Of a DNA stretch of 64,000 nucleotides, positions 1-64,000 are shown piece by piece. The DNA is from Sipunculus nudus. Lineage: Eukaryota; Annelida; Sipuncula; Golfingiida; Sipunculidae. The translations under genes and the position numbers were made by a program. The stretch's first letter is position 1. Each line of letters begins with the position of its first letter. The stretch spans positions 53,307,659 through 53,371,658 of the forward strand of contig CM049313.1 of the NCBI GenBank assembly GCA_026874595.1, in the 5' to 3' direction. The notes beneath the pieces were generated by a model. It was given only the letters and a program-made list of their open reading frames with translations, did no database searches and was not told the origin of the DNA.

Positions 1-105
1 TACAAAATGCTGTTGGGAAAACATGAGTCTTTTCAGGAGATTCAATGTGCCATGAACGATGATATTATTGATAGGTTCTGTCAAAAAAACGTTTTGGAAT
101 GCTGA
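1..105 (+). CDS. possible 3' end of an unidentified ORF
   Basis: The + strand frame starting at base 1 is open for 34 codons and closes with TGA at 103-105. The translation has mixed composition (for example LLGKHESFQEIQCAMNDDII) and is not low-complexity, so it could be the end of a coding region that begins left of the window. There is no splice or homology evidence, and 34 open codons can occur by chance. No family is recognised. Confidence 0.2.
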   Translation, partial: YKMLLGKHESFQEIQCAMNDDIIDRFCQKNVLEC

Positions 106-255
106 AAGTCTGGTTATTCGCTTCCTGATATTTATATTTCGAAACAACTTAAATAAAATTCGTTATTAGATAAAATAGGCAGCGTTTTAACAAATGTCAT
201 CCTACTATAATTTGAAGACTTTTACCATTTGGTTATTCCGTTATTCCGCACTTAC

Positions 256-406
256 ACGTCTCCTCACTCGCAAACTCTCTCCGCAGATAGATGTCCGCCT
301 TGACGCTGTCCTCGCAGTATTTTCCTGTCGAAACCTCTGTCACTTTATCCAACTCTGGCCGGTTTAGGTTTAAATAATTCTCGAAACCACTCTTTGGGGC
401 TGCCAT
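256..406 (-). CDS. candidate first coding exon of an unidentified minus-strand gene
   Basis: On the minus strand an ATG at 406-404 opens a frame of 50 codons starting MAAPKSGFENYLNLNRPELD. It then meets a strong splice donor, GTAAGT, whose GT is at 255-254, leaving one base over (phase 1). Unspliced, the frame stops at 235-233, giving 57 residues. The composition is ordinary for a soluble protein: charged, with few hydrophobic runs and no signal peptide. The ATG, open frame and donor in sequence are what a first coding exon looks like. Any remaining exons would lie left of base 1. I do not recognise the family. The mucin array starts about 250 bp away on the other strand, so the two genes may be arranged head to head. 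Confidence 0.45.
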
Positions 407-629
407 TTTGTGGACACACTAAATTCCGGATGTCACAAGTTAAGTTATGGATAAACCGTTAGTCGCATAAAAAGAACAGGTACAGGTTATACACTGATCC
501 CCTTTTATTCTTTTAAGGATGGTCGTCTTCGTTGACAGGGACCGGTTAAGGGGCATATCACGAAATGTTAGCTCTTAAATATAACTAATCGATAACAAAC
601 CATGACAACAAAATAGGACCAACCCTTGA
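407..629. other. spacer between the minus-strand exon and the mucin array
   Basis: AT-rich, non-repetitive DNA. The mucin frame is closed here by TGA at 627-629. An ATG at 603 in another frame reaches a stop after three codons. I see no signal-peptide exon and no clear promoter motif. If the two flanking genes are divergent this could be a shared promoter, but nothing in the sequence proves it. Confidence 0.4.
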
Positions 630-3600
630 CACCCTAATCAAAACATCTTTCAATCAACCACAACGACCATTGTTGCAATAACCACGACCAACGAAACAAC
701 CACGATTGGTACCACTTCCATTCAACCAATCTCCACTATCATTACAGCGTCAACCACCACCAAGGAAACTACCACGAATGTTACCACCAGAATTCAAACA
801 ATCATCACGATAAGTACAGCAACAACCACGACCAACGAAACAACCACGAATGCTACCACTTCCATTCAACCAATCACCACGGTCAGTACATCCAAAACCA
901 CCACAAAAGAAACTACCACTAATGTTCCAACAACCTTTCGACCAATAACTACGATCAGTACAGCCACTACTATGAACAACGAAACTAGCACCAATGGTAC
1001 CACTTGGAGTCAACCAATCACCACGATCAGTACAGCCACAACCACCAACAACGAAACTACCACGAATGGTTCCACTTCTATTCAATCAAACACAACGTTC
1101 AGTACAGTCACAACCACGACAAACGAAACTACCACAAATGGTATCACTTCCATTCGACCAATCACCACGATCAGTACATCCACAACCACCAACAGCGAAA
1201 ATTCCACGAATGGTACAACTTCTATTCAACCAAACACAACGGTCAATCATGTCACAACCACGACCAACGAAACTCCCACGAATGTTACAACCACAAATGG
1301 TCCAATCATCACGATAAGTACAGCCACAACCACCATCAACGAAACTACCATAAATGGTACCACTTCCATCAAACCAATCACCACGATCAGCACATCCACA
1401 CCCACCACCAACGAAACTACCACGAATGGTACCACTTCTATTCAAAAAATCACCACGATCAGTACAGTAACAACTACGACCAACGAAACTACCAGAAATG
1501 GTACCACTTCCATTCAACCAATCACCGCGATCACACCACCCACAACCACGAACAACGAAACTCCTGCGAAAGTTACAACCACCATTCGTCCAATCACCAC
1601 GATCAGTAAAGCCACAACCACGAACAACGAAACTTCCACGAATGGTACCACTTCTATTCAACCAAACACAACGGTCAGTACAGTCACAACCACGACCAAC
1701 AAAACTTCCACGAATTTTTCAACCACAATTCGTCCAATCACCACGATCAGTACAGCCACAACCACAAACAACGAAACTTCAAAGAATGGTACCACTTCCA
1801 TTCAACCAAAAACAACGGTCAATACAGTCTCGACCACGACCAACGAAACTACCACGAATGTTACAACCACGATTGGTTCAATCACCACGATCAGTACAGC
1901 TACAAATACGAACAATGAAACTACCTCGAATGGTACCACTTCTACTCAACCAAACATCACGAGCAGTACTGTCACAACCACGACCAACGAAACTACCACG
2001 AATGTTACAACCACTATTCGTCCAATCACCACGATCAGTACAGCTACAACCACCAACAACGAAACTTCCACGAATGGTTCCACTTACATTCAACCAAACA
2101 CCACGATCAGTACAGCCGCAACCACGACCAACGAAACTACCACGAATGGTACCACTTCTATTATTCCAAACACCACGATCAGTACTGCCACAACCACGAC
2201 CAACGAAACTACCACAAATGTTACAACCACTATTCGACCAAACACCAAAATCAGTATAGCTACAACCACGACCAACGAAACAACTACGAATGGTACCACT
2301 TCCTTTCAACCAGACACCACGGTCAGTACAGCAGCAACCACGACCAACGAAACTTCCACGAATGGTACCACTTCCATTCAACCAATTACCACTATCAGTA
2401 CAGTCTTAACCACGACCAACGAAACTCCTACGAATAGTTCCACTTCTTATCAACCAATCACCACTATCAATCCAGCCACAACCACCACGAACGAATATCC
2501 CGCGAATGTTACAATCACCACGATCAGTACAGCCACAACAACCAACAACGAAACTACAACGAATGGTACGACTTCTATTCAACCAATCACCACGATCAAT
2601 ACAGCCACAACCACCAACAACGAAACTTCCACGAATGGTACCACTTCCATTCAACCAAAAACAACGGTCAATACAGTCTCGACCACGACCAACGAAACTA
2701 CCACGAATGTAACAACCACAATTGGTCCAATCACCACGATCAGTACAGACACAACAACGAACAGCGAAACTACCTCGAATGGTTCCACTTATATTCAACC
2801 AAACACCACGATCAGTACAGCCGCAACCACGACCAACGAAACAACCACGAATGGTACCACTTCTTTTCAACCAATCACCACGATCAGCACATCCACACCC
2901 ACCACCAACGAAACTACCACGAATGTTTCAACCACAAATGGTCCAATCATCACGATCAGTACAGCCACAACCACGAATAACGAAACTACCTTGAATGGTA
3001 CCACTTCTATTCAACCAAACATCACGATCAGTACTGTCACAACCACGAACAACGAAACTACCTCGAATGTTACAACCACTATTCGACCAATGACCACGAT
3101 AAGTACAGCCACAACCACGATGAACGAAATTACAACTGATGGTACCACTTCCATTCAACCAATAACCACGATCAGCACATCCACACCCACCACCATCGAA
3201 ACTACCACGAATGTTACAACGACTATCCGTCCAATCACCGCGATCAGTACGGCCACAACCACGACCAACGAAACTACCACGAATGGTACCACTTCCATTA
3301 AACCAATCACCACGATCAGTCCAGACACAACCACGACCAACGAAACTACCATGAATGGTACCACTTCTATTATTCAAAACACCACGATCAGTACTGCCAC
3401 AACCACGACCAACGAATCTACCACTAATGTTACAACCACCGTTCGACCAAACACCACAATCAGTACAGCTACAACCACGACTAACGAAACAACTAGGAAA
3501 GATACCACTTTCTTTCAACCAATTACCACGATCAGCACAATTATACCCACCACAAACGAAACTACCACGAATGTTACAACCACTATTCGACCAATCACCA

Positions 3601-6600
3601 CGACCAGTACAGTCTTAACAACGACAAACGAAACGACCACGAATGATACCACTTCCATTCGACCAATCGCCACGATCAGTGCAGCCGCAACCACGAACAA
3701 CGAAACTTCCATGAATGGTACCACTTCCATTCAACCAATTACAACTATCAGTACAGTATTAACCACCACAAACGAAACTACCCCGAATGATACCACTTCT
3801 GTTCAACCAAACACAACGTTCAGAACAGTCACAACCACGACCAACGAACCTACCACGAATGTTACAACCACAATTCGTCCAATCACCACGACCAGTACAG
3901 CCACAACCACCAAGAACAAAACTACCACGAATGGTTCCACTTCTATTCAGCCAAACACAACGTTCAGTACAGTCACATTCACGAGCAACGAATCTTCCAC
4001 GAATGGCTCCACTTCCATTCAATCAAACATCACAAGCAGTACTGTCACAACCACGACCAACGAAACTACCACGAATGTTACAACCACTATTCGTCCAATC
4101 ACCACGATCAGTACAGCCACAACCACCAACAACGAAACTTCCACGAATGGTTCCACTTACATTCAACCAAACACCACGATCAGTACAGCCGCAACCACGA
4201 CCAACGAAACTACCACGAATGGTACCACTTCTATTATTCCAAACACCACGATCAGTACTGCCACAACCACGACCAACGAAACTACCACGAATGTTACAAC
4301 CACCATTCGACCAAACACCAAAATCAGTATAGCTACAACCACGACCAAAGAAACAACTACGAATGGTACCACTTCCTTTCATCCAGTCACCACGATCAGT
4401 AGAGCCGCAACCACGACCAACGAAAATTCCACGAATGGTACCACTTCCATTCAACCAATTACCACTATCAGTACAGTCTTAACCACGACCAACGAAACTG
4501 CTACGAATGCTTCCACTTCTTTTCAACCAATCACCACTATCAATCCAGCCACAACCACCACGAACGAATTTCCCGCGAATGTTACAATCACCACGATCAG
4601 TACAGCCACAACCACCAACAACGAAACTACAACGAATGGTACCATTTCTATTCAACCAATCACCACGATCAGTACAGACACAACCACCAACAGCGAAACT
4701 TCCACGAATGGTACCACTTCCATTCAACCAAAAACAACGGTCAATACAGTCTCGACCACGACCAACGGAACTACCACAAATGTTACAACCACAATTGGTC
4801 CAATCACCACGATAAGTACAGCTACAACCACGAACAACGAAACTACCTGGAATGGTACCACTTCTATTCAACCAAACATCACGATCAGTATTGTCACAAC
4901 CACGACCAACGAAACTACCACGAATGTTACAACCTCTATTCGTCCAATCACCACGATCAGTACAGTCACAACCACCAACAAAGAAACTTCCACGAATGGT
5001 TCCACTTATATTCAACCAAACACCACGATCAGTACAGCCGCAACCACTACCAACGAAACAACCACGAATGGTACCACTTATTTTCAACCAATCACCACGA
5101 TCAGCACATCCACACCCACCACCAACGAAACTACCACGAATGTTACAACCACAAATGGTCCTATCATCACGATTAGTACTGCCACAACCACGAACAACGA
5201 AACTACCTCGAATGGTACCACTTCTATTCAACCAAACATCACGATCAGCACATCCACACCCACCACCAACGAAACTACCCCGAATGTTACGACGACTATT
5301 CGTCCAATCACCGCGATCAGTACGGCCACAACCACGACCAACGAAACTACCACGAATGGTACCACTTCCATTCAACCAATCCCCACGATCAGCCCAGACA
5401 CAACCACAACCAACGAAACTACCATGAATGGTACCACTTCTATTATTCAAAACACCACGATCAGTACTGCCACAACTACGACCAACGAATCTACCACTAA
5501 TGTTACAACCACCGTTCGACCAAACACCACAATCAGTACAGCTACAACCACGACCAACGAAACAACTAGGAATGATACCAATTTCTTTCAACCAATTACC
5601 ACGATCAGCATAATCATACCCACCACAAACGAAACTACCACGAATGTTACAACTACTATTCGACCAATCACCACGATCAGTACAGTCTTAACCACGACAA
5701 ACGAAACGACCACGAATGATACCACTTCCATTCGACCAATCGCCACGATCAGTGCAGCCGCAACCACGAACAACGAAACTTCCATGAATGGTACCACTTC
5801 CATTCAACCAATTACAACTATCAGTACGGTATTAACCACCACAAACGAAATTACCCCGAATGATACCACTTCTGTTGAACCAAACACTACGTTCAGAACA
5901 GTCACAACCACGACCAACGAACCTATCACGAATGTTACAACCACAATTCGTCCAATCACCACGACCAGTACAGCCACAACCACCTGCAACGAAACTACCA
6001 CGAATGGTTCCACTTCTATTCAGCCAAACACAACGTTCAGTACAGTCACAATCACGACCAACGAAACCTCCACGAATGGCTCCACTTCCATTCAACCAAA
6101 CATCACGAGCAGTACTGTCACAACCACGACCAACGAAACTACTACGAATGTTACAACCACTATTCGTCCAATCACCACGATCAGTACAGCCACAACCACC
6201 AACAACGAAACTTCCACGAATGGTTCCACTTACATTCATCCAAACACCACGATCAGTACAGCCGCAACCCCGACCAACGAAACGACCACGAATGGTACCA
6301 CTTCTATTATTCCAAACACCACGATCAGTACTGCCACAACCACGACCAACGAAACTACCACGAATGGTACCACTTTTATTATTCCAAACACCACGATCAG
6401 TACTGCCACAACCACGACCAACGAAACTACCACGAATGTTACAACCACCATTCGACCAAACACCAAAATCAGTATAGCTACAACCACGACCAACGGAACA
6501 ACTACGAATGGTACCACTTCCTTTCAACCAGTCACCACGATCAGTACAGCCGCAACCACGACCAACGAAAATTCCACGAATGGTACCACTTCCATTCAAC

Positions 6601-9600
6601 CAATTACCACTATCAGTACAGTCTTAACCACGACCAACGAAACTGCTACATATGCTTCCACTCCTTTTCAACCAATCACCACTATCAATCCAGCCAAAAC
6701 CACCACGACCGAATTTCCCGCGAATGTTACAATCACCACGATCAGTACAGCCACAACCACCAACAACGAAACTACAACGAATGGTACCACTTCTATTCAA
6801 CCAATCACCACGATCAGTACAGCCACAACCACCAACAATGAAACTTTCACGAATGGTACCACTTCCATTCAACCAAAAACAACGGTCAATACAGTCTCGA
6901 CCACGACCAACGGAACTACCACGAATGTTACAACCACAATTGGTCCAATCACCACGATCAGTACAGACACAACCACGAACAACGAAACTACCTGGAATGG
7001 TACCATTTCTATTCAACCAAACATCACGATCAGTACTGTCACAACCACGACCAACGAAATTACCACGAATGTTACAATCTCTATTCGTCCAATCACCACG
7101 ATCAGTACAGTCACAACCACCAACAAAGAAACTTCCACGAATGGTTCCACTTATATTCAACCAAACACCATGATCAGTACAGCCGCAACCATGACCAACG
7201 AAACAACCACGAATGGTACCACTTCTTTTCAACCAATCACCACGATCAGCTCATCCACACCCACCACCAACGAAACTACCACGAATGTTACAACCACAAA
7301 TGGTCCTATCATCACCATCAGTACTGCCACAACCACGAACAACGAAACTACCTCGAATGGTACCACTTCTATTCAACCAAACATCACGATCAGTACTGTC
7401 ACAACCACGAACAACGAAACTACCCCGAATGTTACAACCACTATTCGACCAATGACCACGATAAGTACAGCCACAACCACGACGAACGAAATTACAACGG
7501 ATGGTACCACTTCCATTCAACCAATAACCACGATCAGCACATCCACACCCACCACCAACGAAACTACCACGAATGTTACAACGACTATTCGTCCAATCAC
7601 CGCGATCAGTACGGCCACAACCACGACCAACGAAACTACCACGAATGGTACCACTTCCATTCAACCAATCACCACGATCAGTCCAGACACAACCACGACC
7701 AACGAAACTACCATGAATGGTACCACTTCTATTATTCAAAACACCACGATCAGTACTGCCACAACCACGACCAACGAATCTTCCACTAATGTTACAACCA
7801 CCGTTCGACCAAACACCACAATCAGTACAGCTACAACCACGACCAACGAAACAACTAGGAATGATACCAATTTCTTTCAACCAATTACCACGATCAGCAT
7901 AATCATATCCACCACAAACGAAACTACCACGAATGTTACAACTACTATTCGACCAATCACCACGATCAGTACAGTCTTAACCACGACAAACGAAACGACC
8001 ACGAATGATACCACTTCCATTCGACCAATCGCCACGATCAGTGCAGCCGCAACCACGAACAACGAAACTTCCATGAATGGTACCACTTCCATTCAACCAA
8101 TTACAACTATCAGTACGGTATTAACCACCACAAACGAAATTACCCCGAATGATACCACTTCTGTTCAACCAAACACTACGTTCAGAACAGTCACAACCAC
8201 GACCAACGAACCTATCACGAATGTTACAACCACAATTCGTCCAATCACCACGACCAGTACAGCCACAACCACCTGCAACGAAACTACCACGAATGGTTCC
8301 ACTTCTATTCAGCCAAACACAACGTTCAGTACAGTCACAATCACGACCAACGAAACCTCCACGAATGGCTCCACTTCCATTCAACCAAACATTACGAGCA
8401 GTACTGTCACAACCACGACCAACGAAACTACTACGAATGTTACAACCACTATTCGTCCAATCACCACGATCAGTACAGCCATAACCACCAACAACGAAAC
8501 TTCCACGAATGGTTCCACTTACATTCAACCAAACACCACGATCAGTACAGCCGCAACCCCGACCAACGAAACGACCACGAATGGTACCACTTCTATTATT
8601 CCAAACAAGACGATCAGTACTGCCACAACCACGACCAACGAAACTACCACGAATGGTACCACTTCTATTATTCCAAACACCACGATCAGTACTGCCACAA
8701 CCACGACCAACGAAACTACCACGAATGTTACAACCACCATTCGACCAAACACCAAAATCAGTATAGCTACAACCACGACCAACGGAACAACTACGAATTG
8801 TACCACTTCCTTTCAACCAGTCACCACGATCAGTACAGCCGCAACCACGACCAACGAAAATTCCACGAATGGTACCACTTCCATTCAACCAATTACCACT
8901 ATCAGTACAGTCTTAACCACGACCAACGAAACTGCTACATATGCTTCCACTCCTTTTCAACCAATCACCACTATCAATCCAGCCACAACCACCACGACCG
9001 AATTTCCCACGAATGTTACAATCACCACGATCAGTACAGCCACAACCACCAACAACGAAACTACAATGAATGGTACCACTTCTATTCAAACAATCACCAC
9101 GATCAGTACAGCCACAACCACCAACAATGAAACTTTCACGAATGGTACCACTTCCATTCAACCAAAAACAACGGTCAATACAGTCTCGACCACGACCAAC
9201 GGAACTACCACGAATGTTACAACCACAATTGGTCCAATCACCACGATCAGTACAGACACAACCACGAACAACGAAACTACATGGAATGGTACCATTTCTA
9301 TTCAACCAAACATCACGATCAGTACTGTCACAACCTCGACCAACGAAACTACCACGAATGTTACAATCTCTATTCTTCCAATCACCACGATCAGTACAGT
9401 CACAACCACCAACAAAGAAACTTCCACGAATGGTTCCACTTATATTCAACCAAACACCATGATCAGTACAGCCGCAACCATGACCAACGAAACAACCACG
9501 AATGGTACCACTTCTTTTCAACCAATCACCACGATCAGCTCATCCACACCCACCACCAACGAAACTACCACGAATGTTACAACCACAAATGGTCCTATCA

Positions 9601-12600
9601 TCACCATCAGTACTGCCACAACCACGACCAACGAAACTACCTCGAATGGTACCACTTCTATTCAACCAAACATCACGATCAGTACTGTCACAACCACGAA
9701 CAACGAAACTACCCCGAATGTTACAACCACTATTCGACCAATGACCACGATAAGTACAGCCACAACTACGACGAACGAAATTACAACGGATGGTACCACT
9801 TCCATTCAACCAATAACCACGATCAGAACATCCACACCCACCACCAACGAAACTACCACGAATGTTACAACGACTATTCGTCCAATCACCGCGATCAGTA
9901 CGGCCACAACCACGACCAACGAAACTACCACGAATGGTACCACTTCCATTCAACCAATCACCACGATCAGTCCAGACACAACCACGACCAACGAAACTAC
10001 CATGAATGGTACCACTTCTATTATTCAAAACACCACGATCAGTACTGCCACAACCACGACCAACGAATCTTCCACTAATGTTACAACCACCGTTCGACCA
10101 AACACCACAATCAGTACAGCTACAACCACGACCAACGAAACAACTAGGAATGATACCACTTTCTTTCAACCAATTACCACGATCAGCACAATCATACCAA
10201 CCACAAACGAAACTACCACGAATGTTACAACCACTATTCGACCAGTCACCACGATCAGTACAGTCTTAACCACGACAAACGAAACGACCACGAATGATAC
10301 CACTTCCATTCGACCAATCGCCACGATCAGTGCAGCCGCAACCACGAACAACGAAACTTCCATGAATGGTACCACTTCCATTCAACCAATTACAACTATC
10401 AGTACAGTATTAACCACCACAAACGAAACTACCCCGAATGATACCACTTCTGTTCAACCAAACACAACGTTCAGAACAGTCACAACCACGACCAACGAAC
10501 CTACCACGAATGTTACAACCACAATTCGTCCAATCACCACGACCAGTACAGTCACAACCACCAACAACGAAACTACCACGAATGGTTCTACTTCTATTCA
10601 GCCAAACACAACGTTCAGTACAGTCACAATCACGACAAACGAAACTACCACGAATGTTACAACGACTATTCGTCCAATCACCACGATCAGTACGGCCACA
10701 ACCACGACCAACGAAACTGCCACGAATGGTACCACTTACATTCAACCAATCACCACGATCAGTCCAGACACAACCACGACCAACGAAACTACCACGAATG
10801 GTACCACTTCTATTATTCAAAACACCACGATCAGTACTGCCACAACCACGACCAAAGAATCTACCACTTATGTTACAACCACCGTTCGACCAAACACCAC
10901 AATCAGTACAGCTACAACCACGACCAACGAAACAGCTAGCAATGATACCACTTTCTTTCAACCAATTACCACGATCAGCACAATCATACCCATCACAAAC
11001 GAAACTACCACGAATGTTACAACCAATATTCGACCAATCACAACGATCAGTGCAGCCGCAACCACGACCAACGAAACTACCACGAATGGTACCACTTCCA
11101 TTCGACCAATCACTACGATCATTGCAGCCATAACAACGATTAAGGAAACTTCCACGAATGTTACAACCACCATTCGACCAATCACCAAGATCAGTATTGC
11201 CACAACCACGACCAACGAAACAACCACAAATGTTACAACCACCATTGGACCAATCACCACGATCAGTACAGCCACTACCACCAACAACGAAACTACAACG
11301 AATCGTACCTCTTCTATTCAACCAATCACTACGATCATTGCAGCCACAACCACGAGCAACGAAACTACCACGAAGGTTACAACCGCCATTCGACCAATCA
11401 CTACGATCAGTACAGCTACAACCACGACCAACGAAACTACCACGAATGGTACCACTTCCATTCAACCAATCACCACGATCAGTCCAGACACAACCACGAC
11501 CAACGAAACTACCATGAATGGTACCACTTCTATTATTCAAAACACCACGATCAGTACTGCCACAACCACGACCAACGAATCTTCCACTAATGTTACAACC
11601 AACGTTCGACCAAACACCACAATCAGTACAGCTACAACCACGACCAACGAAACAACTAGGAATGATACCACTTTCTTTCAACCAATTACCACGATCAGCA
11701 CAATCATACCAACCACAAACGAAACTACCACGAATGTTACAACCACTATTCGACCAGTCACCACGATCAGTACAGTCTTAACCACGACAAACGAAACGAC
11801 CACGAATGATACCACTTCCATTCGACCAATCGCCACGATCAGTGCAGCCGCAACCACGAACAACGAAACTTCCATGAATGGTACCACTTCCATTCAACCA
11901 ATTACAACTATCAGTACAGTATTAACCACCACAAACGAAACTACCCCGAATGATACCACTTCTGTTCAACCAAACACAACGTTCAGAACAGTCACAACCA
12001 CGACCAACGAACCTACCACGAATGTTACAACCACAATTCGTCCAATCACCACGACCAGTACAGTCACAACCACCAACAACGAAACTACCACGAATGGTTC
12101 TACTTCTATTCAGCCAAACACAACGTTCAGTACAGTCACAATCACGACAAACGAAACTACCATGAATGTTACAACGACTATTCGTCCAATCACCACGATC
12201 AGTACGGCCACAACCACGACCAACGAAACTGCCACGAATGGTACCACTTACATTCAAACAATCACCACGATCAGTCCAGACACAACCACGACCAACGAAA
12301 CTACCACGAATGGTACCACTTCTATTATTCAAAACACCACGATCAGTACTGCCACAACCACGACCAAAGAATCTACCACTTATGTTACAACCACCGTTCG
12401 ACCAAACACCACAATCAGTACAGCTACAACCACGACCAACGAAACAGCTAGCAAAGATACCACTTTCTTTCAACCAATTACCACGATCAGCACAATCATA
12501 CCCATCACAAACGAAACTACCACGAATGTTACAACCAATATTCGACCAATCACAACGATCAGTGCAGCCGCAACCACGACCAACGAAACTACCACGAATG

Positions 12601-15600
12601 GTACCACTTCCATTCGACCAATCACTACGATCATTGCAGCCATAACAACGATTAACGAAACTTCCACGAATGTTACAACCACCATTCGACCAATCACCAA
12701 GATCAGTACTGCCACAACCACGACCAACGAAACTACCTCGAATGGTACCACTTCTATTCAACCAAACATCACGATCAGTACTGTCACAACCACGAACAAC
12801 GAAACTACCCCGAATGTTACAACCACTATTCGACCAATGACCACGATAAGTACAGCCACAACCACGACGAACGAAATTACAACGGATGGTACCACTTCCA
12901 TTCAACCAATAACCACGATCAGAACATCCACACCCACCACCAACGAAACTACCACGAATGTTACAACGACTATTCGTCCAATCACCGCGATCAGTACGGC
13001 CACAACCACGACCAACGAAACTACCACGAATGGTACCACTTCCATTCAACCAATCACCACGATCAGTCCAGACACAACCACGACCAACGAAACTACCATG
13101 AATGGTACCACTTCTATTATTCAAAACACCACGATCAGTACTGCCACAACCACGACCAACGAATCTTCCACTAATGTTACAACCACCGTTCGACCAAACA
13201 CCACAATCAGTACAGCTACAACCACGACCAACGAAACAACTAGGAATGATACCACTTTCTTTCAACCAATTACCACGATCAGCACAATCATACCAACCAC
13301 AAACGAAACTACCACGAATGTTACAACCACTATTCGACCAGTCACCACGATCAGTACAGTCTTAACCACGACAAACGAAACGACCACGAATGATACCACT
13401 TCCATTCGACCAATCGCCACGATCAGTGCAGCCGCAACCACGAACAACGAAACTTCCATGAATGGTACCACTTCCATTCAACCAATTACAACTATCAGTA
13501 CAGTATTAACCACCACAAACGAAACTACCCCGAATGATACCACTTCTGTTCAACCAAACACAACGTTCAGAACAGTCACAACCACGACCAACGAACCTAC
13601 CACGAATGTTACAACCACAATTCGTCCAATCACCACGACCAGTACAGTCACAACCACCAACAACGAAACTACCACGAATGGTTCTACTTCTATTCAGCCA
13701 AACACAACGTTCAGTACAGTCACAATCACGACAAACGAAACTACCACGAATGTTACAACGACTATTCGTCCAATCACCACGATCAGTACGGCCACAACCA
13801 CGACCAACGAAACTGCCACGAATGGTACCACTGACATTCAACCAATCACCACGATCAGTCCAGACACAACCACGACCAACGAAACTACCACGAATGGTAC
13901 CACTTCTATTATTCAAAACACCACGATCAGTACTGCCACAACCACGACCAAAGAATCTACCACTTATGTTACAACCACCGTTCGACCAAACACCACAATC
14001 AGTACAGCTACAACCACGACCAACGAAACAGCTAGCAATGATACCACTTTCTTTCAACCAATTACCACGATCAGCACAATCATACCCATCACAAACGAAA
14101 CTACCACGAATGTTACAACCAATATTCGACCAATCACAACGATCAGTGCAGCCGCAACCACGACCAACGAAACTACCACGAATGGTACCACTTCCATTCG
14201 ACCAATCACTACGATCATTGCAGCCATAACAACGATTAAGGAAACTTCCACGAATGTTACAACCACCATTCGACCAATCACCAAGATCAGTACTGCCACA
14301 ACCACGACCAACGAAACAACCACAAATGTTACAACCACCATTGGACCAATCACCACGATCAGTACAGCCACTACCACCAACAACGAAACTACAACGAATC
14401 GTACCTCTTCTATTCAACCAATCACTACGATCATTGCAGCCACAACCACGAGCAACGAAACTACCACGAAGGTTACAACCGCCATTCGACCAATCACTAC
14501 GATCAGTACAGCTACAACCACGACCAACGAAACTACCACGAATGGTACCACTTCCATTCAACCAATCACCACGATCAGTCCAGACACAACCACGACCAAC
14601 GAAACTACCATGAATGGTACCACTTCTATTATTCAAAACACCACGATCAGTACTGCCACAACCACGACCAACGAATCTTCCACTAATGTTACGACCACCG
14701 TTCGACCAAACACCACAATCAGTACAGCTACAACCACGACCAACGAAACAACTAGGAATGATACCACTTTCTTTCAACCAATTACCACGATCAGCACAAT
14801 CATACCAACCACAAACGAAACTACCACGAATGTTACAACCACTATTCGACCAGTCACCACGATCAGTACAGTCTTAACCACGACAAACGAAACGACCACG
14901 AATGATACCACTTCCATTCGACCAATCGCCACGATCAGTGCAGCCGCAACCACGAACAACGAAACTTCCATGAATGGTACCACTTCCATTCAACCAATTA
15001 CAACTATCAGTACAGTATTAACCACCACAAACGAAACTACCCCGAATGATACCACTTCTGTTCAACCAAACACAACGTTCAGAACAGTCACAACCACGAC
15101 CAACGAACCTACCACGAATGTTACAACCACAATTCGTCCAATCACCACGACCAGTACAGTCACAACCACCAACAACGAAACTACCACGAATGGTTCTACT
15201 TCTATTCAGCCAAACACAACGTTCAGTACAGTCACAATCACGACAAACGAAACTACCACGAATGTTACAACGACTATTCGTCCAATCACCACGATCAATA
15301 CGGCCACAACCACGACCAACGAAACTGCCACGAATGGTACCACTTACATTCAAACAATCACCACGATCAGTCCAGACACAACCACGACCAACGAAACTAC
15401 CACGAATGGTACCACTTCTATTATTCAAAACACCACGATCAGTACTGCCACAACCACGACCAAAGAATCTACCACTTATGTTACAACCACCGTTCGACCA
15501 AACACCACAATCAGTACAGCTACAACCACGACCAACGAAACAGCTAGCAATGATACCACTTTCTTTCAACCAATTACCACGATCAGCACAATCATACCCA

Positions 15601-18450
15601 TCACAAACGAAACTACCACGAATGTTACAACCAATATTCGACCAATCACAACGATCAGTGCAGCCGCAACCACGACCAACGAAACTACCACGAATGGTAC
15701 CACTTCCATTCGACCAATCACTACGATCATTGCAGCCATAACAACGATTAACGAAACTTCCACGAATGTTACAACCACCATTCGACCAATCACCAAGATC
15801 AGTACTGCCACAACCACGACCAACGAAACAACCACAAATGTTACAACCACCATTGGACCAATCACCACGATCAGTACAGCCACTACCACCAACAACGAAA
15901 CTACCACGAAGGTTACAACCGCCATTCGACCAATCACTACGATCAGTACAGCTACAACCACGACCAACGAAACAACCATGAATGGTACCACTTCCATTCA
16001 ACCAATTACAACTATCAGTACAGTATTAACCACCACAAACGAAACTACCCCGAATGATACCACTTCTGTTCAACCAAACACAACGTTCAGAACAGTCACA
16101 ACCACGACCAACGAACCTACCACGAATGTTACAACCACAATTCGTCCAATCACCACGACCAGTACAGTCACAACCACCAACAACGAAACTACCACGAATG
16201 GTTCTACTTCTATTCAGCCAAACACAACGTTCAGTACAGTCACAATCACGACAAACGAAACTACCACGAATGTTACAACGACTATTCGTCCAATCACCAC
16301 GATCAGTACGGCCACCACCACGACCAACGAAACTGCCACGAATGGTACCACTTACATTCAACCAATCACCACGATCAGTCCAGACACAACCACGACCAAC
16401 GAAACTACCACGAATGGTACCACTTCTATTATTCAAAACACCACGATCAGTACTGCCACAACCACGACCAAAGAATCTACCACTTATGTTACAACCACCG
16501 TTCGACCAAACACCACAATCAGTACAGCTACAACCACGACCAACGAAACAGCAAGCAATGATACCACTTTCTTTCAACCAATTACCACGATCAGCACAAT
16601 CATACCCATCACAAACGAAACTACCACGAATGTTACAACCAATATTCGACCAATCACAACGATCAGTGCAGCCGCAACCACGACCAACGAAACTACCACG
16701 AATGGTACCACTTCCATTCGACCAATCACTACGATCATTGCAGCCATAACAACGATTAACGAAACTTCCACGAATGTTACAACCACCATTCGACCAATCA
16801 CCAAGATCAGTACTGCCACAACCACGACCAACGAAACAACCACAAATGTTACAACCACCATTGGACCAATCACCACGATCAGTACAGCCACTACCACCAA
16901 CAACGAAACTACCACGAAGGTTACAACCGCCATTCGACCAATCACTACGATCAGTACAGCTACAACCACGACCAACGAAACAACCATGAATGGTACCACT
17001 TCCATTCAACCAATTACAACTATCAGTACAGTATTAACCACCACAAACGAAACTACCCCGAATGATACCACTTCTGTTCAACCAAACACAACGTTCAGAA
17101 CAGTCACAACCACGACCAACGAACCTACCACGAATGTTACAACCACAATTCGTCCAATCACCACGACCAGTACAGTCACAACCACCAACAACGAAACTAC
17201 CACGAATGGTTCTACTTCTATTCAGCCAAACACAACGTTCAGTACAGTCACAATCACGACAAACGAAACTACCACGAATGTTACAACGACTATTCGTCCA
17301 ATCACCACGATCAGTACGGCCACAACCACGACCAACGAAACTGCCACGAATGGTACCACTTACATTCAACCAATCACCACGATCAGTCCAGACACAACCA
17401 CGACCAACGAAACTACCACGAATGGTACCACTTCTATTATTCAAAACACCACGATCAGTACTGCCACAACCACGACCAAAGAATCTACCACTTATGTTAC
17501 AACCACCGTTCGACCAAACACCACAATCAGTACAGCTACAACCACGACCAACGAAACAGCTAGCAATGATACCACTTTCTTTCAACCAATTACCACGATC
17601 AGCACAATCATACCCATCACAAACGAAACTACCACGAATGTTACAACCAATATTCGACCAATCACAACGATCAGTGCAGCCGCAACCACGACCAACGAAA
17701 CTACCACGAATGGTACCACTTCCATTCGACCAATCACTACGATCATTGCAGCCATAACAACGATTAACGAAACTTCCACGAATGTTACAACCACCATTCG
17801 ACCAATCACCAAGATCAGTACTGCCACAACCACGACCAACGAAACAACCACAAATGTTACAACCACCATTGGACCAATCACCACGATCAGTACAGCCACT
17901 ACCACCAACAACGAAACTACAACGAATCGTACCTCTTCTATTCAACCAATCACTACGATCATTGCAGCCACAACCACGAGCAACGAAACTACCACGAAGG
18001 TTACAACCGCCATTCGACCAATCACTACGATCAGTACAGCTACAACCACGACCAACGAAACAACCACGAATGGTACCACTTCCATTCAACCAATCTCCGC
18101 TATCAGTTCAGCGTCAACCACCACCAACGAAACTACCACGAAATTTACAACCACCATTCGACCAAATACAACGATCAGTACGGCCACAACCACCAACACC
18201 GAAACTACCACGAATGGTACCACTTCTGTTCAACCTATCACCACGATCAGTACAGCCACAACCACGACCAACGACACTACCACGAGTGGTACCACTCCCA
18301 TACGACCAAACACAACGATCAGTACAACCACAACCACGACATACGAAACTACCACGAATTTTACCACTTCCATTCAACCAATCACGATGATTAGTACAGC
18401 CACAACCACGATCAACGAAACCACCACAACAGACACCAGCACAATTCAAC
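630..18450 (+). repeat. 72-bp coding minisatellite with higher-order repeats
   Basis: The basic period is 72 bp (24 codons). Recurring variant landmarks show higher-order periods: 2073 bp (3515 to 5588), 2289 bp twice (5588, 7877, 10166), 1512 bp (10166 to 11678), 1584 bp (to 13262), 1512 bp (to 14774) and 1008 bp twice (15018, 16026, 17034). 1512, 1584 and 1008 are 21, 22 and 14 basic units. 2073 and 2289 are 28 and 31 units plus one 57-bp short unit. Blocks near the 3' end are nearly identical to each other, while the 5' part is more diverged. Because every unit is a multiple of three, several other frames on both strands also stay open for long stretches (up to 447 codons on the minus strand). 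Confidence 0.9.
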
Positions 18451-18579
18451 CAACCAACGCAACCAGCACTACTGCTGCAACCACGATAACCGGTATTACC
18501 ACACTTGAAACCATCGCTAGTTCAGCTCTGTTGCCTTCGGCATCCAAAGCTCCACCTGGTGTTCAGCCACCAGACTTCA
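630..18579 (+). CDS. giant Thr/Asn-rich tandem-repeat exon of a membrane mucin-like glycoprotein
   Basis: One frame is open without a stop from 630 to 18602 (nearly 6000 codons). It is built of about 240-250 copies of a 24-residue unit, consensus NETTTNGTTSIQP followed by ITTISTATTTT. A second unit type (NVTTTIRP in place of NGTTSIQP) frequently alternates with it. About half the residues are Thr, and a typical unit holds two N-x-T sequons (NET and NGT or NVT). This predicts a long, extended, heavily N- and O-glycosylated extracellular rod. Only three Cys codons occur in the array (5985, 8274, 8799). The first in-frame ATG is at 972, inside the array. Repeat homology and the open frame run back to about 650, so that ATG is unlikely to be the true start; a spliced upstream exon with the signal peptide is expected, perhaps entering at the AG at 746-747. 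A strong donor, GTAAGT at 18580, ends the exon in phase 1; reading through would stop at 18602. Whether the unit count is exact depends on assembly quality. Confidence 0.85.
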
Positions 18580-18912
18580 GTAAGTTTATATTTTTGTTGT
18601 AACATGATGGAGCTATGGTTGGTTTACATTTAATATTTGCTCAGTTCTCAGACCATCCGCGCAAATTGGAAATTTATTCAGGAAAGGATTCCTATCTACG
18701 AATCATTCAAGCATTATTATTTTTTGTTTTGTTATTATTTTTATTATTATTATTCCTTATCTTATATTTTAAACAAATTTGCATCCAGCAAATTTAATTG
18801 ACTGATACAAAAATATGTCCATACCGTGTATGCTTTCACTTATGTATTAATAATAGATGTAAAACTCTCAGTGATTTCTTATCTGAATAAGATCTTTTAC
18901 CTTATTTTCAAG
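18580..18912 (+). other. intron 1 of the mucin gene
   Basis: Starts with GTAAGT and ends TTTTCAAG after a pyrimidine-rich tract. AT-rich with no other feature seen. Confidence 0.6.
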
Positions 18913-19034
18913 GTGGGAGGTCCGTCCATATCAGATTTGAACTTTTGTTTAGACGACCAAGAGCTCTGAACAATGAACATGTACCGTTTTTCCGCCAGGC
19001 TCAGTCTGAACGAGGATCCAACATCACACAGCAG
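18913..19034 (+). CDS. mucin-like gene, exon after the repeat (start of possible SEA-like region)
   Basis: The acceptor is TTATTTTCAAG at 18902-18912. The exon takes two bases to complete the codon left by the repeat exon (phase 1) and ends in phase 0 at a GTATTG donor, which is a weak match to consensus. It encodes about 40 residues including VHIRFELLFRRP and FFRQAQSERGSNITQQ, with one N-glycosylation sequon (NIT). The composition changes abruptly from Thr/Asn-rich repeat to an ordinary folded-domain sequence. A beta-strand followed by a helix would suit the start of a SEA domain, which commonly sits between mucin repeats and the membrane, but the match is structural guesswork only. Confidence 0.55.
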
Positions 19035-19059
19035 GTATTGTGCATGTTCTCTTCTGTAT

Positions 19060-19403
19060 TTCTGTTGGTCACATCACACCTGCTGATCATGTGTTACATG
19101 CTAATCATACCTGTCAATTATGTCGTATCTTTTAGTTATGGAATACGGCTGTCAATCATGTCGCACATGTAAATTAATTCATACCTGTCAATCATGTTTA
19201 AATCTCTTTTATGGCATACCTAGTCTCAATCTTGCAATGCCTGTCCGTCATGGCATACTTGTCAGTCATGTCGTTCCTGTCATTCATGTCATACATGTCA
19301 TTCATGTAAACCTTTCAATCATGTCCTGTTTACAATACTGTTATCTGTCAGTCATGACACAGCTGTCAATCATGACATACCTGTCAATCATGATGCAGAT
19401 CAA
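19060..19403. repeat. degenerate ~18-22-bp minisatellite
   Basis: The core CATACCTGTCAATCATGT and its variants (CTGTCAGTCATG, CTGTCATTCATG) recur about a dozen times. The repeat is intronic and noncoding. Confidence 0.7.
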
Positions 19404-19479
19404 TTATATAATAACTAACACTATTGTTGTAAGAAAACGACCAGAATCTTATCCTTGAAACTTGCCCATAACTTTCTCC

Positions 19480-19482
<3 letters not shown>

Positions 19483-19523
<41 letters not shown>

Positions 19524-19553
19524 TATATATATATGTATATATAAATATATATA
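19483..19553. repeat. (AT)n microsatellite
   Basis: Almost pure AT dinucleotide run with a few interruptions. Confidence 0.95.
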
Positions 19554-19990
19554 CAGTAGTTCGTCACAGCCGGGTTTTAAGTAGACCGATATATAAGATG
19601 TCCATTTATTAAAAAAATATATAATTAAAAATAAATTAAAATTTAAGTGTTTTCTTCTACTTTTATTCTACATAATGATTCATTATATACACGTACATGT
19701 ATATTTGTTCAAATTAAAAAAAAACGAATATCATATGCACAGCAAACCTTGCTAAAATGTAATATTATAATCTATACGTGAGTCGAAAAACATGGCTTGT
19801 GTGTTTTAATGACAAATACAAAATTACAAGCTCTGTAAATAATTTGACAACAGTCTAATTTGATATAACTGTGCGGGGCATGGCGGTAAGAATATAAACT
19901 AAATTGTGCAGGCTGTGTGTGCTTGTGTGTTTGTGGTTGGGGGTTGGGCTGGGGGGTTGCTGGTCGGGGAGAGCTGCGGGTGACATAAGC

Positions 19991-19993
<3 letters not shown>

Positions 19994-20054
<61 letters not shown>
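19994..20054. repeat. (AT)n microsatellite
   Basis: About 30 uninterrupted AT dinucleotides. Confidence 0.95.
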
Positions 20055-20058
<4 letters not shown>

Positions 20059-21378
20059 TTAATGGTATTTGATGTATAACAATTGTTCTTATTAAACTTT
20101 TATACACAGTGATAAACAGAGGAAATCATCAGTATTTTGCACCGCAGCAGCGGACGATGATTTTAATGCTGAACATATCAGTTCAATCATACATTTTTAA
20201 CGAAAATGACCTTTTACTCTTACTCAGGGAACAAAAAATACAAAAATACACCTATATAATTATAACTTTACAGCTGCCATTGGTTAAAATAGAAAAAAAA
20301 GTCTATCTTTGAGAGCTTAATTAGATATTGTTCATAACCAGATTTGTAGGTTGAAACTAAAATAAGAAGTGATCCATACCGGTCCGGCCCGTTTTAGGTC
20401 CAGGAACATGCGGGTCCGGTATTTGGGGTCAGTTCCAACCCAAAATTTTGGACCGGACCAGTCCAAGCGGTTCGGTTCTGCACTTCTAGTAGTAAAGGCT
20501 GCTATTAGGGTTATTGGCCGTACAGATGTCTCTCAAGCATAATCTCAAACACAGTCTCATGCACATCACACAAGTGCTTTACAAATTTAATGGTGCTGGA
20601 AAATGAGAAAACAAATGGACTGACTATAGTTCACGATTTGTCTGCCAAGTCATACATACAATTCAAACGGCAACTCAAATGACCTTCATTAAAACACTCG
20701 GCAATCCTATTAAATAATTTAAAGTTACTTGTTGACATCACCAAACGCGGCGCTTCCACTTCCATGTACATGAGAATCCCACCACATTTAGCAATAGAAT
20801 AGTGCATGATAATATCAAAGCGACCATATTTGGCCCTAGAATAGTCTCCCTTTCGGACAACATAAGAATAGAATAAATAGAAAAGAATATTCTATGATAA
20901 TATGATGTAATGACTGACATAGTCTACTGATATAAAAATTCAGAATGGAAATAAACTGGAAATTACGTACCTCGAAAAAACACATGACCTGACTAGTTGA
21001 TTTGCCAGCAAAGTATCGTTCATCAACAAGCTTAGCGGCAAAATCAGGTACACTTTTAACATGGAAATGAAGAATACTTTTGAAAATGGAGTCGGTCTCA
21101 ACAACATATACATTAAGTAAACATATAAATTATTAATCCTAATTTTACATCAAAGATATATTAATACCTTGTTACTGCATAGAAATTTTAAATTGTCAGA
21201 AATTAATCACGAGTTCAAAGGTTACGCAAACCAGGTGCTTTCCATTAAGATGGCATACAATGTTGGCGCCGCTAATCAGTATAATGCGCGCTACTTTCTG
21301 ACCAATTTTCATATAGCGTGCCCACTTCTGTACACTAATCACATCAAAGTAATTCCAGCCGAAACTGACGTCGTTAAA

Positions 21379-21381
<3 letters not shown>

Positions 21382-21427
<46 letters not shown>
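21382..21427. repeat. (AT)n microsatellite
   Basis: About 23 uninterrupted AT dinucleotides. Confidence 0.95.
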
Positions 21428-21430
<3 letters not shown>

Positions 21431-21547
21431 AAAGGGAATGTGTGTAATCATTAAATAGATGTATAACCTAAAACCTAAGTTAATACATAAAGTTCCCCAT
21501 TCACTCAGGGACTTCACGTATTTACTAAAAATTCAAGGAAATACGTA

Positions 21548-21551
<4 letters not shown>

Positions 21552-21593
<42 letters not shown>
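21552..21593. repeat. (AT)n microsatellite
   Basis: About 20 AT dinucleotides. Confidence 0.95.
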
Positions 21594-21595
<2 letters not shown>

Positions 21596-21797
21596 TATAT
21601 TATAAAGACAGTGGAGCCCCCTCTTATCGGAGATTCTGTGTCCACCCTTAAATTTTCGCCTAACACATAATCAAATTTGATCGTATAAACAGAAACCCTA
21701 TTCATTATAAATCACTTTGAAATCCTTATATCTCATACATTAGTAACATTCTTTCATGTGAGCTAAATATGCACCGTGTGTTACAATATTTTTTCAG

Positions 21798-21859
21798 CTA
21801 TCTGCACTCTTTCTCAGAACACTTGGATTTCAGTTAGTGTCTATTCAACGCTTACCCAC
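21798..21859 (+). CDS. mucin-like gene, short 62-bp exon
   Basis: Acceptor ATATTTTTTCAG (21786-21797), donor GTGAGT at 21860. It enters in phase 0 and leaves in phase 2, exactly what is needed to join the exons at 18913-19034 and 22678-22883. It encodes 20 residues, LSALFLRTLGFQLVSIQRLP, and a split Thr codon. The helix-turn-strand look would suit the middle of a SEA-like fold. It was found only by phase-matching and is too short to trust without transcript support. Confidence 0.5.
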
Positions 21860-22677
21860 GTGAGTATGTATGTGGTTTAATAAACATTACTAGAAATTTG
21901 CATTCTGAGAGAGCAGAACTCCACCAAGACAGGTCATTACCCTATATGGCATTGTCAGAAATGTGCGATAAACACAAAAGGACTATCACGGTATGTCACA
22001 GGATAATGACACTGAGCACCATCTAGTGGCAATAAATTGAACAAGACAACATTGTCAGAAATACAGCAGTTTCTTTTTTCATTTTTTTTTTAAATCCTAG
22101 ATCCAGATGGGGATCCGTAAATTTAAACATTTCTTCCTTGTATTATTGCCGGGCTATCCAAGAAAATAAATCGAAATCTGTTTTTTTTTTATTATTGTTG
22201 CTTGAAATGTTGCTAACAGACAGAAAAACAAATCAACACCGCCTAAAGTTTACTCCCGCCACCTGGCGGAGGAAATTATGTTACAGGTTACTCATCTACA
22301 TTCAAATTCTCTAAAAAATTGATTAAATGTTGCCGAATAAAAGCAGATTTCTAGAATGCCCAAAGTAATAACATACATGACCGTATCTACAATATTATGT
22401 GTTTATTCCAATTGTTTCCCATTTGAACCTTCTCAAACACAACCATATTCTCTTACACTGGAGTAAAGTATATCATTATTTTCAATGGCTCCCGCTTCTC
22501 CAGTAAGCACTAAAATTGCTTTGAAATAATTAACAATTAACATTTTTTTATGAATAACGATGATATTTTAAAAAAAAAGTGTGATCATTATGTTATTTAT
22601 ATAATATCACGGAGTTAATAGAGTCAATGAGCTAATATGATAACATGTACATATATAATTTCAAATCTTTATTTCAG
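21860..22677 (+). other. intron 3 of the mucin gene
   Basis: Bounded by GTGAGT and TTTATTTCAG. AT-rich with poly-T tracts near 22075 and 22180. No other feature seen. Confidence 0.55.
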
Positions 22678-22883
22678 TCAAGATAATTGCGGCCAGCACC
22701 CGTTAGACTATGAAGTTCGTTATAATTCAGGGGATATTGCGGCTGGTTGTATCGGGGGTTGTGTTTTGATTAATCAAATCGAAGACCGTGTGATGCCGCA
22801 TATAGGTGACGTCACAGATCACGTGTGTGGGGCTGTTGATGCCAATTCAACTACGTCATCAATGACCCAGCAGCTTCAAAAAG
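22678..22883 (+). CDS. mucin-like gene, Cys-containing extracellular exon
   Basis: The acceptor CTTTATTTCAG (22667-22677) and donor GTAGGA at 22884 flank a 206-bp exon that enters in phase 2 and leaves in phase 1. It encodes about 68 residues with four Cys (in DNCGQHP, AAGCIGGCV and DHVCGAVD), the strand-like DYEVRYNSGD and one sequon (NST). Codon use and composition are those of a folded extracellular domain. The other two entry phases hit stops, so this frame is the only usable one. It probably forms the second half of a SEA-like or other juxtamembrane domain. Confidence 0.65.
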
Positions 22884-23745
22884 GTAGGAAGAGCTGACCG
22901 TACAGTAATGTAGAGCACAATCTACCTATAGACGCAGAAAGACATAGATAAATTTAGAATGATTTCTGTTGCGAAAAGGGCCAGCATTAACATATATACT
23001 TGAATATATAAAGAAATATTCAACCAGAATTACATAATTTGAGTAGGTCGGTTTAATTCAGTCTTTAAAAGATTAGCATGTTGGTTAGCGTTTGCATATT
23101 CTGTCGTTGTGATACGAACGCACCTTTATTGTTGGTAGATTACTTTCGGGTCTGCGTATCTGAATTAATTTGGCAAGAATTTTTTCCGTATCGTCATCAC
23201 AATATTATCTTCACATATTAAAGTTTCACAAAGTAAGAAGGGTTGATGAATTTATCTCTATATCAATATGGTTTAAACGTGTTTGGGGTGGACTATCCTT
23301 CCGATTACCTTATATTTTTCTTCTTTCTTTCTTCCTTCCTTCCGTTATTTCTTTTTTTTTTCCTCTTGTTCTCTAGTTCTCAAAATCGGCTGATGCTAAT
23401 ACTGATCATTGGTCAAAGTATCAGTAGATTTGTTTATTTTTTACCGATATTTAATGTTGACCATTTCTTAATTTCAAAGGTCGTGACCCCCGTAGGCGAT
23501 CCCTATTATCGCTCAGCACTGCTAATATTTTCACTAAATCTCAAATACGGCTAATAAAAAAAATGATCAATGCAACAGTCACAGGTAACAGATTTGCACC
23601 TGATTTATATATATTAATACACATACTTTGGCCATCACTTAATTCTAAAGTTCGTACACTGCATAACCTATTATCGCTCAGTTTCTTGCGTCCGGGGTCG
23701 AGGTGTATCATGAAGTATCATTACATTAAAAATCTTACATTACAG
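22884..23745 (+). other. intron 4 of the mucin gene
   Basis: Contains a pyrimidine-rich run (23310-23375) ending in a tempting CTCTAG, but the frame beyond it reaches a stop in the required phase. No exon assigned. Confidence 0.5.
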
Positions 23746-23941
23746 AACAAAAACGACTCAGCAATCCATGCCTGATGAACCCTCACATCTGCTCAAATGT
23801 GAACTCTAGCTACACGTGCACGTATAATGGTGGCGGACTGACATACTGTAATGACGTGTGTGTTGACAGATCGTACTGCAGGGCGGGTAGATGCGGGATC
23901 GTTAAGAATAGGGACGGATATAACGAGTCGAGGCATTGCTG
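23746..23941 (+). CDS. mucin-like gene, Cys-rich EGF-like exon
   Basis: Acceptor TTACATTACAG. Enters in phase 1, matching the previous exon. It encodes about 65 residues with eight Cys spaced as in EGF-like modules (SNPCLMNPHIC, SYTCTYNGG, TYCNDVC, SYCRAGRC, ESRHC) and two N-glycosylation sequons (NSS, NES). The donor chosen is GTACGC at 23942, which is weak but leaves phase 2 as the next exon requires. The join then reads RHCWCHPFWF, placing a C-x-C pair typical of the end of an EGF domain. Unspliced, the frame runs on to TAG at 23980. EGF modules next to the membrane are usual in transmembrane mucins. Confidence 0.65.
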
Positions 23942-24566
23942 GTACGCCCAAAAAACAGAGGTCGTTTCGATTTATAACTAGCAATGGACTACCGGGAACA
24001 TTCTTCTCACCTGTAAACCAACACAATCAATCCACTTCTGAAAATTTAAGATTAAGAAAAGGTCTTCTTTTTTAATGGCATATACGTACGCTTAAATTTT
24101 TTTTTTCGTAAAGTCCTTTCCACAAAATATTCCTTTTCATCAGTTAATGGATATTTACTCTTATACACGCGGCACTGTTGTCTTGAGAAGTCCCAGTGCT
24201 TTGTGGGGAAATGATTTCTGTACCCACAATCCCTTAACAGCAGAGCAGTACGCGAGTAAACATTTATTGTGTCATTATATTTAACATGATAAAAAAAATT
24301 TATTTTTTTATTATAATATTAATAATGTATATATAATATTAAACACTTATTTCCTGTACAATGGAAATATCGCAATACGTATCGCCATACGCTACCACAT
24401 ATCGCAATATATTGCAATACGAAATTCGTAAGCGATACCCAGCCATAATATTTTCAGTGAATTTGTGCCCGTTTATACATCGAGGTCTGATGGGGGACGA
24501 TCGGCCAAAGTCTTCCGAACTGACTTGTACAATCACGTTATTTTCTTTTTATTTCTCTCCCGCCAG
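23942..24566 (+). other. intron 5 of the mucin gene
   Basis: AT-rich. 24359-24445 carries ATCGCAATAC-type repeated motifs that look like part of an interspersed repeat. The acceptor tract TTTTATTTCTCTCCCGCCAG at its end is strong. Confidence 0.55.
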
Positions 24567-24737
24567 GTGTCACCCGTTCTGGTTCCGTCAGGGGTCTGCG
24601 TCTCGGCCGTTCTGCGTCTCAGCCTGGGTGCTGGTTGGACCTATCATAGGGGTTGGGTGTGTTCTCATCGTCATGGTGGTCGTTGCTATATTTCCGGTTA
24701 TACGGAAGAGAAAAATGAAGCAAAACGACCACGCCAT
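24567..24737 (+). CDS. mucin-like gene, transmembrane exon
   Basis: A very strong acceptor (CTCTCCCGCCAG, ending at 24566) and donor GTAAGA at 24738. Enters and leaves in phase 2. It encodes 57 residues: the end of the Cys-rich region (CHPFWFRQG, SRPFC), then a hydrophobic helix VLVGPIIGVG to VVVAIF (24628-24693), then a basic stop-transfer run, IRKRKMK. This orientation (Cys-rich outside, basic inside) is that of a type I membrane protein and fixes the mucin array as extracellular. This exon, rather than the repeat, is the best evidence that the + strand of the array is the coding one. Confidence 0.75.
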
Positions 24738-24892
24738 GTAAGAACATTTAAACCCAATTAAGTGAAATTTATTGTAATTGATCTGACAATGGGAAATATT
24801 TTATAATATCAGGTCAGTGCGATGTGAACCAAGGCATCCTAGTTGGGGCATTATAAAACATATCTGCTATGAACATGCACAGAAATGATCAA

Positions 24893-24932
<40 letters not shown>

Positions 24933-24999
24933 TACTGTACGCGTAATTATTTTGATTTATCGAAATTCTCATCGGTCATTGATCTGGTTTTTTTTGTAG
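24738..24999 (+). other. intron 6 of the mucin gene, with (AT)n run
   Basis: GTAAGA to TTTTTTTTGTAG. It includes an (AT)n microsatellite at 24894-24928. Confidence 0.7.
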
Positions 25000-25057
25000 C
25001 TTGGAGACACCTAACTTAGCTTATGTATCTTCTGACGAGGAGGTCCACGTGTGCGCG
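25000..25057 (+). CDS. mucin-like gene, cytoplasmic-tail exon 1
   Basis: Acceptor TTTTTTTTGTAG, donor GTAAGT at 25058. Enters in phase 2 and leaves in phase 0. It encodes 19 residues plus one split codon: LETPNLAYVSSDEEVHVCA. NLAYVSSDEE has an acidic Ser cluster that could be a casein kinase 2 site and a Tyr that could be a signalling or endocytic motif; both are suggestions only. Confidence 0.65.
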
Positions 25058-26255
25058 GTAAGTTAAGTAGTTCAGCAAACACCATAATTCATACTCCACC
25101 TACAAGATTGCAGTGTAGTTAGCTTCAGAATTACCGAAGAAAATCACGCTTGTTAAATCAATATTAATATTTATATATCAAATACATAAAGTGTTACTTA
25201 ATTAAACAGACCAATTTATTCAACCAAACTGGTGGACATTTCTGTCTAGAAAAAAATTTGCTTAAGAGAGAACGTTTAATAGAGCTGTGTCAATGTACCG
25301 ATATAATATCGATATATATATATCGATACTCCACCTTGATACGATACGCCTTGAAAGCTGTATAATCGTATCGTTGAATCAAAATTACTGCTAACAAATA
25401 TAGATACAACCCGAACCTGGACAATTGTATGAACTATTTATAAAGCTTTATTTCTTATGGCTTCATAAGACTTAAATAATGTTACATAAAGCCATAAATA
25501 ATATTATATGTATTTTGGTATGATTGACTAGATGAATATGCATATATACTTGTCGGCGCTTCCATGCCAAGCCGTCGTGTGTGAGCGATGTTAGGCTGAT
25601 ATTATGAACGGTCCTAGTTTGTGTTGAAATATTTATTGTATGTTTTTCTTTTTTCATTTTTATTCCATTTAGGGTATGTATTTCATTTTATAATCCATTA
25701 TTTTATCTCTGATTGTTTTAAGCGAAGCAATTTCTCAAGATCCATTGAAAATTACATGTTTTGAAAAAAAAAAAAACATGTTCGGCAACGGGTGAAACAT
25801 GAAGTGGAAGCCTTTGGTGGAAAATGAAATACTAGTTTACACGGAAAATGTGAATAAGGGGATTAACATTCCCAGAAACATACTAAACTCTGTAATTACA
25901 TGAAATAAAAATACTATAATCTCTTAATAATATGTTAATATATTGATTCAGGGGATGAGGGGCACCGTGAGGCAAAGGAATAAAAATCGAGTTCGAAAGT
26001 TTAATACCCAACAGTTACTATCCTATTAAGCATATCAGGTTAAAGAAAACGGAGATACGACGTATCTAAATATTACATGTTATCTTATGCCATTTATGAA
26101 ACGGAAAAGTTGGCCCATTATTTGAAAAGAGTGCCTTCCAACCAAATGGGCTCAAATAAATATATATTCCTCCCGACTCAAATTCATTTATATTAATCTT
26201 GGCTCAAATGAATATATATATTACTCTGGATTATAATTATATATTTATATATATA

Positions 26256-26313
<58 letters not shown>

Positions 26314-26396
26314 GGCTCGAATTAGTATATAATCCTCTGGGTTCAAATTAATATATATTTCTCTGGATTCAAATAAATATATATTACTCTGGGTTA

Positions 26397-26443
<47 letters not shown>

Positions 26444-26706
26444 GGGCTCGAATAAGTATATATTCGTCTGGGCTCAAATTAGTATATATTCCTCTTGGCT
26501 CAAATTAGTATATATTCCTCTGGGCTAAAATTAATATATAGTATCTTGGCTCAAATTCAGGGCTCAATTTGGAATATAATCCTCTCGGCTAAAATTGATA
26601 TATAATCCTCTGGGCTTAAGTAAATATGTATCCCTCTTGATAAATTTGATACTCCGCGGAGGAATGCATGTGCTCCCTGAATTAAAATTTAATTAAATGT
26701 TACCAG
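25058..26706 (+). other. intron 7 of the mucin gene
   Basis: Contains a palindromic ATCGATATATATATCGAT stretch near 25305-25325 within what looks like an interspersed repeat, a poly-A tract at about 25764, and the 26-bp minisatellite and (AT)n runs of 26139-26640. Ends in TGTTACCAG. Confidence 0.6.
26139..26640. repeat. ~26-bp AT-rich minisatellite interleaved with (AT)n runs
   Basis: The unit is close to GGGCTCAAATTAGTATATAT followed by TCCTCT, repeated with variation about 16-18 times. Two long (AT)n runs (26241-26310 and 26399-26441) sit inside it, as if individual units had expanded into dinucleotide repeats. Confidence 0.8.
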
Positions 26707-26916
26707 GTATCCCCGCCGGTACAGGAGAGCCTGCAGCGGTACGCTGAGATGTCACCCGAAGAGCTAGCCACCACTGTTGATGAGGAAGCCTTATTAGAAA
26801 ACTTAAAGAACGTCGACACCAGTCAAAGGGCAAGTATTCCCGCCCTGACTATATTTAGTGGCGTTATTGTGACGTTCTTAAAACTCGAAGTATTGTTAAT
26901 ATTGTCTATGGTATAA
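26707..26916 (+). CDS. mucin-like gene, last visible coding exon (cytoplasmic tail 2)
   Basis: The acceptor TGTTACCAG (ending 26706) enters in phase 0, matching the previous exon. It encodes an acidic tail: VSPPVQESLQRYAEMSPEEL and later DEEALLENLKN, 41 residues up to Arg at 26829. There are two possible ends. A GC-type donor (AGG followed by GCAAGT at 26830), a near-perfect GC-AG consensus, would splice to an exon I could not identify. Otherwise the frame reads through to TAA at 26914-26916, adding 28 mostly hydrophobic residues. The abrupt change from acidic to hydrophobic after 26829 favours splicing; an AATAAA at 27236 favours ending here. Confidence 0.6.
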   Translation, partial: VSPPVQESLQRYAEMSPEELATTVDEEALLENLKNVDTSQRASIPALTIFSGVIVTFLKLEVLLILSMV

Positions 26917-27235
26917 TGAATCGTGACTTATAACTGTTGACGCAATTATCAGGCTCACGATCTGAAGAACAAAAACTGTCTCGTGATTTAATACTTGGAA
27001 CGCAAGTTATCGGGCCCAGTATCTATATATCGTGTAAAACAGATAACTGTAAACATGTAATATGGAAATACAGGACAAGACGTTCGGGCGAATGCTTAAT
27101 GATGATGAAACGTACACGAATTCTCAAGTTTGTGAAACGATTTATTTTACGGGAAAAAAATCATTAGTAATCGGAGACAACGTAATATATGCCAAATACT
27201 GGTTATATACGGGGAAAAAAACTTCCCTAAAAAGC

Positions 27236-27241
27236 AATAAA
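27236..27241 (+). promoter_or_regulatory. candidate polyadenylation signal AATAAA
   Basis: AATAAA in the + orientation, 320 bp after the read-through stop of the mucin gene. The hexamer is common in AT-rich DNA. Confidence 0.3.
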
Positions 27242-27697
27242 TACAAGAACAGGCGTTCTATCATGCAAACTGACGTGCAGTTGATCATACTTACACGGCG
27301 CGAAAATAAATCACCTTTGAGGTCAATGAACAAGGTTAAGAGCTTTCCTGCTGTTTTTGTACCAATGCATTAAAATTTTAGCCCTGCCTGGGCTTTAGTG
27401 TATTGATGTTTACTGCTAAAATGCTTCAAATGAAACGTGGTTCCATGTACCGATAGACGCGACGTAACACAGTTCTAGATCTCATCACTTAAGCCCTGTT
27501 AAGTCTGTATGGCGAATCCCTGATATTTGCATATATTAGGGCGTCACAAAGCTCCTGACTTTTCCCTCGCATTTACATATCAGGCCGCCTAGCCTCCTGT
27601 GAATGGCATCGTTGCTATGAGGAGGCTGACAGCGTCCCATAGGCAATAGACAGCTCAACCCGCTTGGTAACATTCGCACTGAAATCATGCATGTTTT

Positions 27698-27723
27698 CCG
27701 AAAGTCCATACATGGACTTTCGG
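27698..27723. other. perfect 11-bp-arm stem-loop
   Basis: CCGAAAGTCCA, a TACA loop, then TGGACTTTCGG. No U-run follows it and no gene ends at it, so it is not called as a terminator. Confidence 0.6.
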
Positions 27724-28013
27724 GTCCTTTGATACTTGCAGACTCTGCTGTTCGAACATACGGCCATAGGCAAATTTAAGTGTTTTGTAGACAAGGTCGC
27801 ATCGACTTTGTACTGTGTATTTGTTAGTGTTCAATTTACACATGAAAGTTGAGTTGAGTTGCCAACGCGGAACGTCGTGATTGTTTCAGTCAGCCGGTAC
27901 ATGAATAACAGTTTGACTGCGTTCGTCGCGTGTGGACCTGAATATCTCACGCTGATTTGCTGAGCTGGAGACACATTTTAAAACCGGCCTGCTGCAATAA
28001 GCATTGGTCTAAT

Positions 28014-29346
28014 CACAGGCGCTTGAATCGCTATTTGTGTTGATCTTGGTTTAAATAGTGTTCAATTTACCTTAACAACAATCCCCTACCGTTTAATGAG
28101 CTTTAAACCATGTTATATCGTTTGCCGCTCTTGTTTATATAATAGATACACAAGGCCGGCTTCCAAGTCTGCGGACGAGTCTGTATCCATTAAGCGACGA
28201 ACAGACAGATTTATCCCAGATTACTATTTCCATCATTATCAACCAATCAGGTGTTAGGTTCCAGGTACGCTCTTTACACAGCGCTTTACCTAAAGGGCTA
28301 CTACCTATATCGTAAGGCGCTGTTTGTTATGACCTCGTATCCTGAATTGCAACACTAGAGGGGAGCACTGTATTTTTGTCCAATCAGATGAGACCTTGTG
28401 CTGGAAGACAAAGCAAAGCGAGGAATACACGGAGCCAATCATATTCATTTCTTTTTGAGTGACAGCTCATCCCCCAGCGTAACCGTCTGAACAGGCCACA
28501 GGCTCAGAGAGAATTGCCCCTGACGTGGTTTGCTTAGGGCCTTGTGCGCATAGGATGCTCGGCCGGTGAGCTGTAATTCAAACGAAACGTAACAACAAAG
28601 GCTGCGTGCACCTCGCTGGCTGGTTTCAGTTCTGCAGACAACAGATACATGGCTACGCTAACATATTCATAATGTCATAATGTCATAGTCGATGATGCGA
28701 GAATGCAGAGGGAGCAATTTAAATTCGACCGGAAAATCGTCAAGCGACGCTTGAAGCGCAGCAATGGGCGGAGCCAGGATGCCTGTCGAGTGTTTGTTTA
28801 TTGGCATCTGATTGGCTGCTTGTCACATCATACGCACGTTTATTTCAGTGGACAACGAACCGCCATCTGGTGTCTAAATATATCATAAACGGTCACAGCT
28901 AGCAGCGTGAAAATCAGTTGCTTCTTTAGAAGCGCAAGATTTCCGCTGCCTCGGGAGCGTAGGTTCCAGGGGGGAATCCTTACTGCTGACCAAGATACAT
29001 GGGGATTTCCTTGTTTGGGGTAACAGCTGCTTAATGGATACAGACTAGTTACAAGAGCTCATTACATGCGGTACACTGTGTGTATTGGAATTGTTGATGC
29101 TTTTATAGAAAGAAGAACTGGCCATTTAACCACTGTAAGTTTCTTCCCTCGAAAATCTTTCAATTGATTTCTTGTATTATCGCCTACCCGTCCGCAGACT
29201 TGGGAGCCGGCCTTGTGTATCTATTATATAAACAAGTACCGGCAAACGATATAACATGGTTTAAAGCTCATTAAACGGTAGGGGATTGTTGTTAAGGTTA
29301 ATTGAACACTATTTAAACCAAGATCAACACAAATAGCGATTCAAGC
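28014..29346. mobile_element. non-autonomous DNA element with ~157-bp inverted arms, host of a nested insertion
   Basis: 28020-28176 and 29190-29347 are inverted copies with few differences. A further inverted pair lies inside (28178-28194 and 29030-29046). The 8-mer GGTCTAAT occurs just outside both arms (28006-28013 and 29347-29354) and could be a target-site duplication, as hAT elements make, although the left end then has 6-7 extra bases. No transposase frame is inside. The element was later split by the insertion at 28266-28961. Confidence 0.75.
28266..28961 (+). mobile_element. ~700-bp non-autonomous DNA transposon with 9-bp TSD, copy 1
   Basis: Begins TACGCTC and ends GAGCGTA; the termini match again further in (CAGCG and its complement), giving short imperfect inverted repeats. 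It is flanked by a perfect 9-bp direct repeat, GGTTCCAGG, at 28257-28265 and 28962-28970. A second copy of almost the same length with its own 9-bp duplication is at 59569-60268, which proves mobility. Nine-base duplications are typical of Mutator-like elements. A 61-codon ORF at 28703 is not credible as a gene. Confidence 0.9.
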
Positions 29347-29354
29347 GGTCTAAT

Positions 29355-30007
29355 AAACAGTGACACTGATTCACTGAGGCTGAGGATCATATATAGTGTT
29401 AAAAATCTTGCCGTACTTAAATAGCCGAGGACCTAAACATATTAAGACTGATAAAATTGGAATAGATATATAGCTAACTGGAAGCCCACAATAGGCTGTT
29501 ACTAAATAAACCATATTGGTTTTGAAAAAAAGAATTATGGGAAAGACCACTTGGTTACTCCTTACGTCACTGGGAAAGACCTTAGTTCAGCGAGGCGATG
29601 ATGTGTAGCGCTGACTGTCCAGAACGGCCTAAGTTGACCAGTCGATGAAATAAGAGGGTCAGAGAGAGTAATTAGTTATGTAAGTTGCCGCGTGGTAGCA
29701 GTACCGGCACTAAATGCGACAAAGTGAGAGCCGTTTGATATCTCTGTCAGAGCCATTTCATTCACGGGGCCAGTCTATAAAAATTCCGCATCTTTCTTAC
29801 AAGCAGGTCACTCGCTGCGTCGCGTTGAGACCTTGCTCAATGAGCCGCCGTTGCAAAAGCATGAATTTCTTCAGATAATTTCATGATGATTCAAATATAT
29901 CATCCCGTAAAAAGGATTTAGGATGAGCAAAGGTCTTCAAATGCTGACATTATGTTTATATGTTCCCGTAACATCGTTTAGACCGCTTAGATAACTCACA
30001 ATAATGA

Positions 30008-30067
<60 letters not shown>

Positions 30068-30598
30068 ATTATTATTATTATTGTTTCCAGTATGTCATCC
30101 AGAGAGCGAGGCTATCAGACTTCAGCACGTCCGACCTGGTGCGGGTTTGAATTGGGAACGGTGTCGACCTCTTAATTCATTATATATTGAGTTCTGCAGC
30201 AGACACACTGCCCCCCTTACAAAACGTCAGCAGGACATGCAAATAATTTGAATGATTGTATTAAAAAAAGTGATAATACATTTAAAATTCGGTTAGACTT
30301 TGTTGCATACGCAAAGCAATATAAACGTAGTATTTGACAATATTAAACGACAGCGTGAATATATACCCTGTAATATTTTATACATAAAAAGTGTTTAAGT
30401 TCGAGTTGGAGGACATAACATTTTATCTTTAAGTTTTGATAATGAACTTATGTATATATTTGTGGAGAATAAAGAAATTTTATGTTATAAGGTAAATTTT
30501 TCGCTTGAATATTGTCACGATTAGGATCAAGACGGTTTAACCGAATTGGGTTCACAGGGATATTCTGGGTGGTCACGGCTGCAATTTTGCTACAGCCA
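29355..30598. other. gene-free stretch
   Basis: AT-rich DNA with an (AT)n/(ATT)n run at 30011-30082. TATAAAAA near 29775, followed by a GC-richer stretch, is reminiscent of a core promoter, but no gene follows it. Confidence 0.35.
30011..30082. repeat. (AT)n followed by (ATT)n microsatellite
   Basis: About 25 AT dinucleotides pass directly into about 7 ATT trinucleotides. Confidence 0.95.
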
Positions 30599-30607
30599 CA
30601 ATGAAAA

Positions 30608-30995
30608 TAGTCTCGCCAAGAGACGCCAGGTGCCGCTAGCGCTCTGCACCAGTACGTCTGTTATTGGACGCCATTTTTTTTTAATAACGGAGGTGTTATT
30701 TTGCATGCGCAAGGAATCCCCTTATTATCCCACCCTCGCAATAGACAAGCAAAAGTGGATAATTTTTGCCACACAAGCAACAATATTGTTTACTTGTCTT
30801 TGTTGGGGTCTGCCGGGTCTGTGCAACAGTGCAAGGACCACATCCATTCTGGATTCACCTCCGGATGCTAAGGGGGTTTCCTAGCGCATGGCAAACATCA
30901 CTTCCGTTTTTCAAGATTCTTGAAAAAAAAGACGTCCAATAACGGACATACTGATGCAGAGCGGTAGCGGCACCTGGCGTCTGTTGGAGAGACTA
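30608..30995. mobile_element. 388-bp MITE with ~70-bp inverted ends and 9-bp TSD
   Basis: The left end TAGTCTCGCCAAGAGACGCC and the complement of the right end TAGTCTCTCCAACAGACGCC match, and the similarity continues inward for about 70 bp. It is flanked by a perfect 9-bp direct repeat, CAATGAAAA, at 30599-30607 and 30996-31004. The 112-codon ORF at 30546-30884 overlaps the left end and most of the element and is taken as spurious. A 9-bp duplication with long inverted ends points to the Mutator-like group, distinct in sequence from the 28266 element. Confidence 0.88.
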
Positions 30996-31004
30996 CAATG
31001 AAAA

Positions 31005-31996
31005 CCGAGAGCGATACGCCCTCTATACAACGTAATTTTTAGAGCGTCAGACTTTGTCCGATATCTTATATCAGTCGAAACATTTCAATATCCTGATCAA
31101 CACATAAGCATTACACTGTTTGTGAAATTTAAGAATATCAGAAAATGAAGTTTCTCCCAATATTGTCTGTGACAGGGTTATTGAAAAATGATTTGGTATT
31201 GAAGTCTTGTGTAACCAATTAATCCCATCTATGTGAAAGTATTTATGTCTTAAACAATATTGAAAATATTTAACTGTTACTGATATAAGACAGTGTGAGA
31301 ACTTCATTTATATAGCCTGATCTGTCTATATATACGTATGTCTGCTTGTATGCATGTATGTCAGTATGTGTACATGAACTTGTACATCAAAAGCACATTT
31401 TCACTTGTAGATGACCCAGATTCAAGAAAGTATACGGAATTTTTTTTAAACTGCTCACTCACTCAAAATTATTCAGTGAGGCATGGATTCTGCAGTCTTT
31501 GTTTTGTTGAGAATATATATCTCATTTAATTGTGGTTATCTATAAATAATACCAGTTTTAAACTACATGTATTTGTTCACATGTTAACAAGCGGGCTGTA
31601 AACTAAACAGAAAACACAGAGCATTTTCACTGGTTCATTCAGTCACATGGTTTAAGTTCAATAGTCAGTTTCCCCCTTCTCTGCAAGTTTACCGGAATCA
31701 TAAAAAAATACGTGAGGAAGGAGTTAATCGTTGATTGTTTAACAAAAAAGATATAAAGTCCGTAAACGTGAAAACCCAATGAAATCGAGCATGTCTTGAT
31801 ATTTCATCAAACACCATACTAACGACATCTGCCTGAGACGTTTTACATTCGGGGTTCGGGTTTAGGTAGATATATAATTTATCAAATTATAATAGTGTCA
31901 GAGACGAACTTAACGTTTACTAGATTTCTTTCGTAGTTTTTTACTTGATTTTTTAAATGTTTTATAATATAATTATTATGATTATTCACCGGTTAC
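31005..31996. other. gene-free stretch
   Basis: AT-rich DNA with only short ORFs and TATG/CATG-rich sequence around 31335-31380. Nothing else supported. Confidence 0.4.
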
Positions 31997-32206
31997 CAGG
32001 AGCGGATCCATGGGAGGGGTCCCGGTTTTTTTAAGTCACCACAACCTTTTAAGAATTTTAGACCATAATATGTTTTAGGGTTTTAGACCAATTTTTGCGG
32101 CCTGCACCTCTCCCCCTTTTCCGGATCACGGGACTTTTGTTTAAGTTTTGTCATTAGTCCTCCTGGGTTTGGACCCCTACTTTTCCGTGTCATGGATCCA
32201 GCCCTG
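31997..32206. mobile_element. ~210-bp hAT-like MITE
   Basis: Begins CAGGAGCGGATCCATG and ends CATGGATCCAGCCCTG, imperfect inverted termini starting CAG and ending CTG as in hAT elements. The flanks GGTTACC and GTTTACC resemble a degenerate target duplication. Another sequence with a similar terminus (CAGGGGCAGATCCAGG) occurs at 58785. Confidence 0.55.
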
Positions 32207-32214
32207 TTTACCCA

Positions 32215-32561
32215 GGGACTAAGAAAGTTATAAACTGAAACGTATGCGGCAGCAGAGACCGAATTAACCATTAAAAAGTGAAAACAGACACTGAACCAAA
32301 CTTTATAAACTTGTAGAATAGCACTGAATCGCCGGTGTTAGCCATACTTTTGTATACATTATTTCTCCTAACCGAAGCGAGCCATTACATGGTAAACAAA
32401 GCAGCAGCTAGTCCGTTCACAACGACTCATGCGATAATCTGACTGGATTTACACAAACGAACGGACGACCCTTGAACTAGTCTTAATAAAACAGTAAAAC
32501 AATTTTAGGACACAAAAAAGCAACCTTCCCTCTGATTCACCCACCGACAAACTCTACCAAG

Positions 32562-32592
<31 letters not shown>

Positions 32593-33080
32593 CACGCCCG
32601 TCTCATAAATTCATACATCTTGAAGATCACCTTAACATACCAATGATGATGCAATCTAATTGGCCTTTATTTCGTCACATAACAGTGGAACGATCACACC
32701 AATACTGTCTAACCAATAAAAACTTTGTTCCAGGCATAACAACAGTTGAAGTGAAACCCGCCTGTCTTGAACCAACCCTTTGACAATCGGTTTACAAATC
32801 GGTTTACAAGCGCTGAACAAAACGAGGGATTAAACTCCTGTTTAAACAGTGCGGCGGGTGACTCTTGTTGCAACATACTCCTAACTTTCTCTCCGGTACG
32901 ACTTAAAACAGTTTAACCATTTAACGGGCACAATTAATCCGAATGATCCTGACTAAATCATTGTAGACGACTATTCAAGCAACCACAATGTTTACAAACG
33001 TGGGAGAGGCATATTTTAACTATGAACATAAATAACATATTGCTTATCATATTAAACCCCAATATCTCTTTGCCAAAAAC
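32215..33080. other. gene-free stretch with poly-T run
   Basis: Contains a T22-24 run at 32561-32584. No gene or repeat otherwise recognised. Confidence 0.4.
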
Positions 33081-34050
33081 GATGAAACTGGCGTTATCTC
33101 CGTAGACGATGTAACAGGTGTGATCCCCGTGGACAATGGAACTGTTGTATTCCCCGTTGACGATGGAACTTGTGTGTTCCCCGTTGACGATGAAACTGTT
33201 GTATTCCCCGTTCACGATGGAACTGGTGTGTTCCATGTTCACGGTGGAACTGGTGTGTTCCCCGTAGACGATGGAACTGTTGTATTCCCCGTTGACGATG
33301 GAACTGGTGTGTTCCCTGTTGACGATGGAACTGTTGTGTTTCCTGTTGACGATGGAACGGTTTGGTTCCCCTTTGACGATGGAACTGTTGTGTTTCCCGT
33401 AGACGATGGAACTGTTGTGTTACCCGTAGACGATGGAACTGGTGTGTTCCCCGTGTACGATGGAACTGTTGTATTCCCCGTTGACGATGGAACTGGCGTG
33501 TTCCCCGTTGACGATGGAACGATTCTTTTCCCCGTAGACGATGGAACTGGTGTGTTCCCCGTGGGCGATGGAATTACTGTATTCCCCGTTGGCGACGGAA
33601 CTGTTGTGTATCCCTTTGACGATGGAACTGTTGGGTTCCCCGTTGACGATCGAAATGGTTTTTTCCCCATTGACGATCGAACTGGTGTGTTCCCCGTTGA
33701 CGATGGAACTGATGTGTTCTCCGTTGACGATGAAACTGTTGTGTTCCCCGTTGGCGGTGGAACGTTTGTGTTCCCTGTTGATGATGGAACTGTTGTTTTG
33801 CCTGTTGACGATGGAACTGTTTGGTTCCCCTTTGACGATGGAACTGTTGTGTTTCCCGTTGACAATGGAACTGATGTATTCCCCGTTGAGGATGGAACTG
33901 TTGTGTTACCTGTTGACGATGGAACTGGTGTGTTCCCCGTTGACGATGGAACTGGTGTGTTCCCCGTTGACGATGAAACTGTTGTGTTCCCTGTAGACGA
34001 TGGAACTGGTGTTCTTCCAATTTGCAATGGAGTTGGTGTTTTCCCCGTTG
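33081..34050. repeat. 27-bp minisatellite (about 36 units), mostly coding on the minus strand
   Basis: The unit on the + strand is close to GACGATGGAACTGTTGTGTT followed by CCCCGTT. On the minus strand it encodes the 9-residue SSTGNTTVP. About 30 units lie inside the receptor reading frame and about 6 lie beyond its stop. Confidence 0.9.
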
Positions 34051-34424
34051 AAGACGTCAGATATTTTCTTCGCATGACGGTATATGCTACGGCATTGAAC
34101 ATGCCACCCCAGTTACTGAAAATGACGATAGATGTCAGCAGCACCCGTCCCGGTGGCTCCCACAGCGCCCAAATATCATATACAATGAGCGGGAACCACT
34201 GTAAAAGATACGCTATGATGAATAGCAACATAACACGGGCCGACTTGTGATACCGCCGTTTTCGGTCAGTGTCGAGCTGCGATTCGGAAATCGGTCCTGA
34301 TGATCTCATCTTCCACCAGATGGCGCCATAGCACACGGCGCTTGCCGCGAAGATCAGCGTCAGAAGCCATCCTTTCACTATGTTCATGATACGGCCAAGT
34401 TGACTTCCAATAGCAAACAAACAC
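33239..34424 (-). CDS. seven-transmembrane receptor, exon 2 (TM5-TM7 and repeat tail)
   Basis: The minus-strand acceptor ATATATACAG (upstream of 34424) joins in phase 2 to the exon at 37007. The join reads GAWCLFAIGSQ, restoring a Trp-Cys in extracellular loop 2. TM5 is about residues 235-256 (GWLLTLIFAASAVCYGAI), TM6 about 278-302 (ARVMLLFIIAYLLQWF) and TM7 about 310-332 (LLTSIVIFSNWGGMFNAVAY), followed by a basic helix-8-like TVMRRKYL. The tail from about residue 340 to 611 is 9-residue repeats rich in Ser/Thr/Pro (SSTGNTTVP), possible phosphorylation substrate. The stop TGA arises from a TCA to TGA change within one repeat unit, and the array continues past it. The spliced protein is 611 residues. 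Confidence 0.75.
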
Positions 34425-34869
34425 CTGTATATATGGATAATAATATATATATATTATTTTATTCTTCTTGCTTTAATTGTCTTGTACCTTTGAAATTTTC
34501 ATAATTATTCACTATATATTATTCTCATCTAAAATATATGATAGGAAATACAACTGCTACTAGTGGAATTATGTACATAAAAGACATTAGAACATAGGAT
34601 CATTATCACATAATCATAAAAATAATCATTTAAAAACTTGATTACTTTCCTCCTTAATTGCAGTTTCATTTTACGATGTGAGCAAATCCCTTGATGCATT
34701 CGAACAAGCCATATTCAATGATGCACTGTAAAATGCCTAAATCATGTGAATTTATTTATAAATTGAACACCTGTATTTACATGGGGTCGGAGGCACACAA
34801 AACTTGTGGCCCATGGACCATGACGCTCAGCTCAATTCAAGAAATATTGCACAATGAGCAAAATGACTG

Positions 34870-35600
34870 CAAGTGCTAAAACATTATGAATTTTGTGAAG
34901 AGTCCTTAGAAATGTCTGCTTTATGAAAAAACTCTCCAAGACAGATTGACATGCCAAATTTCAGACAAATACCTTGAACCACTCCTGAGATATGAGCAAT
35001 TTTCACCCAAAGCACATGTAGGTAAGGACGCCACAGGAAAATGATTGCAGGTGGCTCCACCAGTCTTGAGTACAAGATGGAGGAGTCCAAAATTTATAGG
35101 TATGCACCAATTCAGGCCAATACGGCAAATCACTCCTGAAAAAGGGCATTTATCTATTCTACAAAACCAGGAAAATATGTTGGGTCACCTGTCTGGTTTA
35201 CGAGAAAACTTTCCAAGATGGATGGACATGCCAAATTTCAGACCAATATATCTGGAACCATTCCTGAGATATGAGCAATTTTCACAAAAAGAAATATACC
35301 GATGGACGGAACGCAAAAACTACTGCAGACGGCATCACCCGTCTTGTTTACGAGATGTAGGTGTTGAGGATCTATGAACATGCACAGTTTCAACCCAATA
35401 CATTGAAGAACCACTAAGACGATCAGCTTGAATATGCACAGATGGACACTACGCAAAAAGTATTGTAGGTGGCGCCACCAATCGCAATTATGAGATCGAG
35501 AGATCCAAGATCTATGGACATACAAACTTTTAGCACAATACATTGAGCCACTCCTGAGATTCGTACTGCACAGAAAGGATTGCTGGTGGTGCCACCTTTC
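34870..35600. repeat. degenerate repeat units with GTGGC(G/T)CCACC motifs
   Basis: Phrases such as TTTCAGACCAATA, CTCCTGAGATATGAGCAATT and GGTGGCTCCACCAGTCTTG recur every ~180-200 bp with heavy divergence. The same palindromic GTGGCGCCAC core occurs in the unrelated repeat at 49.2-50.8 kb. Short ORFs here are noncoding. Confidence 0.6.
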
Positions 35601-35699
35601 TTTGTTAGGCACAACAACATAGGTGAAGGAACAACTATGCTGGGTTTTGGAAAGATTGGTCCAAGGGTCTCAGAGGAGTTATCTGGAAACCAACGCAGA

Positions 35700-36640
35700 G
35701 TGTTTGAACCACATTTTTTAATTATTCTGGGGGGGGGGGGGACTTACGAGCCCCATAGCTTGGAGAATATGGGTAACAGAGACCATGTTTCAGATTTCCA
35801 TAGAGACTTTTCATGAACCTCCATTTGATGTTGAGTTAGAAGATTCCAGGTCCAGCAATTACATTTTGTGCCCTTTTAACAGATCTATGACAGCTTCTTT
35901 GAAGGTATTAAAAATAGAGAAAAAAATCTTAAAGATTGGAAAGAATATAAGTGGCGCCACCAGTCTGCAAGAAGTGATGGAACATCCCATGATCAATATT
36001 CATGCAAAGAATTAAGGTGATCAATGCAGTAGTTATTCAGATACTTGAGCTTTTGTATCAAATTTTGCATTATTCTGGGAGGTACTTCGGAGCCCCATAG
36101 CTCAATGGATATGGGTAACAGAGACCTTATTTCAGGTTTTCAAAGAGATTTTTAATGGACCTCTTTGGGTATTTAGTTTGAAGATTCCAGATTAAGTGGT
36201 TACGATTTGTGCCCTGTTAACAGATGACAGTTTCATTGCAGGTCTGAAAAAAAAAGAGAACAAAATTCGTAAAAATTGGAAAAAATATAGGTGACGACAT
36301 CAGTATGCAGGAAGTGATGGAACATCCCATGATCAATATTCATGCAAAGAATCATAGTGATCAATGCAGTAGTTATTCAGATACTCCAGCTTTTGTATCA
36401 AATTTTGCATTATTTTTTTTTTTTTTTTTGGGGGGGGGGGTACTTACGAGCCCTATAGCTCGCAGGATATGGCTAACAGAAACCTAATTCCTAGTTTCCA
36501 AAAGATTTTTCATGTACCTCCCTTGATGTGAAGTTAGAAGATTCCAGGTCCAGCGGTAACGTTTTGTGCCTTGTTAACGGACGGCCGGACGGACGCCGGA
36601 CAAAGGGTGATCGCTAGAGCTCAGATGACTTTCAATCAGC
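35700..36640. repeat. three tandem ~340-bp units ending in a GGACGGACGCCGGAC motif
   Basis: TGGAACATCCCATGATCAAT occurs at about 35978 and 36319, and GATCAATGCAGTAGTTATTC at about 36019 and 36359, giving a ~340-bp period. The third unit is partial and has a T18 plus G10 tract at 36412-36440. It ends with GGACGGCCGGACGGACGCCG and AGCTGAGCTAATAAAAA, the sort of tail seen on mollusc interspersed repeats. Confidence 0.7.
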
Positions 36641-37006
36641 TGAGCTAATAAAAAATGAGCACAACTTTTATCGTTCTGGCGCTACAGAAATACAGCTTTA
36701 TTTATACAGTAGTGTAACGTTCAGTCTATTTTTGTTAAAGATCTGATTGCATTCTAGACAGATATATTCGAATGTATTGCTAGTTACTTTGCTTTAAAAA
36801 CCCATTATTGTAGCTTCAATATAGGGATAGTCACTGTCAGGATGTCAGGAAAGTCAAGTTCCGAGGTTAAAAATGTACATGACTTTACGTATAAGGCAGC
36901 TTCTAACATAGCGAGAAATATGTACAACTAGGCAGTGGAAAGCTATTCTGAGGGTTCCGAAAGATGATCGATGGATTATGGTAGTGTTTGATAACGTTTT
37001 ACTCAC

Positions 37007-37656
37007 CAGGCCCCGCTGAAACCAAGGTAACCGTAAGCAACTCCTAACGAAGTATACACAGTGGGAACTACCAGCATACAGACCATGAGGCGCCAGTCGT
37101 AGCGACCTAGTGTTAGCTTCTTTTGCCAGATGACCAGACAGCAGGCGCTGACCGCTGTATATATCACAACCAACCCCTGACCAAGAATAAACTCTACCAC
37201 CAGGGCGCCAAACATGGAACATACCAACCGTGGAGGGCGCGTGAGCGTCACTAAGATGTTCACATGATCTGACGCGTGAGCCATGCTTGAACCGAGGTCA
37301 AAAATGGCCAAATATACAACCAGTCTTTCACCGATAGTCCAGCTGAAGAACCCACGTTTCTTAGTCCTTCTGTCACTGATAAAAAGAAACAGTATTGTAC
37401 AAAAGCTGGCAAGTACACTGGTGCTTAGGACGCATATGGCAAGAAAATGTATAACATAGAAATAAGGTTCACCAAACCAATAAAGTCCGCCTCCTGGAAG
37501 CACTTTTCCCCCTTCTTGGGAGTCTTCGGATGGTGTGGATCCCAAGCTGCTATTTAATGACGTCACTTTCGGTGTGCTTGTTCTATCACGAAATAGGCTA
37601 GCGTTCATCATAGTAAAATTTCGATTTATCACTTCAGTTGTGAATGTTGTATCCAT
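37007..37656 (-). CDS. seven-transmembrane receptor, exon 1 (N-terminus and TM1-TM4), cAMP-receptor-like/GPR157-like candidate
   Basis: The start is the ATG at 37656-37654 (MDTTFTTEVINRNF). The frame is open further upstream but has no earlier ATG, and an acceptor-like TTTTACAG sits at about 37731. The extracellular N-terminus of about 65 residues has three sequons (NFT, NAS, NSS). TM1 is about residues 68-93, TM2 110-135, TM3 147-175 and TM4 189-211. Cys146 at the top of TM3 can pair with Cys218 in loop 2. There is no DRY motif after TM3 (CLVIWQKK instead), so it is not a standard rhodopsin-family receptor. The WC in loop 2 and the FSNWGGMFNAVAY form of TM7 resemble the cAMP-receptor-like/GPR157 group, which is abundant in bivalves. 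The donor GTGAGT follows the exon. Family assignment is from memory of motifs. Confidence 0.7.
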
Positions 37657-38586
37657 TTTTTTATTCGATATTCCCGACACCCTTATAGAGCCCCAGTTTC
37701 GGCAAGTGGATATTTCATATTTCTTTATCACTGTAAAATCCTTGATTATTCCTCGTTTATTTCATTTTGTCGGTTCGTTCGGCAATCTTTAACGGTATGT
37801 ACCTGGTCATAGGCGACTGAATACTCAAGTTTACGTTCCGAATGTTTAACCTACAACACAAATCACACCAGAATTTTTGTACATATTAATTTTGACATCA
37901 TGGAAATAAAAAAAAACTTTATCTATTGAAACATCAAAGCAAACAAAAAAAAAGAAAATGATGATAATGTCGTCTAGAGCAAACATATGTGATTTTTTTG
38001 GTATTTTGGATATCAAATGGGTATTTTGGGATGAAATTAAAGGCACAGGGTTGTTTAGTCTTTTTTTTTTGGGGGGGGGGGGAGGGAGTGTAGGGATGAA
38101 GTAAGGAATGTTGTACCTGTAGTTAAGTGATATCATATAGGTTATACGTCATATACATCAATAGGCCTTCGACAATATCAGAACAAGAGGGATGCAGATG
38201 TCAAGATTTTGGTTGATAGTAATGTATAAATTCAATATTGAAAATATCTGGAGGTAGTGGCATAAGCTGAAAAATATACGGTGTAGATAGAAGGAAGGAA
38301 AGAATTTTTTTATAGATTTACCTAAACACGCGGCTGTTATTTAAGGCATTTCGATCGTTGTCGAAACCATTTGCACTGTTTCCGTTGATAAGGTGTACTG
38401 TCACACCGGGGGGGGGGGGTATGAACTTCAGGTTCTTTTGAGTCAGACAAAACTACAGGCAGACCTCAGTTATATATATATATTATTATATACACACGCA
38501 TTAAACTTAAAAAACCAAGAGACAGAAGAACCTTAATGAAAACCATATAATAACAAATAAAAGAATAGTTACAGATCACCGGGGGG
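37657..38586. other. upstream region of the 7TM receptor gene
   Basis: AT-rich, with a T/G homopolymer junction near 38061-38082. TTTAG followed by GTAAAT on the minus strand near 38322 could be the donor of a 5' untranslated exon. No promoter motif is convincing. Confidence 0.3.
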
Positions 38587-38861
38587 TGTCAATATCCTAA
38601 ACGAAATCACACAGTCATATTTAACACAACACATAAACCAAGTCCCTCGCACCGCTTATATCCAAGTCTCTCCTCGCAGACAGTTCAGTAGCCCTCGGCG
38701 TGAACCATGTGTACACACAAAAGATGAAATCGCTGAACTAACGTTTCAAAGTTGATCGCGTCTCGAGTAAAATCCTCGCTGTTGAACAAACGTTACTAGA
38801 CCATAGATACAAATGAAGCGCTACACGCCAATTGTCCTGTGTACGAGCCCTCTGTCAACGG

Positions 38862-38901
<40 letters not shown>

Positions 38902-39457
38902 TGCACTCAACTATAACTCTCCGGCTGTCGGATACCGTGTAACCTCTCACTGTTGGATTTTAGCACCGTTATATCTCAGCGTCAAACAGAAGTCCCTCGC
39001 CTGTTACTGGGAGCCCTTTACACGACAGGAATTGCCCGTCAATCTGCATTTATCACTACTCGTCTCTGCAGTACTGCTCCCAGAATCAGAATACGGCTCT
39101 CTCAGACTGGACTGTCTGTACACTATGACGCCACAACCACGCAAGGTTCGTCGAAGAAACGCAGACCAGTCGGTTGGACTGCTGCAGCTAATACAGGAGT
39201 AGCCCTAGCTCCCTTGCTCTCTCACTACGCTACGCTGTGCGAGCTCCACTCTCAAAGTGGCCCTGTCTTTCTGCCGACAGCTGCTGCTCTCCGTTTTTTT
39301 CCGTTCCGGTTCCTGACGTCACAAATCCCGTCAGACTCCTCCGCCAAAGAGCACCACTATCCCTCTGGTCCGCTGACACAAACATAAAACTACCGTGGAC
39401 AGGCCCCAGACAAAATAACAAGACAACTTCTAAGCGCAACACTGACAGAAATTGACA
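38587..39457. other. possible LTR-like block with (CT)n run
   Basis: The block begins TGTCAA and ends TTGACA, terminal inverted hexamers as in LTRs, and is GC-richer than its surroundings. It contains a (CT)n microsatellite at 38870-38899. No target duplication is seen. ORFs of 95-144 codons on both strands overlap each other and have no recognisable domain, so none is called as a gene. Confidence 0.25.
38870..38899. repeat. (CT)n microsatellite
   Basis: About 15 CT dinucleotides. Confidence 0.9.
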
Positions 39458-40724
39458 CATTGGCGCTAGCTTAACACCGTTGCTTAGAAGACCGCCGTAC
39501 AAGATCGTACAAAACATACTTTAAATGCCATCCTCGTGGTAGTATAATTGATATGTCCAAGTCGCATATTTAATCTGCCTGTAATTGAAGACCCCCCCCC
39601 CCCCCCCGACTCAAAAGAGCATCGGTGGTGAGTTCGAGTATTAGCCGAGGAGCCGTGAAATTTTGTACTTGGCTAAGCACTGTATGCTAATGGGAAGGCC
39701 TTGTCTCATTCACAGGTGAAATGGGGGGAGGGAGGGTCTCGATGTTATGACCCATCAGTGTAATAACGGAAAGACTCCCTATATAAATCATAGGGCTGAT
39801 CATAAGTTTCCTCAACTTATAATAATAGAATGTTATCAATTCTAGATAAATTAATAATTTGATTGCTAGGGAAAAAAATATATCAAAATGAAAATTTATT
39901 AATAATAACTGCGAAAAAATGGGCAAAATGAGAGATGTTAGCGCTCAACGGGGTCTCCCCTCTGGATCCGTGGTTTCAGGGCCTCAGGTCTGGAAACTTG
40001 GGCGGGTCCATTAAAAACGATTGCGGGGCCTGACAAGAAGGGACTCCCCATCCATCCCCCCCACGCACCCCACCCCCGGGATCTGTTTCTAACATTGTTG
40101 TATGCTGACCAAGTGATCGAGAAAACAGCTGTTGTTCACATTCATTGACACTGCAAGGTGGTCAGTCACACCCGGGGTTATTCACATGCACAAAAGAACT
40201 TAATCCCGTTCTGTGTGGAAGTTGATTGAATTGTGAATGAACACAAGGCGGCATTCCGGGCTTTGCCGAAGGCAGTTCGGCTGTTTTCGATGGTATACTC
40301 TCCACTCAGGTCGGAAAACACACAACAATTAACTCAGACTAACACAAGTTAACCTTTTAAAATGAGATATTGCTCAGTGTTAGACGCAACGCGGTTTCAG
40401 AGAACAAATAGTTTAACATTTTAAAAGTTACTTTTATGAATGACAATTACATAAACCAGTGATGCCTTCTTTGAAGTGATCGTGGCAAGAGCTGCAGCAA
40501 TAAGCTCAAGTAATAGCTAGGGATTCATTATTCTTGCAAGCAGCGGCTATACACTACAGTTATTGCAGGGCTGTTTGTTTCTAGGTTTCAATATCAGCTA
40601 GGGCGGGCGGAGGGCCAAGAATCTGACCAGTGACAGCAAGGTGTGGCTGATATTAAAACTTGGAGTTGGATGCACAATACGATACCACGCTCCCATTGGT
40701 GTGATAACAATTGTTTGCTCTGTG

Positions 40725-40870
40725 TGAGCCATGGTGGTGCAACCTTGAGATTCTTGCTATTCAACGCAACGGTTAAAACGAAGGAGATCTGGAACGACAG
40801 CAGAGTATACCCGCTGCGTGAGGAGTGAAGGGCTTGATGCTGTATGATTTAAGAAGATAAATCTTGTTTG
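40725..40870. repeat. dispersed repeat, copy 1 (related to 42270-42420)
   Basis: GCAACGGTTAAAACGAAGGA and its surroundings (GGTGGT, CAACCTTGAGA) recur at 42270-42420 in the same orientation with moderate divergence. Confidence 0.65.
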
Positions 40871-42120
40871 GTAAAGATTTACTAACATAAGAAGCTGTTA
40901 CGAAACGCTTGAGATCTAAAAAATAATCTTTCGCTCAACCTCTTTGGGCCCAAGGTGCTCAACTGGTCAATTAATGCGCGGGTGTATAATTCGTCCCAGT
41001 ACCCATGTCCGCATGTTTTTCTGGGATAATTTTTCATACAAGTAAAGCAGTGTAAGCCTTTCTTGTCCAAAGGTTGTAGGAGCTATTCCGCCGACTACTT
41101 GAGTAAAAAGTAATGTCTTACCTTGCTTTGTTTTTGTATGAGATAAATAATCCAAAATATGACAAAACAAGTCACAGCGTTTAGGACTTATTTCTTGCCT
41201 GAGAACTGATAATAAACAAGCTCGTCAAACTTATGACGTCAGTCAATTGAAGGTGACGCTCGACCGATCACTGTGACGTCTTTGTGAAGTCACTGTTGTC
41301 TAACAAACGCAAAACGCAGCCAGAGACATGGAAAGTGTACCATGGAGGAATGTACTGTCTAGCAGTGGCCGGGAAGACGCCATTCACGGTATTTCAGCAT
41401 TAATAACGCATAAGAGTCGCAAAGTAAATACGTTTTACATGATATAGAACTACTTTACACAAAATCGGCGGAATATCTGTTTTTCTAGGTCAGGCCAAAA
41501 GGCATTTTTTTAAAATAATCTTAAAATAATTATCGCGAAAAATCATGCGGACACGGGTACTGCAGTGGCGTTCTTTCAGGGTGAGAAAAATAAGTTATTT
41601 TGTGAAATCTAAGCAAGGTTTAGATGTAAAATTTTTAGAAAATGGATCCAAAGTCTTTAATTACATTTATTAATATATTTCACTTGCAATTTTAAAATAT
41701 TACTCTCTGAAAAGTGGGAAGGGGGGGATGATAACATTGGCCATCCCCCCTTGCCAAAAAGTGGGGGATATATATACCCCCCCCACCCCCTATATTGACG
41801 CCCCTAGGGTACTGGGACGGACTATAGTATGTTTGTGCGTCCGATGCAAGTATTCTGTTGTTTACACACACAGCAGCGCCTCGGGATCGGTTACGTCATG
41901 GCTCACACAAACGCACTTTAAAACGATGAAAAAGCCTTTGAAAATAATGACATATTATACCGAAGCCACTTATCCTGTTGCGAAGCCATTTTGAGAAATT
42001 AGCGGTCATGTTGAACTGTCATGCGTAACATCTCAAATACAAGGTTTACCAGAGGATATGAACTAAATAAAATAAAAAAAAAAAATCGCACGTGATGGTA
42101 CAGCTGATTTTTATTCAACT

Positions 42121-42560
42121 AGAATATGCTTCTTTAAGAAATAATTTGTTCGCTTTGAGTATAAAACCGCCTCCCCAAGGACATGTATCTATCGCTATAT
42201 ACTCTGCGAAAGGCCATCACGTGCGAATACTCATTTTACCAGTGGAGTACTTTTACTCAGCTACTTATTTTCCCTGGTGGTTCAACCTTGAGAATCTTGT
42301 TGTACAAAGCAACGGTTAAAACGAAGGAGATACAGAACGGCAGCAGTGTATAACGCTGTGTAAGGAGGGCTTGGTGCTTATCATCCCAACAATGACCTGT
42401 ATGATTAAGAAACATTTTGTTCCGTCTGAAGTAAACCGCCTCCCGAAGGATATGTATTTATTACTTTATATTTTGTCAAAGGCCAAATGTTTGAATACCC
42501 GTTTTAACAAGTTGAGAACTTTTACTCAGCTGATTATTTCCTGTAACAGTTCACAGGAAT
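42121..42560. repeat. ~275-bp direct repeat (two units)
   Basis: A module with AAACCGCCTCCC, AAGGA(C/T)ATGTAT and TTTTACTCAGCT occurs from about 42121 and again from about 42400. Between them lies the second copy of the 40725 repeat. Confidence 0.6.
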
Positions 42561-42957
42561 AATATTAATACACTCATGTGTGTACATGTATACAAATTTT
42601 ATTTTTATCAATGCTTGCTTTTAACCTTGTTTGAAGGAATGAAAGTGTAATTCACATTTATTATTAATATAGAAATCAAGTTAGATTAACACAGTCTAAC
42701 TAGATAACATGTTTTTATTCACAATTCAAAATTAGTATTTATTGACCACTCTTATTTTGTTTATACCATATTACAATAATATAATAAAATTAATTAAGAA
42801 TAGATGAATGCATTTGCTGTTGCATTTAAATTCAATGACTGATAAAAGATTTGCATTTGTATTTGGATAAAAGATTTGAATGCATTTTCATATAAATGCA
42901 ATGCCTAATAAAGCATTGGCATTTGAGAAGGCAACATATAATTTATGTAAATAAAAC

Positions 42958-42960
<3 letters not shown>

Positions 42961-43002
<42 letters not shown>
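42961..43002. repeat. (AT)n microsatellite
   Basis: About 21 AT dinucleotides. Confidence 0.95.
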
Positions 43003-43007
<5 letters not shown>

Positions 43008-43992
43008 ATGTATTTGTGCGTGCGCTTATTTTTTATTACCTAAAACATTAAAAATAATATGTGCTGTGGTGTTCAGAGAGACTTACGTCAGCGTCAACTG
43101 GAAATAAAACATTCCAAGATGAAAGTTTACAGGGAATTCCACCCAGCATGTCCGCACGGTCCAGCCACTGTGGTCGCGTTTCCTAAGGCTAACTTGGTAC
43201 ATTCAAATTTGCCTAATTGGTCGATTGAGGGCTACAAATGTCGGCACAGTGAGGGCGTACGGAGTACGGACAATGACTCGTACTGACTTCTCTTGTTACA
43301 ATAATAATCCATTTCTGAGATAATGATAGCTTTAGGCAAATTTGAATAGTCCTGAATGTGTACTGCAGCAAGAGGGGGTCTGTTGTAAATTAAACATCAC
43401 AAGATCGAAGAGTACTAATTATAAATGACCAGTGCATTAGCATGGTCATTCAACAACGAATACTGTCCAGGGTGGTTTTTACTGGCTAATTTCAACTAGT
43501 AGCGTTTGTAATATTTGTCTTGTAAAATCCATAACGGCTGCTAATATCTGCTTACACATTATCTTTGTCTCCTATGGATCTGGTAGCTCAGTAGAATGGA
43601 TATGCCCCTGTCTTCACCCAATGTGTTTCATGTTGCATTTGAAAAGATTGTTGAAACTAAACTTCTACATGTAACTTTGGGAATGTTATAATACAGGCTT
43701 TATATACTCCTCTATAAAATCCATATTAGTTATGTGGCAGACCAAACCATGATCGAGTCAATATCATTTGAAACCCGAGTTGAAATCCGAATCCAATATA
43801 AGTCTCCTTATTTAAAAAAAAATAAATAAAATGGAAATGTGTGATAATTATGCATATTTTATATCAGTTTACACATACTTTTTGTTTGTTTACTGTTTAT
43901 CATTTGTTTAGCCTCCGATGCAGAGTAAACACTATGCAAAGTCTTACCTTTTGTAATATTCTGTCGGTAGTTCACCTATGTATTCAAGTCTT

Positions 43993-44410
43993 TATGTAGT
44001 ATGTGATAGAGTTCTTTTCCAACCTGACCCGAGATTGACTCGGTCTGATCTCTCGAGTTCTTCCTTCTGAGGCCCTCAAACAGTGGAATCGAGTCGGGGC
44101 TCACTGGCCCACATGCACAACTCTTTCGGAATGCTAGTATTACCATCACATTTTTTTTTTTAATATGGAGTGGTAATATACGATAATTCATGTAAGTATG
44201 GAATACTTAAGTTTACTGTTCGACGGTGGTGGTAATCGTTTTACGAGCTCGTCCACACACATGTCTACAATACTCTAATCGTAGTGATATATGTATCAAG
44301 TGGCGTAACAGATGTAGATTCAGTGCGTCACGAATCAATACATTGAATATTACAATCGGTATTATCCAAACATTTGGTGCGGTTATTAGCAGAAGTGCAA
44401 CTTTTTTTTA
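43993..44410. other. ~420-bp insertion present only in copy A
   Basis: Copy B passes directly from GTATTCCAGTCTTTATGG to AATCAAGCTGAGGG. Copy A has about 420 extra bases between these anchors. No clear termini recognised. Confidence 0.55.
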
Positions 44411-45909
44411 ATATGGAATCAAGCTGAGGGCTACAGGGATGTCCTATTAGCTCTTTAACCTGAAATGCTTATAAAGTATTTCCATGAAACAGCAAATGAT
44501 CAATGTGTCCTCCGCTTTCTGTAGACACTAGAAAAATAAAATAAATAAACGTTCAACGGTAAATATATACTGTTTGGTTGTTGAGAATGTCAAGCAACTT
44601 AATCTAAAAACTATGATATATTACATGTCGCATTTTAATTTATACCATGATATAATGATATACGTTCATTGTTTCGCAAGAATATAATAAACAATTTTTA
44701 TTTTACTTATACCAAACCAGTGTATATTTCCTTTCTTGAGGATCAAAATACTGAAGATTTCTACAGGAATGTTTGAAACGGGTAAAGTGGTAAAAGGAAC
44801 CGTAACACCGTAATCACAGAGTTTCGAATGATCCCGCTGTACAAATTAATGCTTACTCTTAGTGGTGCTTTCTGAAAACCGTGGTCATTTCGACTCGTTG
44901 GTCTCTGAAATCACTCTACATCAGGCAGTCTCAAATGAAGTCTCGGTGTGCGCGCTCCGATTGACGCAAAACCTACATCTAGGAAGCGTTTAGAGTCACG
45001 TGGATCTCTGTTTTTCCGGACTCGTCTTTGTCCCCTTCTCAGAGCAAATTGGCCTCCTCCTCAACTTATAATGGTATAGGTTCACTTTTTTCTTTGCTCG
45101 TTAGTCTGGTAGCAATATAACAGTGACTGCTTACCACAATTAACTGATATTTTGTGGGAACATTGACTCTTTTAAAAGGTATCAGATGACAATAGGTAAA
45201 CATACTCTCACTTGGTTTCAGTCTCGGTATTCTTTCTATGGTCTCGCGAACTTTGGATTCGTCTTTTTCTCGGTCCCCGTTTCCTATGGTCTCGGTCTAG
45301 GATTGGTCGGCCACGATCACATCACTGCTGAAGACAGCATCTACAGGTTGGGTTTTACTTGCACAAGTAAAGCGATCAATTCGCTCATCCGTTTCTGCTA
45401 ATAAGTGATGCTCCTTAACATAAGTGCTACTCCCAGAGAGCTGAGGATATAAAACTTGCCGAATCTTTCTATATCATATTACTATTTCCTGAAACGACCA
45501 TGGCATTGAACTGGAAGGCATGAATAATTCACTTCTCCTCTCCTTCAAACACATGAGGTTTTTAATTAAAATACATTGATTCCTTTGCCAACTTTCCATT
45601 TCTTTCTTTTCGTTGTTACTGGGAAAAGTGTGATTGATTTTATTCATACAATAACCAAGTGTGTTTACATATCCTGCTTAGTGATATTGACTGGCCTTAT
45701 TTGGTTACGCCTATCATCACCTTGATAATCCATGCAAAAGATATGTGAGAGGATTCTAGAATGGCATTAAGTCGGAACAAAAGTCCTAAATAGACTGTCC
45801 GTTTATCCGTCAAATTAAAATGGGGGCTTACTTCCTGAAAGAACAGGTTTAGTATATTTTAAATCATTACTAAATATTGTAACCTTGTATTTCTTGACAA
45901 CACTGTCAA

Positions 45910-46130
45910 GATTTGATTTCTTTTTGGATTTTATCGAAGTAATTGTGGAAGTTATTATTAATTTCAACTAGACAGCAAATCGCTTTAATAAATAAGAATT
46001 ATGCAGAAAAAGTGACAATTTATTGTTGTTTTTTTTTTTTATCTTTTTGGATTTTATCGAAGTGACTGTAGAAGTTCTTATTAATTCGAATATGGCAGCA
46101 AATCGCTTAAATTAATCAGAATTATTAGGT
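45910..46130. repeat. local ~125-bp tandem duplication in copy A
   Basis: TTTTTGGATTTTATCGAAGT through CAGCAAATCGCTT(T/A)AA occurs twice in succession. Copy B has the module once (about 55640-55730). Confidence 0.65.
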
Positions 46131-49100
46131 TTAAGTGCCGGTTAATGTTTTCTGATGAACATTTCTAAGGATTTAGTAGCTTATTTTTACCCTTACCCTT
46201 AATTGTGTATAGCCGATAGCGTTGCCAATGATTAAAACTTTTTTTTGGTTGGTCTAGGATACAAGAAGTCTACTCTTACTTTTTCCTGTCTAATGGTGTA
46301 GTACCTAGATAAATATATAGAGTAATCTTGAGGACATATCGTGCTTATACTTGAACCACATTAGTCAAAAACCGATGGAAATATTTATCCACTTACCTTG
46401 TTCCTGATAGATTTATTCCGTCGGTCAATGAAATACATTTACGGTATAGCCGCTATTTCAGCGATCGGTAATACAGTCTATATACACAAACAAGCAATCC
46501 TGTTGGTTACTTGTTGAAACGATTAGATAAATTGTCTGAATTTCTGGCAAGATATTGACTGATAAGGAAACATTTCTCTCAATAAAACATCTCTCAAGGT
46601 CACTCCGATTAGAGTTGTTTTTCATTCGATGGTCAGAAAACTTTCATTCCACTGAATCAATGAACGTCTGAACGTCTCGTTGTGCAGGTCAGTTTTAACA
46701 GAAACTGCAGTCTGTCCAGTAGAGTAGAATGCCACTCAATCTATTCTCTAATCAATATTGTTTCCTCAGTCTAATTGTACACTGCAAGGTCCTAATCAGC
46801 TTAATAGGTCTCACGAATTGACAAATCCTCGTCAAACAAACAAGGCCGTGCTGTTCACCTGATATTTTTTTCTGACACTGTGAAGGGAGTAGGTATGGAT
46901 TTGTTTTATGTTTAATTAATGGCAACACCTTGGTTACTTCGGTAAAATCCTATCTGTGACAATGATACCTGATTTATATAACTGACGGTGATGGTACTCC
47001 ACCGACGTCACGCGACCTCTCTGTGAATACTAATTGGAAATGCGCAGTTTTGGTATTGAAGTGTAGGGAATGATGTCCACAAATATACGTGTCACTCGGT
47101 CATTTAATCCCAGGATATATTGTCTGATCTTGCAAACAGAATAAAACCGAAAGTTACACCACGCGGTGGGATTTAAATAAGTGAATTTATCCATTAGGAT
47201 GACGTGGAAAAATATTCCACTGCCATCTTGTTTCTCAACAACCAGGCGGATGATATAAGATTACAGAAAATGCGACACCGAGAAATAACATGCATGAAAA
47301 TTCCATATTTACCAGATAATTCACCTGGCCATCTCATATAAAATAATTGCAGGGATATATACATATGACATACAGAGGAACTTTTGTTAGTAGGTGTCTG
47401 ATTGACAAATATCCTCAGTCTATTGACCGAACAACATAATTGTAGGTATTTTACACAATGATAATAGAAAATAGGTGCCTTTTTATGTTGTACTGACAAG
47501 ACGTGCTTTCCCCAACGCTGCTGTAAACCTTTCATAATTCATATATAATTGCAAACGAAACCTGGCGATACTTGACGACTGGATACACTAGCGTAGGTTC
47601 TGATAGGTGGCGCTGTGGCTTATTTGCAAAATGTCTAATATCTCAGGAATTAAAGAACAATTGGAATATTGGACCCCCCCCCCCCGCTCCGAGGACACAC
47701 GTAGCATCAATTCATACCTAATTACATAAAAAGTAGGCATATCTGAGAAGCAGTCACTGAGGCGTTGCGTGACATCCGTCAGGGTTTACCAATGTATTGA
47801 ATGAAACATAAGGAGGCAAATGAGCTTTCAACAAGTAACAAGCTAAGTAAGTAAGAATGGACCATGACGAAAACATTATGTTTATTTTTTTATGGACATA
47901 ATGCACTTTAAATGTATACCTGTCGATTATACTGAAGTCCATATCAAACAATACATAATAAAAGTTCAAGTCCAGATTTCGCCACTCGTATCTCCTTACC
48001 TTTCACTGTCATTTACATTGCCTTGTATCCTCTTTTCACGTATATACCACCAACATATTCACCATGTGCATGGTAGATGTTAATTTGCGGGAGCAGTTTG
48101 CTTACCTTTGTTTGGAGTAGCCAAATGTATCACTTATGCTGGAAATAAACTTGGCAATTCCAATGCTGCAGAGACGAAACCATGAACCCGAAATGAACAC
48201 ACTTCACATTTTGAATTGAGGGCACTTTCATATACTCCAGAGGAATAGAATATTAATTATGTATTCAATGAAGGCGCGTGTTCCAGATATTGAATCAGAC
48301 CTTTATAAAATCAGGTTACATTCTTAGGGCGTATAGGTTTTCAACACAATGTGGCCTTCATTAAGGAAGAAAAATAGTTGCCTGGACGTCCCGGGAAGCA
48401 GACAATCAGGAAGTATTCAAATTCGGCGACTATATTTGTACAAAATTAACGACTCTGAGTGTGTTCTAAGAAAAACATACAATATAAATTAGAGTTCCGC
48501 TTGTGCTAAATTTATCCATTTGCATTGGTTAAAAGTACGCCTTTGTGTGGTTGGACCGAACGGTACTTAATCAATAAGGAGGTGTACATCTGTCCACAGG
48601 CGGATATAATACCAGCTCATTATAGTCAATGTTTCTTGTTCTGTATCCTCTTAAAGAAAATACTCATTAACTTTAGCCTGATACAGGTAAAACATCTTCA
48701 GTTATGTTTCAAGTAAACATTAGTCACTTTTTTGTAGCATATATAATATAAGATTGTTTTCAGTACACGGTTATTGTCGACTGTTAATGTTACGGGTATA
48801 TAAGGGCAAGCCAGGTCATTTTTATTCATATGAAAAATTTCTATTTGCTGCCTTCGCAAGGATTTAATAAACCGTTTTCAACATTGAGAAGGGGTCCTGA
48901 ATAAGTCATATAAAGTGGCAAAACACAATGCTTAATCTATAAATAATGTTCGAAAGGTTGCTTGGTGAGTACTTGGCAGGTTTGCTAAGTTATCGTGAAC
49001 GCGGGTGTAACCTGAAGTCAGTATATATAGGCTTCACAGGTGAAGAGTATTCTTTCAGCTTTTGCTAAAATAACTCCGAGGATGTTCACTTATTTTATAG

Positions 49101-49184
49101 TATCAAAAGCACGAAGTAACAACAATAATAGTGTATTAATGTAAGTATATTTATATGTAAAGATAGACTATATATATATTTGTA

Positions 49185-50805
49185 TCGCCAGACATAGTCT
49201 GGAGGTACTATGGTTTAGGCACGGTCGCGCCGCCGCCGCCGCCGCCGCAGAGATTTCTTTTGGACACAATAACACAAAAAATATTTCACGGATCTTTACC
49301 AAACTTGGTATATGTATAGATATGGGTGAGAGGACGACGCCTATTTAAAATGAGGTCATGACCTCAACTAGGAGAGTGACCTTGACCTTGAATAGGTTCA
49401 ATTTTTGGGAAAATTTCACAATTCTTAAATATCTCAAGAAAACTTGCATGGATTGATCCCAAAATCAAGTTGATCGAAGATCATGGGTAGGGTTGTCATG
49501 TTCCAGAAACTGGTGGCGCCACCTATTATTCTTTACTTATTTTCATGCCGTTTAATATCCCCAAAATTGCTACTTGACAGTACTGTGAGCATTATAAGTC
49601 AAAAACTAATGGACAGATTTCTTTCATATTATGCAAATACATAGATATGGGTTATGGGATGATGTTTATTTAAATTGGGGTCATGACCTTTCCTATGAGA
49701 GTGGCCTTGACCTTGAATATTGCCATATATGGTGAAAATCACAAAATCATTAATTTCTCAATAAGGGATGCATGCAATGGTCCAAAAATCAACTTGACCC
49801 AAGATCTTGGATAGTAATGTCATGTACCGGAAACAGGTGGCGCCACCTGTTATTCTTTTACATGTTTTCGTGCCGTTTAATACCCCATCATTGCCACTTA
49901 ACAGTACATTTATAACCTGTGAGCATTATCAGTCAAAAACTAATGGACAAATTTCTTTCATATTATGCATATACATAGACATGGGTCATGGGAAAATGTA
50001 TATATAAATTGGGGTCATGACCTTTCCTATTAGAGTGGCCTTGACCTTGAATATTGCCATATATGGTGCAAAATTACACAAAATCATTAATATCTCAATA
50101 AGGGATGCATGCATTGGTCCAAAAATCAACATGTTTGAAGATCTTGGAAAGTATTGTCATGTACCGGAAACAGGTGGCACCACCTGTTATTCTTTTACTT
50201 GTTTTGTGCCGTTTAATACCCCATCTTTGCCATTTATCAGTACTGTGAGCATTATAAGTCAAAAACTAATGGACAAATTTCTTTCATATTATGCATATAC
50301 ATGGATATGGGTTATAGGATATTGTTTATTTGAATAGGGGTCATGACCTTTCAAATGAGTGGCCTTGACCTTGAATATTGCCATATATGGTGAAAATCAC
50401 ACAAAATCATTAATTTCTCAATAAGGGATGCATTGATTGGTCCAAAAATCAACTTGAACGAAGATCTTGGATAGTGTTGTCATGTACGGGAAACAGGTGG
50501 TGCCACCTGTTATTCTTTTACTTGTTTTCGTGCCGTTTAATACCTCATCATTGCCACTTAACAGTACTGTGAACATTATAAGTCAAAAACTAATGGACAG
50601 ATTTCTTGCATATACATAGACATGGGTTAGGGGATGATGTATATTGAAATTTGGATCATGACCTTTTCTATGAGAATGACCTTTTCTATGAGTGTGGTCT
50701 GATATTAATTGTTGCTGAAGATGGGGGGCCTATTCTTAAAGGGGGGGGGGATTAATTGTCTGGCGATACTATGGCACCTGCGGTGCCAAGAAATATCTAG
50801 TTATA
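49185..50805. mobile_element. interspersed element carrying ~4.5 tandem ~330-bp units
   Basis: The phrase GGGGTCATGACC recurs at about 49352, 49680, 50013, 50340 and 50656 (periods 328, 333, 327 and 316). A GGTGGCGCCACCT core and AAAAACTAATGGACA are also repeated. TCTGG, then a variable 3 bases, then TACTATGG occurs just inside both ends (49198 and 50758). A (GCC)n run lies at 49229-49247. The whole block is missing from copy B, whose sequence continues across the site. The organisation, internal tandem units between unique ends, resembles the Helentron-related pearl-type elements of bivalves; the class is inferred. Confidence 0.75.
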
Positions 50806-51029
50806 TATATGTGTGTATGTTTTGTGTGTGTGAATCGAATAATGTTAAGTTTGGAATACCACGAGACAAAGGATCGTCTTCTTACTCGCGTTAGAACATT
50901 TACTGTATATATTGACTGTATATATCATCATTCGTCTGGAACGTTTACACTTGTGCTATGTTATTATCACATTAATATACGTGAAGTCGGAAAACGACCA
51001 CATTCCAACAATATAAAACTTAAGAGGGG

Positions 51030-51185
51030 ATGTGTTACGGGGTGACATAAAAGCGGACCGAACTGTCTCGCTAGTGTAGCTTGCTTTTCTAGCGAAACGG
51101 TTGGAACGCCGGACATGTGCGCCACCGACATAGGTTCGAATATCGGATCGGCCCAATATTTTCCCCTTGGCAATTGATTTTCATA
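51030..51185 (+). mobile_element. tRNA-derived SINE
   Basis: A box-like TAGCGAAACGG (about 51092) and B box GGTTCGAATA (about 51131) at tRNA-like spacing form a polymerase III internal promoter. The 3' part (GATCGGCCCAATATTTTCCC) recurs in inverse orientation at 61300-61345. The block is absent from the corresponding site in copy B. Confidence 0.65.
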
Positions 51186-51634
51186 ACAACGGTATATAAC
51201 GATAAGGTCACTAATACAAACCTACATATTCAAAGCGTTCTTACTGGTTAAACTCATTAATGCCACCCCATCACTGGCACGGTTTTTTGTTCACGCCGGG
51301 CAACGCAATGCTTTGTGCCAATATTTAAATTTTTCGTGAAAGAGCGCGAGAAGTGTGTGAAGGAAGCGGGGATGCGCGCCATGTCATAGAGAGAATTTTG
51401 ATGTTTTCAAAATCCGGCATGCATCAACTTTCGTACCATGTGCGTGCCACTCGTGTAAACCATGCGTGAACACTGCATGAACTTGGCGCGAACAGTGCAG
51501 ACGGTGCTTGTCAATGTGCGAAGAAATCTTGTCGATGTGCAAAATGGTCGGCGCAATGCTTGGCGATGAAAAAAGACATAATAATAATAATCCTGCAGCT
51601 GCCCGATAAAGGCACCTTCTCTGAAACCTACACG

Positions 51635-51635
<1 letters not shown>

Positions 51636-51696
<61 letters not shown>
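51636..51696. repeat. (AT)n microsatellite
   Basis: About 30 AT dinucleotides, inside copy A. Confidence 0.95.
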
Positions 51697-51699
<3 letters not shown>

Positions 51700-51909
51700 G
51701 CTTGCCGCCAGGCGGGACAAAAAATACCCCGACGACTTCTCGAATGCGCAAAGTCGTCCTGGCAATGCGTGGCGATCCGGGAAGACAGCGGGAAATATGC
51801 GTGTCCTGGGTGACACTGTGGGACACTGCGGTATGGTAAACGTACACAATGCTTAACCTATGCGTAATCAAGTAGTGCCATTGCGTGTCAATGTTTAGAC
51901 CGTGCGTAG

Positions 51910-52796
51910 TGTTACGGAACCTAATAACAACAGATCACGTAGCATAAATTTTGTTACGGAGATAAAAAAAATCAGATTCTGTAACACTAGGCAGCGTGAA
52001 ATGTGTAGGGGAATGAATAAAGAAGTCAGTGTTTTTTTTTATTAACAAATAATTATAATTTATTCCAAGAACAATCATAACATCACAATACACTATATCA
52101 ATACAATTACACAGTATAACAATAAAAAGGTACAGTACCTGAGTGTCCGGATCCGAGGCTTTGATTTCTTGATACCACCACTGTCACAGCTCAACAAGAG
52201 TCCTTTAACACCAATAATCCACGTAAATAGTTCAAACGAATCTTCCCAGAGAATAGTCCGATTTAAACTCTTACACACATATCTGACACCACTAATTTCG
52301 GAAAAGGTCCCAAAACTGACGAGAAAGTAACACTCTTAGTTCTCGCTGGTATTTTTCTTTCTGCCGGCTCTAAACACGGCCCTTATTTATAGCTTCTCAC
52401 CCGAAAATTCTAGGAGTGGAAAATTGAGAACAATACACACGCACATGCATGAACAGACCCGAAACATCTAGAACAAAAAGAACGCTGGGTCTCTACGCTT
52501 CAGACTCCACTCGCCAACCAGCACGAAACAAGCGAGGTTCCAATAGCAACGAACTATACCTGCGCTACATGAATCAGAATGTCAACAGACACATGTGACA
52601 CTCCAGCGCATAATGAAACAGAAAACTGAAAAAAAAATACGCATATGCACAGACCCGAAACATCTAGAACAAAAAGAACGATGTGTCCCTACGCTTCAGA
52701 CCCCACATGCGAGCCACCGCCCAACACGCGAGGTTCCCATGGCAACGAACTATGCCTGCGCTACACGAACCAGAATTTCAACAGACACATGTAACA
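51910..52796 (-). mobile_element. LTR-like element, copy 1 (possible solo LTR)
   Basis: Begins TGTTAC and ends GTAACA, terminal inverted hexamers as in LTRs. On the minus strand it has a TATA box (CTATAAATAAGGG, about 52383) and AATAAA signals near its end, the order expected of an LTR. The block from about 52440 to 52610 is duplicated in tandem to about 52797. A related copy is at 56527-57177. No clear target duplication is found. Confidence 0.5.
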
Positions 52797-52797
52797 C

Positions 52798-53589
52798 TCC
52801 TGCGCATAATAAAACAGATACCTGTAACAGTAGCTTATTCATGTATGGTAGCGGGGAAAACATCGTGTCAGTGTCAGGTTGGGATAAGACTCATTCAGTA
52901 AATGCGACCACTTAACGTATCCATTTTCTTTGTTCAACCAAGGTATGTTATAAGATCGTTGTCTGTATCGTTTACATACTGACCTGAATTGTTGTAACAT
53001 TATTAAGAGATTATTTAATGAAGGTTGTTAAGCTGCTTGTCTACTTGTGCATATGCTGACCCAGTTTAAATCGCGCACAAAAAAATAAGAAGGTCTATTT
53101 GTGAAGTGCAGAGTGCACATAACTGCACACAGACAAAAACTTGCATGCGTTCCCGCACCTGAATGCCCACCGAAGTGGACACGTAGCTTTACACAATATA
53201 TAGACAAAGCATACCCAAGCCAATATTATTAACAAAACATGTATCGTGCCATGCATAAAGGGCTTTTGCGTGCATCAAGATGCGTGACAAAGGAAAATTC
53301 CGAAATGCACAGTTTCTAGCGCCTGCTGTCAGTTGTATTGACCTTCAGTATTTAAAAAGATCAGCATTCGGGTAGGCGCTACTTGAAATGGTGTCCTCGT
53401 CACTAAAAGTGGCTCATGCAAAGAGTGCATGCATGTATATATTATACCCAATTATATATAATCATTAAAAAGCATTTCAACAAGAGCACTGCAAGACTTC
53501 ACATTATGCCGGTCGTAAGTCTTGTGACCTCTGACCTCAACACAAATACAAGGACCTTGTTGAGAATTTGATTCAGGTCAAAAACTGTA
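52798..53589. other. spacer between duplication copies A and B
   Basis: No gene or repeat supported. Confidence 0.4.
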
Positions 53590-56526
53590 TAGTTTGTAAA
53601 TTGTCTTGTTTCATTAATAACGGCTGCTAATATTTGCTTACACATTTTCTTTTTTTTCCTACGGATCTGGAAGCTCAGTAGAACTGATATGCCCCTGTCT
53701 TCACCCAATGTGTTTCATGTTACATTTAAAAAGATCGTTGAAAATAAATTTCTCTATGTAACGTTGTATTGTGGATATTATAATATAGGCTATATACTCC
53801 TCTATTAAACTGATAGCCGAAAAAACCAGCCGACCGAGTCAACATTTCATTCCTTTAGTCCGAATCATTTGAAACTCGAGTGGAAGTCCGAATCCAATAT
53901 AAGACTTCTTATTTTAAGAAATTTAAAATGGTAATTTGTTATAATCATACATATCTTTTATCAATGTACACATATTGTTTACCTGAATGTTTTAATTTGT
54001 TTAGCATGCGATACGGTGCCGACCTAATGCTTAGTCTTACCTTTGTAAAAATCTGTCCGTGGTTCACCTATGTATTCCAGTCTTTATGGAATCAAGCTGA
54101 GGGTCCCAGAGACGTCCGGACAGCTCTTTAACACCAAGTGCTCATGAAGCATTTCAATCAAAACAGCAAATAATCAATGTGTCCCCGCTTTCTGTAGACA
54201 CTAGCAAAATTTAAAAATGAACGTTCGACAGTAAATGTATATTGCTTGGAGGTAGAGCACGTCAAGCAACTTAGTCTGAAACTATAGTATATTACGTCGT
54301 ATTTTAATTTATACCATGATTTTAAGATATACGTTCATTGTTTCACAAGATCAGGTATTGAATTATATTCAGTGTATATTTCCTTTCTTAAGGATCAAAA
54401 TACTAAGGATTTCAACAGGAAAATTTGATACGGGTAGAGTGGTAAAAGGAACTATAACAGTATAATCACGGAGTTTCGGACGATCTCGCTGTACACATCA
54501 CTGCTTACTCTTGTTGGTGTCTTCGGAAAACCGTGGTTATGATGACTCATAAGTCTATGAAATTACTCTGTATCAAGCAGTCTCAAATGGTGTCTCGGCG
54601 TGCGCTCTCCGACTGACGCAAACCCTACATCTATGAAGCGTTTATAGTCAAGAGACATCTGCTGTGTGGGGCTCGAACCATACCGGGTTTTGTCTCGAGA
54701 CTCATTTCTACGGGTCTACTCGTTTCGGTCTCAGAGCAAAATGGCCACTTCCCTCAACAGATGAAGGTATGGTTCACCCTGCTTGTTTCTTTGCTCATTA
54801 GTCTGGTAGCAATATAAGATCGACTACTTATAATTACTAATATTAACTGATGTTTGTGGGAACACTGACTCTTGTAAAGGTATCAGATGAAAGTAGGTAT
54901 AAACATTAGGTCACTTGGTTTCAGTCTCGGTTTTATTTCTATAAGGTCTTGGACACTTTGGATTCGGTCTTATTCTCGATCTCTGGTTCCTTTGGTCTCG
55001 TTCTGGGCTTAGCCGGCCACGGTTTCATCACTCTTGAAGACAGCATCTAAAGCTTGGGTTTACTTGCACTAGTAAAGCAGTCAATTGTCTCATCCGTTTC
55101 TACTATTAATTGATGCTTCTTTACATAAATTTCACTCCCAGAGAGCTAAGAATATTAAACTTACCGTGCCTTTCCATATCATATCATTATTTCCTGCTAT
55201 TGTAAAGCTACTGAACTGGAAAGCATGAAAATTCAGTTCTCCTCTCCTTCAAACCGATGCGGTTTTAATTAAAATACATTGATTCCCTTGACAACTTTCC
55301 CTTTCTTTCTTTTTGTTGTTACCGGGCACAGACTGTTTGATTTCATTTATACAAAAACCAAGTCTGTTAACATATCCTGCTTAGTGACATTGATTCGGGG
55401 AAAATGGTTACGCCTATCATTGACATAAAAATCCATGCATAAGATATGTGAGAGGAAACTAGAAGGGCGCTAAGTAGATCACAGACCTCCTATGCAGCAA
55501 ACTGTCCTACAAAGATTGTTTGATTATCCGTTTAATTTTAATGGGAGCTTCCTTCCCGTATAAAAATATGTTCAGTATATTTTTAACCTTAAGCCAATGT
55601 TGTAATCTTGTATTTCTTGAAAACACTGTCAAGTTTTCTTTTCATTTTTATCGAAGTAATTGTGGAAGTTATTGTTAATTTAAACGAGGATGTAAATCCC
55701 TTATCTAAATCAGAATTATAAAAAATAAGTGAAAGTTTATTGTTTCCTGATTAACAGATCTAATGATTAAACGGTGTGTGTTTACCCTTACCCTAAATTG
55801 TGTAGCAGGGAACGTTGACCATGACTTACACCTTTTTTTCTGAAGTCTACGCTTATCTTTCTTGTCTAATGGTGTAATACTTAGATGAAAATAAAAAAGT
55901 AATTTTAAGCACATATCGTGCTTTTTTTAACCACTTCAGCAATATCGATGGAAAGTATTTATCCATTTACCTTGTTCCTGACATGTATAATTTCGTCGTT
56001 CAATCAAACACATGTATAACATAGCCGCTATTTCAGCGATCGGCAATACTATATATACACAACACAAACAATCCTGTCGATTACTCATTGAAAAGATTAG
56101 TGACATTTTCTGAATTGCTCGTATGACATTGATTTATATGGAAAACATTTCTGTCAATAAATCATCTGTCCGGATCACGCAAATTGGAGTTAAAGCGAAC
56201 TTGCAATTCACTGTCGGTCAAAGAATTTTCGTGCCACTGAATTAATATACATCTGAACGTCTCGTTGTTCAGGTCAGTTTAAAACAGAAACTTCAGTCTG
56301 TCGTGCAGACTTGTCTGTCACTCAATCTATTCTCTGATCAATATTTGTCCTCCAGTCTTATGTACACTGCCATGTACTGGTCAGCTTGACAGATCTTACG
56401 AATTGACCAATCCTCGTTAAAACAACAAGATAGTGCTGCAACGGTCACTTGATACCAACCTGACAATGTGAGTGGAGTAGATATGAATTTGTTAGATGCT
56501 TTTTGTTGGCGACACCAGTGTCACTT

Positions 56527-57177
56527 GTTACGGAACCTTATAACAACAGATCAGTGATCAGCACAAATTTTGTTACGGAGATAATAAAAATCAAATTATG
56601 TAACACTAGGCAGCGAAAAATGTCTAGGGGATTGAATAAAGAAGTCAGTGGTTTTTTGTTAACAAATAATCATCATTTATTCTTAGAACAATCATAACAT
56701 TACAATACACTAAATCAATACAATTAAACAGTATAACAATAAAATGTACAGTACCAGAGTGTCCGGATCCTAGGCTTTGATTTCTGGATACCACCTCTTA
56801 CACAGCTCAACAAGATTCCTTTGACATAAATAATCCACGTAAGTAGAATAATCCAAAGGCAAAGAGGAGACAGTCCGTTTTATATCTGTATAATATCCGT
56901 TGAATATCTGACACCACTTCAATTATCGAAAAAGTTCCCAAAACTGATGAGAAAATAACACTCTTAGTGCTCGCTGGTATTTTGCTTTCTGCCGGCTCTT
57001 AATACATCACCTAGTATATAGCTTCTCACCCGAAAATTTTAGAAACGAAAAACTCTAAAGAACAGAACACACGCACATGAACAGACCCGAGACATCTAGA
57101 ACAAAGCACGCTGTGTCTCTACGCCTCAGACCCCACACCCGAGCCAGCGCCCAACAAAGGAGGTTCCCATAGCAACG
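56527..57177 (-). mobile_element. LTR-like element, copy 2 (truncated)
   Basis: Starts TGTTACGGAACC like the 51910 copy and stays similar up to GAGGTTCCCATAGCAACG. It then joins copy B sequence, so the distal part (the tandem duplication and GTAACA end) is missing. Confidence 0.6.
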
Positions 57178-58267
57178 TGCTGCAAACCTTACATAATTCA
57201 TATATAATTGCATACGATACTTGCGAAATTGACGAATGCATACACTAGTGTAGATTCTGATAGGTGGCGCTGTGACCTATTTGCGAAATAATGTATAATA
57301 TATCAGGAACAATTAGAATAATAACTTAACCCCCCTCCCCGGAAACACACCCAGCATAATTTCCGATATGACAAGATAAAAAAGGTGGGCATCCCTGAGG
57401 AGTAGCCACAGAGGCGCTGCCTGACAACCGTCGAGTGTCTCCACCGTCGATTATTATATAGATGAGCAAGTCAGGGTTTACCCATGTATAAATCGAGACA
57501 TAAGGAGGCAAATGAGCTATTAACAAGTAACTAGCTATTACTAAGTAACTATGAATGGACCATAACGAAAACATAATGTTTATATTTTATGGACATAATA
57601 CACTTTAAATGTTTACCTGTAGATTATACTTAAGTCTAAATCAAATGATACAAATCGAAAGTTCGAGTCCTGACATTGTCGTGCATCACGTGTTCTCTCA
57701 TAACGTATATACCACTAACATTTTCACCATATACATGGTTGATGTTTATTTGCGGGAGCAGTTTGCTTACCTTTGATTGCAGTAACCAAATATAGATCAC
57801 TTATGCTGGACATAAACCTTGCAATTCTAATGCTGCAGAGACGAAACCATGAACCCGAAATGAAAACACTTCACATTGTGGAGTGAGGACACTTTCAATT
57901 ACTTCAGCGGACTCGAGTATTAATTATGTGTTCAATGAAGGCGCGTGTGCCAGATATTGAATCAGACCTTTACAAAATCAGGTAACATTCGTAGGCCGTA
58001 TAGATTTTTAACACAATGTGGCCTTCATTAAGGAAGAAACATTGTTGCCTGGACGTCCCGGGAAGCAGACAATAAATCATGAAGTATTCAAATTCAGCGA
58101 CTAAAATGGTACAAAATTAACGACTTTGAGTGTGTCATATTAAAACAAATACAATAGAAATAGAGTCCCGTTTGTACTTAATTAATGCCTTTGCATTGGT
58201 TAAAAAGATACTTTTGTGTGGTTGGACGGAACGGTACTTAATCAATAAGAAGGTGTCCACAAGCGTA

Positions 58268-61135
58268 TTAGAACTTCAGCCAGGCCCCAAAATTTGGATC
58301 ATCGGTACCATTTTGGTGACAAATTTTCACCATGTGATCTTGATAGGTAAACATGTGTAGGTATTAAAAATGCCTGATAGCAGAATGAAAGTGGTAGCTT
58401 TCAGTCAATAAATGGATGTTTTATGTCGAATGACGTATACATTTTTTTTTCATCTCAAGGACACCGACTTCAGAGTGGTTATAAGCCCCATACTACTAAA
58501 TATGCAAAACGTATCCAGTCAAATTCAGTCTCAAATGATAGCTTTAACCAAACGCTTCAGTACGACATGCTATTTATGAACACTTGGTGTATACTGCTTA
58601 AGTAATACATTCTTATACTTACACTCACCCCTAGGGAAAACGACAAAGGAGTGGTTTTATAAATTGACTTCATACAACTTTATATGCCAAACTTATATCA
58701 AGCAAAATAATCTTTTCAATGATGTATCATTTATGATCAATAGGTGTTTACCTACAGTTAAACTTTCTTATACCCTCACAGGGGCAGATCCAGGATTTAA
58801 AATGGAAGGGTTCACGCCAGGACTGATGGCAAGGTTGTAAAAAAGGTCCCCGGGCCCGAAAAAAAGGGAGGGGGGGGGGTTCCAGGACACAAAACTTTTT
58901 CTGAAACCTTCAAAAAAAGTTGTGGCGACTGGAAAGGGGGAGGAACTTGACACTGGACTGCTAGGGTTTTGTTTGAAACATAATCCCTGAACTCCTGAGT
59001 CAAAGCAGGTTAGAATAAAATTAGATTTGTTCAATTTCAACAACTGATTTTATTAATTTGGGCTTATCACTAGCATTTACTGGACTTTGTTTTAACATAA
59101 AACCGTCTCTGGATGAGTTATTGCACTTACTTGCTTTATAGATACTGGTATATATTCTCGTTAAAACATATTTGCCCCAAGATTCAAATAAACATCTGGT
59201 TTCCATTATAGAAAATAATATATATTTAGAAATCTCTCTCCTGTCTGAAATATTAACAGTATAAAACATAGGAGACTCAGAATGAAGTACTTACAGCTCT
59301 GCTTCACAATTAGTCCTGACACAAAGGCAAACTGCAATATCTATCATTTATTTATGGTGCCACCCAAGCAAAATGTTGTAGGTACATTTACTGCTCTTGC
59401 CTTGATTTTATATGTTAATTTTGTTGGAAATATTTACATTGAAATATTTCAGCAGACAACACAGCCCTCTCTCAGCCGAATGCTCTTATATATTTTGTGA
59501 AAGAAAGCGAATTTGGCCAGAAGTGCAGATATGGCGGCTTAGTTTGTACGATATCACAAGTGACTTAGTACGCTCTTTACACAGCGCTTTACCTATATTG
59601 CCACTACCTATATCGTATGACGCTGTTTGTTATGACCTCGTATCCTGAATTGCTACACCAGAGGGGAGCAGTGTATTTTTGTCCAATCAGATGAGACCTT
59701 GTGCTGGAAGACAAAGCCAAGCGAGGAATACACGGAGCCAATCATGTTTATTTCGTTTTGTGTGACAGCTCATCGCCCCGCGTAACCGTCTGGACAGGCC
59801 ACAGGCTTAGAGAGAATTGCCCCTGACGTGATTTGCTTAGGTCCTTGGGTACATAGGATGCTCGGCCGGTGAGCTGTAATTTAAACGAAACATAACAACA
59901 AAGGCTGCGTGCACACCTCACTGGCTTGTTTTAGTTCTGCAGACAACAGATACATGGGTATACGCTAACACAGTCATAATGGCATAATCGAATCGGTCGA
60001 TGATGCGAGAATGCAGAGGGAGCAATTCAAATTCGACCAGAAACTCATCAAGCGGCGCTTAAAGCGCAGCAATGGGCGGAGCCAGGATGCCTGCGAGTGT
60101 TTGTTTATTGGCATCTGATTGGCTGCTTGTCACATCATACGCACGTTTATATCAGCGGATAACGAACCGCCATCTTGTGTCTAAATATATCATAAACGGT
60201 CAAAGCTGGCAGCGTGAAAATCAGTTGCTTCTTTAGAAGCGCAAGATTTCCGCTGCCTCGGGAGCGTAGTGACTTAGGCACCAATATAACAAAACATACA
60301 AATAAAATATACTGCTAAAAATGACTTGTCGCCTTTTCTTCAACCGGAGACATGCAATTAACATATATTCAAACAACTAGCCGAGTACTCGTGCCTGCAT
60401 ACATGTCATGTGTGACATTCGGCTTGCGACATCCGAGTTTTAGTCTATACATCGGCCACCGATAGCAGCTACGTCGCATAATTTGGAGGATTAACCAATC
60501 AGAATTCAAAAAGTGCGTGGGTATGAGACACAAAATCAACCAGGCATTAATGTTTTCTGCGGACAGTTGGTGGCAATGGGATATATACCGGCTAACTGAA
60601 GAACGGAATAACACCTTTCTGTGACCACGCCCAAATCTACATATTGTAGTTGGGTGCCAGACATTTTTTCTCAGCTAAAAAACTTCAGACTTTATTAATA
60701 ACTTTATAAAACCAAACTGGTCACGTTTGGTCTTATCAGAAATACACCTTGTGTTTTTTAATAAATTAGCTAAAATTATACAAATAGCTATGATACAGGG
60801 TGAAGAAAAGTAATCATATCTTTAGAATTTGGAAAGCTATATACATGAATGACACACCAGATGAAAGCTATAAATGTCTACTATCAACAGACATCAAACT
60901 TGTTTTGAGCAGGCATTATATGAGAGGTTATAACTAAATAATATTTATACATTACTGTGTCTTGCAAAATTGCAATTTCGGTGCAAGTACCTTTCAAAAC
61001 AGGCTGATATTTTACAGAAAGCTACCACTTTCAAACTGCTATAAGGGATTTTTATTATCTACACACATACATCTTTAAAAAATCATTGATAGCAATTGTC
61101 ACCTTTTTGCTACCGATGAAACCTCTGGCTGATGT
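58268..61135. other. ~2.9-kb insertion present only in copy B
   Basis: Copy A runs from TGTCCACAGGCG straight to TAATACCAGCTC, whereas copy B has 2.9 kb between the same anchors. It contains hAT-terminus-like sequence at 58785 and the 9-bp-TSD transposon at 59569. No gene recognised. Confidence 0.7.
59569..60268 (+). mobile_element. ~700-bp non-autonomous DNA transposon with 9-bp TSD, copy 2
   Basis: Same element as 28266-28961, in the same orientation, TACGCTC to GAGCGTA, 700 bp. The perfect 9-bp direct repeat GTGACTTAG flanks it (59560-59568 and 60269-60277). The two copies differ by scattered substitutions and small indels only. Confidence 0.92.
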
Positions 61136-61299
61136 ACTATACATTATACCAGCTCTTTATAATCAAATAATGTTTCTTGTTCTGAATCGTCTAAAAGAAA
61201 ATAGTCTTTAACTTTAGCCTGTAACAGGTACAGATCTTCATTTATGATATAAGAAACATAGGTCACTTTATGTGGCATATATAATATGTTACGAAGACA

Positions 61300-61345
61300 A
61301 ATTGCTCAGGGGAAAACATTGGGCCGATCCCGTATTCGAATCGAT
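61300..61345 (-). mobile_element. SINE fragment in inverse orientation
   Basis: TTGGGCCGATCCCGTATTCG is the complement of the 3' part of the 51030 SINE. Copy A lacks this insertion at the matching site (about 48740). Confidence 0.55.
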
Positions 61346-61798
61346 GTTAACAAATATAAGATTGTTTTCAGTATACAGTTATTGTCGACTGTTATTGTAA
61401 CGGGAAAGTAAGGGCAAGCAAGGTCATATTTATTCATATGAATGAATTTCTATTTGCTGCCCTCGCAAGGATTGAGGATTGTCTGCATTGAGAAGGGGTC
61501 CTCAGTGAGTCCTATAAGGCAGCAAAACACAATACTAAATCTACAAATAAATCATAGGAATGGTAAAAATAAATTCATGTTTGAAAGGTTGCTTGGTGAG
61601 TACTCGGCATGTTTGCCAAGTTATCGTGAACGCTGGTGTAACCTGAAGTTCGTAAATAGGCTTCACAGGTGGAGAGTATTCTGGCAGCTTTTGATAAAAT
61701 AACTCTTGAAGGATTTTCACTTATTTTATTGTATCAAAAGCACGAAGTAACTAAAATAATAGTGTATTAATATAATTATATCTATATGTAAAAACAGA

Positions 61799-61819
61799 AT
61801 ATATATATATATATATATT
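61799..61819. repeat. short (AT)n run at the site where copy A carries the 1.6-kb element
   Basis: The AT-rich site is shared by both copies. In A it flanks the element at 49185. Confidence 0.7.
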
Positions 61820-62560
61820 TATTTATAAATTTATATGTATATATGTATTTGTGTGAAAAGAATGGTGCTAAGTTTGGAGAGTTTACTATGAGATAAAGGA
61901 TCATCTTCTAACTCGCGTTAGCAGATTTGTAGATGTTAAAAAAATAAGGCAACACGACATTTTATGTGTATCACTGTATATATCATTATTTATCTGGAAC
62001 GTCTACAGTAGCGCCTATGATATTATCACATTAGCATACGTGACGTCGGAAAACGGCCAAATTCCAACAATATAAATTGCAATATATGGTACATATTACA
62101 GTTAGGTCACTAATTTAAACCTTCATTTTAATGGCGTGCTGACTGGTTAACTTCACTAATGCTACCCTGACACTGGCACGATTTTTGTTCCCGATTTGAC
62201 ACGCAATGCGTCGTACCAATATTTAAGTTTTCGTGAAAAAGCGCGAGAGTGTGAAGGAAGCGGGCGTGTGTGCAATGCAAAGAGAGAATTTTGAAATTTT
62301 CAAAATTTGGCATGCATTAATTTTCGTACTGTGTGCGTGCCTCTCGCGCGAACCATGCGTGAACACTGCGCGAACTCTGCGCGAACACTTCTGACGGTGC
62401 TTGTCTGTGTGCGAAGTCGTCCTGGCAATGGGTTGCGATTCGGGAAGACACCGGGAACTATGCGTGTCCTGGGTGACACTGTGGGCCAATGCGGTACGGT
62501 AAACGTGAACAATACTTAACCTATGCGTAATCAAGTAGTGCCATTGCGTGTCAATGTGTA

Positions 62561-63309
62561 CCAATGCGGCCCACAGACGGCCCTTGCCATAACCTGGTTA
62601 TCGCACGATGAATATGCACAAATGCACCATAAATTATTTAAAGTGAGTAAATCAAGTCACTTTACCTTAACTATAGTTAGATTAACTGTTATTTATTATT
62701 TTTTTTTATTCTAGCATTTAGCAAATATGAGACGATGTTATCGATGCTTTTTAATCAATGTCATGGAATCTAGCAGTAACATTTATGTCAGCTTTACATT
62801 CCACACTAATCTGATTTAACACAAATGGCGGTTGGTTTTCAAGGTACAGGTTACAGAAACTGTTTTAGTTGTCAATTTACAAATCATTTCGCGATATTAA
62901 AGTAGTTTCTTTATTTGAAACAGCTGTCTGATGAAAATCTATAAAATCAAAATGTTTGGAAGCTTAGATTCAACGCACAGTTGTTCCTCTATTTTTTCGA
63001 GAGCAGTATCTCATTTTGAAATTATTTTAGAGAATCGGTGCGGCGTGTTGTGTGTGAGGCCTACATTATGAAATACCGAGAGGACCTCTCCTGCTCGGAT
63101 CTGTAAGCATAATCTGAATTCCACGTTTTATATGCATTCAGAAGCAGTTATTTATAATTTATTTGTCAATATACCTGAAACAAATATACCCATTTATTCA
63201 AGGATAATAGTGTTGTCTCAACATGTGATATCCAGACAAACACACTGAATTTAAAACATAAACATTTTATGACCTCATGCCTCTCTTCATTTTTACCCTC
63301 TCTTGTAAT
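62561..63309. other. spacer between copies B and C
   Basis: AT-rich. No gene or repeat supported. Confidence 0.35.
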
Positions 63310-64000
63310 GGTTATTACCAATTCCGCTGACGTGGCAAAATATTCCACTGCCATCCTGTATCTCAACTACCAGACTAATATGAATGCAGACAATGAGACA
63401 TCGAGGTCCATATTGATCTAATAAATCACCTGAAGATGTTACATTATTCCAGGGATGTAAACTTCAGACAGGTACTAGGAGGAACTTTTATAAGCAGGTG
63501 CCAGATGGCCAAATATTCTAAATCAGATGACGGAACTATAGTATCTAAGGTATAATACCAAATGATACACATAAAAAGGGGTGCCTTCTGATGTTAAAGT
63601 GATAATACGTACTTCACCCAACGCCTGCTGCAAGTCCAAAATAATTCACCTTCTAGCTTCAGTAGCTTAGTATAATTTCAAATTAATCAGTATTAGCATA
63701 TTACACGTTGATTATTTTGCACTTGAAGAAGTTTTCATTCTAAATATGACAATTACTCCTTTGTGCGATATTCTGGCGAAAATGACGAAATTATACAATG
63801 GTGTAGTCTCTGATAGGTGGCGCTGTGTCGTTTTTGCTATATATTATCCAATAGTTTAGGGTTTAAAGCGAAATTGGAATAATGATCTCTTGTGCACATG
63901 CGTGGCATCATTTCATACACGATAATTAGGAAAGGAATTCTCTGAGGAGTGGCCATAGAGGAGTTGCGTGACAACAGTCCAGTGTCTCCACCATCGTTTA
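63310..64000 (+). repeat. third copy (C) of the duplication, truncated by the window end
   Basis: AAATATTCCACTGCCATC (63339) matches copy A at 47212. GATAGGTGGCGCTGTG (63814) matches A at 47602 and B at 57260. Copy C contains the segment that the LTR-like element replaced in B. Confidence 0.75.

Follow-up and report, generated by a model that had tools for sequence, protein, structure and literature searches.

A probable giant membrane mucin-like gene with a repeat exon of almost 18 kb in Sipunculus nudus

A giant mucin tethered to the membrane at its C-terminal end is an already known kind of protein. In the vertebrate mucins MUC3, MUC12, MUC13 and MUC17, PTS, SEA and EGF domains are accompanied by a transmembrane helix and a cytoplasmic tail (PMC9080433). 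The same paper puts the mucin level at more than 40% Thr plus Ser (T+S) with about 5% Pro, and presents MUC1 without an EGF domain. It also describes mucin1-like and mucin4-like of the cnidarian Actinia tenebrosa as transmembrane mucins with SEA or NIDO-AMOP-VWD domains (PMC9080433).

We report herein that, in a window of 64,000 nucleotides from Sipunculus nudus (the whole stretch of DNA analysed; GCA_026874595.1, contig CM049313.1), the plus strand probably holds most of a gene whose product would be a giant mucin-like membrane glycoprotein of type I. Like MUC3/12/13/17, the locus combines PTS-type repeats with a Cys-rich juxtamembrane region of EGF-like spacing, one transmembrane helix and a short cytoplasmic tail. 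It differs from them in that Pfam, motif and pairwise tests show no SEA, EGF is present by spacing only, the repeats are Asn-rich at roughly two sequons per 24-aa unit, and no sequence homology to them was found in the searches made. With the Actinia proteins it shares an invertebrate origin, PTS regions and a C-terminal transmembrane helix, whereas Pfam found neither SEA nor NIDO-AMOP-VWD domains at the locus. It resembles MUC1 in its PTS repeats and membrane anchor, but MUC1 has a SEA domain and the locus gives no SEA match. The sequence shows an uninterrupted reading frame, selection specific to that frame within the array, exons of compatible phase, and a telling hydropathy profile and cysteine content; the model built on these comprises the following elements.

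630..18579, plus strand: giant repeat exon, an open frame (that of ATG 972) with no stop in 5,983 codons from 630
680..18427, plus strand: tandem array of a 72-bp (24-aa) Thr-rich unit, 247.3 copies
18580..18912, plus strand: predicted intron 1 (GTAAGT...AG), read-through of which reaches a stop at 18600-18602
18913..19034, plus strand: predicted exon 2, membrane-proximal ectodomain, phase 1 to 0, GC 0.48, present in both best chains
21798..21859, plus strand: predicted exon 3, GC 0.42 (ordinary for the region); the alternative acceptor 21818 scores higher
22678..22883, plus strand: predicted exon 4, four cysteines, without a match to a known domain
23746..23941, plus strand: predicted exon 5, Cys-rich EGF-like region, weak acceptor
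24567..24737, plus strand: predicted exon 6, last ectodomain cysteines, transmembrane helix (KD19 maximum 3.04) and basic stop-transfer RKRKMK, GC 0.54
25000..25057, plus strand: predicted exon 7, cytoplasmic tail
26707..26829, plus strand: predicted exon 8, acidic cytoplasmic tail, followed at 26830 by a probable GC-AG donor

The first-pass annotation had joined these exons into a chain of eight and regarded the agreement of phase at every join as improbable. The joins themselves are as claimed: exon 1 ends at 18579, with the GT of the GTAAGT donor at 18580-18581 (phase 1), and the seven downstream exons all begin after AG and continue in phase with no stop in 6,182 codons. Exons 2-7 end before GT; exon 8 has no GT donor at 26829/26830. 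The improbability is contradicted by 60 Markov controls, in which the best chains average 7.3 exons without composition and 4.5 with it, and phase agreement was discarded as evidence for the gene because these controls reach about seven phase-matched open exons. A chain search from the donor at 18580, with site thresholds set near the weakest sites of the proposed exons and site weights taken from general consensus values, recovered exactly all six GT-donor exons without composition and five of the six with it. The chain score without composition is not exceptional (61.0 for the true region, against a Markov maximum of 73.6 and up to 83.5 for other stretches of the window); with composition it is 124.6 against a Markov maximum of 52.4, other window stretches giving 29.6 to 140.3. 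Splice-site strength is uneven, acceptor 23746 ranking 108th of 407 and donor 18579 ranking 40th of 516, and the exons have a GC content of 0.42-0.54, the introns one of 0.32 on average.

As to the count of eight, the listed exons do join in phase, and the set is probably incomplete at both ends. The sequence does not fix the number of exons, other in-phase candidates fitting equally well. A real gene with a somewhat different exon set, using for example acceptor 21818 or an exon at 23480-23584, is a serious possibility though not the favoured one; the ectodomain given here would then be partly wrong, and such a set is compatible with the membrane-mucin reading. The best chains do contain 4 to 5 in-phase exons beyond those listed, but at least one of these, 19912-19979, is GT-rich low-complexity DNA, and the listed exons alone yield an even number of ectodomain cysteines.

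The earlier annotation had also seen a possible SEA-like region and a 10-Cys EGF-like region, and a Pfam search of the joined protein matched neither domain. For SEA (PF01390) no match was obtained in the joined tail at E 10, human MUC1 SEA scoring 8.5e-14 as the positive control, and pairwise alignment with MUC1 SEA was set aside, its score lying at the shuffle level (p 0.14). SEA-type transmembrane mucins are typified by a GSVVV-type autoproteolysis site, and the G-S-V-V-V motif is absent from the joined tail; the SEA-like region is accordingly not supported. What stands of the EGF-like region is a six-cysteine spacing, C-x(3-7)-C-x(3-6)-C-x(n)-C-x-C-x(n)-C, which recurs in 0.5% of 20,000 shuffles in its strict form and in 6% in a looser one. 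The tail gave no Pfam match to EGF and contains neither the PS00022 nor the PS01186 pattern, and exon 5 folded alone gave a poor model (mean pLDDT 49), for which PDB yielded no match up to E 0.001. We suggest, tentatively, that the protein may be an independently evolved tethered mucin, its architecture reached convergently when repeats expanded in an unrelated receptor-like protein of type I, with a juxtamembrane module that is neither SEA nor standard EGF and a repeat suited to N- as well as O-glycosylation (about 500 sequons).

The membrane-mucin reading draws its support from the content of the protein, not from phase agreement. Downstream of the array the joined tail is 316 aa long, with 14 ectodomain cysteines, four sequons in the non-repeat ectodomain and one strong transmembrane helix, so that on the joined exons, under the predicted splicing, a single helix with a cytoplasmic tail lies C-terminal to the PTS region. 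Hydropathy and residue content bear out the one helix, basic anchor and acidic tail claimed earlier. Comparable anchor features occurred in one of 858 control chains, and together with 10 or more cysteines in none, by criteria chosen once the protein was known, the window controls overlapping one another; a smaller first run gave them in 0 of 167 chains. The proposal of a single-pass membrane mucin is thus upheld by the selection on the array, the anchor and tail, and the cysteine count relative to controls, while its SEA is not supported and its EGF stands only as spacing.

It is unlikely that the array encodes a secreted mucin-like protein ending at 18602, with the downstream exons belonging to another gene or not being exons at all. 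The stop does follow closely on the donor, phase-matched chains are easily found by chance, and coding statistics do not consistently favour the proposed frame of the exons: a positional base model, for which GPCR exons of the window were the training set, ranked it first of six in only one of seven exons, and amino-acid composition did so in three of seven. Nonetheless, the downstream exons hold a coherent type I anchor of a kind rare in controls, and some of their sites are very strong, acceptor 24567 ranking first of 407 and donor 25057 first of 516. Secreted and membrane forms could coexist through retention of intron 1, its read-through yielding a possible short secreted form.

The ORF at 972-18602 (plus strand), which begins in the giant exon, has 5,876 codons. 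The repeat frame contains 43.4% T, 8.0% S and 5.1% P over 5,916 residues (T+S 51%), a composition at the mucin level for a tandem-repeat domain (T+S over 40%, P close to 5%), and its repeats carry 504 N-X-S/T sequons. Among seven lags examined, recently duplicated blocks were seen at 1008, 1512, 1584, 2289 and 3096 bp. Across the array, stops are absent from the ORF frame alone, each of the remaining five containing between 31 and 929. In the ORF frame, 960 synonymous changes separate copies at lag 72 where 662 are expected (dN/dS-like ratio 0.57); the minus-strand frame -0 also has a synonymous excess (ratio 0.65), yet contains 150 stops. These observations support frame-specific selection on the array. 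A non-coding satellite, open through an inherited stop-free 72-bp unit, is highly improbable: a unit length that is a multiple of three keeps a frame open cheaply, and just 3 stop-type changes are expected between nearest copies, but the frame is open across the whole array, its synonymous changes are in excess, and 33, 29 and 31 stop-type changes are expected at lags of 72, 144 and 216 bp where none is seen.

The gene model lacks both ends, the signal-peptide exon and the terminal exon being missing. On the 5' side, an exon start at 748 (phase 1) follows from the first acceptor of the open frame to reach a score of 7; 15 acceptors at or above this score fall within the array, that at 4387 being the best. 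The 18 ATG ORFs of positions 1-1000 yielded no usable signal-peptide exon; one, of 36 codons from ATG 59, has a hydrophobic start, and the only plus-strand donor scoring above 4 in 6-700, at 479, lies past its stop. The signal-peptide exon may lie to the left of the window. A bacterial-type promoter scan of 1-700 (3 sites, 2.1 expected) is inapplicable to an animal gene and was disregarded. On the 3' side, the boundary sequence of exon 8 is GGGCAAGT, a GC-type donor whose partial score ranks first among 315 GC dinucleotides. Since exon 8 most likely ends at this GC-AG donor, the stop at 26914-26916 is doubtful as the natural end; reading through to it lowers GC to 0.36 and adds a second hydrophobic helix (KD19 2.14). 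Terminal exons were sought from 26890 to 33000 with an acceptor score of 5 or more and at least 8 open codons, and the nearest of 31 listed candidates is given here as speculative.

26953..26991, plus strand: candidate terminal exon of 12 codons and a stop (phase 0), conditional on use of the GC donor

Database searches with candidates of about 178-567 and 550-1750 aa returned no homologues of the protein. The same window also contains GPCR exons. A GPCR control from the window likewise gave 0 matches, so the database may lack the lineage and the null result says little. By tblastn and blastn no paralogue of the tail was found in the window, matches other than the exons themselves being chance ones at E 0.12 or above. 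The 34 matches of a PDB sequence search (best E 0.33) were taken as chance, Rfam gave no match in the window, and among the literature matches listed, by title and abstract opening, there was no paper on this gene.

Splicing, surface location, glycosylation and function are predicted. The repeat exon of almost 18 kb would encode some 5,900 residues in Thr-rich repeats of 24 aa, which should form an extended rod, densely O- and N-glycosylated. The small downstream exons would add a Cys-rich membrane-proximal module, presumably disulphide-bonded and with EGF-like cysteine spacing, followed by a single transmembrane helix and, in the cytoplasm, an acidic tail. Such a mucin may act as a membrane-tethered barrier or anti-adhesive coat, its tail serving trafficking or signalling.

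Mucins encoded by repeats are, in our judgement, fast-evolving, hard to assemble and often missed by annotation. An exon with almost 18 kb of repeats, joined to a membrane anchor in an animal genome, would test whether membrane mucins share a SEA-EGF plan or have converged, and would also allow the part played by N-glycans in mucin rods to be examined.

The first-pass annotation had proposed that an exon made largely of repeats, spliced from a donor at 18580, is followed by seven small exons with matching phases. The donor and exon coordinates stand as proposed: every phase matches, and 0 stops occur in 6,182 codons. The window itself resembles animal DNA, perhaps lophotrochozoan (a mollusc, for example) as a guess, with a low GC content, many AT microsatellites, multi-exon gene structure and a rhodopsin-type receptor gene.

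Features of the proposed mucin-like gene
680-18427, plus strand: 72-bp tandem repeat array, 247.3 copies, in exon 1
972-18602, plus strand: ORF of 5,876 codons; its frame is already open from 630
18913-19034, 21798-21859, 22678-22883, 23746-23941, 24567-24737, 25000-25057, 26707-26829, plus strand: exons 2 to 8
26953, plus strand: candidate terminal exon, the nearest among 31 candidates, adding 12 residues and a stop

The repeat array behaves as coding sequence in one frame. Stops in its six frames number 68, 0, 78, 150, 929 and 31, the zero being the ORF frame. Between copies at lag 72, this frame carries 960 synonymous changes (662 expected), 1,251 non-synonymous changes (1,516 expected) and 0 stop-type changes (33 expected), although the copy pairs are mutually dependent; the dN/dS-like ratios at lags 72, 144 and 216 agree (0.57, 0.63 and 0.62). 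Synonymous changes are in excess in minus frame -0 too (ratios 0.65, 0.77 and 0.74), yet that frame contains 150 stops. A nearest-copy comparison, which has little power, points in the same direction (synonymous 90 vs 72, stops 0 vs 3). Neighbouring copies diverge by ~23%, yet stretches ranging from a few hundred bases to ~3 kb match at 98% or more at lags of 1008-3096 bp (scored in 300-base windows). Reshaping of the array is therefore probably ongoing, and the length seen in the assembly calls for caution.

Phase agreement had been regarded as improbable by chance, and that argument is refuted. When the best chain of phase-matched open exons was sought from the same donor, with site thresholds near the weakest sites of the first-pass annotation, 60 Markov sequences gave on average 7.3 exons (maximum 15) without composition scoring, and other stretches of the window gave 5 to 15. 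The true region, scoring 61.0, was likewise unexceptional: Markov sequences averaged 31.6 and peaked at 73.6, and other stretches reached 83.5. Adding composition raised its score to 124.6, where Markov sequences averaged 18.3 and peaked at 52.4; other real stretches (three stretches, two strands, three phases) ranged widely, from 29.6 to 140.3, the top score belonging to the strand that carries one receptor exon. The search was blind to the listed exons, and exon 8, having no GT donor, could not enter it. Without composition it recovered each of the six GT-donor exons with identical boundaries, plus five others; with composition, five of the six, the sixth with its acceptor at 21818, plus four others. 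The listed exons thus rank among the best candidates, but chains with other exon numbers may fit as well.

It is content, not phase, that decides the case for the chain. Exons 2 to 8 encode a 316-residue tail in which the predicted single transmembrane helix, basic anchor and acidic tail are borne out: the helix (KD19 3.04) is directly followed by RKRKMK, the cytoplasmic part has 72 residues, of which 14 are D/E and 8 K/R, and 14 cysteines lie N-terminal to the helix. Of 325 control sequences, 105 yielded usable random phase-matched open chains and 220 yielded none; among the resulting 858 chains, a comparable anchor occurred once and an anchor with at least 10 cysteines never, under a criterion set once the protein had been seen and with window controls that overlap one another. 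A smaller first run gave 0/167, and random chains within the true region, where the same transmembrane exon was usable, gave 46/261. The exons have a GC content of 0.42-0.54 (introns, 0.32), above at least 97% of same-length intron windows in all but exon 3. In per-exon tests, the proposed frame ranked top of six in one of seven exons by base position and in three by amino-acid composition.

The proposed extracellular domains fared less well. At E 10, Pfam found neither SEA nor EGF in the predicted protein; human MUC1 SEA, a query whose identity PDB MUC1 chains confirmed, scored 8.5e-14 as positive control. The SEA-like region aligned to MUC1 SEA no better than its own shuffles (p 0.14 in local and 0.24 in end-free global alignment), the tail has no GSVVV-type site, and the SEA claim is not supported. 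In the EGF-like region, six of the ten juxtamembrane cysteines keep an EGF spacing, which 0.5% of 20,000 shuffles reproduce under strict rules and 6% under looser ones; the PROSITE signatures PS00022 and PS01186 were absent from the tail. A single-sequence model of exon 5 was poor (pLDDT 49), with no PDB matches at E <=0.001.

Both gene ends allow several readings. Of 18 ATG ORFs within 1-1000, screened for a signal-peptide exon, only the 36-codon ORF at 59 has a strongly hydrophobic start; it contains no plus-strand donor scoring >4, the sole such donor across 6-700 being at 479. Within the open frame, the first acceptor to score at least 7 lies at 748 and is in phase 1. A start there would give a symmetric phase 1-1 repeat exon, but is only one option, because 15 such acceptors lie within the array. 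A 57-codon minus-strand ORF at ~233-406, beginning MAAPKSGFENYL and oriented away from the array, had no Pfam match; it could have arisen by chance or could open a divergent gene as its first exon. At the 3' end, among 315 GC dinucleotides the one in GGGCAAGT at 26830 ranks first as a GC-type donor. Reading through beyond exon 8 gives a GC content of 0.36 and a second hydrophobic helix; taking 26953 as the terminal exon is a guess.

Elsewhere in the window, the receptor lies on the minus strand in two exons, 33239-34423 and 37003-37731, with Pfam matches below Pfam's cut-off (7tm_1, E 3e-05; Git3, E 7e-04) and 0 matches in a homologue search. Beyond the final helix its frame continues for another 276 residues, a tail of 9-residue TGNTPVPSS-type repeats (T+S 44%, P 16%) encoded by a 27-bp array at 33079-34012; such a mucin-like tail on a receptor would be unusual, if spliced so. 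Matching blocks at ~43500-51900 and 53600-62600 (offsets ~9.6-12.6 kb, mostly 79-91% alike), among the 20 listed of 44 direct-repeat families, suggest a segmental duplication. Dispersed repeat copies at 28265-28962 and 59568-60269, 31.3 kb apart, are 92-97% alike in the two blocks listed, and a 324-bp unit recurs in about four tandem copies at 49316-50683.

The array contains 51% T+S and 5% P, matching the mucin level quoted in PMC9080433, and 504 N-glycosylation sequons against 299 (sd 12) for shuffled residues, an excess that is descriptive since the repeats depend on one another. The joined model has the composition and single anchor of membrane mucins but, unlike SEA-type mucins, no SEA domain as tested; from its sequence we would file it as mucin-like, outside the MUC3/12/13/17 group. 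Retention of intron 1 would end the protein at 18602 and may give a soluble form. The simplest explanation overall is a membrane-tethered glycoprotein rod, which would act as a barrier or spacer at the cell surface.
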